Shown: one piece after another, positions 1-64,000 of the stretch
How positions within the stretch are numbered: the first letter of the stretch is position 1
How the letters are laid out: each line of letters opens with the position of its first letter
Assembly: GCA_030549335.1 (NCBI GenBank)
Contig: CM060198.1
Span: forward strand, 37,085,853 to 37,149,852
DNA length: 64,000 nt
Direction of reading: 5' to 3'
DNA from: Pontederia crassipes
Taxonomy: Eukaryota > Streptophyta > Magnoliopsida > Commelinales > Pontederiaceae
Made by a program: the position numbers and the translations under genes
Notes under the pieces: generated by a model
Databases searched by the model: none
Told to the model about the DNA's origin: nothing
Seen by the model: only the letters and a program-made list of their open reading frames with translations

Positions 1-3000
1 TATAACTTAGAGCTCTGAATCTTACTCTAAGACTCTAATCCCCAAGAGCTTTATCATTGATTGTAACGGTTCAACTTCGGTTGGAAATAGAGTTAAAGTT
101 CTATGAATCTATCACCTCTTGGGATAACCAAAGGTAGTAATAAGTATCTATAACTTAGTTATTTGAACCTTACTCTAAGACTCTAATCCCCAAGAGCTTT
201 ATCATTGATTGTAACGGTTCAACTTCGATTGGAAATAGATTTAAAGTTCTATGAATCTATCACCTCTTGGGATACCCAAAGGTAGTAATAAGTATCTATA
301 ACTTAGTTATTTGAACCTTACTCTAAGACTCTAATCCCCAAGAGCTTTATCATTGATTGTAACGGTTCAACTTCGGTTGGAAATAGAGTTAAAGTTCTAA
401 GGATCTATCACCTCTTAGGATACCCAAAGGTTGTAATAAGTATCCATAACTTAGTGGTTTGAACCTTACTCTAAGACTCTAATCTCCAAGAGCTTTATCA
501 TTGATTGTAACGGTTCAAATTCGTTTGGAAATAGAGTTAAAGTTCTAAAGGATCTATCACCTCTTAGGATGCCCAAAGGTTGAAAAGAGTATCTATAAAT
601 TAGTGGTTTGAAGCTTACTCTAAGACTCTATTCCCCAAGAGCTTTATCATTGATTGTAACGGTTCAACTTCGGTTGGAAATAGAGTTAAAGTTCTAAAGG
701 ATCTATCACCTCTTAGGATACCCAAATGTTGTAAAAAGTATCTATAACTTAGTTGTTTGAACCTTACTCTAAGACTATTCCCCAAGAGCTTTATCATTGA
801 TTGTAACGGTTCAACTTCGGTTGGAAATATAGTTACGGTTCTAAGGATCTATCAACTCTTTGGATACCCAAAGGTAGTAATAAATATCTATAACTTAGTG
901 GTTTGAACCTTACTCTAAGACTCTAATCCCCAAGAGCTTTATCATTGATTGTAACGGTTCAACTTCTGTTGGAAATAGAGTTAAAGTTCTAAGGATCTAT
1001 CACTTCTTGGGATACGCAAAGGTAGTAATAAGTATCTATAACTTTGTGATTTGAAACTTACTCTAAGATTCTAATCCACAAGAGCTTTATGATTGATTGT
1101 AACGGTTCAACTTCGGTTAGAAATAGAGTTAAAGTTCTAAGGATCTATCTCCTATTAGGATACCCAAAGGTTATAATAAGTATCTATAACTTAGTGGTTT
1201 GAACCTTACTCTAAGACTCTAATCCCCAAGAGCTTTATCAATGATTGTAACGGTTCAACTTCGGTTGGAAATAGAGTTAAAGTACTAAGTATCTATCACC
1301 TCTTAGGATACCTAAAGGTTGTAATAAGTATCTATAACTTAGTGATTTGAACCGTACTCTAAGACTCCAATCCCCAAGAGCTTTATAATTGATTGTAACG
1401 GTTCAACTTCGGTTGGAAATAGAGTTAAAGTTCTAAAGATCTATCACCTCTTGGGATACCCAAAGGCAGTAATAAGTATCTATAACTTAGTGGTTTGAAC
1501 CTTACTCTAAGACTCTAATCCCCAAGAGCTTTATCATTGATTGTAACGGTTCAACTTCGGTTGGAAATAGATTAAAGTTCTAAGGATCTATCACCTCTTT
1601 GGATACCCAAAGGTTGTAATAAGTATCTGTAACTTAGAGATTTGAACCTTACTCTAAGACTCTATTCCCCAAGAGCATTATCATTGATTGTAACGGTTCA
1701 ACTTCGGTTGGAAATAGAGTTATAGTTCTAAGGATCTATCACCTCTTAGGATACCCAAAAGTTGTAATAAGTGTGTATAACTTAGTGGTTTGAACCTTAC
1801 TCTAAGACTCTAATCCCCAAGAGCTTTATCATTGATTGTAACGGTTCAACTTCGTTTGGAAATAGAGTTAAAGTTCTATGAATCTATCACCTCTTTGGAT
1901 ACCCAAAGGTTGTAATAAGTATCTATAACTTAGTGGTTTGAACCTTACTCTAAGACTCTAATCCCCAAGAGCTTTGTCATTGATTGTAACGGTTCAACTT
2001 CGGTTGGAAATAGAGTTAAAGTTCTAAGGATCTATCACCTTTTAGGATACCCAAAGGTTGTAATAAGTATCTATAACTTAGTGGTTTGAACCTTACTCTA
2101 AGACTCTAAACCCCAAGAGCTTTATGATTGATTGTAACGGTTCAACTTCGGTTTGAAATAGAGTTAAAGTTCTATGGATCTGTCACCTCTTGGGATACCC
2201 AAAGGTAGTAATAAGTATCTATTACTTAGTGGTTTGAACCTTACTCTAAGACTCCAATCTCCAAGAGCTTTATCATTGATTGTAACGGTTCAAATTCGGT
2301 TGGAAATAGAGTTAAAGTTCTAAAGGATCTATCACCTCTTAGGATGCCCAAAGGTTGAAAAGAGTATCTATAACTTAGTGGTTCGAACCTTACTCTAAGA
2401 CTCTATCCCCCAAGAGTTTTATCATTGATTGTAACGGTTCAACTTCGGTTGGAAATAGAGTTAAGGTTCTAAGGATCTAACACCTTTTTGGATACCCAAA
2501 GGTAGTAATAAGTATCTATAACTTAGTGGTTTCAACCTTACTCCAAGATTCTAATCCCCAAGAGCTTTATCATTGTAACAGTTCAACTTCGGTTGGAAAT
2601 AGATTTAAAGTTCTAAGGATCTATCACCTATTGGGATACACAAAGGTAGTAATAAGTATCTATAACTTAGTGGTTTGAACCTTACTCTAAGACTCTAATC
2701 CCCAAGAGCTTTATCATTGATTGTAACGGTTCAACTTCGGTTGGAAATAGAGTTATAGTTCTAAGGATCTATCACCTCTTGGGATACCCAAAGGTAGTAA
2801 TAAGTATCTATAACTTAGTGGTTTGAACCTTACTCTAAGATTCTAATCCCCAAGAGCTTTATCATTGTAATGGTTCAACTTCGGTTGGGAATAGAGTTAA
2901 AGTTCTATGGATCTATCACCTCTTTGGATACCCAAAGGTTGTAATAAGTATCTATATAAGCTCTGAACCTTACTCTAAGACTCTAATCTCCAAGTGCTTT

Positions 3001-3244
3001 ATCATTGATTGTAACGGTTAAACTTCGGTTGAAAATAGAATTAAAGTTCTATCAATCTATCACCTCTTTGGAAACCCAAAGGTTGTAATAAGTATCTATA
3101 ACCTAGTGGTTTGAACCTTACTCTAAGACTCTAATCCCCAAGAGCTTTATCATTGATTGTAACGGTTCAACTTCTGTTGGAAATACAGTTAAAGTTCAAC
3201 GAATCTATCACCTCTTGGTCTACCCAAAGGTAGTAATAAGTATC
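1..3244 (+). repeat. Zone 0: diverged monomers without clear HOR
   Basis: About 22 monomers. Many carry private substitutions and small indels, for example AAATTCGTTTGG near 517, and 4-bp losses in TATCATTGATTG near 2572 and 2869. No block repeats at a fixed period with high identity. One recognisable pair is the monomer with AATCTCC, AAATTCG, CTAAAGG and GGATGCCCAAAGGTTGAAAAG, at about 480-595 and again about 1775 bp later (12 monomers). Lower homogeneity than the rest of the window suggests older or less often homogenised sequence, perhaps nearer an array edge. Confidence 0.7.
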
Positions 3245-4813
3245 TATAACTTAGTGGTTTGAACCTTACTCTAAGACTCTAATTCCCAAGAGCTTTATCA
3301 TTGAATGTAACGGTTCAACTTCGGTTGGAAATGTAGTTAAAGTTCTAAGGATCTATCACCTATTAGGATACCCAAAGGTTGTAATAAGTATGTATAACTT
3401 AGTGGTTTGAACATTACTCCAAGGCTCTAATCCCCAAGAGCTTTATCATTGATTGTAACAGTTTGACTTCAGTTGGAAATAGAGTTAAAGTTCTAAGGAT
3501 CTATCACCTCTTGGGATACCCAAAGGTTGTAATAAGTATCTATAACCTAGTGGTTTGAACCTTACTCTAAGAATCTAATCCCCAAGAGCATTATCATTGA
3601 TTGTAATGGTTCAACTTCGGTTGGAAATAGAGTTAAAGTTCTATGGATCTATCACCTCTTTGGATACCCAAAGGTTGTAATAAGTATCTATTACTTAGTG
3701 GTTTGAACCTTACTCTAAGACTTTTATTCCCCAAGAGCTTTATCATTGATTATAACGGTTCAACTTCGGTTGGAAATAGAGTTAAAGTTCTATGGATCTA
3801 TCACCTCTTGGGATACCCAAAGGTAGTAATAAGTATCTATTACTTAGTGGTTTGAACCTTACTCTAAGACTCTATTCCCCAAGAACTTTATCATTGATTG
3901 TAACGATTCAACTTCGGTTGGAAATAGAGTTAAAGTTCTATGGATTTATCACCTCTTGGGATACCCAAAGGTTGTAATAGGTATCTATAACTTAGTGGTT
4001 TAAACCTTACTCTAAGACTCTATTCCCCAAGAGCTTTATCATTGATTGTAACGGTTCAAATTCGGTTGGAAATAGAGTTAAAGTTCTAAGGATCTATCAC
4101 CTCTTGGGATACACAATAGTAGTAATAAGTATCTATTACTTAGTGGTTTGAACCTTACTCTAAGACTCTAATCCCCAAGAGCTTTATCAATGATTGTAAC
4201 GGTTCAACTTCGGTTGGAAATAGAGTTAAAGTTCTAAGGATCTATCACCTCTTGGGATACACAAAGGTAGTAATAAGTATCTATAACTTAGTGGTTTGAA
4301 CCTTACTCTAAGACTCTAATTCCCAAGAGCTTTATCATTGAATGTAACGGTTCAACTTCGGTTGGAAATAGAGTTAAAGTTCTAAGGATCTATCACTTTT
4401 TAGGATACCCAAAGGTAGTAATAAGTATCTATAACTTAGTGATTTGAACCTTACTCTAAGGCTCTAATCTCCAAGAGCTTTATCATTGATTGTAACGGTT
4501 CAACTTCGGCTGGAAATAGAGTTAAAGTTCTATCAATCTATCACCTCTTTGGAAACCCAAAGGTTGTAATAAGTATCTATAACTTAGTGGTTTGAACCTT
4601 ACTCTAAGACTCTAATCCCCAAGAGCTTTATCATTGATTGTAACGGTTCAACTTTTGTTGGAAATACAGTTAAAGTTCAAAGAATCTATCACCTCTTGGT
4701 CTACCCAAAGGTAGAAATAAGTACCTATAACTTAGTGGTTTGAACCTTACTCTAAGACTCTAATTCCCAAGAGCTTTATCATTGAATGTAACGGTTCAAC
4801 TTCGGTTGGAAAT
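3245..4813 (+). repeat. Zone A block, copied at 7823-9391 (offset 4578)
   Basis: The segment matches 7823-9391 with about eight differences that I could find in 1.57 kb, such as AAGGCTC/AAGACTC near 3424, CCTAG/CTTAG near 3547 and GGAAATAGAG/GGAAACAGAG near 4216. The match begins just after GTAATAAG and ends where ATGGAG differs from ATAGAG. It holds the two-monomer run with GACTTTTATTCCCC. The offset is 31 monomers less 10 bp; the missing 10 bp is the deletion at 6713. Confidence 0.8.
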
Positions 4814-7800
4814 GGAGTTAAAGTTCTAAGGATCTATCACCTCTTGGGATACCCAAAGGTTGTAATAAGTATCTATAACTTAGTGGTTTGAACCTTACTC
4901 TAAGACTCTAATCCCCAAGAGCTTTATCATTGATTGTAACAGTTCAACTTCAGTTGGAAATAGAGTTAAAGTTCTAAGGATCTATCACCTCTTAGGAGAC
5001 CCAAAGGTTGTAATAAGTATCTATAACTTAGAGCATTGAACCTTACTCTAAGACTCTAATTCCCAAGAGATTTATCATTGATTGTAACGGTTCAACTTCG
5101 GTTGGAAATAGAGTTTAAAGTTCTAAGGATCTATCACCTCTTGGTATACCCAAAGGTAGTAATAAGTATCTATAACTTAGTGGTTTGAACCTTACTCTAA
5201 GACTCTAATCCCCAAGAGCTTTATCATTGATTGTAACGGTTCAACTTCGGTTGGAAATAGAGTTAAAGTTCTATGGATCTATCACCTCTTTGGATACCCA
5301 AAGGTTGTAATAAGTATCTATAACTTAGAGATTTGAACCTTACTCTAAGACTCTATTCCCCAAGAGCATTATCATTGATTGTAACGTTTCAACATCGGCT
5401 GGAAATAGAGTTATAGTTCTAAGGATCTATCACCTCTTAGTATACCCAAAAGTTGTAATAAGTATGTATAACTTAGTGGTTTGAACCTTACTCTAAGACT
5501 CCAATCTCCAAGAGCTTTATCATTGATTGTAACTGTTCAACTTCGGTTGAAAATAGAGTTAAAGTTCTATCAATCTATCACCTGTTTGGAAAACCAAAGG
5601 TTGTAATAAGTATCTATAACTTAGTGGTTTGAACCTTACTCTAAGACTCTAATCCCCAAAAGCTTTATCATTGATTGTAACGGTTCAACTTTGGTTGGAA
5701 ATAGAGTTAAAGTTCTAAGGATCTATCACCTCTTTGGATACCCAAAGGTTGTAATAAGTATCCATAACTTAGTGGTTTGAACCTTACTCTAAGACTCTAA
5801 TCCTCAAGAGCTTTATCATTGATTGTAACGGTTCAACTTCTGTTGGAAATACAGTTAAAGTTCTAAGGATCTATCACCTCTTTGGATACCCAAAGGAAGT
5901 AATAAGTATCTATGACTTAGTGATTTGAACCTTACTCTAAGACTCTAATCCCAAGAGATTTATCATTGATTGTAACGGTTCAACTTCGGTTGGAAATAGA
6001 GTTAAAGTTCTAAGGATCTATCACCTCTTGGATACCCAAAGGTAGTAATAAGTATCTATAACTTAGTTATTTGAACCTTACTCTAAGACTCTAATCCCCA
6101 AGAGCTTTATCATTGATTGTAACGGTTCAACTTCGGTTGGAAATAGAGTTAAAGTTCTATGGATCAATCAACTCTTTGGATACCCAAAGGTTGTAATAAG
6201 TATCTATAACTTAGTGGTTTGAACCTTACTCTATGACTCTAATCCCCAAGAGCTTTATCATTTATTGTAACAGTTTAACTTCGGTTGGAAATAGAGTTAA
6301 AGTTCTATGGATCTATCACCTCTTGGGATACCCAAAGGTTGTAATAAGTATCTATAACTTAGTGGTTTGAACCTTACTCTAAGAATCTATTCCCCAAGAG
6401 CTTTATCATTGATTGTAACGGTTCTACTTCGATTGGAAATAGAGTTAAAGTTCTAGGGATCTATCACCTCTTTGGATACCCAAAGGTTGTAATAAGTATC
6501 TATAACTTAGTGGTTTGAACCTTACATTAAGACTCTAATCCCCAAGAGCTTTATCATTGATTGTAACGGTTCAACATCGGTTGGAAATAGAGATAAAGTT
6601 CTATGGATCTATCACCTCTTGGGATACCCAAAGGTTGTAATAAGTATCTATAACTGAGTGGTTTGAACCTTACTCTAAGACACAATTCCCCTAGAGCTTT
6701 ATCATTGATTGTATTCGGTTGGAAATAGAGTTAAAGTTCTAAGGATGTATCACCTCTTGGGATACACAAAGGTAGTAATAAGTATCTATAACTTAGTGGC
6801 TTGAACCTTACTCTAAGACTCTAATCCCCAAGAGCTTTATCATTGATTGTAACGGTTCAACTTCAGTTGGAAATAGAGTTAAAGTTCTATGGATCTATCA
6901 CCTCTTAGGATAGCCAAAGGTTGTAATAAGTATCCATAACTTAGTGGGTTGAACCTTACTCTAAGACTCTATTCCCCAAGAGCTTTATCATTGATTGTAA
7001 CGGTTCAACTTCGGTTGGAAATAGAGTTAACGTTCTAAGGATCTATCACCTCTTTGGATATCCAAAGGTAGTAATAAGTATCTATAACTTAGTGGTTTGA
7101 ACCTTACTCTAAGACTCTAATCCCCAAGAGCTTTATCATTGATTGTAACGGTTCAACTTCAGTTGGAAATAGAGTTAAAGTTCTAAGGATCTATCACCTC
7201 TTGGGATACACAAAGGTAGTAATAAGTATCTATAACTTAGTGGTTTGAACCTTATTCTAAGACTCTAATTCCCAAGAGCTTTATCATTGAATGTAACGGT
7301 TCAACTTCGGTTGGAAATAGAGTTAAAGTTCTAAGGATCTATCACCTCTTGGGATACACAAAGGTAGTAATAAGTATCTATTACTTTGCGGTTTGAACCT
7401 TACTCTAAGACTCTAATCCCCAAGAGCTTTATCATTGATTGTAACAGTTCAACTTCGGTTGGAAATAGAGTTAAAGTTCTATGGATCTATCACCTCTTGG
7501 GATACCCAAAGGTTGTAATAAGTATCTATAACTTAGTGGTTTGAACCTTACTCTAAGAATCTATTCCCCAAGAGCTTTATCATTGATTGTAACGGTTCTA
7601 CTTCGATTGGAAATAGAGTTAAAGTTCTAGGGATCTATCACCTCTTTGGATACCCAAAGGTTGTAATAAGTATCTATAACTTAGTGGTTTGAACCTTACA
7701 TTAAGACTCTAATCCCCAAGAGCTTTATCATTGAATGTAACGGTTCAACTTCGGTTGGAAATGGAGTTAAAGTTCTAAGGATCTATCACCTCTTAGGATA

Positions 7801-8694
7801 CCCAAAGGTTGTAATAAGTATGTATAACTTAGTGGTTTGAACCTTACTCTAAGACTCTAATTCCCAAGAGCTTTATCATTGAATGTAACGGTTCAACTTC
7901 GGTTGGAAATGTAGTTAAAGTTCTAAGGATCTATCACCTATTAGGATACCCAAAGGTTGTAATAAGTATGTATAACTTAGTGGTTTGAACATTACTCCAA
8001 GACTCTAATCCCCAAGAGCTTTATCATTGATTGTAACAGTTTGACTTCAGTTGGAAATAGAGTTAAAGTTCTAAGGATCTATCACCTCTTGGGATACCCA
8101 AAGGTTGTAATAAGTATCTATAACTTAGTGGTTTGAACCTTACTCTAAGAATCTAATCCCCAAGAGCATTATCATTGATTGTAATGGTTCAACTTCGGTT
8201 GGAAATAGAGTTAAAGTTCTATGGATCTATCACCTCTTTGGATACCCAAAGGTTGTAATAAGTATCTATTACTTAGTGGTTTGAACCTTACTCTAAGACT
8301 TTTATTCCCCAAGAGCTTTATCATTGATTATAACGGTTCAACTTCGGTTGGAAATAGAGTTAAAGTTCTATGGATCTATCACCTCTTGGGATACCCAAAG
8401 GTAGTAATAAGTATCTATTACTTAGTGGTTTGAACCTTACTCTAAGACTCTATTCCCCAAGAACTTTATCATTGATTGTAACGATTCAACTTCGGTTGGA
8501 AATAGAGTTAAAGTTCTATGGATTTATCACCTCTTGGGATACCCAAAGGTTGTAATAAGTATCTATAACTTAGTGGTTTAAACCTTACTCTAAGACTCTA
8601 TTCCCCAAGAGCTTTATCATTGATTGTAACGGTTCAACTTCGGTTGGAAATAGAGTTAAAGTTCTAAGGATCTATCACCTCTTGGGATACACAA
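3905..8694 (+). repeat. Large duplication, copy 1 (partner 10852-15650)
   Basis: About 4.8 kb (32 monomers) recur downstream. The offset is 6947 bp up to about 6712 and 6956 bp after it. The shift is explained by a 10-bp deletion here (GTATTCGG instead of GTAACAGTTCAACTTCGG) and a 1-bp loss in the partner (ACGGTCAAC near 12184). Shared rare markers include CACAATAGTAG (4113 and 11060), TCACTTTTTAGG (4394 and 11341), GAGTTTAAAG (5111 and 12058) and CACAATTCCCCTAGAG (about 6680 and 13627). The match ends where ACAATAG differs from ACAAAGG. Confidence 0.85.
6711..6720 (+). other. 10-bp deletion removing the left arm of dyad 1
   Basis: GATTGTATTCGGTTGG replaces GATTGTAACAGTTCAACTTCGGTTGG. The duplicated partner at about 13660 keeps the full sequence, so this is a deletion in the copy here. 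It is one of few monomers in which dyad 1 is destroyed by an indel rather than a substitution. Confidence 0.85.
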
Positions 8695-9303
8695 TAGTAG
8701 TAATAAGTATCTATTACTTAGTGGTTTGAACCTTACTCTAAGACTCTAATCCCCAAGAGCTTTATCAATGATTGTAACGGTTCAACTTCGGTTGGAAACA
8801 GAGTTAAAGTTCTAAGGATCTATCACCTCTTGGGATACACAAAGGTAGTAATAAGTATCTATAACTTAGTGGTTTGAACCTTACTCTAAGACTCTAATTC
8901 CCAAGAGCTTTATCATTGAATGTAACAGTTCAACTTCGGTTGGAAATAGAGTTAAAGTTCTAAGGATCTATCACTTTTTAGGATACCCAAAGGTAGTAAT
9001 AAGTATCTATAACTTAGTGATTTGAACCTTACTCTAAGGCTCTAATCTCCAAGAGCTTTATCATTGATTGTAACGGTTCAACTTCGGCTGGAAATAGAGT
9101 TAAAGTTCTATCAATCTATCACCTCTTTGGAAACCCAAAGGTTGTAATAAGAATCTATAACTTAGTGGTTTGAACCTTACTCTAAGACTCTAATCCCCAA
9201 GAGCTTTATCATTGATTGTAACGGTTCAACTTTTGTTGGAAATACAGTTAAAGTTCAAAGAATCTATCACCTCTTGGTCTACCCAAAGGTAGAAATAAGT
9301 ACC

Positions 9304-10440
9304 TATAACTTAGTGGTTTGAACCTTACTCTAAGACTCTAATTCCCAAGAGCTTTATCATTGAATGTAACGGTTCAACTTCGGTTGGAAATAGAGTTAAA
9401 GTTCTAAGGATCTATCACCTCTTGGGGTACACAAAGGTAGTAATAAGTATCTATTACTTTGCGGTTTGAACCTTACTCTAAGACTCTAATCCCCAAGAGC
9501 TTTATCATTGATTGTAACAGTTCAACTTCGGTTGGAAATAGAGTTAAAGTTCTATGGATCTATCACCTCTTGGGATACCCAAAGGTTGTAATAAGTATCT
9601 ATAACTTAGTGGTTTGAACCTTACTCTAAGAATCTATTCCCCAAGAGCTTTATCATTGATTGTAACGGTTCTACTTCGATTGGAAATAGAGTTAAAGTTC
9701 TAGGGATCTATCACCTCTTTGGATACCCAAAGGTTGTAATAAGTATCTATAACTTAGTGGTTTGAACCTTACATTAAGACTCTAATCCCCAAGAGCTTTA
9801 TCATTGAATGTAACGGTTCAACTTCGGTTGGAAATGGAGTTAAAGTTCTAAGGATCTATCACCTCTTAGGATACCCAAAGGTTGTAATAAGTATGTATAA
9901 CTTAGTGGTTTGAACCTTACTCTAAGACTCTAATTCCCAAGAGCTTTATCATTGAATGTAACGGTTCAACTTCGGTTGGAAATGTAGTTAAAGTTCTAAG
10001 AATCTATCACCTATTAGGATACCCAAAGGTTGTAATAAGTATGTATAACTTAGTGGTTTTAACATTACTCCAAGACTCTAATCCCCAAGAGCTTTATCAT
10101 TGATTGTAACAGTTTGACTTCAGTTGGAAATAGAGTTAAAGTTCTAAGGATCTATCACCTCTTGGGATACCCAAAGGTTGTAATAAGTATCTATAACTTA
10201 GTGGTTTGAACCTTACTCTAAGAATCTAATCCCCAAGAGCATTATCATTGATTGTAATGGTTCAACTTCGGTTGGAAATAGAGTTAAAGTTCTATGGATC
10301 TATCACCTCTTTGGATACCCAAAGGTTGTAATAAGTATCTATTACTTAGTGGTTTGAACCTTACTCTAAGACTTTTATTCCCCAAGAGCTTTATCATTGA
10401 TTATAACGGTTCAACTTCGGTTGGAAATAGAGTTAAAGTT
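9304..10440 (+). repeat. Third partial copy of the 7231-8370 block (offset 2073)
   Basis: This stretch follows 7231-8370 at an offset of 2073 bp (14 monomers plus 1). At about 10440 it skips one monomer relative to its source: the text jumps from the GACTTTTATTCCCC monomer directly to the TATGGATTTATC monomer, after which the offset is 1924 bp (13 monomers). The loss of exactly one monomer points to out-of-register exchange. Confidence 0.75.
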
Positions 10441-11328
10441 CTATGGATTTATCACCTCTTGGGATACCCAAAGGTTGTAATAAGTATCTATAACTTAGTG
10501 GTTTAAACCTTACTCTAAGACTCTATTCCCCAAGAGCTTTATCATTGATTGTAACGGTTCAACTTCGGTTGGAAATAGAGTTAAAGTTCTAAGGATCTAT
10601 CACCTCTTGGGATACACAATAGTAGTAATAAGTATCTATTACTTAGTGGTTTGAACCTTACTCTAAGACTCTAATCCCCAAGAGCTTTATCAATGATTGT
10701 AACGGTTCAACTTCGGTTGGAAACAGAGTTAAAGTTCTAAGGATCTATCACCTCTTGGGATACACAAAGGTAGTAATAAGTATCTATAACTTAGTGGTTT
10801 GAACCTTACTCTAAGACTCTAATTCCCAAGAGCTTTATCATTGAATGTAACGGTTCAACTTCGGTTGGAAATAGAGTTAAAGTTCTATGGATTTATCACC
10901 TCTTGGGATACCCAAAGGTTGTAATAAGTATCTATAACTTAGTGGTTTAAACCTTACTCTAAGACTCTATTCCCCAAGAGCTTTATCATTGATTGTAACG
11001 GTTCAACTTCGGTTGGAAATAGAGTTAAAGTTCTAAGGATCTATCACCTCTTGGGATACACAATAGTAGTAATAAGTATCTATTACTTAGTGGTTTGAAC
11101 CTTACTCTAAGACTCTAATCCCCAAGAGCTTTATCAATGATTGTAACGGTTCAACTTCGGTTGGAAACAGAGTTAAAGTTCTAAGGATCTATCACCTCTT
11201 GGGATACACAAAGGTAGTAATAAGTATCTATAACTTAGTGGTTTGAACCTTACTCTAAGACTCTAATTCCCAAGAGCTTTATCATTGAATGTAACGGTTC
11301 AACTTCGGTTGGAAATAGAGTTAAAGTT
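10441..11328 (+). repeat. Three-monomer tandem duplication, 444 bp
   Basis: CTATGGATTTATCACC occurs at 10441 and 10885, and GATACACAATAGTAG at 10611 and 11055, in each case exactly 444 bp (3 x 148) apart. The intervening text, including GGAAACAGAG, is repeated. This is a small local expansion nested inside Zone A, at the left edge of the second copy of the large duplication. Confidence 0.8.
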
Positions 11329-14300
11329 CTAAGGATCTATCACTTTTTAGGATACCCAAAGGTAGTAATAAGTATCTATAACTTAGTGATTTGAACCTTA
11401 CTCTAAGGCTCTAATCTCCAAGAGCTTTATCATTGATTGTAACGGTTCAACTTCGGCTGGAAATAGAGTTAAAGTTCTATCAATCTATCACCTCTTTGGA
11501 AACCCAAAGGTTGTAATAAGAATCTATAACTTAGTGGTTTGAACCTTACTCTAAGACTCTAATCCCCAAGAGCTTTATCATTGATTGTAACGGTTCAACT
11601 TTTGTTGAAAATACAGTTAAAGTTCAAAGAATCTATCACCTCTTGGTCTACCCAAAGGTAGAAATAAGTACCTATAACTTAGTGGTTTGAACCTTACTCT
11701 AAGACTCTAATTCCCAAGAGCTTTATCATTGAATGTAACGGTTCAACTTCGGTTGGAAATGGAGTTAAAGTTCTAAGGATCTATCACCTCTTGGGATACC
11801 CAAAGGTTGTAATAAGTATCTATAACTTAGTGGTTTGAACCTTACTCTAAGACTCTAATCCCCAAGAGCTTTATCATTGATTGTAACAGTTCAACTTCAG
11901 TTGGAAATAGAGTTAAAGTTCTAAGGATCTATCACCTCTTAGGAGACCCAAAGGTTGTAATAAGTATCTATAACTTAGAGCATTGAACCTTACTCTAAGA
12001 CTCTAATTCCCAAGAGATTTATCATTGATTGTAACGGTTCAACTTCGGTTGGAAATAGAGTTTAAAGTTCTAAGGATCTATCACCTCTTGGTATACCCAA
12101 AGGTAGTAATAAGTATCTATAACTTAGTGGTTTGAACCTTACTCTAAGACTCTAATCCCTAAGAGCTTTATCATTGATTGTAACGGTCAACTTCGGTTGG
12201 AAATAGAGTTAAAGTTCTATGGATCTATCACCTCTTTGGATACCCAAAGGTTGTAATAAGTATCTATAACTTAGAGATTTGAACCTTACTCTAAGACTCT
12301 ATTCCCCAAGAGCATTATCATTGATTGTAACGTTTCAACATCGGCTGGAAATAGAGTTATAGTTCTAAGGATCTATCACCTCTTAGTATACCCAAAAGTT
12401 GTAATAAGTATGTATAACTTAGTGGTTTGAACCTTACTCTAAGACTCCAATCTCCAAGAGCTTTATCATTGATTGTAACTGTTCAACTTCGGTTGAAAAT
12501 AGAGTTAAAGTTCTATCAATCTATCACCTGTTTGGAAAACCAAAGGTTGTAATAAGTATCTATAACTTAGTGGTTTGAACCTTACTCTAAGACTCTAATC
12601 CCCAAAAGCTTTATCATTGATTGTAACGGTTCAACTTTGGTTGGAAATAGAGTTAAAGTTCTAAGGATCTATCACCTCTTTGGATACCCAAAGGTTGTAA
12701 TAAGTATCCATAACTTAGTGGTTTGAACCTTACTCTAAGACTCTAATCCTCAAGAGCTTTATCATTGATTGTAACGGTTCAACTTCTGTTGGAAATACAG
12801 TTAAAGTTCTAAGGATCTATCACCTCTTTGGATACCCAAAGGAAGTAATAAGTATCTATGACTTAGTGATTTGAACCTTACTCTAAGACTCTAATCCCAA
12901 GAGATTTATCATTGATTGTAACGGTTCAACTTCGGTTGGAAATAGAGTTAAAGTTCTAAGGATCTATCACCTCTTGGATACCCAAAGGTAGTAATAAGTA
13001 TCTATAACTTAGTTATTTGAACCTTACTCTAAGACTCTAATCCCCAAGAGCTTTATCATTGATTGTAACGGTTCAACTTCGGTTGGAAATAGAGTTAAAG
13101 TTCTATGGATCAATCACCTCTTTAGATACCCAAAGGTTGTAATAAGTATCTATAACTTAGTGGTTTGAACCTTACTCTATGACTCTAATCCCCAAGAGCT
13201 TTATCATTTATTGTAACAGTTTAACTTCGGTTGGAAATAGAGTTAAAGTTCTATGGATCTATCACCTCTTGGGATACCCAAAGGTTGTAATAAGTATCTA
13301 TAACTTAGTGGTTTGAACCTTACTCTAAGAATCTATTCCCCAAGAGCTTTATCATTGATTGTAACGGTTCTACTTCGATTGGAAATAGAGTTAAAGTTCT
13401 AGGGATCTATCACCTCTTTGGATACCCAAAGGTTGTAATAAGTATCTATAACTTAGTGGTTTGAACCTTACATTAAGACTCTAATCCCCAAGAGCTTTAT
13501 CATTGATTGTAACGGTTCAACATCGGTTGGAAATAGAGATAAAGTTCTATGGATCTATCACCTCTTGGGATACCCAAAGGTTGTAATAAGTATCTATAAC
13601 TGAGTGGTTTGAACCTTACTCTAAGACACAATTCCCCTAGAGCTTTATCATTGATTGTAACAGTTCAACTTCGGTTGGAAATAGAGTTAAAGTTCTAAGG
13701 ATCTATCACCTCTTGGGATACACAAAGGTAGTAATAAGTATCTATAACTTAGTGGCTTGAACCTTACTCTAAGACTCTAATCCCCAAGAGCTTTATCATT
13801 GATTGTAACGGTTCAACTTCAGTTGGAAATAGAGTTAAAGTTCTATGGATCTATCACCTCTTAGGATAGCCAAAGGTTGTAATAAGTATCCATAACTTAG
13901 TGGGTTGAACCTTACTCTAAGACTCTATTCCCCAAGAGCTTTATCATTGATTGTAACGGTTCAACTTCGGTTGGAAATAGAGTTAACGTTCTAAGGATCT
14001 ATCACCTCTTTGGATACCCAAAGGTAGTAATAAGTATCTATAACTTAGTGGTTTGAACCTTACTCTAAGACTCTAATCCCCAAGAGCTTTATCATTGATT
14101 GTAACGGTTCAACTTCAGTTGGAAATAGAGTTAAAGTTCTAAGGATCTATCACCTCTTGGGATACACAAAGGTAGTAATAAGTATCTATAACTTAGTGGT
14201 TTGAACCTTACTCTAAGACTCTAATTCCCAAGAGCTTTATCATTGAATGTAACGGTTCAACTTCGGTTGGAAATAGAGTTAAAGTTCTAAGGATCTATCA

Positions 14301-15650
14301 CCTCTTGGGATACACAAAGGTAGTAATAAGTATCTATTACTTTGCGGTTTGAACCTTACTCTAAGACTCTAATCCCCAAGTGCTTTATCATTGATTGTAA
14401 CAGTTCAACTTCGGTTGGAAATAGAGTTAAAGTTCTATGGATCTATCACCTCTTGGGATACCCAAAGGTTGTAATAAGTATCTATAACTTAGTGGTTTGA
14501 ACCTTACTCTAAGAATCTATTCCCCAAGAGCTTTATCATTGATTGTAACGGTTCTACTTCGATTGGAAATAGAGTTAAAGTTCTAGGGATCTATCACCTC
14601 TTTGGATACCCAAAGGTTGTAATAAGTATCTATAACTTAGTTGTTTGAACCTTACATTAAGACTCTAATCCCCAAGAGCTTTATCATTGAATGTAACGGT
14701 TCAACTTCGGTTGGAAATGGAGTTAAAGTTCTAAGGATCTATCACCTCTTAGGATACCCAAAGGTTGTAATAAGTATGTATAACTTAGTGGTTTGAACCT
14801 TACTCTAAGACTCTAATTCCCAAGAGCTTTATCATTGAATGTAACGGTTCAACTTCGGTTGGAAATGTAGTTAAAGTTCTAAGGATCTATCACCTATTAG
14901 GATACCCAAAGGTTGTAATAAGTATGTATAACTTAGTGGTTTGAACATTACTCCAAGACTCTAATCCCCAAGAGCTTTATCATTGATTGTAACAGTTTGA
15001 CTTCAGTTGGAAATAGAGTTAAAGTTCTAAGGATCTATCACCTCTTGGGATACCCAAAGGTTGTAATAAGTATCTATAACTTAGTGGTTTGAACCTTACT
15101 CTAAGAATCTAATCCCCAAGAGCATTATCATTGATTGTAATGGTTCAACTTCGGTTGGAAATAGAGTTAAAGTTCTATGGATCTATCACCTCTTTGGATA
15201 CCCAAAGGTTGTAATAAGTATCTATTACTTAGTGGTTTGAACCTTACTCTAAGACTTTTATTCCCCAAGAGCTTTATCATTGATTATAACGGTTCAACTT
15301 CGGTTGGAAATAGAGTTAAAGTTCTATGGATCTATCACCTCTTGGGATACCCAAAGGTAGTAATAAGTATCTATTACTTAGTGGTTTGAACCTTACTCTA
15401 AGACTCTATTCCCCAAGAACTTTATCATTGATTGTAACGATTCAACTTCGGTTGGAAATAGAGTTAAAGTTCTATGGATTTATCACCTCTTGGGATACCC
15501 AAAGGTTGTAATAAGTATCTATAACTTAGTGGTTTAAACCTTACTCTAAGACTCTATTCCCCAAGAGCTTTATCATTGATTGTAACGGTTCAACTTCGGT
15601 TGGAAATAGAGTTAAAGTTCTAAGGATCTATCACCTCTTGGGATACACAA
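10852..15650 (+). repeat. Large duplication, copy 2 (partner 3905-8694)
   Basis: Second copy of the 32-monomer block, same orientation and monomer order. Identity looks like about 99%. It keeps the full GTAACAGTTCAACTTCGG around 13660, so the 10-bp loss in the partner is the derived state. The interval between the copies (8695-10851) is itself made from pieces of them. Confidence 0.85.
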
Positions 15651-15840
15651 AGGTAGTAATAAGTATCTATAACTTAGTGGTTTGAACCTTACTCTAAGAC
15701 TCTAATTCCCAAGAGCTTTATCATTGAATGTAACGGTTCAACTTCGGTTGGAAATAGAGTTAAAGTTCTAAGGATCTATCACCTCTTGGGATACACAAAG
15801 GTAGTAATAAGTATCTATTACTTTGCGGTTTGAACCTTAC

Positions 15841-16765
15841 TCTAAGACTCTATTCCCCAAGAGCTTTATCATTGATTGTAACGGTTCAACTTCGGTTGGA
15901 AATAGAGTTAAGGTTCTAAGGATCTATCACCTCTTTGGATACCCAAAGGTAGTAATAAGTATCTATTACTTAGTGGTTTGAACCTTACTCTAAGACTCTA
16001 ATCCCCAAGAGCTTTATCATTGATTGTAACGGTTCTACTTCGATTGGAAATAGAGTTAAAGTTCTAGGGATCTATCACCTCTTTGGATACCCAAAGGTTG
16101 TAATAAGTATCTATAACTTAGTGGTTTGAACCTTACATTAAGACTCTAATCCCCAAGAGCTTTATCATTGATTGTAACGGTTCAACATCGGTTGGAAATA
16201 GAGATAAAGTTCTATGGATCTATCACCTCTTGGGATACCCAAAGGTTGTAATAAGTATCTATAACTGAGTGGTTTGAACCTTACTCTAAGACACAATTCT
16301 CCTAGAGCTTTATCATTGATTGTAACAGTTCAACTTCGGTTGGAAATAGAGTTAAAGTTCTAAGGATCTATCACCTCTTGGGATACACAAAGGTAGTAAT
16401 AAGTATCTATAACTTAGTGGCTTGAACCTTACTGTAAGACTCTAATCCCCAAGAGCTTTATCATTGATTGTAACGGTTCAACTTCAGTTGGAAATAGAGT
16501 TAAAGTTCTATGGATCTATCACCTCTTAGGATAGCCAAAGGTTGTAATAAGTATCCATAACTTAGTGGGTTGAACCTTACTCTAAGACTCTATTCCCCAA
16601 GAGCTTTATCATTGATTGTAACGGTTCAACTTCGGTTGGAAATAGAGTTAAGGTTCTAAGGATCTATCACCTCTTTGGATACCCAAAGGTAGTAATAAGT
16701 ATCTATTACTTAGTGGTTTGAACCTTACTCTAAGACTCTAATCCCCAAGAGCTTTATCATTGATT
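15841..16765 (+). repeat. Five-monomer (740 bp) repeat at the end of Zone A
   Basis: The monomer with TATTCCCC, TTAAGGTTC and TCTATTACTTAG occurs at 15851 and again at 16591, 740 bp apart. Between them, 16020-16650 copies 13350-13985 at an offset of about 2665 bp (18 monomers plus 1), sharing GGTTCTACTTCG and the CACAATTC-CTAGAG monomer. The segment is a splice of two older blocks. Confidence 0.7.
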
Positions 16766-16980
16766 GTAACGGTTCAACTTCGGTTGGAAATAGAGTTAAA
16801 GTTCTATGGATCTATCACCTCTTGGGATACCCAAAGGTTGTAATAAGTATCTATAACTTAGTGGTTTGAACCTTACTCTTAGACTCTATTCCCCAAGAGT
16901 TTATCATTGATTATAACGGTTCAACTTCGGTTGGAAATAGAGTTAAAGTTCTAAGGATCTATCACCTCTTGGTCTACCCA

Positions 16981-19980
16981 AAGGTAGTAATAAGTATCTA
17001 AAACTTAGTGGTTTGAACAATACTCTAAGACTCTAATTCCCAAGAGCTTTATCATTGAATGTAACGGTTCAACTTCGGTTGGAAATGGAGTTAAAGTTCT
17101 AAGGATCTATCACCTCTTAGGATACCCAAAGGTTGTAATAAGTATGTATAACTTAGTGGTTTGAACCTTACTCTAAGACTCTAATCCCCAAGAGCTTTAT
17201 CATTGATTGTAATAGTTTGACTTCAGTTGGAAATAGAGTTAAAGTTCTAAGGATCTATCACCTCTTGGGATAAACAAAGGTTGTAATAAGTATCTATAAG
17301 TTAGTGGTTTGAACTTACTCTAAGACTCTAATCCCCAAGAGCATTATCATTGATTGTAACGGTTCAACTTCGGTTGGAAATAGAGTTAAAGTTCTATGTA
17401 TCTATCACCTCTTTGGATACCCAAAGGTTGTAATAAGTATCTATAACTTAGAGCTCTGAACCTTACTCTAAGACTCTAATCCCCAAGAGCTTTATCATTG
17501 ATGGTAACGGTTCAACTTCGGTTGGAAATAGAGTTAAAGTTCTATGGAACTATCATCTCTTTGGATACCCAAAGGTTGTAATAAGTGTCTATAACTTAGT
17601 GCTTTGAACCTTACTCTAAGACTCTAATCCCCAAGAGCTTTATCATTCATTGTAACGGTTCAACTTCGGTTGCAAATAGAGTTAAAGTTCTAAGGATCTA
17701 TCACCTCTTAGGATACCCAAAGGTTGTAATAAGTATCCATAACTTAGTGGTTTGAACCTTACTCTAAGACTCTAATCCCCAAGAGCTTTATCATTGATTG
17801 TAACGGTTCAACTTCGGTTGGAAATAGAGTTAAAGTTCTAAGGATCTATCACCTCTTAGGATCTCCAAAGGTTGCAATAAGTATCTATAACTTAGTGGTT
17901 TGAACCGTACTCTAAGACTCCAATCCCCAAGAGCTTTATCATTGATTGTAACGGTTCAACTTCGGTTGGAAATATAGTTAAAGTTCTAAGGATCTATCAT
18001 CTCTTGGGATACCCAAAGGTAGTACTAAGTATCTATAACTTAGAGATTTGAACCTTACTCTAAGACTCTATTCCCCAAGTGCATTATCATTGATTGTAAC
18101 GATTCAACTTCGGTTGGAAATAGAGTTATAGTTCTAAGGATCTATCACCTTTTAGGATATCCAAAAGTTGTAATATGTATTACTTAGTGGTTTGAACCTT
18201 ACTCTAAGACTCTAATCCCCAAGAGCTTTATCATTGATTGTAACGATTCAACTTCGGTTGGAAATAGAGTTAAAGTTCTATGCATCTATCACCTCTTGGG
18301 ATACCCAAAGGTAGTAATAAGTATCTATTACTTAGTGGTTTGAACCTTACTCTAAGACTCTATTCCCCAAGAGCTTTGTCATTGATTGTAACGGTTCAAC
18401 TTCGGTTGGAAATAGAGTTGAAGTTCTAAGGATCTACCACCTCTTGGGATACCCAAAGGTAGTAATAAGTAATCTATAACTTAGTGGTTTGAACCTTACT
18501 CTAAGACTCTAATCCCCAAGAGCATTATCATTGATTGTAACGGTTCAACTTCGGTTGGAAATACAGTTAAAGTTCTATGGATCTATCACCTCTTTGGATA
18601 CCCAAAGGTTGTAATAAGTATCTATAACTTAGAGCTCTGAACCTTACTTACTCTTAGACTCTTATCCCCAAGAGCTTTATCATTGATTGTAACGGTTCAA
18701 CTTCGGTTGGAAATAGAGTTCAAGTTCTAAGGATCTATCACCTCTTAGGAAAGCCAAAGGTGTAATAAGTATCTATAACTTAGTGGTTTGAACCTTACTC
18801 TAAGACTCTAATCCCCAAGAGCTTTATCATTGATTGTAACGGTTCAACTTCGGTTGGAAATAGAGTTAAAGTTCTATGGATCTATCACCTCTTTGGATAC
18901 CCAAAGGTTGTAATAAGTATCTATAACTTAGAGCTCTGAACCTTACTTACTCTAAGACTCTAATCCCCATGAGCTTTATCATTGATTGTAACGGTTCAAC
19001 TTCGGTTGGAAATAGAGTTAAAGTTCTAAGGATCTATCACCTCTTAGGATAGCCAAAGGTTGTAATAAGTATCCATAACTTAGTGGGTTGAACCTTACTC
19101 TAAGACTCTATTCCCCAAGAGCTTTATCATTGATTGTAATGGTTCAACTTCGGCTGGAAATAGAGTTAAGGTTCTAAGGATCTATCACCTCTTTGGATAC
19201 CCAAAGGTAGTAATAAGTATCTATAACTTAGTGGTTTGAACCTTACTCTAAGACTCTAATCCCCAAGAGCTTTATCATTGATTGTAACGGTTCAACTTCG
19301 GTTGGAAATAGAGTTAAAGTTCTAAGGATCTATCACTTCTTAGGATACCCAAAGGTTGTAATAAGTATCTATAACTTAGTGGTTTGAACCTTACTCTAAG
19401 ACTCTAATCCCCAAGAGCTTTATCATTGATTGTAACGGATCAACTTCGGTAGGAAATAGAGTTAAAGTTCTAAGGATCTACCACCTCTTGGGATACCCAA
19501 AGGTAGTAATAAGTAATCAATAACTTAGTGGTTTGAACCTTACTCTAAGACTCTAATCCCCAAGAGCTTTATCATTGATTGTAACAGTTCAACTTCGGTT
19601 GGAAATAGAGTTAAAGTTCTATGGATCTGTCACCTCTTTGGATACCCAAAGGTTGTAATAAGTATCTATAACTTAGAGCTCTGAACCTTACTTACTCTTA
19701 GACTCTTATCCCCGAGAGCTTTATCATTGATTGTAACGATTCAACTTCGGTTGGAAATAGAGTTCAAGTTCTAAGGATCTATCACCTCTTAGGATAGCCA
19801 AAGGTGTAATAAGTATCTATAACTTAGTGGTTTGAACCTTACTCTAAGACTCTAATCCCCAAGAGCTTTATCATTGATTGTAACGGTTCAACTTCAGTTG
19901 AAAATAGAGTTAAAGTTCTAAGGATCTATCCCCTCTTGGGATACCCAAAGGTAGTAATAAGTATCTACAACTTAGTGGTT
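16981..19980 (+). repeat. Zone B left flank, partial and rearranged HOR
   Basis: Contains pieces of the 25-monomer unit. 19300-19900 follows 23020-23620 at offset 3720, and 18830-19230 follows 20760-21160 at offset 1932. It has the first dense run of GAGCTCTGAACC monomers (17450, 18630, 18930, 19677). Substitutions relative to the central units are more frequent (TTATCCCCGAG near 19712, AAGTAATCAATAAC near 19513), so this looks like a decayed edge of the HOR domain. Confidence 0.65.
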
Positions 19981-22310
19981 TGAACCTTACTCTAAGACAC
20001 TAATCCTCAAGAGCTTTATTATTGATTGTAGTGGTTCAACTTCGGTTGGAAATAGAGTTAAAGTTCTTAGGATCTATCACCTCTTGGGATACCCAAAGGT
20101 AGTAATAAGTATCTATAACTTAGAGATTTGAACCTTACTCTAAGACTCTATTCCCCAAGAGCATTATCATTGATTGTGACAGTTCAACTTCGGTTGGAAA
20201 TAGAGTTATAATTCTAAGGATCTATCACCTCTTAGGATACCCAAAAGTTGTAATAAGTATGTATAACTTAGTGGTTTGAACCTTACTCTAAGACTTAAAT
20301 CCCCAAGAGCTTTATCATTGATTGTAACGGTTCAACTTCGGTTGGAAATAGAGTTAAAGTTCTATGGTTCTATCACCTGTTTGGATACCCAAAGGTTGTA
20401 ATAAGTATCTATAACTTAGTGGTATGAACCATACTCTAAGACTCTAATCCCCAAGAGCTTTATCATTGATTGTAACGGTTCAACTTCGGTTGGAAATAGA
20501 GTTAAAGTTCTAAGGATCTATCACCTCTTGAGATACACAGAGGTAGTAATAAGTATCTATTACTTAGTGGTTTGAAACTTACTCTAAGACTCTATTCCCC
20601 AAGAGCTTTATCATTGATTGTAACGGTTCAACTTCGGTTGGAAATAGAGTTAAGGTTCTGAGGATCTACAACCTCTTGGGATACCCATAGGTAGTAATAA
20701 GTATCTATAACTTAGTGGTTTGAACCTTACTCTAAGACTCTAATCCCAAAGAGCTTTATCATTGATTGTAACGGTTCAACTTCGGTTGGAAATAGAGTTA
20801 AAGTTCTATGGATCTATCACCTCTTTGGATACCCAAAGGTTGTAATAAGTATCTATAACTTAGAGCTCTGAACCTTACTTACTCTAAGACTCTAATCCCC
20901 ATGAGCTTTATCATTGATTGTAACGGTTCAACTTCGGTTGGAAATAGAGTTAAAGTTCTAAGGATCTATCACCTCTTAGGATAGCCAAAGGTTGTAATAA
21001 GTATCCATAACTTAGTGGGTTGAACCTTACTCTAAGACTCTATTCCCCAAGAGCTTTATCATTGATTGTAATGGTTCAACTTCGGCTGGAAATAGAGTTA
21101 AGGTTCTAAGGATCTATCACCTCTTTGGATACCCAAAGGTAGTAATAAGTATCTATAACTTAGTGGTTTGAACCTTACTCTAAGACTCTAATCCCCAAGA
21201 GCTTTATCATTGATTGTAACGGTTCAACTTCGGTAGGAAATAGAGTTAAAGTTCTAAGGATCTATCACCTCTTAGGATACCCGAAGGTTGTAATAAGTAT
21301 CTATAACTTAGTGGTTTGAACCGTACTCTAAGACTCCAATCCCCAAGAGCTTTATCATTGATTGTAACGGTTCAACTTCGGTTGGAAATAGAGTTAAAGT
21401 TCTAAGGATCTATCACCTCTTGGGATACACAAAGGTTGTAATAAGTATCTATAACTTAGTGGCTTGAACCTTACTCTAAGACTCTAATCCCCAAGAGCTT
21501 TATCATTGATTGTAACGGTTCAACTTCGGTTGGAAATAGAGTTAAAGTTCTATGGATCTATCACCTCTTTGGATACCCAAAGGTTGTAATAAGTATCTAT
21601 AACTTAGAGCTCTGAACCTTACTTACACTAAGACTCTAATCCCCATGAGCATTATCATTAATTCTAACGGTTCAACTTCGGTTGGAAATAGAGTTAAAGT
21701 TCTAAAGATCTATCACCTCTTAGGATACCCAAAGGTTGTAATAAGCATCTATAACTTAGTGGTTTGAACCTTACTCTAAGACTCTAATCCCCAAGAGCTT
21801 TATCATTGATTGTAACGGTTCAACTTCGGTTGGAAATAGAGTTAAAGTTCTAAGGATCTATCACCTCTTTGGATACCCAAAGGTTGTAATAAGTATCTAT
21901 GACTTAGAGCTCTGAACCTTACTCTAAGACACTAATCCCCAAGAGCTTTATCATTGATTGTAACGGTTCAACTTCGGTTGGAAATAGAGTTAAAGTTCTT
22001 AGGATCTATCACCTCTTGGGATACCCAAAGGTAGTAATAAGTATCTATAACTTAGAGATTTGAACCTTACTCTAAGACTCTATTCCCCAAGAGCATTATC
22101 ATTGATTGTGACGGTTCAACTTCGGTTGGAAATAGAGTTATAGTTCTAAGGATTTATCACCTCTTAGGATACCCAAAAGTTGTAAAAGGTATGTATAACT
22201 TAGTGGTTTGAACCTTACTCTAAGACTCAAATCCCCAAGAGCTTTATCATTGATTGTAACGGTTCAACTTCGGTTGGAAATAGAGTTAAAGTTCTATGGA
22301 TCTATCACCT

Positions 22311-22326
22311 CTTTGGATACCCAAAG
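22311..22326 (+). other. Dyad 2 of the monomer, perfect form
   Basis: In this copy CTTTGG-ATAC-CCAAAG is a perfect 6-bp inverted repeat with a 4-base spacer. The consensus copy has a shifted 5-bp form, TTGGG-ATA-CCCAA (47550-47562). The third common allele, TTAGGATACCCAA, breaks the stem. So each monomer has a second dyad whose strength depends on a three-way polymorphism, about 35 bp downstream of dyad 1. There is no T-run after it, so it is not a bacterial-type terminator. Confidence 0.65.
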
Positions 22327-22347
22327 GTTGTAATAAGTATCTATAAC

Positions 22348-22370
22348 TTAGAGCTCTGAACCTTACTTAC
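22348..22370 (+). other. Zone B signature: TTAGAGCTCTGAA palindrome plus TTAC duplication
   Basis: A representative copy. TTAGAGCTCTGAA is a near-perfect dyad around GAGCTC, replacing TTAGTGGTTTGAA of the consensus. It is followed by CCTTACTTACTC, in which TTAC is duplicated (monomer 152 bp). The two changes usually travel together in Zone B, with a single later example near 43590 and GAGCTC without TTAC at about 1 and 17450. The pair is a good tag for this subfamily. Confidence 0.8.
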
Positions 22371-23848
22371 TCTAAGACTCTAATCCCCATGAGCTTTATC
22401 ATTGATTGTAACGGTTCAACTTCGGTTGGAAATAGAGTTAAAGTTCTAAGGATCTACCACCTCTTGGGATACCCAAAGGTAGTAATAAGTAATCTATAAC
22501 TTAGTGGTTTGAACCTTACTCTAAGACTCTAATCCCCAAGAGCTTTATCATTGATTGTAACGGTTCAACTTCGGTTGGAAATAGAGTTAAAGTTCTATGG
22601 ATCTATCACCTCTTTGGATACCCAAAGGTTGTAATAAGTATCTATAACTTAGAGCTCTGAACCATACTTATTCTTAGACTCTTATCCCCAAGAGCTTTAT
22701 CATTGATTGTAACGGTTCAACTTCGGTTGGAAATAGAGTTCAAGTTCTAAGGATCTATCACCTCTTAGGATAGCCAAAGGTGTAATAAGTATCTATAACT
22801 TAGTGGTTTGAACCTTACTCTAAGACTCTAATCCCCAAGAGCTTTATCATTGATTGTAACAGTTCAACTTCGGTTGGAAATAGAGTTAAAGTTCTAAGGA
22901 TCTATCCCCTCTTGGGATACCCAAAGGTAGTAATAAGTATCTATAACTTAGTGGTTTGAACCTTACTCTAAGACTCTAATCCCCAAGAGCTTTATCATTG
23001 ATTGTAACGGTTCAACTTCGGTTGGAAATAGAGTTAAAGTTCTAAGGATCTATCACTTCTTTGGATACCCAAAGGTTGTAATAAGTATCTATAACTTAGT
23101 GGTTTGAACCTTACTCTAAGACTCTAATCCCCAAGAGCTTTATCATTGATTGTAACGGTTCAACTTCGGTAGGAAATAGAGTTAAAGTTCTAAGGATCTA
23201 CCACCTCTTGGGATACCCAAAGGTAGTAATAAGTAATCTATAACTTAGTGGTTTGAACCTTACTCTAAGACTCTAATCCCCAAGAGCTTTATCATTGATT
23301 GTAACGGTTCAACTTCGGTTGGAAATAGAGTTAAAGTTCAATGGATCTATCACCTCTTTGGATACCCAAAGGTTGTAATAAGTATCTATAACTTAGAGCT
23401 CTGAACCTTACTTACTCTTAGACTCTTATCCCCAAGAGCTTTATCATTGATTGTAACGGTTCAACTTCGGTTGGAAATAGAGTTCAAGTTCTAAGGATCT
23501 ATCACCTCTTAGGATAGCCAAAGGTGTAATAAGTATCTATAACTTAGTGGTTTGAACCTTACTCTAAGACTCTAATCCCCAAGAGCTTTATCATTGATTG
23601 TAACGGTTCAACTTCAGATGGAAATAGAGTTAAAGTTCTAAGGATCTATCACCTCTTGGGATACACAAAGGTTGTAATAAGTATCTATAACTTAGTGGCT
23701 TGAACCTTACTCTAAGACTCTAATCCCCAAGAGCTTTATCATTGATTGTAACGGTTCAACTTCAGTTGAAAATAGAGTTAAAGTTCTAAGGATCTATCCC
23801 CTCTTGGGATACCCAAAGGTAGTAATAAGTATCTATAACTTAGTGGTT

Positions 23849-26800
23849 TGAACCTTACTCTAAGACACTAATCCTCAAGAGCTTTATTATTGATTGTAGT
23901 GGTTCAACTTCGGTTGGAAATAGAGTTAAAGTTCTTAGGATCTATCACCTCTTGGGATACCCAAAGGTAGTAATAAGTATCTATAACTTAGAGATTTGAA
24001 CCTTACTCTAAGACTCTATTCCCCAAGAGCATTATCATTGATTGTGACAGTTCAACTTCGGTTGGAAATAGAGTTATAGTTCTAAGGATCTATCACCTCT
24101 TAGGATACCCAAAAGTTGTAATAAGTATGTATAACTTAGTGGTTTGAACCTTACTCTAAGACTTAAATCCCCAAGAGCTTTATCATTGATTGTAACGGTT
24201 CAACTTCGGTTGGAAATAGAGTTAAAGTTCTATGGTTCTATCACCTGTTTGGATACCCAAAGGTTGTAATAAGTATCTATAACTTAGTGGTATGAACCAT
24301 ACTCTAAGACTCTAATCCCCAAGAGCTTTATCATTGATTGTAACGGTTCAACTTCGGTTGGAAATAGAGTTAAAGTTCTAAGGATCTATCACCTCTTGAG
24401 ATACACAGAGGTAGTAATAAGTATCTATTACTTAGTGGTTTGAAACTTACTCTAAGACTCTATTCCCCAAGAGCTTTATCATTGATTGTAACGGTTCAAC
24501 TTCGGTTGGAAATAGAGTTAAGGTTCTGAGGATCTACAACCTCTTGGGATACCCATAGGTAGTAATAAGTATCTATAACTTAGTGGTTTGAACCTTACTC
24601 TAAGACTCTAATCCCAAAGAGCTTTATCATTGATTGTAACGGTTCAACTTCGGTTGGAAATAGAGTTAAAGTTCTATGGATCTATCACCTCTTTGGATAC
24701 CCAAAGGTTGTAATAAGTATCTATAACTTAGAGCTCTGAACCTTACTTACTCTAAGACTCTAATCCCCATGAGCTTTATCATTGATTGTAACGGTTCAAC
24801 TTCGGTTGGAAATAGAGTTAAAGTTCTAAGGATCTATCACCTCTTAGGATAGCCAAAGGTTGTAATAAGTATCCATAACTTAGTGGGTTGAACCTTACTC
24901 TAAGACTCTATTCCCCAAGAGCTTTATCATTGATTGTAATGGTTCAACTTCGGCTGGAAATAGAGTTAAGGTTCTAAGGATCTATCACCTCTTTGGATAC
25001 CCAAAGGTAGTAATAAGTATCTATAACTTAGTGGTTTGAACCTTACTCTAAGACTCTAATCCCCAAGAGCTTTATCATTGATTGTAACGGTTCAACTTCG
25101 GTAGGAAATAGAGTTAAAGTTCTAAGGATCTATCACCTCTTAGGATACCCGAAGGTTGTAATAAGTATCTATAACTTAGTGGTTTGAACCGTACTCTAAG
25201 ACTCCAATCCCCAAGAGCTTTATCATTGATTGTAACGGTTCAACTTCGGTTGGAAATAGAGTTAAAGTTCTAAGGATCTATCACCTCTTGGGATACACAA
25301 AGGTTGTAATAAGTATCTATAACTTAGTGGCTTGAACCTTACTCTAAGACTCTAATCCCCAAGAGCTTTATCATTGATTGTAACGGTTCAACTTCGGTTG
25401 GAAATAGAGTTAAAGTTCTATGGATCTATCACCTCTTTGGATACCCAAAGGTTGTAATAAGTATCTATAACTTAGAGCTCTGAACCTTACTTACACTAAG
25501 ACTCTAATCCCCATGAGCATTATCATTAATTCTAACGGTTCAACTTCGGTTGGAAATAGAGTTAAAGTTCTAAAGATCTATCACCTCTTAGGATACCCAA
25601 AGGTTGTAATAAGCATCTATAACTTAGTGGTTTGAACCTTACTCTAAGACTCTAATCCCCAAGAGCTTTATCATTGATTGTAACGGTTCAACTTCGGTTG
25701 GAAATAGAGTTAAAGTTCTAAGGATCTATCACCTCTTTGGATACCCAAAGGTTGTAATAAGTATCTATGACTTAGAGCTCTGAACCTTACTCTAAGACAC
25801 TAATCCCCAAGAGCTTTATCATTGATTGTAACGGTTCAACTTCGGTTGGAAATAGAGTTAAAGTTCTTAGGATCTATCACCTCTTGGGATACCCAAAGGT
25901 AGTAATAAGTATCTATAACTTAGAGATTTGAACCTTACTCTAAGACTCTATTCCCCAAGAGCATTATCATTGATTGTGACGGTTCAACTTCGGTTGGAAA
26001 TAGAGTTATAGTTCTAAGGATCTATCACCTCTTAGGATACCCAAAAGTTGTAAAAGGTATGTATAACTTAGTGGTTTGAACCTTACTCTAAGACTCAAAT
26101 CCCCAAGAGCTTTATCATTGATTGTAACGGTTCAACTTCGGTTGGAAATAGAGTTAAAGTTCTATGGATCTATCACCTCTTTGGATACCCAAAGGTTGTA
26201 ATAAGTATCTATAACTTAGAGCTCTGAACCTTACTTACTCTAAGACTCTAATCCCCATGAGCTTTATCATTGATTGTAACGGTTCAACTTCGGTTGGAAA
26301 TAGAGTTAAAGTTCTAAGGATCTACCACCTCTTGGGATACCCAAAGGTAGTAATAAGTAATCTATAACTTAGTGGTTTGAACCTTACTCTAAGACTCTAA
26401 TCCCCAAGAGCTTTATCATTGATTGTAACGGTTCAACTTCGGTTGGAAATAGAGTTAAAGTTCTATGGATCTATCACCTCTTTGGATACCCAAAGGTTGT
26501 AATAAGTATCTATAACTTAGAGCTCTGAACCATACTTATTCTTAGACTCTTATCCCCAAGAGCTTTATCATTGATTGTAACGGTTCAACTTCGGTTGGAA
26601 ATAGAGTTCAAGTTCTAAGGATCTATCACCTCTTAGGATAGCCAAAGGTGTAATAAGTATCTATAACTTAGTGGTTTGAACCTTACTCTAAGACTCTAAT
26701 CCCCAAGAGCTTTATCATTGATTGTAACAGTTCAACTTCGGTTGGAAATAGAGTTAAAGTTCTAAGGATCTATCCCCTCTTGGGATACCCAAAGGTAGTA

Positions 26801-27568
26801 ATAAGTATCTATAACTTAGTGGTTTGAACCTTACTCTAAGACTCTAATCCCCAAGAGCTTTATCATTGATTGTAACGGTTCAACTTCGGTTGGAAATAGA
26901 GTTAAAGTTCTAAGGATCTATCACTTCTTTGGATACCCAAAGGTTGTAATAAGTATCTATAACTTAGTGGTTTGAACCTTACTCTAAGACTCTAATCCCC
27001 AAGAGCTTTATCATTGATTGTAACGGTTCAACTTCGGTAGGAAATAGAGTTAAAGTTCTAAGGATCTACCACCTCTTGGGATACCCAAAGGTAGTAATAA
27101 GTAATCTATAACTTAGTGGTTTGAACCTTACTCTAAGACTCTAATCCCCAAGAGCTTTATCATTGATTGTAACGATTCAACTTCGGTTGGAAATAGAGTT
27201 AAAGTTCAATGGATCTATCACCTCTTTGGATACCCAAAGGTTGTAATAAGTATCTATAACTTAGAGCTCTGAACCTTACTTACTCTTAGACTCTTATCCC
27301 CAAGAGCTTTATCATTGATTGTAACGGTTCAACTTCGGTTGGAAATAGAGTTCAAGTTCTAAGGATCTATCACCTCTTAGGATAGCCAAAGGTGTAATAA
27401 GTATCTATAACTTAGTGGTTTGAACCTTACTCTAAGACTCTAATCCCCAAGAGCTTTATCATTGATTGTAACGGTTCAACTTCGGTTGGAAATAGAGTTA
27501 AAGTTCTAAGGATCTATCCCCTCTTGGGATACCCAAAGGTAGTAATAAGTATCTATAACTTAGTGGTT
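23849..27568 (+). repeat. Zone B HOR unit 2 (25 monomers, 3720 bp)
   Basis: Same monomer order as unit 1. Diagnostic points in order: TTATTATTGATTGTAGTGG near 23884, CTTGAGATACACAGAGG near 24394, the GTGGGTTGAACC monomer near 24880, GATACCCGAAGG near 25145, CATTAATTCTAACGG near 25525, AAAAGGTATGTATAAC near 26051, and ATACTTATTCTTAGACTC near 26532. It lacks the extra monomer of unit 1. Confidence 0.8.
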
Positions 27569-30526
27569 TGAACCTTACTCTAAGACACTAATCCCCAAGA
27601 GCTTTATCATTGATTGTAACGGTTCAACTTCGGTTGGAAATAGAGTTAAAGTTCTTAGGATCTATCACCTCTTGGGATACCCAAAGGTAGTAATAAGTAT
27701 CTATAACTTAGAGATTTGAACCTTACTCTAAGACTCTATTCCCCAAGAGCATTATCATTGATTGTGACGGTTCAACTTCGGTTGGAAATAGAGTTATAGT
27801 TCTAAGGATCTATCACCTCTTAGGATACCCAAAAGTTGTAATAAGTATGTATAACTTGGTGGTTTGAACCTTACTCTAAGACTCAAATCCCCAAGAGCTT
27901 TATCATTGATTGTAACGGTTCAACTTCGGTTGGAAATAGAGTTAAAGTTCTATGGTTCTATCACCTGTTTGGATACCCAAAGGTTGTAATAAGTATCTAT
28001 AACTTAGTGGTATGAACCATACTCTAAGACTCTAATCCCCAAGAGCTTTATCATTGATTGTAACGGTTCAACTTCGGTTGGAAATAGAGTTAAAGTTCTA
28101 AGGATCTATCACCTCTTGAGATACACAGAGGTAGTAATAAGTATCTATTACTTAGCGGTTTGAACCTTACTCTAAGACTCTATTCCCCAAGAGCTTTATC
28201 ATTGATTGTAACGGTTCAACTTCGGTTGGAAATAGAGTTAAGGTTCTAAGGATCTATAACCTCTTGGGATACCCATAGGTAGTAATAAGTATCTATAACT
28301 TAGTGGTTTGAACCTTACTCTAAGACTCTAATCCCCAAGAGCTTTATCATTGATTGTAACGGTTCAACTTCGGTTGGAAATAGAGTTAAAGTTCTATGGA
28401 TCTATCACCTCTTTGGATACCCAAAGGTTGTAATAAGTATCTATAACTTAGAGATCTGAACCTTACTTACTCTAAGACTCTAATCCCCATGAGCTTTATC
28501 ATTGATTGTAACGGTTCAACTTCGGTTGGAAATAGAGTTAAAGTTCTAAGGATCTACCACCTGTTGGGATACCCAAAGGTAGTAATAAGTAATCTATAAC
28601 TTAGTGGTTTGAACCTTACTCTAAGACTCTAATCCCCAAGAGCTTTATCATTGATTGTAACGGTTCAACTTCGGTTGGAAATAGAGTTAAAGTTCTATGG
28701 ATCTATCACCTCTTTGGATACCCAAAGGTTGTAATAAGTATCTATAACTTAGAGCTCTGAACCATACTTACTCTTAGACTCTTATCCCCAAGAGCTTTAT
28801 CATTGATTGTAACGGTTCAACTTCGGTTGGAAATAGAGTTCAAGTTCTAAGGATCTATCACCTCTTAGGATAGCCAAAGGTGTAATAAGTATCTATAACT
28901 TAGTGGTTTGAACCTTACTCTAAGACTCTAATCCCCAAGAGCTTTATCATTGATTGTAACAGTTCAACTTCGGTTGGAAATAGAGTTAAAGTTCTAAGGA
29001 TCTATCCCCTCTTGGGATACCCAAAGGTAGTAATAAGTATCTATAACTTAGTGGTTTGAACCTTACTCTAAGACTCTAATCCCCAAGAGCTTTATCATTG
29101 ATTGTAACGGTTCAACTTCGGTTGGAAATAGAGCTAAAGTTCTAAGGATCTATCACCTCTAAGGATACCCAAAGATTGTAATAAGTATCTATAACTTAGT
29201 GGTTTGAACCTTACTCTAAGACTCTAATCCCCAAGAGCTTTATCATTGATTGTAACGGTTCAACTTCGGTTGGAAATAGAGTTAAAGTTCTTAGGATCTA
29301 TCACCTCTTAGGATACCAAAATGTTGTAATAAGTATCTATAACTTAGTGGTTTGAACCGTACTCTAAGACTCCAATCACCAAGAGCTTTATCATTGATTG
29401 TAACGATTCAACTTCGATTGGAAATAGAGTTAAAGTTCTAAGGATCTATCACCTCTTGGGATACCCAAAGGTAGTAATAAGTATCTATAACTTAGTGGTT
29501 TGAACCTTACTCTAAGACTCTAATCCCCAAGAGCTTTATCATTGATTTTAACGGTTCAACTTCGGTTGGAAATAGAGTTAAAGTTCTAAAGATCTATCAC
29601 CTCTTAGGATACCCAAAGGTTGTAATAAGCATCTATAACTTAGTGGTTTGAACCTTACTCTAAGACTCTAATCCCCAAGAGCTTTATCATTGATTGTAAC
29701 GGTTCAACTTCGGTTGGAAATAGAGTTAAAGTTCTAAGGATCTATCACCTCTTTGGATACCCAAAGGTTGTAATAAGTATCTATGACTTAGAGCTCTGAA
29801 CCTTACTCTAAGACACTAATCCCCAAGAGCTTTATCATTGATTGTAACGGTTCAACTTCGGTTGGAAATAGAGTTAAAGTTCTTAGGATCTATCAGCTCT
29901 TGGGATACCCAAAGGTAGTAATAAGTATCTATAACTTAGAGATTTGAACCTTACTCTAAGACTCTATTCCCCAAGAGCATTATCATTGATTGTAACGGTT
30001 CAACTTCGGTTGGAAATAGAGTTATAGTTCTAAGGATCTATCACCTCTTAGGATACCCAAAAGTTGTAATAGGTATGTATAACTTAGTGGTTTGAACCTT
30101 ACTCTAAGACTCAAATCCCCAAGAGCTTCATCATTGATTGTAACGGTTCAACTTCGGTTGGAAATAGAGTTAAAGTTCTATGGATCTACCCAAAGGTTGT
30201 AATAAGTATCTATAACTTAGAGCTATGAACCTTACTTACTCTAAGACTCTAATCCCCATGAGCTTTATCATTGATTGTAACGGTTCAACTTCGGTTGGAA
30301 ATAGAGTTAAAGTTCTAAGGATCTACCACCTCTTGGGATACCCAAAGGTAGTAATAAGTAATCTATAACTTAGTGGTTTGAGCCTTACTCTAAGACTCTA
30401 ATCCCCAAGAGCTTTATCATTGATTGTAACGGATCAACTTCAGTTGAAAATAGAGTTAAAGTTCTAAGGATCTATCCCCTCTTGGGATACCCAAAGGTAG
30501 TAATAAGTATCTATAACTTAGTGGTT
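27569..30526 (+). repeat. Zone B HOR unit 3 (shortened, 2958 bp, rearranged)
   Basis: About 20 monomers. The first part keeps the unit order (CTTGAGATACACAGAGG at 28112), then several monomers are missing or replaced. At 30188 one monomer has a 15-bp deletion (GGATCTACCCAAAGG) removing the bases between CTAT and TACCC, including dyad 2. Its markers near the start are less derived than in units 1, 2 and 4 (ATCCCCAAGAGCTTTATC rather than ATCCTCAAGAGCTTTATT). Confidence 0.75.
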
Positions 30527-33140
30527 TGAACCTTACTCTAAGACACTAATCCTCAAGAGCTTTATTATTGATTGTAGTGGTTCAACTTCGGTTGGAAATA
30601 GAGTTAAAGTTCTTAGGATCTATCACCTCTTGGGATACCCAAAGGTAGTAATAAGTATCTATAACTTAGAGATTTGAACCTTACTCTAAGACTCTATTCC
30701 CCAAGAGCATTATCATTGATTGTGACAGTTCAACTTCGGTTGGAAATAGAGTTATAGTTCTAAGGATCTATCACCTCTTAGGATACCCAAAAGTTGTAAT
30801 AAGTATGTATAACTTAGTGGTTTGAACCTTACTCTAAGACTCAAATCCCCAAGAGCTTTATCATTGATTGTAACGGTTCAACTTCGGTTGGAAATAGAGT
30901 TAAAGTTCTATGGTTCTATCACCTGTTTGGATACCCAAAGGTTGTAATAAGTATCTATAACTTAGTGGTATGAACCATACTCTAAGACTCTAATCCCCAA
31001 GAGCTTTATCATTGATTGTAACGGTTCAACTTCGGTTGGAAATAGAGTTAAAGTTCTAAGGATCTATCACCTCTTGAGATACACAGAGGTAGTAATAAGT
31101 ATCTATTACTTAGTGGTTTGAACCTTACTCTAAGACTCTATTCCCCAAGAGCTTTATCATTGATTGTAACGGTTCAACTTCGGTTGGAAATAGAGTTAAG
31201 GTTCTGAGGATCTACAACCTCTTGGGATACCCATAGGTAGTAATAAGTATCTATAACTTAGTGGTTTGAACCTTACTCTAAGACTCTAATCCCAAAGAGC
31301 TTTATCATTGATTGTAACGGTTCAACTTCGGTTGGAAATAGAGTTAAAGTTCTATGGATCTATCACCTCTTTGGATACCCAAAGGTTGTAATAAGTATCT
31401 ATAACTTAGAGCTCTGAACCTTACTTACTCTAAGACTCTAATCCCCATGAGCTTTATCATTGATTGTAACGGTTCAACTTCGGTTGGAAATAGAGTTAAA
31501 GTTCTAAGGATCTATCACCTCTTAGGATAGCCAAAGGTTGTAATAAGTATCCATAACTTAGTGGGTTGAACCTTACTCTAAGACTCTATTCCCCAAGAGC
31601 TTTATCATTGATTGTAATGGTTCAACTTCGGCTGGAAATAGAGTTAAGGTTCTAAGGATCTATCACCTCTTTGGATACCCAAAGGTAGTAATAAGTATCT
31701 ATAACTTAGTGGTTTGAACCTTACTCTAAGACTCTAATCCCCAAGAGCTTTATCATTGATTGTAACGGTTCAACTTCGGTAGGAAATAGAGTTAAAGTTC
31801 TAAGGATCTATCACCTCTTAGGATACCCGAAGGTTGTAATAAGTATCTATAACTTAGTGGTTTGAACCGTACTCTAAGACTCCAATCCCCAAGAGCTTTA
31901 TCATTGATTGTAACGGTTCAACTTCGGTTGGAAATAGAGTTAAAGTTCTAAGGATCTATCACCTCTTGGGATACACAAAGGTTGTAATAAGTATCTATAA
32001 CTTAGTGGCTTGAACCTTACTCTAAGACTCTAATCCCCAAGAGCTTTATCATTGATTGTAACGGTTCAACTTCGGTTGGAAATAGAGTTAAAGTTCTATG
32101 GATCTATCACCTCTTTGGATACCCAAAGGTTGTAATAAGTATCTATAACTTAGAGCTCTGAACCTTACTTACACTAAGACTCTAATCCCCATGAGCATTA
32201 TCATTGATTCTAACGGTTCAACTTCGGTTGGAAATAGAGTTAAAGTTCTAAAGATCTATCACCTCTTAGGATACCCAAAGGTTGTAATAAGCATCTATAA
32301 CTTAGTGGTTTGAACCTTACTCTAAGACTCTAATCCCCAAGAGCTTTATCATTGATTGTAACGGTTCAACTTCGGTTGGAAATAGAGTTAAAGTTCTAAG
32401 GATCTATCACCTCTTTGGATACCCAAAGGTTGTAATAAGTATCTATGACTTAGAGCTCTGAACCTTACTCTAAGACACTAATCCCCAAGAGCTTTATCAT
32501 TGATTGTAACGGTTCAACTTCGGTTGGAAATAGAGTTAAAGTTCTTAGGATCTATCACCTCTTGGGATACCCAAAGGTAGTAATAAGTATCTATAACTTA
32601 GAGATTTGAACCTTACTCTAAGACTCTATTCCCCAAGAGCATTATCATTGATTGTGACGGTTCAACTTCGGTTGGAAATAGAGTTATAGTTCTAAGGATC
32701 TATCACCTCTTAGGATACCCAAAAGTTGTAAAAGGTATGTATAACTTAGTGGTTTGAACCTTACTCTAAGACTCAAATCCCCAAGAGCTTTATCATTGAT
32801 TGTAACGGTTCAACTTCGGTTGGAAATAGAGTTAAAGTTCTATGGATCTATCACCTCTTTGGATACCCAAAGGTTGTAATAAGTATCTATAACTTAGAGC
32901 TCTGAACCTTACTTACTCTAAGACTCTAATCCCCATGAGCTTTATCATTGATTGTAACGGTTCAACTTCGGTTGGAAATAGAGTTAAAGTTCTAAGGATC
33001 TACCACCTCTTGGGATACCCAAAGGTAGTAATAAGTAATCTATAACTTAGTGGTTTGAACCTTACTCTAAGACTCTAATCCCCAAGAGCTTTATCATTGA
33101 TTGTAACGGTTCAACTTCGGTTGGAAATAGAGTTAAAGTT
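30527..33140 (+). repeat. Zone B HOR unit 4 (partial, copy of unit 2)
   Basis: Follows unit 2 at an offset of 6678 bp from 30527 to about 33140, where AGTTCTAAGG replaces AGTTCTATGG and the alignment ends. Few differences were seen (CATTGATTC/CATTAATTC near 32201). Units 2 and 4 are more alike than either is to unit 3 between them, so copying was not simply nearest neighbour. Confidence 0.8.
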
Positions 33141-35012
33141 CTAAGGATCTATCACCTCTTGGGATACACAAAGGTAGTAATAAGTATCTATAACTTAGTG
33201 GCTTGAACCTTACTCTAAGACTCTAATCCCCAAGAGCTTTATCATTGATTGTAACGGTTCAACTTCGGTTGGAAATAGAGTTAAAGTTCTAAGGATCTAT
33301 CACCTCTAAGGATACCCAAAGGTTGTAATAAGTATCTATAACTTAGAGCTCTGAACCTTACTCTAAGACACTAATCCCCAAGAGCTTTATCATTGATTGT
33401 AACGGTTCAACTTCGGTAGGGAATAGAGTTAAAGTTCTTAGGATCTATCACCTCTTGGGATACCCAAAGGTAGTAATAAGTATCTATAACTTAGAGATTT
33501 GAACCTTACTCTAAGACTCTATTCCCCAAGAGCATTATCATTGATTGTAACGGTTCAACTTCGGTTGGAAATAGAGTTATAGTTCTAAGGATCTATCACC
33601 TCTTAGGATACCCAAAAGTTGTAACAAGTATCTATAACTTAGTGGTTTGAACCTTACTCTAATACTCTAATCCCCAAGAGCTTTATCATTCATTGTAACG
33701 GTTCAACTTCGGTTGGAAATAGAGTTAAAGTTCTAAGGATCTATCACCTCTTGGGATACCCAAAGATAGTAATAAGTATCTATAACTTAGTGGTTTGAAC
33801 CTTACTCTAAGACTCTAATCCCCAAGAGCTTTATCATTGATTGTAACGGTTCAACTTCGGTTGGAAATAGAGTTGAAGTTCTATGGATCTATCACCTCTT
33901 TGGATACCCAAAGGTTGTAATAAGTATCTATAACTTAGAGCTCTGAACCTTACTTACTCTAAGACTCTAATCCCCAAGAGCTTTATCATTGATTGTAACG
34001 GTTCAACTTCGGTTGGAAATAGAGTTAAAGTTCTAAGGATCTATCACCTCTTAAGATACCCAAAGGTAGTAATAAGTATCTATAACTTAGTGGTTTGAAC
34101 CGTACTCTAAGACTCCAATCCCCAAGAGCTTTATCATTGATTGTAACAGTTCAACTTCGGTTGGAAATAGAGTTAAAGTTCTAAGGATCTATCACCTCTT
34201 GGGATACAAAAAGGTAGTAATAAGTATCTATAACTTAGAGATTTGAACCTTACTCTAAGACTCTATTCCCCAAGAGCATTATCATTGATTGTAACGGTTC
34301 AACTTCGGTTGGAAATAGACTTATAGTTCTAAGGATCTATCACCTCATAGGATACCCAAAAGTTGTAAAAAGTATGTATAACTTAGTGGTTTGAACCTTA
34401 CTCTAAGACTCTAATCCCCAAGAGCTTTATCATTGATTGTAACGGTTCAACTTCGGTTGGAAATAGAGTTAAAGTTCTATGGATCTATCACCTCTTTGGA
34501 TACCCAAAGGTAGTAATAAGTATCTATAACTTAGAGATTTGAACTTTACTCTAAGACTCTATTCCCCAAGAGCATTATCATTGATTGTAACGGTTCAACT
34601 TCGGTTGGAAATAGAGTTAAAGTTCTATGGATCTATCACCTCTTGGGATGCCCAAAGGTAGTAATAAGTATCTATTACTTAGTGGTTTGAACCTTACTCT
34701 AAGACTTTTATTCCCCAAGAGCTTTATCATTGATTATAACGGTTCAACTTCGGTTGGAAATAGAGTTAAAGTTCTATGGATCTATCACCTCTTGGGATAC
34801 CAAAAGGTAGTAATAAGTATCTATTACTTAGTGGTTTGAACCTTACTCTAAGACTCTATTCCCCAAGAGCTTTATCATTGATTGTAACGGTTCAACTTCG
34901 GTTGGAAATAGAGTTAAAGTTCTATGGATCTATCACCTCTTGGGATACCCAAAGGTTGTAAAAACTATCTATAACTTAGTGGTTTGAACCTTACTCTAAG
35001 ACTCTATTCCCC
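33141..35012 (+). repeat. Transition between Zones B and C, with two Zone A-like monomers
   Basis: About 13 monomers. 34000-34660 recurs at 35037-35700 (offset 1037 bp) and, after an extra 297 bp here, the match resumes at offset 740. The extra piece, about 34665-34961, is two monomers with GACTTTTATTCCCC, GATTATAACGG and TATTACTTAG, closely matching Zone A copies near 3720 and 8300. The flanking texts GATGCCCAAAGG and TTGTAAAAACTATC are joined directly in the copy at 35690. Confidence 0.75.
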
Positions 35013-38000
35013 AAGAGCTTTATCATTGATTGTAACGGTTCAACTTCGGTTGGAAATAGAGTTAAAGTTCTAAGGATCTATCACCTCTTAAGATACCCAA
35101 AGGTAGTAATAAGTATCTATAACTTAGTGGTTTGAACCGTACTCTAAGACTCCAATCGCCAAGAGCTTTATCATTGATTGTAACGGTTCAACTTCGGTTG
35201 GAAATAGAGTTAAAGTTCTAAGGATCTATCACCTCTTGGGATACCCAAAGGTAGTAATAAGTATCTATAACTTAGAGATTTGAACCTTACTCTAAGACTC
35301 TATTCCCCAAGAGCATTATCATTGATTGTAACGGTTCAACTTCGGTTGGAAATAGAGTTATAGTTCTAAGGATCTATCACCTCTTAGGATACCCAAAAGT
35401 TGTAAAAAGTATGTATAACTTAGTGGTTTGAACCTTACTCTAAGACTCTAATCCCCAAGAGCTTTATCATTGATTGTAACGGTTCAACTTCGGTTGGAAA
35501 TAGAGTTAAAGTTCTATGGATCTATCACCTCTTTGGATACCCAAAGGTAGTAATAAGTATCTATAACTTAGAGATTTGAACCTTACTCTAAGACTCTATT
35601 CCCCAAGAGCATTATCATTGATTGTAACGGTTCAACTTCGGTTGGAAATAGAGTTAAAGTTCTATGGATCTATCACCTCTTGGGATGCCCAAAGGTTGTA
35701 AAAACTATCTATAACTTAGTGGTTTGAACCTTACTCTAAGACTCTATTCCCCAAGAGCTTTATCATTGATTGTAACGGTTCAACTTCGGTTGGAAATAGA
35801 GTTAAAGTTCTAGGGATATATCACCTCTTGGGATACACAATGGTAGTAATAAGTATCTATTACTTAGTGGTTTGAACCATACTCTAAGACTCTAATCCCC
35901 AAGAGCTTTATCATTGATTGTAACGGTTCAACTACAGTTGGAAATAGAGTTAAAGTTCTAAGGATCTATCACCTCTTGGGATACACAAAGGTAGTAATAA
36001 ATATCTATAACTTAGTGGTTTGAACCTTACTCTAAGACTCTAATCCCCAAGAGCTTTATCATTTATTGTAACGGTTCAACTTCGGTTGGAAATAGAGCTA
36101 AAGTTCTAAGGATCTATCACCTCTAAGGATACCCAAAGGTTGTAATAAGTATCTATAACTTGCTGGTTTGAACCTTACACTAATACTCTAATCCCCAAGA
36201 GCTTTATCATTGATTGTAACGGTTCAACTTCGGTTGGAAATAGAGTTAAAGTTCTAAGGATCTATCACCTCTTAGGATACCAAAATGTTGTAATAAGTAT
36301 CTATAACTTAGTGGTTTGAACCGTACTCTAAGACTCCAATCACCAAGAGCTTTATCATTGATTGTAATGGTTCAACTTCGATTGGAAATAGAGTTAAAGT
36401 TCTAAGGATCTATCACCTCTTGGGATACCCAAAGGTAGTAATAAGTATCTATAACTTAGTGGTTTGAACCTTACTCTAAGACTCTAATCCCCATGAGCTT
36501 TATCATTGATTGTAACGGTTCAACTTCGGTTTGAAATAGAGTTAAAGTTCTAAGGATCTATCACCTCTTGGGATACCCAAAGGTAGTAATAAGTATCTAT
36601 AACTTAGTGGTTTGCACCTTACTCTAAGACTCTAATCCCCAAGAGCTTTATCATTGATTGTAACGGTTCAACTTCGGTTGGAAATAGAGCTAAAGTTCTA
36701 AGAATCTATCACCTCTAAGGATACCCAAAGGTTGTAATAAGTATCTATAACTTAGTGGTTTGAACCTTACTCTAATACTCTAATCCCCAAGAGCTTTATC
36801 ATTGATTGTAACGGTTCAACTTCGGTTGGAAATAGAGTTAAAGTTCTAAGGATCTATCACCACTTAGGATACCCAAAGGTTGTAATAAGTATCTATAACT
36901 TAGTGGTTTGAACCGTACTCTAAGACTCCAATCACCAAGAGCTTTATCATTGATTGTAACGGTTCAACTTCGGTTGGAAATAGAGTTCAAGTTCGAAGGA
37001 TCTATGTCCACATAGGATACCCAAAGGTTGTAATAAGTATCCATAACTTAGTTGTTTGAACCTTACTCTAAGACTCTATTCCCCATGAGCTTTATCATTG
37101 ATTGTAACGGTTCAATTTCGGTTGAAAAGAGAGTTAAGGTTCTAAGGATCTATCACCTCTTTGGATACCCAAAGGTAGTAATAAGTATCTATAACTTAGC
37201 GGTTTGAACCTTACTCTAAGACTCTAATCCCCAAGAGCTTTATCATTGATTGTAACGGTTCAACTTCGGTTGGAAATAGAGTTAAAGTTCTAAGGATCTA
37301 TCTCCACTTAGGATACCCAAAGGTTGTAATAAGTATCCATAACTTAGTGGTTTGAACCTTACTCTAAGACTCTAATCCCCAAGAGCTTTATCATTGATTG
37401 TAACGGTTCAACTTCGGTTGGAAATAGAGTTAAAGTTCTAAGGATCTATCACCTCTTAGGATAGCCAAAGGTGTAATAAGTATCTATAACTTAGTGGTTT
37501 GAACCTTACTCTAGGACTCTAATCCCCAAGAGCTTTATCATTGATTGTAACGGTTCAACTTCGATTGGAAATAGAGTTAAAGTTCTAAGGATCTATCCCC
37601 TCTTGGGATACCCAAAGGTAGAAATAAGTATCTATAACTTAGTGGTTTGAACCTTACTCTAAGACTCTAATCCCCAAGAGCTTTATCATCGATTGTAACG
37701 GTTCAACTTCGGTTCGAAATAGAGCTAAAGTTCTAAGGATCTATCACCTCTAAGGATACCCAAAGGTTGTAATAAGTATCTATAACTTAGTGGTTTGAAT
37801 CTTACTCTAATACTCTAATCCCCAAGAGCTTTATCATTGATTGTAACCGTTCAACTTCGGTTGGAAATAGAGTTAAAGTTCCTAGGATCTATCACCTCTT
37901 TGGATACCCAAAGGTAGTAATAAGTAAGTAATAAGTATCTATAACTTAGTGGTTTGAACCTTACTCTAAGACTCTAATCCCCAAAAGCTTTATCATTGAT

Positions 38001-38278
38001 TGTAACGGTTCAACTTCGGTTGGAAATAGAGTTAAAGTTCTAAGGATCTATCCCCTCTTGGGATACCCAAAGGTAGTAATAAGTATCTATAACTTAGTGG
38101 TTTGAACCTTACTCTAAGACTCTAATCCCCAAGAGCTTTGTCATTGATTGTAACGGTTCAACTTCGGTTGGAAATAGAGCTAAAGTTCTAAGGATCTATC
38201 CCCTCTTGGGATACCCAAAGGTTGTAATAAGTATCTATAACTTAGTGGTTTGAACCTTACTCTAAGACCCTAATCCCC
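35013..38278 (+). repeat. Zone C tandem duplication, copy 1 (3266-bp unit)
   Basis: 22 monomers. All rare markers recur 3266 bp later: TTAAGATACCC at 35089, TAGGGATATATC near 35811, AACTACAGTTGG near 35932, TAATAAATATC at 35995, TTGCTGGTTTG near 36160, CTCTAGGACTC near 37511, TTCGAAATAGAG near 37713, and an 11-bp duplication at 37916. Reading both copies I found only two substitutions (near 36988 and 37200). The unit equals 22 x 148 plus 11 for the duplication and minus 1 for GGTGTAATAAG. Confidence 0.9.
37916..37937 (+). repeat. 11-bp tandem duplication inside a monomer
   Basis: AGTAATAAGTA is present twice in direct succession (37916-37926 and 37927-37937), giving a 159-bp monomer. The same event is present at 41182-41203 in copy 2 of Zone C. 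It is a clear one-time marker of that duplication. Confidence 0.9.
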
Positions 38279-41200
38279 AAGAGCTTTATCATTGATTGTA
38301 ACGGTTCAACTTCGGTTGGAAATAGAGTTAAAGTTCTAAGGATCTATCACCTCTTAAGATACCCAAAGGTAGTAATAAGTATCTATAACTTAGTGGTTTG
38401 AACCGTACTCTAAGACTCCAATCGCCAAGAGCTTTATCATTGATTGTAACGGTTCAACTTCGGTTGGAAATAGAGTTAAAGTTCTAAGGATCTATCACCT
38501 CTTGGGATACCCAAAGGTAGTAATAAGTATCTATAACTTAGAGATTTGAACCTTACTCTAAGACTCTATTCCCCAAGAGCATTATCATTGATTGTAACGG
38601 TTCAACTTCGGTTGGAAATAGAGTTATAGTTCTAAGGATCTATCACCTCTTAGGATACCCAAAAGTTGTAAAAAGTATGTATAACTTAGTGGTTTGAACC
38701 TTACTCTAAGACTCTAATCCCCAAGAGCTTTATCATTGATTGTAACGGTTCAACTTCGGTTGGAAATAGAGTTAAAGTTCTATGGATCTATCACCTCTTT
38801 GGATACCCAAAGGTAGTAATAAGTATCTATAACTTAGAGATTTGAACCTTACTCTAAGACTCTATTCCCCAAGAGCATTATCATTGATTGTAACGGTTCA
38901 ACTTCGGTTGGAAATAGAGTTAAAGTTCTATGGATCTATCACCTCTTGGGATGCCCAAAGGTTGTAAAAACTATCTATAACTTAGTGGTTTGAACCTTAC
39001 TCTAAGACTCTATTCCCCAAGAGCTTTATCATTGATTGTAACGGTTCAACTTCGGTTGGAAATAGAGTTAAAGTTCTAGGGATATATCACCTCTTGGGAT
39101 ACACAATGGTAGTAATAAGTATCTATTACTTAGTGGTTTGAACCATACTCTAAGACTCTAATCCCCAAGAGCTTTATCATTGATTGTAACGGTTCAACTA
39201 CAGTTGGAAATAGAGTTAAAGTTCTAAGGATCTATCACCTCTTGGGATACACAAAGGTAGTAATAAATATCTATAACTTAGTGGTTTGAACCTTACTCTA
39301 AGACTCTAATCCCCAAGAGCTTTATCATTTATTGTAACGGTTCAACTTCGGTTGGAAATAGAGCTAAAGTTCTAAGGATCTATCACCTCTAAGGATACCC
39401 AAAGGTTGTAATAAGTATCTATAACTTGCTGGTTTGAACCTTACACTAATACTCTAATCCCCAAGAGCTTTATCATTGATTGTAACGGTTCAACTTCGGT
39501 TGGAAATAGAGTTAAAGTTCTAAGGATCTATCACCTCTTAGGATACCAAAATGTTGTAATAAGTATCTATAACTTAGTGGTTTGAACCGTACTCTAAGAC
39601 TCCAATCACCAAGAGCTTTATCATTGATTGTAATGGTTCAACTTCGATTGGAAATAGAGTTAAAGTTCTAAGGATCTATCACCTCTTGGGATACCCAAAG
39701 GTAGTAATAAGTATCTATAACTTAGTGGTTTGAACCTTACTCTAAGACTCTAATCCCCATGAGCTTTATCATTGATTGTAACGGTTCAACTTCGGTTTGA
39801 AATAGAGTTAAAGTTCTAAGGATCTATCACCTCTTGGGATACCCAAAGGTAGTAATAAGTATCTATAACTTAGTGGTTTGCACCTTACTCTAAGACTCTA
39901 ATCCCCAAGAGCTTTATCATTGATTGTAACGGTTCAACTTCGGTTGGAAATAGAGCTAAAGTTCTAAGAATCTATCACCTCTAAGGATACCCAAAGGTTG
40001 TAATAAGTATCTATAACTTAGTGGTTTGAACCTTACTCTAATACTCTAATCCCCAAGAGCTTTATCATTGATTGTAACGGTTCAACTTCGGTTGGAAATA
40101 GAGTTAAAGTTCTAAGGATCTATCACCACTTAGGATACCCAAAGGTTGTAATAAGTATCTATAACTTAGTGGTTTGAACCGTACTCTAAGACTCCAATCA
40201 CCAAGAGCTTTATCATTGATTGTAACGGTTCAACTTCGGTTGGAAATAGAGTTAAAGTTCGAAGGATCTATGTCCACATAGGATACCCAAAGGTTGTAAT
40301 AAGTATCCATAACTTAGTTGTTTGAACCTTACTCTAAGACTCTATTCCCCATGAGCTTTATCATTGATTGTAACGGTTCAATTTCGGTTGAAAAGAGAGT
40401 TAAGGTTCTAAGGATCTATCACCTCTTTGGATACCCAAAGGTAGTAATAAGTATCTATAACTTAGTGGTTTGAACCTTACTCTAAGACTCTAATCCCCAA
40501 GAGCTTTATCATTGATTGTAACGGTTCAACTTCGGTTGGAAATAGAGTTAAAGTTCTAAGGATCTATCTCCACTTAGGATACCCAAAGGTTGTAATAAGT
40601 ATCCATAACTTAGTGGTTTGAACCTTACTCTAAGACTCTAATCCCCAAGAGCTTTATCATTGATTGTAACGGTTCAACTTCGGTTGGAAATAGAGTTAAA
40701 GTTCTAAGGATCTATCACCTCTTAGGATAGCCAAAGGTGTAATAAGTATCTATAACTTAGTGGTTTGAACCTTACTCTAGGACTCTAATCCCCAAGAGCT
40801 TTATCATTGATTGTAACGGTTCAACTTCGATTGGAAATAGAGTTAAAGTTCTAAGGATCTATCCCCTCTTGGGATACCCAAAGGTAGAAATAAGTATCTA
40901 TAACTTAGTGGTTTGAACCTTACTCTAAGACTCTAATCCCCAAGAGCTTTATCATCGATTGTAACGGTTCAACTTCGGTTCGAAATAGAGCTAAAGTTCT
41001 AAGGATCTATCACCTCTAAGGATACCCAAAGGTTGTAATAAGTATCTATAACTTAGTGGTTTGAATCTTACTCTAATACTCTAATCCCCAAGAGCTTTAT
41101 CATTGATTGTAACCGTTCAACTTCGGTTGGAAATAGAGTTAAAGTTCCTAGGATCTATCACCTCTTTGGATACCCAAAGGTAGTAATAAGTAAGTAATAA

Positions 41201-41592
41201 GTATCTATAACTTAGTGGTTTGAACCTTACTCTAAGACTCTAATCCCCAAAAGCTTTATCATTGATTGTAACGGTTCAACTTCGGTTGGAAATAGAGTTA
41301 AAGTTCTAAGGATCTATCCCCTCTTGGGATACCCAAAGGTAGTAATAAGTATCTATAACTTAGTGGTTTGAACCTTACTCTAAGACTCTAATCCCCAAGA
41401 GCTTTGTCATTGATTGTAACGGTTCAACTTCGGTTGGAAATAGAGCTAAAGTTCTAAGGATCTATCCCCTCTTGGGATACCCAAAGGTTGTAATAAGTAT
41501 CTATAACTTAGTGGTTTGAACCTTACTCTAAGACCCTAATCCCCAAGAGCTTTATCATTGATTGTAACGGTTCAACTTCGGTTGGAAATAGA
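38279..41592 (+). repeat. Zone C tandem duplication, copy 2
   Basis: Second, adjacent copy in the same orientation, matching copy 1 to about 41592, where GAGCTAAAG replaces GAGTTAAAG. The near identity over more than 3.2 kb means the event is very recent relative to other duplications here, or that the copies are kept alike by conversion. It differs from copy 1 by GTTAAAGTTCG for GTTCAAGTTCG near 40254 and CTTAGTGG for CTTAGCGG near 40465. Confidence 0.9.
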
Positions 41593-44500
41593 GCTAAAGT
41601 TCTAAGGATCTATCAACTCTAAGGATACCCAAAGGTTGTAATAAGTATCTATAACTTAGTGGTTTGAACCTTACTCTAATACTCTAATCCCCAAGAGCTT
41701 TATCATTGATTGTAACGGTTGAACTTCGGTTGGAAATAGAGTTTAAGTTCTAAGGATCTATCACCTCTTGGGATACCCAAAGGTAGTAATAAGTATCTAT
41801 AACTTAGTGGTTTGAACCTTACTCTAAGATTCTAATCCCCAAGAGCTTTATCATTGATTGTAACGGTTCAACTTTGGTTGGAAATAGAGTTAAAGTTCTA
41901 AGGATCTCTCGCCTCTTGGGATACCCAAAGGTTGTAATAAGTATCTATAACTTAGAGCTTTGAACCTTACTCTAAGACTCAATTCCCGAAGAGCATTTTC
42001 ATTGATTGTAACGGTTTAACTTCGGTTGGAAATAGAGTTATAGTTCTAAGGATCTATCACCTCTTAGGATACCCAAAAGTTGTAATAAGTATGTATAACT
42101 TAGTGGTTTGAACCTTACTTTAAGACTCTAATCCCCAAGAGCTTTATCATTGATTGTAATGGTTCAACTTCGGTTGAAAATAGAGTTAAAGTTCTAAAGG
42201 ATCTATCACCTCTTAGGATACCCAAAGGTTGTAAAAAGTATCTATAACTTAGTGGTTTGAACCTTACTCTAAGACTCTATTCCCCAAGAGCTTTATAATT
42301 GATTGTAACGGTTCAACTTCGGTTGGAAATAGAGTTAAGGTTCTAAGGATCTATCACCTCTTGGGATACACAAAGGTAGTAATAAGTATCTATAACTTAG
42401 TGGTTTGAACCTTACTCTAAGACTCTAATCCCCAAGAGCTTTATCATTGATTGTAACGGTTCAACTTCGGTTGGAAATAGAGTTAAAGTTCTAAGGATCT
42501 ATCCCCTCTTGGTATACCCAAAGGTAGTAATAAGTATCTATAACTTAGTGGTTTGAACCTTACTCTAAGACTCTAATCCCAAGAGCATTATCATTGATTG
42601 TAACGGTTCAACTTCTGGTGGAAATAGAGTTAAAGTTCTAAGGATCTATCCCCTCTTGGGGTACCCAAAGGTAGTAATAAGTATCTATAACTTAGTGGTT
42701 TGAACCTTACTCTAAGACTCTAATCCCCGAGAGCTTTATCATTGATTGTAACGGTTCAACTTCGGTTGGAAATAGAGCTAAAGTTCTAAGGATCTATCCC
42801 CTCTTGGGATACCCAAAGGTTGTAATAAGTATCTATAACTTAGTGGTTTGAACCTTACTCTAAGACTCTAATCCCCAAGAGCTTTATCATTGATTGTAAC
42901 GGTTCAACTTCGGTTGGAAATAGAGTTAAAGTTCTAAGGATCTATCTCCACTTAGGATACCCAAAGGTTGTAATAAGTATCCATAACTTAGTGGTTTGAA
43001 CCTTACTCTAAGACTCTATTCCCCAAGAGCTTTATCATTGATTGTAACGGTTCAACTTCGGTTGGAAATAGAGTTAAAGTTCTAAAGGATCTATCACCTC
43101 TTAGGATACCCATAGGTAGTAATAAGTATCTATAACTTAGTGGTTTGAGCCTTACTCTAAGACTCTAATCCCCAAGAGCTTTATCATTGATTGTAACGGT
43201 TCAACTTCGGTTGGAAATAGAGTTCAAGTTCTAAGGATCTATCACCTCTTGGGATACCCAAAGGTTGTAATAAGTATTTATAACTTAGTGGTTTGAACCT
43301 TACTCTAAGACTCTAACCCCCAAGAGCTTTATCATTGATTGTAACGGTTCAACTTCGGTTGGAAATAGAGTTAAAGTTCTAAGGATCTATCTCCACTTAG
43401 GATACCCAAAGGTTGTAATAAGTATCCATAACTTAGTGGTTTGAACCTTACTCTAAGACTCTAATCCCCAAGAGCTTTATCATTGATTGTAACGGTTCAA
43501 CTTCGGTTGGAAATAGAGTTAAAGTTCTATGGATCTATCACCTCTTTGGATACCCAAAGGTTGTAATAAGTATCTATAACTTAGAGCTCTGAACCTTACT
43601 TACTCTAAGACTCTAATCCCCATGAGCTTGATCATTGATTGTAACGGTTCAACTTCGGTTGGAAATAGAGTTAAAGTTCTAAGGATTTATCACCTCTTAG
43701 GATACCCAAAGGTTGTAATAAGTATCCATAACTTAGTGGTTTGAACCTTACTCTAAGACTGTATTCCCCAAGAGCTTTATCATTGATTGTAACGGTTCAA
43801 CTTCGGTTGGAAATACAGTTAAAGTTCTAAAGGATCTATCACCTCTTAGGATACCCATAGGTAGTAATAAGTATCTATAACTTAGTGGTTTGAACCTTAC
43901 TCTAAGACTCTATTCCCCAAGAGCTTTATCATTGATTGTAACGGTTCAACTTCGGTTGGAAATACAGTTAAAGTTCTAAAGGATCTATCACCTCTTAGGA
44001 TACCCATAGGTAGTAATAAGTATCTATAACTCAGTGGTTTGAACCTTACTCTAAGACTCTAATCCCCAAGAGCTTTATCATTGATTGTAACGGTTCAACT
44101 TCGGTTGGAAATAGAGTTAAAGTTCTAAGGATCTATCACCTCTTGGGATACCCAAAGGTAGTAATAAGTATCTATAACATAGTGGTTTGAACCTTACTCT
44201 AAGACTCTAATCCCCAAGAGCTTTATCATTGATTGTAACGGTTCAACTTCTGTTGGAAATAGAGTTAAAGTTCTAAGGATCTATCCCCTCTTGGGGTACC
44301 CAAAGGTAGTAATAAGTATCTATAACTTAGTGGTTTGAACCTTACTCTAAGACTCTAATCCCCAAGAGCTTTATCATTTATTGTAACGGTTCAACTTCGG
44401 TTGGAAATAGAGCTAAAGTTCTAAGGACCTATCACCTATAAGAATACCCAAAGGTTGTAATAAGTATCTATAACTTAGTGGTTTGAACCGTACTCTAAGA

Positions 44501-45869
44501 CTCCAATCACCAAGAGCTTTATCATTGATTGTAACGGTTCAACTTCGGTTGGAAAAAGAGTTAAAGTTCTAAGGATCTATCTCCACTTAGGATACCCAAA
44601 GGTTGTAATAAGTATCCATAACTTAGTGGTTTGAACCTTACTCTAAGACTCTATTCCCCAAGAGCTTTATCATTGATTGTAACGGTTCAACTTCGGTTGG
44701 AAATACAGTTAAAGTTCTAAAGGATCTATCACCTCTAACGATACCCAAAGGTTGTAATAAGTATCTATAACTTAGTGGTTTGAACCGTACTCTAAGACTC
44801 CAATCACCAAGAGCTTTATCATTGATTGTAACGGTTCAACTTCGGTTGGAAAAAGAGTTAAAGTTCTAAGGATCTATCTCCACTTAGGATACCCAAAGGT
44901 TGTAATAAGTATCCATAACTTAGTGGTTTGAACCTTACTCTAAGACTCTATTCCCCAAGAGCTTTATCATTGATTGTAACGGTTCAACTTCCGTTGGAAA
45001 TACAGTTAAAGTTGTAAAGGATCTATCACCTCTTAGGATACCCATAGGTAGTAATAAGTATCTATAACTTAGTGGTTTGAACCTTACTCTAAGACTCTAA
45101 TCCCCAAGAGCTTTATCATTGATTGTAACGGTTCAACTTCGGTTGGAAATAGAGTTCAAGTTCTAAGGATCTATCAACTCTTGGGATACCCAAAGGTTGT
45201 AATAAGTATTTATAACTTAGTGGTTTGAACCTTACTCTAAGACTCTAATCCCCAAGAGCTTTATCATTGATTGTAACGGTTCAACTTCGGTTGGAAATAG
45301 AGTTAAAGTTCTAAGGATCTATCCCCTCTTGGGGTACCCAAAGGTAGTAATAAGTATCTATAACTTAGTGGTTTGAACCTTACTCTAAGACTCTAATCCC
45401 CAAGAGCTTTATCATTGATTGTAACGGTTCAACTTCGGTTGGAAATAGAGCTAAAGTTCTAAGTATCTATCCCCTCTTGGGATACCCAAAGGTTGTAATA
45501 AGTATCTATAACTTAGTGGTTTGAACCTTACTCTAAGACTCTAATCCCAAGAGCTTTATCATTGATTGTAACGGTTCAACTTCGGTTGGAAATAGAGCTA
45601 AAGTTCTAAGGATCTATCACCTCTAAGGATACCCAAAGGTTGTAATAAGTATCTATAAGTTAGTGGTTTGAACCGTACTCTAAGACTCCAATCACCAAGA
45701 GCTTTATCATTGATTGTAACGGTTCAACTTCGGTTGGAAATAGAGTTAAAGTTCTAAGGATCTATCCCCTCTTGGGATACCCAAAGGTAGTAATAAGTAT
45801 TTATAACTTAGTGGTTTGAACCTTACTCTAAGACTGTAATCCCCAAGAGCTTTATCATTAATTGTAACG
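41593..45869 (+). repeat. Zone D: mixed monomers with small duplications
   Basis: About 29 monomers without a long HOR. Markers: ATCTATCTCCACTTAGG (42944, 43387, 44578, 44875), GGAAATACAGTT with CTAAAGG (43810, 43959, 44700, 44998), and ATCTATCCCCTCTTGGGG (near 42645, 44281 and 45318). It contains a one-monomer tandem copy (149-bp offset, 43811 and 43960) and a dimer copy (297-bp offset, 44481 and 44778). One Zone B-like GAGCTC/TTAC monomer occurs near 43585. Confidence 0.7.
44481..45010 (+). repeat. Dimer tandem duplication in Zone D
   Basis: The two-monomer block starting GTTTGAACCG at 44481 recurs at 44778, sharing CCAATCACCAAGAG, GGAAAAAGAG and ATCTATCTCCACTTAGG. The offset is 297 bp, that is 148 plus a 149-bp monomer with CTAAAGG. 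Confidence 0.75.
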
Positions 45870-47500
45870 GTTCAACTTCGGTTGGAAACAGAGTTAAAGT
45901 TCTAAGGATCTATCACCTCTTAGGATACCCAAAGGTTGTAATAAGTATCCATAACTTAGTGGTTTGAACCTTACTCTAAGACTCTAATCCCCAAGAGCTT
46001 TATTATTGATTGTAACGGTTCAACTTCGGTTGGAAATAGAGTTAAAGTTCTATGGATCTATCACCTCTTTAGATACCCAAAGGTTGTAATAAGTATCTAT
46101 AACTTAGTGGTTTGAACCTTACTCTAAGACTCTAATCCCCAAGAGCTTTATCATTGATTGTAACGGTTCAACATCGGTTGGAAATAGAGTTAAAGTTCTA
46201 AGGATCTATCACCTCTTGGGATACCCAAAGGTAGTAATAAGTATCTATAACCTAGTGATTTGAACTTACTCTAAGACTCTAATCCCCAAGAGCTTTATCA
46301 TTGATTTTAACGGTTCAACTTCGGTTGGAAATAGAGTTAAAGTTCTAAGGATCTATCACCTCTTAGGATACCCAAATGTTGTAATAAGTATCTATAACTT
46401 AGTGGTTTGAACCTTACTCTAAGACTCCAATCCCCAAGAGCATTATCATTGATTGTAACGGTTCAACTTCGGTTGGAAATAGAGTTAAAGTTCTAAGGAT
46501 CTATCCCCTCTTGGGATACCCAAAGGTAGTAATAAGTATCTATAACTTAGTGGTTTGAACCTTACTCTAAGACTGTAATCCCCAAGAGCTTTATCATTAA
46601 TTGTAACGGTTCAACTTCGGTTGGAAACAGAGTTAAAGTTCTAAGGATCTATCACCTCTTAGGATACCCAAAGGTTGTAATAAGTATCCATAACTTAGTG
46701 GTTTGAACCTTACTCTAAGACTCTAATCCCCAAGAGCTTTATTATTGATTGTAACGGTTCAACTTCGGTTGGAAATAGAGTTAAAGTACTAAATGATCTA
46801 TCACCTCTTTAGATACCCAAAGGTTGTAATAAGTATCTATAACTTAGTGGTTTGAACCTTACTCTAAGACTCTAATCCCCAAGAGCTTTATCATTGATTG
46901 TAACGATTCAACTTCGGTTGGAAATAGAGTTAAAGTTCTATGGATCTATCATCTCTTTGGATACCCAAAGGTTGTAATAAGTATCTATAACTTAGAACTA
47001 TGAACCTTACTCTAAGACTCTAATCCCCAAGAGCTTGATCATTGATTGTAACGGTTCAACTTCGGTTGGAATAGAGTTAAAGTTCTAAGGATCTATCACC
47101 TCTTGGGATACCCAAAGGTAGTAATAAGTATCTATAACTTAGTGATTTGAACTTACTCTAAGACACTAATCCCCAAGAGCTTTATCATTGATTTTAACGG
47201 TTCAACTTCGGTTGGAAACAGAGTTAAAGTTCTAAGGATCTATCACCTCTTAGGATACCTACCCAAAGGTTGTAATAAGTATCCATAACTTAGTGGTTTG
47301 AACCTTACTCTAAGACTCTAATCCCCAAGAGCTTTATTATTGATTGTAACGGTTCAACTTCGGTTGGAAATAGAGTTAAAGTTCTATGGATCTATCACCT
47401 CTTTAGATACCCAAAGGTTGTAATAAGTATCTATAACTTAGTGGTTTGAACCTTACTCTAAGACTCTAATCCCCAAGAGCTTTATCATTGATTGTAACGG

Positions 47501-47516
47501 TTCAACTTCGGTTGGA
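47501..47516 (+). other. Dyad 1 of the monomer: hairpin with a TTCG loop
   Basis: In the reference copy the bases TTCAAC-TTCG-GTTGGA form a short inverted repeat: four Watson-Crick pairs (C-G, A-T, A-T, C-G), one T-G wobble and one more T-A pair around a TTCG loop closed by C-G. In RNA a C(UUCG)G loop is one of the most stable tetraloops known. The element is present in most of the ~432 monomers; common variants change the loop or the bases beside it (TTCAG, TTCTG, TTTGG, TTCGA). Dyads of this kind are a reported general property of centromeric satellites. No transcription of this array can be shown from sequence. Confidence 0.7.
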
Positions 47517-47523
47517 AATAGAG
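47506..47523 (+). promoter_or_regulatory. CENP-B-box-like motif (imperfect, one base longer)
   Basis: The sequence CTTCGGTTGGAAATAGAG resembles the mammalian CENP-B box YTTCGTTGGAARCGGGA. Removing one G after TTCG gives TTCGTTGGAAA in register, 11 bases matching the 5' two thirds of the box. The 3' CGGG part that CENP-B needs is absent (TAGAG here, CAGAG in variants near 8796, 10723, 45886 and 46627). The extra G also breaks the spacing between TTCG and the essential downstream A. Canonical CENP-B binding is therefore not expected. A related pogo-like, transposase-derived protein or pure chance are both possible. The motif recurs once per monomer at a fixed place. Confidence 0.35.
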
Positions 47524-47903
47524 TTAAAGTTCTAAGGATCTATCACCTCTTGGGATACCCAAAGGTAGTAATAAGTATCTATAACCTAGTGATTTGAACT
47601 TACTCTAAGACTCTAATCCCCAAGAGCTTTATCATTGATTTTAACGGTTCAACTTCGGTTGGAAATAGTGTTAAAGTTCTAAGGATCTATCACCTCTTAG
47701 GATACCCAAATGTTGTAATAAGTATCTATAACTTAGTGGTTTGAACCTTACTCTAAGACTCCAATCCCCAAGAGCATTATCATTGATTGTAACGGTTCAA
47801 CTTCGGTTGGAAATAGAGTTAAAGTTCTAAGGATCTATCCCCTCTTGGGATACCCAAAGGTAGTAATAAGTATCTATAACTTAGTGGTTTGAACCTTACT
47901 CTA

Positions 47904-49233
47904 AGACTGTAATCCCCAAGAGCTTTATCATTAATTGTAACGGTTCAACTTCGGTTGGAAACAGAGTTAAAGTTCTAAGGATCTATCACCTCTTAGGATA
48001 CCCAAAGGTTGTAATAAGTATCCATAACTTAGTGGTTTGAACCTTACTCTAAGACTCTAATCCCCAAGAGCTTTATTATTGATTGTAACGGTTCAACTTC
48101 GGTTGGAAATAGAGTTAAAGTACTAAATGATCTATCACCTCTTTAGATACCCAAAGGTTGTAATAAGTATCTATAACTTAGTGGTTTGAACCTTACTCTA
48201 AGACTCTAATCCCCAAGAGCTTTATCATTGATTGTAACGATTCAACTTCGGTTGGAAATAGAGTTAAAGTTCTATGGATCTATCATCTCTTTGGATACCC
48301 AAAGGTTGTAATAAGTATCTATAACTTAGAACTATGAACCTTACTCTAAGACTCTAATCCCCAAGAGCTTGATCATTGATTGTAACGGTTCAACTTCGGT
48401 TGGAATAGAGTTAAAGTTCTAAGGATCTATCACCTCTTGGGATACCCAAAGGTAGTAATAAGTATCTATAACTTAGTGATTTGAACTTACTCTAAGACAC
48501 TAATCCCCAAGAGCTTTATCATTGATTTTAACGGTTCAACTTCGGTTGGAAACAGAGTTAAAGTTCTAAGGATCTATCACCTCTTAGGATACCCAAAGGT
48601 TGTAATAAGTATCCATAACTTAGTGGTTTGAACCTTACTCTAAGACTCTAATCCCCAAGAGCTTTATTATTGATTGTAACGGTTCAACTTCGGTTGGAAA
48701 TAGAGTTAAAGTTCTATGGATCTATCACCTCTTTAGATACCCAAAGGTTGTAATAAGTATCTATAACTTAGTGGTTTGAACCTTACTCTAAGACTCTAAT
48801 CCCCAAGAGCTTTATCATTGATTGTAACGGTTCAACTTCGGTTGGAAATAGAGTTAAAGTTCTAAGGATCTATCACCTCTTGGGATACCCAAAGGTAGTA
48901 ATAAGTATCTATAACCTAGTGATTTGAACTTACTCTAAGACTCTAATCCCCAAGAGCTTTATCATTGATTTTAACGGTTCAACTTCGGTTGGAAATAGTG
49001 TTAAAGTTCTAAGGATCTATCACCTCTTAGGATACCCAAATGTTGTAATAAGTATCTATAACTTAGTGGTTTGAACCTTACTCTAAGACTCCAATCCCCA
49101 AGAGCATTATCATTGATTGTAACGGTTCAACTTCGGTTGGAAATAGAGTTAAAGTTCTAAGGATCTATCCCCTCTTGGGATACCCAAAGGTAGTAATAAG
49201 TATCTATAACTTAGTGGTTTGAACCTTACTCTA
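47904..49233 (+). repeat. Zone E HOR unit 2 (1330 bp)
   Basis: Nine monomers in the same order as units 1 and 3. The length is 9 x 148 less 2; individual gains (CTAAATGATC) and losses (GGAATAGAG, GATTTGAACTTACTC) balance to this value. I noticed no substitution separating it from unit 3 apart from GTTGTTATAAG at about 49340 in the latter. Confidence 0.88.
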
Positions 49234-50563
49234 AGACTGTAATCCCCAAGAGCTTTATCATTAATTGTAACGGTTCAACTTCGGTTGGAAACAGAGTTAA
49301 AGTTCTAAGGATCTATCACCTCTTAGGATACCCAAAGGTTGTTATAAGTATCCATAACTTAGTGGTTTGAACCTTACTCTAAGACTCTAATCCCCAAGAG
49401 CTTTATTATTGATTGTAACGGTTCAACTTCGGTTGGAAATAGAGTTAAAGTACTAAATGATCTATCACCTCTTTAGATACCCAAAGGTTGTAATAAGTAT
49501 CTATAACTTAGTGGTTTGAACCTTACTCTAAGACTCTAATCCCCAAGAGCTTTATCATTGATTGTAACGATTCAACTTCGGTTGGAAATAGAGTTAAAGT
49601 TCTATGGATCTATCATCTCTTTGGATACCCAAAGGTTGTAATAAGTATCTATAACTTAGAACTATGAACCTTACTCTAAGACTCTAATCCCCAAGAGCTT
49701 GATCATTGATTGTAACGGTTCAACTTCGGTTGGAATAGAGTTAAAGTTCTAAGGATCTATCACCTCTTGGGATACCCAAAGGTAGTAATAAGTATCTATA
49801 ACTTAGTGATTTGAACTTACTCTAAGACACTAATCCCCAAGAGCTTTATCATTGATTTTAACGGTTCAACTTCGGTTGGAAACAGAGTTAAAGTTCTAAG
49901 GATCTATCACCTCTTAGGATACCCAAAGGTTGTAATAAGTATCCATAACTTAGTGGTTTGAACCTTACTCTAAGACTCTAATCCCCAAGAGCTTTATTAT
50001 TGATTGTAACGGTTCAACTTCGGTTGGAAATAGAGTTAAAGTTCTATGGATCTATCACCTCTTTAGATACCCAAAGGTTGTAATAAGTATCTATAACTTA
50101 GTGGTTTGAACCTTACTCTAAGACTCTAATCCCCAAGAGCTTTATCATTGATTGTAACGGTTCAACTTCGGTTGGAAATAGAGTTAAAGTTCTAAGGATC
50201 TATCACCTCTTGGGATACCCAAAGGTAGTAATAAGTATCTATAACCTAGTGATTTGAACTTACTCTAAGACTCTAATCCCCAAGAGCTTTATCATTGATT
50301 TTAACGGTTCAACTTCGGTTGGAAATAGTGTTAAAGTTCTAAGGATCTATCACCTCTTAGGATACCCAAATGTTGTAATAAGTATCTATAACTTAGTGGT
50401 TTGAACCTTACTCTAAGACTCCAATCCCCAAGAGCATTATCATTGATTGTAACGGTTCAACTTCGGTTGGAAATAGAGTTAAAGTTCTAAGGATCTATCC
50501 CCTCTTGGGATACCCAAAGGTAGTAATAAGTATCTATAACTTAGTGGTTTGAACCTTACTCTA
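49234..50563 (+). repeat. Zone E HOR unit 3 (1330 bp)
   Basis: Nine monomers, same order. Private change: GTTGTTATAAG instead of GTTGTAATAAG near 49340. It is followed at 50564 by about four more monomers of a fourth copy before divergence. Confidence 0.88.
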
Positions 50564-51160
50564 AGACTGTAATCCCCAAGAGCTTTATCATTAATTGTAA
50601 CGGTTCAACTTCGGTTGGAAACAGAGTTAAAGTTCTAAGGATCTATCACCTCTTAGGATACCCAAAGGTTGTAATAAGTATCCATAACTTAGTGGTTTGA
50701 ACCTTACTCTAAGACTCTAATCCCCAAGAGCTTTATTATTGATTGTAACGGTTCAACTTCGGTTGGAAATAGAGTTAAAGTACTAAATGATCTATCACCT
50801 CTTTAGATACCCAAAGGTTGTAATAAGTATCTATAACTTAGTGGTTTGAACCTTACTCTAAGACTCTAATCCCCAAGAGCTTTATCATTGATTGTAACGA
50901 TTCAACTTCGGTTGGAAATAGAGTTAAAGTTCTATGGATCTATCATCTCTTTGGATACCCAAAGGTTGTAATAAGTATCTATAACTTAGTGATTTGAACC
51001 GTACTCTAAGACTCTAATCCCCAAGAGCTTGATCATTGATTGTAACGGTTCAACTTCGGTTGGAATAGAGTTAAAGTTCTAAGGATCTATCACCTCTTGG
51101 GATACCTAAAGGTAGTAATAAGTATCTATAACTTAGTGATTTGAACTTACTCTAAGACTC

Positions 51161-51838
51161 TAATCCCCAAGATCTTTATCATTGATTTTAACGGTTCATC
51201 TTCGGTTGGAAATAGAGTTAAAGTTCTAAGGATCTATCACCTCTTAGGATACCCAAAGGTTGTAATAAGTATCCATAACTTAGTGGTTTGAACCTTACTC
51301 TAAGGCTCTAATCCCCAAGAGCTTTATCATTGATTGTAACGGTTCAACTTCGGTTGGAAATAGAGTTAAAGTTCTAAGGATCTATCTCCTCTTTGGATAC
51401 CCAAATGTTGTAATAAGTATCTATAACTTAGAGATTTGAACCTTACTCTAAGACTCTATTCCCCAATAGCATTATCATTGATTGTAACGGTTCAACTTCG
51501 ATTGGAAATAGAGTTATAGTTCTAAGGATCTATCACCTCTTAGGATACCCAAAAGTTGTAATAAGTATTTATAACTTAGTGGTTTGAACCTTACTCTAAG
51601 ACTCTTATCCCCAAGAGCTTTATCGTTAATTGTAATTGTTCAACTTCGGTTGAAAATAGAGTTAAAGTTCTATGGATCTATCACCTCTTTAGATACCCAA
51701 AGGTTGTAATAAGTATCTATAACTTAGTGGTTTGAACCTTACTCTAAGACTCTAATCCCCAAGAGCTTTATCATTGATTGTAACGGTTCAACTTCGGTTG
51801 GAAATAGAGTTAAAGTTCTATGGATCTATCATCTCTTT
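51161..51838 (+). repeat. Right shoulder of Zone E, diverged monomers
   Basis: About four and a half monomers with private changes (TTCATCTTCGG near 51196, CCCCAATAGC near 51464, TTATCGTTAATTGTAATTG near 51620). They do not follow the 9-monomer order. The stretch ends at the truncated monomer that separates Zones E and F. Confidence 0.7.
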
Positions 51839-51848
51839 GTATAAGTAT
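51780..51848 (+). other. Truncated 69-bp monomer marking the Zone E/F junction
   Basis: Successive GTAACGG landmarks at 51780 and 51849 are 69 bp apart instead of 148, so 79 bp are missing. The text reads ATCTCTTTGTATAAGTATG then directly GTAACGGTTTGAC. The bases from GGATACCC to GGTTG, and then from the next monomer start to GATTG, are absent. TTG repeats could have guided the first join. Everything to the right follows the Zone F order (offset 3697), so this is a breakpoint between two homogenisation domains. Confidence 0.85.
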
Positions 51849-53297
51849 GTAACGGTTTGACTTCGGTTGGAAATAGAGTTAAAGTTCTAAGGATCTATCA
51901 CCTCTTTGGATACCCAAAGGTTGTAATAAGTATCTATAACTTAGTGGTTTGAACCTTACTCTAAGACTCTAATCCCTAAGAGCTTTATCATTGATTATTA
52001 CGGTTCAACTTCGGTTGGAAATAGAGTTAAGGTTCTAAGGATCTATCACCTGTTAGGATACCCAAAGGTAGTAAGAAGTATTTATAACTTAGTGGTTTGA
52101 ACCTTACTCTAAGACTCTAATCCCCAAGAGCTTTATCATTGATTGTAACGGTTTAGCTTCGGTTGGAAATAGAGTTAAGGTTCTAAGGATCTATCACCTG
52201 TTGGGATACCCAAAGGTAGTAATAAGTATCTATAACTTAGTGGGTTGAACCTTACTCTAAGACTCTAATCCCCAAGAGTTTATCATTGATTGTAACGGTT
52301 CAACTTCGGTTGGAAATAGAGTTAAAGTTCTAAGGATCTATCACCTCTTAGGATACCCAAATGTTGTAATAAGTATCTATAACTTAGTGGTTTGAACCTT
52401 ACTCTAAGACTCTAATCCCCAAGAGCTTTATCATTCATTGTAACGGTTCAACTTCGGTTGGAAATAGAGTTAAAGTTCTAAGGATCTAGCACCTCTTAGG
52501 ATACCCAAAGGTTGTAAGAAGTATCTATAACTTAGTAGCTTGAACCTTACTCTAAGACGCTAATCCCCAAGAGCTCTATCATTGATTGTAACGGTACAAC
52601 TTTGGTTGGAAATACAGTTAAAGTTTTAAGGATCAATCACCTTTTGGGTTACCCAATGGTACTAATAAGTATCTATAACTTAGTGGTTTGAACCTTACTC
52701 TAAGACTCTAATTCCCAAGAGCTTTATCATTGATTGTAACGGTTCAACTTCGATCGGAAATAGAGTTAAAGTTCTAAGGATCTATCACCTTTTTGGATAC
52801 CCAAAGGTTGTAATAAGTATCTATAACTTAGAGATTTGAACCTTACTCTAAGACTCTATTCCCCAAGAGCATTACCATTGATTGTAACGGTTTGACTTCG
52901 GTTGGAAATAGAGTTAAAGTTCTAAGGATCTATCACCACTTAGGATACCCAAAGGTTGTAATAAGTATCTATAACTTAGTGGTTTGAACCTTACTCTAAG
53001 ACACTAATCCCCAATAGCTTTATCATTGATTGTAACGGTTTGACTTCGGTTGTAAATAGAGTTAAAGTTCTAAGGATCTATCACCTCTTTGGATACCCAA
53101 AGGTTGAAATAAGTATCTATAACTTAGTGGTTTGAACCTTACTCTAAGACTCTAATCCCCAAGAGCTTTATCATTGATTATAACGGTTCAACTTTGGTTG
53201 GAAATATAGTTAAGGTTCTAAGGATCTATCACCTCTTAGGATAGCCAAAGGTTGTAATAAGTATCTATAACTTAGTGGTTTGAACCTTACTCTAAGA
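51849..53297 (+). repeat. Zone F block, copied at 55546-56994 (offset 3697)
   Basis: Nearly ten monomers. Shared rare features: CCCTAAGAGC with GATTATTACGG, GGTTTAGCTTCGG, TTCATTGTAACGG, GACGCTAATCC, CTTCGATCGGAAATAG, GAGCATTACC and CAATAGC. Differences include GGTACAAC/GGTTCAAC near 52591 and CCACTTAGG/CCTCTTAGG near 52937. The match ends at GACTATTCCC versus GACTCTAATTCCC. Confidence 0.85.
52526..52673 (+). repeat. Distinctive GACGCTAATCC monomer type (copy 1 of 6)
   Basis: This monomer type combines TAGTAGCTTGAACC, GACGCTAATCC, GAGCTCTATC, AACTTTGGTTGG, AAATACAG, GTTTTAAGGATCAATC and, in some copies, TTTTGGGTTACCC. Further copies lie at 56223-56370, 60513-60660, 61252-61399, 61549-61696 and 63028-63175. 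It always follows a monomer with GTAAGAAGTATC (AAAGG or AAAAGG before it). It is the clearest landmark of Zone F. Confidence 0.85.
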
Positions 53298-54875
53298 CTA
53301 TTCCCAAGAGCTTTATCATTGATTGTAATGGTTCAACTTCGGTTGGAAATAGAGTTATGGTTCTAAAGATCTATCACCTCTTAGGATACCCAAAGGTAGT
53401 AATAAGTATCTATAACTTAGTGGTTTGAACCTTACTCTAAGACTCTAATCCCCAAGAGCTTTATCATTGATTGTAACGGTTCAACTTCGGTTGGAAATAG
53501 AGTTAAAGTTCCAAGGATCTATCACCTCTTGGGATACACAAAGGTAGTAATAAGTATCTATAACTTAGTGGTTTGAACATTACTCTAAGACTCTAATCCC
53601 CAAGAGCTTTATCATTGATTGTAACGGTTCAACTTCGGTTGGAAATAGAGTTAAAGTTCTAAGGACCTATCACCTCTTGGGATACCCGAAGGTAGTAATA
53701 AGTATCTATAGCTTAGTGGTTTGAACCTTACTCTAAGACTCTAATTCCCAAGAGCTTTATCAATGATTGTAACGGTTCAACTTCGATTTGAAATAAAGTT
53801 AAAGTTCTAAGGATCTATCACCTCTTAGGATACCCAAAGGTTGTAATAAGTATCAATAAATTAGTGGTTTGAACCTTACTCTAAGACTCTAATCCCCAAG
53901 ACCTTTATCATTGATTGTAACGGTTCAACTTCGGTTGGAAATAGAGTTAAAGTTCTATGGTTCTGTCACCTCTTGGAATACCCAAAGGTACTAAGAAGTA
54001 TCTATAACTTAGTGGTTTGAACCTTACTCTAAGACTCTAATCCCCAAGAGCTTTATCATTGATTGTAACGGTTCAACTTCGGTTGGAAATACAGTTAAAG
54101 TTCTAAGGATCTATCACCTCTTAGGATACCCGAAGGTAGTAATAAGTATCTATAACTTAGTGGTTTGAACCTTACTCTAAGACTCTAATTCCCAAGAGCT
54201 TTATCATTGATTGTTATGGTTCAACTTCGATTGGAAATAAAGTTAATGTTGTAAGGATCTATCACCTCTTTGGATACCCAAAGGTTGTAATAAGTATGTA
54301 TAACTTTGTGGTTTGAACCTTACTCTAAGACTCTAATCCACAAGAGCTTTATCATTGATTGTAACAGTTCAACTTCGGTTGGAAATAGAGTTATAGTTCT
54401 AAGGATCTATCACCTCTTAGGATACCCAAAGGTTGTAATAAGTATGTATATCTTTGTGGTTTGAACCTTACTCTAAGACTCTAATCCACAAGAGCTTTAT
54501 CATTGATTGTAACGGTTCAACTTCGGTTGGAAATAGAGTTAAAGTTCTAAAGGATCTAGCACCTCTTAGGATACCCAAAGGTTGTAATAAGTATCTATAA
54601 TTTAGTGGTTTCAACCTTACTCTAAGACTCTATTCTCCAAGAGCTTTATCATTGATTGTAACGGTTCAACTTCGGATGGAAATATAGTTAAGGTTCTAAG
54701 GATCTTTCACCTCTTCGGATACCCAAAGGTAGTAATAAGTATCTATAATTTAGTGGTTTGAATCTTACTCTAAGACTCTAATCCCCAAGAGCTTTATCAT
54801 TGATTGTAACGGTTCAACTTCGGATGGAAATAGAGTTAAGGTTCTAAGGATCTATCACCTGTTAGGATACCCAAA
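53298..54875 (+). repeat. Zone F interval with diverged monomers
   Basis: About 10.5 monomers that do not repeat as a block within the window. Private features include AATTTAGTGGTTTCAACC near 54599, CTTCGGATGG (near 54670 and 54820), CTCTTCGGATACC near 54711, and TTGTTATGG near 54211. Nothing but satellite is present. Confidence 0.65.
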
Positions 54876-57195
54876 GGTAGTAATAAGTATCTATAACTTA
54901 GTGGTTTGAACCTTACTCTAAGACTCTAATCCCCAAGAGCTTTATCATTGATTGTAACGGTTCAACTTCGGTTGGAAATAGAGTTAAGGTTCTAAGGATC
55001 TATCACCTGTTGGGATACCCAAAGGTAGTAATAAGTATCTATAACTTTGTGGTTTGAACCTTACTCTAAGACTCTAATCCCCAAGAGCTTTATCATTGAT
55101 TGTAACGGTTCAACTTCGGTTGGAAATAGAGTTAAAGTTCTAAAGGATCTAGCACCTCTTGGGATACCCAAAGGTTGTAATAAGTGTCTATAACTTAGTG
55201 GTTTGAACCTTACTCTAAGACTCTAATCCCCAAGAGCTCTATCATTGATTGTAACGGTTCAACTTCGGTAGGAAATACAATTAAGTTCTAAGGATCTATC
55301 ACCTGTTGGGATACCCAAAGGTTGTAATAAGTATCTATAACTTAGTGGTTTGAACCTTACTCTAAGACTCTAATCCCCAAGAGCTTTATCATTGATTGTA
55401 ACGGTTCAACTTCGGTTGGAAATAGAGTTAAAGTTCTAAGGATCTATCACCTCTAAGGATACCCAAAGGTTGTGTTAAGTATCTATAACTTAGTGGTTTG
55501 AACCTTACTCTAAGACTCTAATCCCCAAGAGCTTTATCATTGATTGTAACGGTTTGACTTCGGTTGGAAATAGAGTTAAAGTTCTAAGGATCTATCACCT
55601 CTTTGGATACCCAAAGGTTGTAATAAGTATCTATAACTTAGTGGTTTGAACCTTACTCTAAGACTCTAATCCCTAAGAGCTTTATCATTGATTATTACGG
55701 TTCAACTTCGGTTGGAAATAGAGTTAAGGTTCTAAGGATCTATCACCTGTTAGGATACCCAAAGGTAGTAAGAAGTATTTATAACTTAGTGGTTTGAACC
55801 TTACTCTAAGACTCTAATCCCCAAGAGCTTTATCATTGATTGTAACGGTTTAGCTTCGGTTGGAAATAGAGTTAAGGTTCTAAGGATCTATCACCTGTTG
55901 GGATACCCAAAGGTAGTAATAAGTATCTATAACTTAGTGGGTTGAACCTTACTCTAAGACTCTAATCCCCAAGAGTTTATCATTGATTGTAACGGTTCAA
56001 CTTCGGTTGGAAATAGAGTTAAAGTTCTAAGGATCTATCACCTCTTAGGATACCCAAATGTTGTAATAAGTATCTATAACTTAGTGGTTTGAACCTTACT
56101 CTAAGACTCTAATCCCCAAGAGCTTTATCATTCATTGTAACGGTTCAACTTCGGTTGGAAATAGAGTTAAAGTTCTAAGGATCTAGCACCTCTTAGGATA
56201 CCCAAAGGTTGTAAGAAGTATCTATAACTTAGTAGCTTGAACCTTACTCTAAGACGCTAATCCCCAAGAGCTCTATCATTGATTGTAACGGTTCAACTTT
56301 GGTTGGAAATACAGTTAAAGTTTTAAGGATCAATCACCTTTTGGGTTACCCAATGGTAGTAATAAGTATCTATAACTTAGTGGTTTGAACCTTACTCTAA
56401 GACTCTAATTCCCAAGAGCTTTATCATTGATTGTAACGGTTCAACTTCGATCGGAAATAGAGTTAAAGTTCTAAGGATCTATCACCTTTTTGGATACCCA
56501 AAGGTTGTAATAAGTATCTATAACTTAGAGATTTGAACCTTACTCTAAGACTCTATTCCCCAAGAGCATTACCATTGATTGTAACGGTTTGACTTCGGTT
56601 GGAAATAGAGTTAAAGTTCTAAGGATCTATCACCTCTTAGGATACCCAAAGGTTGTAATAAGTATCTATAACTTAGTGGTTTGAACCTTACTCTAAGACA
56701 CTAATCCCCAATAGCTTTATCATTGATTGTAACGGTTTGACTTCGGTTGTAAATAGAGTTAAAGTTCTAAGGATCTATCACCTCTTTGGATACCCAAAGG
56801 TTGAAATAAGTATCTATAACTTAGTGGTTTGAACCTTACTCTAAGACTCTAATCCCCAAGAGCTTTATCATTGATTATAACGGTTCAACTTCGGTTGGAA
56901 ATATAGTTAAGGTTCTAAGGATCTATCACCTCTTAGGATAGCCAAAGGTTGTAATAAGTATCTATAACTTAGTGGTTTGAACCTTACTCTAAGACTCTAA
57001 TTCCCAAGAGCTTTATCATTGATTGTAACGGTTCAACTTCGATTGGAAATAGAGATAAAGTTCTAAGGATCTATCACCTCTTTGGATACCCAAAGGTTGT
57101 AATAAGTATCTATAACCTAGTGGTTTGAACCTTACTCTAAGACTCTAATCCCCATGAGCTTTATCATTGATTTTAACGGTTCAACTTCGATTGGA
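54876..57195 (+). repeat. Zone F block, copied at 61681-64000 (offset 6805)
   Basis: About 2.3 kb. Landmarks correspond exactly: TTTGTGG at 55046 and 61851, AACGGTTTGAC at 55548 and 62353, and CCCCATGAGC with GATTTTAACGG near 57151 and 63956. I noticed no substitution on reading the two. Since the copy is still matching at the last base of the window, the duplicated block is at least 2.3 kb long. Confidence 0.85.
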
Positions 57196-57840
57196 AATAG
57201 AGTTAAAGTTCGAAGGATCTATCACCTCTTTGGGATACCCAAAGGTAGTAATAAGTATCTATAACTTAGTGGTTTGAACCTTACTCTAAGACTCTAATCC
57301 CCAAGAGCTTTATCATTGATTGTAACGGTTCAACTTCGGTAGGAAATAGAGTTAAGGTTCTAAGGATCTATCACCTGTTGGGATACCCAAAGGTAGTAAG
57401 AAGTATCTATAACTTAGTGGTTTGAACCATACTCTAAGACTCTAATTCCCAAGAGCTTTATCATTGATTGTAACGGTTCAACTTCGATTGGAAATAGAGA
57501 TAAAGTTCTAAGGATCTATCACCTCTTTGGATACCCAAAGGTTGTAATAAGTATCTATAACCTAGTGGTTTGAACCTTACTCTAAGACTCTAATCCCCAT
57601 GAGCTTTATCATTGATTGTAACGGTTCAACTTCGATTGGAAATAGAGTTAAAGTTCGAAGGATCTATCACCTCTTTGGGATACCCAAAGGTAGTAATAAG
57701 TATCTATAACTTAGTGGTTTGAACCTTACTCTAACACTCTAATCCCCAAGAGCTTTATCATTGATTGTAACGGTTCAACTTCGGTAGGAAATAGAGTTAA
57801 GGTTCTAAGGATCTATCACCTGTTGGGATACCCAAAGGTA
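56992..57840 (+). repeat. Three-monomer tandem duplication, 445 bp
   Basis: The run TTCCCAAGAG, CTTCGATTGGAAATAGAGAT, CCTAGTGG, CCCCATGAGC, TTCGAAGG, CTTTGGGATACC, CGGTAGG occurs from 57001 and again from 57446. The extra base over 444 comes from CTTTGGGATACC. Confidence 0.78.
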
Positions 57841-60512
57841 GTAATAAGTATCTATAACTTAGTGGTTTGAACCTTACTCTCAGACTCTAATCCCCAAGAG
57901 CTTTATCATTGATTGTAACGGTTTGACTTCGGTTGGAAATAGAGTTAAAGTTCTAAGGATCTATCACCTCTTTGGATACCCAAAGGTTGTAATAAGTATC
58001 TATAACTTAGTGGTTTGAACCTTACTCTAAGACTTTAATCCCCAAGAGCTTTATCATTGATTATAACGGTTCAACTTCGGTTGGAAATAGAGTTAAGTTT
58101 CTAAGGATCTATCACCTGTTGGGATACCCAAAGGTAGTAATAAGTATCTATGACTTAGTGGTTTGAACCTTACTCTAAGAATCTAATCCCCAAGAGCTTT
58201 ATCATTGATTGTAACGGTTTGACTTTGGTTGGAAATAGAGTTAAAGTTCTAAGGATCTATCACCTCTTTGGATACCCAAAGGTTATAATAAGTATCTATA
58301 ACTTAGTGGTTTGAACCTTACTCTAAGACTCTAATCCCCATGAGCTTTATCATTGATTGTAACGGTTCAGCTTCGGTTGGAAATAGAGTTAAGTTTCTAA
58401 GGATCTATCACCTGTTGGGATACCCAATGGTAGTAATAAATATCTATAACTTAGTGGTTTGAACCTCACTCAAAGACTCTAATCCCCAAGAGTTTATCAT
58501 TGATTATAACGGTTCAACTTCGGTTGGAAATAGAGTTAAAGTTCTAAGGATCTATCACCTCTTAGGATACCCAAAGGTTGTAATAAGTATCTATAACTTA
58601 GTGGTTTGAACCTCAATCTAAGTCTCTAATCTCCAAGAGTTTATCATTGATTGTAACGGTTCAACTTCGATTGGAAATAGAGTTAAAGTTCTAAGGATCT
58701 ATCACCTCTTAGGACACCCAAAGGTTGTAATAAGTATCTATAACTTAGTGGTTTGAACCTTACTCTAAGACTCTAATCCCCAAGAGCTTTATCATTGATT
58801 GTAATGGTTCAACTTCGGTTGGAAATAGAGTTAAGGTTCTAAGGATCTATCACCACTTGGGATACCCAAAGGTAGTAATAAGTATCTATAACTTAGTGGT
58901 ATGAACCTTACTCTGACTCTAATCCCCATGAGCTTTATCATTGATTGTAACGGTTCAACTTCGGTTGGAAATAGAGTTAAAGTTCTAAGGATCTATCACC
59001 TCTTTGGGATACCCAAAGGTAGTAATAAGTATCTATAACTTAGTGGTTTGAACCTTACTCTAAGACTCTAATCCCCAAGAGCTCTATCATTGATTCTAAC
59101 GGTTCAACTTCGGTTGGAAATACAGTTAAAGTTCTAAGGATCTATCAACTCTTTGGGATACCCAAAGGTAGTAATATGTATTCATAACTTAGTGGTTTGA
59201 ACCTTACTCTAAGACTCTAATCCCCAAGAGCTTTATCATTGATTGTAACGGTTCAACTTCGGTAGGAAATAGAGTTAAGGTTCTAAGGATCTATCACCTG
59301 TTGGGATACCCAAAGGTAGTAATAAGTATCTATTACTTAGTGGTTTGAACCTTACTCTAAGACTCTTATCCCCAAGAGCTTTATCATTGATTGTAACGGT
59401 TTGACTTCGGTTGGAAATAGAGTTAAAGTTCTAAGGATCTATCACCTCTTTGGATACCCAACGGTTGTAATAAGTATCTATAACTTAGTGGTTTGAACCT
59501 TACTCTAAGACTCTAATCCCCAAGAGCTTTATCATTGATTATAACGGTTCAACTTCGGTTGGAAATAGAGTTAAGTTTCTAAGGATCTATCACCTGTTGG
59601 GATACCCAAAGGTAGTAATAAGTATCTATAACTTAGTGGTTTGAACCTCACTCTAAGACTCTAATCCCCAAGAGTTTATCATTGATTATAACGGTTCAAC
59701 TTCGGTTGGAAATAGAGTTAAGGTTCTAAGGATCTATCACCTGTTGGGATACCCAAAGGTAGTAATAAGTATCTATTACTTAGTGGTTTGAACCTTACTC
59801 TAAGACTCTAATCCCCAAGAGCTTTATCATTGATTGTAACGGTTTGACTTCGGTTGGAAATAGAGTTAAAGTTCTAAGGATCTATCACCTCTTTGGATAC
59901 CCAAAGGTTGTAATAAGTATCTATAACTTAGTGGTTTGAACCTTACTCTAAGACTCTAATCCCTAAGAGCTTTATCATTGATTATAACGGTTCAACTTCG
60001 GTTGGAAATAGAGTTAAGGTTCTAAGGATCTATCACCTGTTAGGATACCCAAAGGTAGTAATAAGTATCTATAACTTAGTGGTTTGAACCTTACTCTAAG
60101 ACTCTAATCCCCAAGAGCTTTATCATTGATTGTAACGGTTCAACTTCGGTTGGAAATAGAGTTAAGGTTCTAAGGATCTATCACCTGTTGGGATACCCAA
60201 AGGTAGTAATAAGTATCTATAACTTAGTGGGTTGAACCTTACTCTAAGACTCTAATCCCCAAGAGTTTATCATTGATTGTAACGGTTCAACTTCGGTTGG
60301 AAATAGAGTTAAAGTTCTAAGGATCTATCACCTCTTAGGATACCCAAATGTTGTAATAAGTATCTATAACTTAGTGGTTTGAACCTTACTCTAAGACTCT
60401 AATCCCCAAGAGCTTTATCATTGATTGTAACGGATCAACTTCGGTTGGAAATAGAGTTAAAGTTCTAAGGATCTAGCACCTCTTAGGATACCCAAAGGTT
60501 GTAAGAAGTATC
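57841..60512 (+). repeat. Zone F middle part, short-range related monomers
   Basis: About 18 monomers alternating between a GGTTTGACTTCGG/CTCTTTGGATACC type and a GATTATAACGG/GTTAAGTTTC/CACCTGTTGGG type, so dimer-like order is visible around 57900-59650. Single-base losses giving GAGTTTATC are frequent (58490, 58637, 59672, 60265). No other sequence class is present. Confidence 0.65.
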
Positions 60513-61200
60513 TATAACTTAGTATCTTGAACCTTACTCTAAGACGCTAATCCCCAAGAGCTCTATCATTGATTGTAACGGTTCAACTTTGGTTGGAAAT
60601 ACAGTTAAGGTTTTAAGGATCAATCACCTTTTGGGTTACCCAAAGGTAGTAATAAGTATCTATAACTTAGTGGTTAAACCTTACTCTAAGACTCTAATTC
60701 CCAAGAGCTTTATCATTGATTGTAACGGTTCAACTTCGATCGGAAATAGAGTTAAAGTTCTAAGGATCTATCACCTCTTTGGATACCCAAAGGTTGTAAT
60801 AAGTATCTATAACTTAGTGGTTTGAACCTTACGCTAAGACTCTAATCCCCAAGTGCTTTATCATTGATTATAACGGTTCAACTTCGGTTGGAAATAGAGT
60901 TAAGGTTCGAAGGATCTATCACCTGTTAGGATACCCAAAGGTAGTAATAAGTATCTATAACTTAGTGGGTTGAACCTTACTCTAAGACTCTAATCCCCAA
61001 GAGTTTATCATTGATTGTAACGGTTCAACTTCGGTTGGAAATAGAGTTAAAGTTCTAAGGATCTATCACCTCTTAGGATACCCAAAGGTTGTAATAAGTA
61101 TCTATAACTTAGTGGTTTGAACCTTACTCTAAGACTCTAATCCCCAAGAGCTTTATCATTGATTGTAACAGTTCAACTTCGGTTGGAAATAGAGTTAAAG

Positions 61201-61696
61201 TTCTAAGGATCTAGCACCTCTTAGGATACCCAAAAGGTTGTAAGAAGTATCTATAACTTAGTAGCTTGAACCTTACTCTAAGACGCTAATCCCCAAGAGC
61301 TCTATCATTGATTGTAACGGTTCAACTTTGGTTGGAAATACAGTTAAAGTTTTAAGGATCAATCACCTCTTGGGATACCCAATGGTAGTAATAAGTATCT
61401 ATAACTTAGTGGTTTGAACCTTACTCTAAGACTCTAATCCCCAAGAGCTTTATCATTGATTGTAACAGTTCAACTTCGGTTGGAAATAGAGTTAAAGTTC
61501 TAAGGATCTAGCACCTCTTAGGATACCCAAAAGGTTGTAAGAAGTATCTATAACTTAGTAGCTTGAACCTTACTCTAAGACGCTAATCCCCAAGAGCTCT
61601 ATCATTGATTGTAACGGTTCAACTTTGGTTGGAAATACAGTTAAAGTTTTAAGGATCAATCACCTCTTGGGATACCCAATGGTAGTAATAAGTATC
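61201..61696 (+). repeat. Recent dimer duplication (297 bp) in Zone F
   Basis: CCCAAAAGGTTGTAAGAAG (one extra A) occurs at 61229 and 61526, 297 bp apart, each followed by the GACGCTAATCC monomer. The two dimers look identical. The extra A is found only here, so the second dimer was copied from the first (or the reverse) after that insertion. Confidence 0.82.
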
Positions 61697-64000
61697 TATA
61701 ACTTAGTGGTTTGAACCTTACTCTAAGACTCTAATCCCCAAGAGCTTTATCATTGATTGTAACGGTTCAACTTCGGTTGGAAATAGAGTTAAGGTTCTAA
61801 GGATCTATCACCTGTTGGGATACCCAAAGGTAGTAATAAGTATCTATAACTTTGTGGTTTGAACCTTACTCTAAGACTCTAATCCCCAAGAGCTTTATCA
61901 TTGATTGTAACGGTTCAACTTCGGTTGGAAATAGAGTTAAAGTTCTAAAGGATCTAGCACCTCTTGGGATACCCAAAGGTTGTAATAAGTGTCTATAACT
62001 TAGTGGTTTGAACCTTACTCTAAGACTCTAATCCCCAAGAGCTCTATCATTGATTGTAACGGTTCAACTTCGGTAGGAAATACAATTAAGTTCTAAGGAT
62101 CTATCACCTGTTGGGATACCCAAAGGTTGTAATAAGTATCTATAACTTAGTGGTTTGAACCTTACTCTAAGACTCTAATCCCCAAGAGCTTTATCATTGA
62201 TTGTAACGGTTCAACTTCGGTTGGAAATAGAGTTAAAGTTCTAAGGATCTATCACCTCTAAGGATACCCAAAGGTTGTGTTAAGTATCTATAACTTAGTG
62301 GTTTGAACCTTACTCTAAGACTCTAATCCCCAAGAGCTTTATCATTGATTGTAACGGTTTGACTTCGGTTGGAAATAGAGTTAAAGTTCTAAGGATCTAT
62401 CACCTCTTTGGATACCCAAAGGTTGTAATAAGTATCTATAACTTAGTGGTTTGAACCTTACTCTAAGACTCTAATCCCTAAGAGCTTTATCATTGATTAT
62501 TACGGTTCAACTTCGGTTGGAAATAGAGTTAAGGTTCTAAGGATCTATCACCTGTTAGGATACCCAAAGGTAGTAAGAAGTATTTATAACTTAGTGGTTT
62601 GAACCTTACTCTAAGACTCTAATCCCCAAGAGCTTTATCATTGATTGTAACGGTTTAGCTTCGGTTGGAAATAGAGTTAAGGTTCTAAGGATCTATCACC
62701 TGTTGGGATACCCAAAGGTAGTAATAAGTATCTATAACTTAGTGGGTTGAACCTTACTCTAAGACTCTAATCCCCAAGAGTTTATCATTGATTGTAACGG
62801 TTCAACTTCGGTTGGAAATAGAGTTAAAGTTCTAAGGATCTATCACCTCTTAGGATACCCAAATGTTGTAATAAGTATCTATAACTTAGTGGTTTGAACC
62901 TTACTCTAAGACTCTAATCCCCAAGAGCTTTATCATTCATTGTAACGGTTCAACTTCGGTTGGAAATAGAGTTAAAGTTCTAAGGATCTAGCACCTCTTA
63001 GGATACCCAAAGGTTGTAAGAAGTATCTATAACTTAGTAGCTTGAACCTTACTCTAAGACGCTAATCCCCAAGAGCTCTATCATTGATTGTAACGGTTCA
63101 ACTTTGGTTGGAAATACAGTTAAAGTTTTAAGGATCAATCACCTTTTGGGTTACCCAATGGTAGTAATAAGTATCTATAACTTAGTGGTTTGAACCTTAC
63201 TCTAAGACTCTAATTCCCAAGAGCTTTATCATTGATTGTAACGGTTCAACTTCGATCGGAAATAGAGTTAAAGTTCTAAGGATCTATCACCTTTTTGGAT
63301 ACCCAAAGGTTGTAATAAGTATCTATAACTTAGAGATTTGAACCTTACTCTAAGACTCTATTCCCCAAGAGCATTACCATTGATTGTAACGGTTTGACTT
63401 CGGTTGGAAATAGAGTTAAAGTTCTAAGGATCTATCACCTCTTAGGATACCCAAAGGTTGTAATAAGTATCTATAACTTAGTGGTTTGAACCTTACTCTA
63501 AGACACTAATCCCCAATAGCTTTATCATTGATTGTAACGGTTTGACTTCGGTTGTAAATAGAGTTAAAGTTCTAAGGATCTATCACCTCTTTGGATACCC
63601 AAAGGTTGAAATAAGTATCTATAACTTAGTGGTTTGAACCTTACTCTAAGACTCTAATCCCCAAGAGCTTTATCATTGATTATAACGGTTCAACTTCGGT
63701 TGGAAATATAGTTAAGGTTCTAAGGATCTATCACCTCTTAGGATAGCCAAAGGTTGTAATAAGTATCTATAACTTAGTGGTTTGAACCTTACTCTAAGAC
63801 TCTAATTCCCAAGAGCTTTATCATTGATTGTAACGGTTCAACTTCGATTGGAAATAGAGATAAAGTTCTAAGGATCTATCACCTCTTTGGATACCCAAAG
63901 GTTGTAATAAGTATCTATAACCTAGTGGTTTGAACCTTACTCTAAGACTCTAATCCCCATGAGCTTTATCATTGATTTTAACGGTTCAACTTCGATTGGA

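Follow-up and report, generated by a model that had tools for sequence, protein, structure and literature searches.

Local tandem duplications within a 148-bp satellite array of Pontederia crassipes

Introduction

When an array of one satellite is a patchwork of near-identical blocks, does each block mark an amplification centre of its own, or would duplications falling anywhere along the array leave the same pattern? The question is raised by a 64,000-bp stretch of the Pontederia crassipes genome (assembly GCA_030549335.1, contig CM060198.1, positions 37,085,853 to 37,149,852; hereafter the window), for which a preliminary description made from the letters alone proposed a mosaic of zones with different HOR periods and different diagnostic variants, produced by several independent local amplification centres. 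In-place duplication of neighbouring copies is the usual mode of change in such repeat arrays, and a patchy repeat map alone does not imply separate amplification centres.

Results

The array and its monomer

The window is a single unbroken head-to-tail array of a 148-bp satellite in one orientation, as seen by TRF and monomer segmentation (Table 1), with no transposon insertion within its 64 kb. Segmentation yielded 433 monomers, the final one cut, with lengths of 144-153 bp in 426 of them and a mean identity to the consensus of 95.8%. The monomer register is kept throughout apart from one out-of-register junction, made up of a 122-bp and a 95-bp partial monomer. The array does not read as a CENP-B-box satellite: NTTCGNNNNANNCGGGN, which we take to be the CENP-B box motif, has 2 matches in it with up to 2 mismatches allowed, against a shuffle mean of 63. 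A hairpin idea for the satellite was dropped.

Table 1. Features of the window (window coordinates)
Feature	Coordinates	Strand	Basis
148-bp satellite array, type-1 subfamily, 433 monomers	1..64000	+	TRF, segmentation, subfamily scoring
Least ordered stretch	1..3244	+	segment matching
Block A, overlapping duplications without a single period	3245..16879	+	segment matching
Block B, 26-monomer unit (3868 bp)	18762..33188	+	segment matching, monomer lengths
Block C, 22-monomer unit (3266 bp), two copies	35008..41615	+	segment matching
Stretch D, without duplicates of at least 6 monomers	41616..45864	+	segment matching
Block E, 9-monomer unit (1330/1334 bp), about 4 copies	45865..51376	+	segment matching
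Out-of-register junction, left edge of block F	51718..51934	+	TRF, segmentation, monomer lengths
Block F	51848..64000, extending beyond the window's end up to window coordinate 72985	+	segment matching with flank

Duplicated blocks

Block offsets were read from 48 matched segments in the window; the phase agreement of these segments is true by construction and was not counted as evidence, monomer lengths being used instead. Block A, for which a period of about 32 monomers had been proposed, contains many overlapping offsets, none of them a running period: 4578 bp (31 monomers), 6946-6956 bp (47) and 4883 bp (33), and further 2369 bp (16), 2073 bp (14), 444 bp (3), 11534 bp (78) and others. For block B the proposed 25 monomers (3720 bp) turned out to be a secondary offset, the main one being 26 monomers: the copies at 19805-23763 and 23673-27631 have 12 mismatches in 3959 bp, and a third, partial copy lies at 30361-33143. 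This block also holds most of the monomers with a 3-base insertion, which are zone-specific beyond recent copies. The units proposed for blocks C and E are exact, as are the block F offsets of 3697 and 6805 bp. The two copies of block C differ by 3 mismatches in 3342 bp and each contains one 159-bp monomer; block F combines a tandem duplication of 46 monomers (6805 bp) with 25-monomer duplications (3697/3699 bp). The stretches described earlier as less ordered (1-3244, 33-35 kb and 41.6-45.9 kb) are roughly so, although the sequence at 33.6-34.7 kb is 97.6% identical to that at 37.9-39.0 kb; 16.9-18.7 kb, absent from that list, has no matched segment either. The blocks are local tandem duplications and not long HOR arrays, and 'HOR' is a generous word for units that occur about 2 to 4 times. 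The biology is of a known kind, namely local duplications in a satellite array.

This block structure is far from chance: four or more successive monomer pairs that each show no more than 1 difference form 21 runs, against 0 in 40 shuffles of the monomer order, and when up to 3 differences are allowed there are 28 runs, against a shuffle mean of 0.025 (430 of the 433 monomers were used, 3 of at most 130 bases being dropped). The matched segments diverge by 0 to 1.83%, against 4.2% for de-duplicated monomers from their consensus, from which we infer that the blocks are young. Matching segments lie up to 12.5 kb apart in the window and up to 18.5 kb apart when the flanks are included. The proposed mosaic is confirmed in part: its near-identical local blocks in one array stand, the periods given for blocks A and B do not, and some of its borders are weak.

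Probable duplication anywhere along a mixed array

We consider it likely that the patchiness was left by recent tandem duplications, together with unseen deletions, which fell anywhere along the array on an already mixed monomer pool, the window lying toward the outside of a satellite region of megabase scale. Duplications spanning from a few monomers up to some 46 would arise at any array position with the register kept, through unequal exchange where sister copies are misaligned or through repair copying; the monomer variants would have been mixed earlier, most simply via short-tract gene conversion, which recurrent mutation could mimic.

The de-duplicated variants are in near-random association: their rbar is 0.0115, against a permuted-column mean of 0.0003, while three conversion-free simulations gave values of 0.08-0.17. 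We rejected the simulations that lacked conversion. In a set of 24-run simulations, however, the conversion-free rbar scatters widely (median 0.061; 5-95%: -0.001 to 0.235; about 13 retained monomers), and rbar alone does not separate the models there. Uniform duplication and deletion with short conversion (24 simulations, parameters hand-picked after small grids) gave 29.5 runs (5-95%: 12-63; observed 29), a coverage of 0.74 (0.53-0.85; observed 0.72) and 3.5 components (1.2-6.9; observed 5). The model misfits in that the observed mean identity (0.931) and rbar (0.012) lie above its 95% points of 0.926 and 0.008, and in that 26 common variants with a share of 0.48 are observed, against 37-56 and 0.70-0.84. 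Longer conversion tracts bring rbar into agreement (95% point 0.013), but then the 5 components exceed 4.85. The 3-base-insertion monomers specific to block B count against an explanation by uniform mixing.

Zones, borders and amplification centres

That the zones are several fixed amplification centres, i.e. local hot spots each with its own monomer variants, seems unlikely to us. Near-identical pairs (at least 98%) do keep to the proposed zones (64.2% inside; circular shifts give 40.7%, with 9 shifts in 1000 as high), and only 23 of them span the minimum near 51-51.9 kb, where 136-141 are expected. Mean identity is 0.9330 within and 0.9300 between zones, a gap equalled by 480 of 1000 shifts. 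Borders drawn at random were as good in 21 of 3000 draws when the six were kept 3 kb or more from one another, and in 536 of 5000 when their placing was unrestricted. When a single border was shifted at a time, with 25 alternatives each, the proposed borders at 3.2, 17 and 51.85 kb held (3, 4 and 2 alternatives as good for 3245, 17000 and 51850), but those at 35, 41.6 and 45.9 kb are weak (10, 15 and 11), so that three of the six are not special at the monomer level.

After near-identical copies are collapsed, the zones account for 0.0566 of the substitution variation, against 0.0579 for shifted zones (193 of 300 as high); hence the different diagnostic variants ascribed to the zones are mostly unsupported, those by substitution being gone and one 3-base-insertion marker surviving. 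Twenty of its 21 monomers lie at 17-35 kb, in the zone of block B, and 6 of 7 after collapsing, which favours centres; the corresponding monomer spacing of 150-154 bp occurs in 0 of 519 cases in six other array stretches. A simulation at a uniform rate gives similar patchiness, and special amplification centres are therefore not required. Local amplification itself is supported, by the short distances between matching segments and by the separate duplication offsets of the neighbouring minus-strand domain.

Other histories of the array

A star-like history, in which one monomer was amplified rapidly, followed by independent mutation and later local duplications with no conversion, is less probable again. 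Its 24 simulations agree with the data in number of runs (28.5), in coverage (0.72) and in components (3.5; 2-6.7), but their median number of common variants is 0, where 26 are observed, and their 95% points fall short for rbar (0.003 against 0.012), identity (0.923 against 0.931) and near-identical pairs (0.95% against 1.04%).

It is still more doubtful that the window samples the edges of established HOR arrays like those of human alpha satellite. Block E does hold about four copies of its 9-mer, with partial further copies in blocks B and F, but each unit is present about 2 to 4 times, unlike in an alpha-satellite-type array, and one unit gives way to another every 5 to 14 kb. No common period runs across the window or its 13.3 kb of immediate flank, and the offsets differ between blocks both inside the window and in the adjoining sequence that was read. 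False duplication or haplotype mixing during assembly is very improbable, since the 6805-bp duplication of block F, though identical over the 2320 bp before the window's end cuts it, measures 7073 bp with 9 mismatches once the right flank is added, and other duplicates have scattered differences and private indels in common.

Flanks, strand switch and two subfamilies

Flanking sequence sets the window toward the outside of a satellite region, which was sampled between 36.97 and 38.85 Mb of a 64.7-Mb contig and has retrotransposon genes in its left edge. The plus-strand domain reaches 3.3 kb left of the window, where the strand flips at C16:37082535/37082536; its left neighbour is a 29.6-kb minus-strand domain with duplication offsets of its own. 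The two domains have no 400-bp stretch at 98.5% identity in common, although 0.1% of the single-monomer pairs between them are near-identical. A sharp subfamily border with ten consensus substitutions lies 50-72 kb beyond the right end of the window, the gap between type-1 and type-2 stretches being at most 22 kb (37.200 to 37.222 Mb of C16). Pairwise identity is 0.921-0.931 in three type-1 stretches and 0.940-0.987 in seven type-2 stretches (36 kb; the type-2 sample includes two more of 1.4 kb). Among monomers scored for type-2 letters at nine sites, none carries five of the nine, one carries four and two carry six. Exact genome matches to one 28-mer that includes the type-1 letter of a diagnostic site number 1577; those listed, in contig order, are on C1 and C4-C10.

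Discussion

Comparison with known satellites

In Arabidopsis thaliana CEN178, excerpts of the TRASH paper count as a HOR any pair of equal-length blocks of similar monomers, by default 3 monomers with 5 differences (PMC10199239). The window has local HORs of this type: at those defaults 101 pairs take in 83% of its monomers, against a shuffle mean of 38.5 pairs and 23% (maximum 69 in 40 shuffles), and the strictest setting gives 21 against 0. This likeness is one of HOR definition; unlike CEN178, the monomer here is 148 bp and blocks of up to 26 monomers are unbroken. Layered satellite expansion is described in excerpts on primate (PMC11062924) and Brachypodium (PMC10910784) centromeres, and here, too, more divergent repeats and retrotransposons lie toward an edge, divergence being higher at the left edge than inside among the sampled stretches. 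The satellite region may be centromeric. Salicaceae satellites with homogenised HOR structure, different from the satellite here, lie outside CENH3 chromatin according to excerpts of their description (PMC12046899), which calls for caution in naming the window a centromere.

Other 148-bp repeats appear in excerpts on Quercus lobata (PMC10988972), water hyacinth CEN148 (PMC10938897) and strawberry chromosome 1B (PMC10807706), the point in common with each being the monomer length; the main text of the Quercus lobata genome paper, as far as excerpted, has no occurrence of 148 (PMC9018854). Three 18-19-base monomer pieces and their reverse complements had no match in the literature texts searched, and neither phrases nor sequence pieces tied any published 148-bp repeat to this sequence. 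No match to the satellite came from collections of prokaryote contigs, viral contigs or plasmids, nor from a whole-genome DNA search, which skips very common words.

Implications

Type-1 substitution variants are near-randomly mixed, yet the two subfamilies stay apart across at most 22 kb. It is possible, and we offer it tentatively, that homogenisation acts within neighbourhoods and stops at the sharp line between subfamilies. If so, distance, strand, chromatin or age would limit exchange to well below the length of the array. The coordinates given here place young satellite duplications, 0 to 1.83% diverged, close to both a strand switch and a sharp subfamily border, within about 0.14 Mb in all, which makes the locus a compact place to measure the distance over which satellite repeats exchange sequence.

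Array architecture and local duplications

The window is a single continuous array of the 148-bp satellite, in one orientation throughout its 64 kb. Wraparound alignment resolves it into 433 monomers, the final one cut at the window end, of which 426 are 144-153 bp long; in the alignment of all 433, mean identity to the consensus is 95.8% and mean pairwise identity 92.7% (93.1% among the 430 monomers of more than 130 bases). In the window no Rfam family scores above threshold and CENP-B boxes are rarer than chance (2 near matches vs 63 expected); the monomer's fold as a single strand is ordinary (z -0.88). Exact pieces of the satellite have no match in GTDB or viral contigs, nor do 1330 bases of it match plasmids by blastn, as is expected of a eukaryotic satellite.

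Near-identical monomer pairs form 29 runs of at least six, and base-level matching recovers 48 segments in the window. Under a strict definition (four or more pairs, each with no more than 1 difference) 21 runs are counted, vs 0 in 40 shuffles of monomer order. The preliminary description had sorted these duplications into blocks A, B, C, E and F. Its unit of 22 monomers in block C (3266 bp; two copies that mismatch at 3 positions over 3342 bp), its unit of nine in block E (1330/1334 bp, about four copies) and its offsets of 3697 and 6805 bp in block F are all recovered. With the right flank added, the 6805-bp match of F attains a length of 7073 bp, with mismatches at 9 positions; one more 3699-bp duplication extends to window coordinate 72985. 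The period of 25 ascribed to block B has to be replaced by a unit of 26 monomers (3868 bp), present twice in full and a third time in part. Block A, ascribed a period of 32, has none: it consists of nested, overlapping duplications of 31, 47, 33, 16, 14, 3 and 78 monomers, plus others. At the most distinct border, that of E and F, monomers join out of register, the single case of this kind in the window.

Coordinates of features in the window and the genome
Feature	Location	Remarks
Block A	window 3245-16879	
Block B	window 18762-33188	
Block C	window 35008-41615	
Stretch D	window 41616-45864	
Block E	window 45865-51376	
Block F	window from 51848	
Out-of-register junction	window 51718-51934	
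Insertion monomers	window 18623-33929 and 43575	21, without two of block C
Strand switch	C16:37082535/37082536	in flank stretch L001; 3.3 kb left of window
260-268-bp insert	C16:36979820-36991324	flank stretches L021 + L022
Type-1/type-2 border	C16:37200000-37222000	between flank stretches L004 and L034; 50-72 kb right of window; ten consensus positions differ
28-mer clusters	C8 16.4-19.8 Mb; C9 46.9-49.2 Mb; C10 31.3-32.9 Mb	among matches listed

Zones and their variants

The blocks had been read as a mosaic of zones, with borders at 3.2, 17, 35, 41.6, 45.9 and 51.85 kb and diagnostic variants of their own, arising from several local amplification centres. Near-identical pairs do concentrate within these zones, but mean identity within and between them is nearly equal. 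Of 92235 pairs, 961 have at least 98% identity, and 64.2% of these fall within zones vs 40.7% for circularly shifted zones (9/1000 shifts reach the observed value); nearest neighbours share a zone in 79.3% of cases vs 49.1% (8/1000 as high). The gap between the two mean identities is no larger than that of shifted zones (480/1000). When six borders are drawn at random with a minimum spacing of 3 kb, 21/3000 draws match the score of the proposed ones; without that restriction, 536/5000 do. When moved singly, the borders at 3.2, 17 and 51.85 kb prove well placed, but those at 35, 41.6 and 45.9 kb do not; the borders measured here score below the proposed set (0.608 vs 0.642).

An Fst-like measure over 40 variable columns is 0.0612 by zone vs 0.0475 for shifted zones (3/300 as high). 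Once near-identical monomers are merged within zones (197/430 kept), substitutions are no longer tied to the proposed borders: 0.0566 vs 0.0579 over 43 columns (193/300 as high). Label shuffles of this collapsed set reach at most 0.041; hence, some spatial structure is left, though not tied to those borders. Identity in the set is nearly flat over distance: 0.922-0.930 for monomers within 50 kb of each other and 0.9185 for those farther apart.

This measure ignored inserted bases, and insertions were counted separately. A 3-base insertion occurs in 23 window monomers, including two 159-bp monomers of block C; 20 of the other 21 map to 17-35 kb and the last to 43.6 kb, numbers that fall to 6 and 1 on collapsing at 98%. 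Spacings of 150-154 bp number 0/519 in six other stretches of the same array. Block B thus possesses a single marker of its own. This favours several amplification centres: it slightly raises that reading, which we still consider unlikely, and slightly lowers our confidence in local duplication with conversion, which stays the probable explanation.

Array extent and subfamily border

In the genome (1.13 Gb, 43 contigs), the window occupies C16:37085853-37149852 (contig CM060198.1). The satellite starts at ~36.971 Mb on C16; it is absent from the 75 kb left of this point and from stretches sampled at 36.5, 36.0, 35.0 and 39.2 Mb, and present in one sampled at 38.85 Mb. At its left edge the array runs on the minus strand, broken up by non-satellite stretches. 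Of the reading-frame pieces at this edge, ten outside stretches L020 and L025 were scanned with Pfam, and six have a match; domains above cut-off in L023 and L027 are retrotransposon gag, protease, RNase H and integrase zinc finger. The window is free of retrotransposon insertions of this type. Besides the strand switch 3.3 kb left of the window, a second lies between 37.70 (+) and 38.2 Mb (-). The minus-strand domain left of the window carries a separate set of local duplications; it and the window's domain have no 400-bp block in common at 98.5% identity.

Also at the left edge are five copies of an insert with inverted ends (CTGTTTGGTT) and a possible CTT target repeat, presumably Tourist-like. 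Such an insert, like the retrotransposon genes, points to a plant genome. The copies, one spanning the L021/L022 seam, are 82-99% alike by alignment score and were probably multiplied by local satellite duplication carrying them along.

Two subfamilies of the satellite adjoin on C16, with the window belonging to type 1. Scored on nine letters chosen from consensus differences in the very stretches scored, 782/782 monomers of three type-1 stretches (66 of them at 37.19 Mb) have 0-4 type-2 letters and left-edge monomers 0-3, while 6-9 are found in 18/18 at 37.222 and 37.236 Mb and in 238/238 from 37.25 to 38.85 Mb; none of those scored has five. These counts place the border of the two types at 37.200-37.222 Mb. 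The tenth position, column 120, was omitted as variable within type 1; third letters were credited to neither type, and monomers that were partial or poor were excluded (4/524, 6/202 and 2/68 in the type-1 stretches). Type 2 is more homogeneous (pairwise identity 0.940-0.987 vs 0.921-0.931). A 28-mer bearing the type-1 letter at one diagnostic site is matched exactly on further contigs too, its hits forming clusters on C8, C9 and C10 among the matches listed; hence, the satellite is not private to C16.

Origin of the patchiness

Among the 197 de-duplicated monomers, 25 variants are seen at least 10 times and make up 47% of substitution differences. Median r2 between variants is near chance except within 5 bp (0.017 vs 0.005); means are higher (0.013-0.13) owing to a few pairs. 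Overall association is small yet above chance (0.0115 vs a maximum of 0.0059 in 100 permutations).

We simulated each model in 24 runs. Duplication and deletion without conversion gave arrays that are too homogeneous (19% near-identical pairs vs 1% observed) or, in separate simulations at higher mutation input, too diverged (mean identity 0.28-0.84). A star-like history, likewise without conversion, also reproduces the runs, coverage and components, but yields too few common variants and near-identical pairs and too low an association and mean identity, and we regard it as quite improbable. Uniform duplication and deletion with short conversions reproduces the runs, the coverage and the number of separate components; its misfits (a median of 45 common variants vs 26 observed; mean identity 0.917 vs 0.931) make it a sketch only, not a fit. 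Duplication and deletion at a uniform rate, together with short conversions, could be the source of the patchiness. The best explanation of the array, and a likely one, is that recent local tandem duplications arose anywhere along it, accompanied by short-tract conversion.
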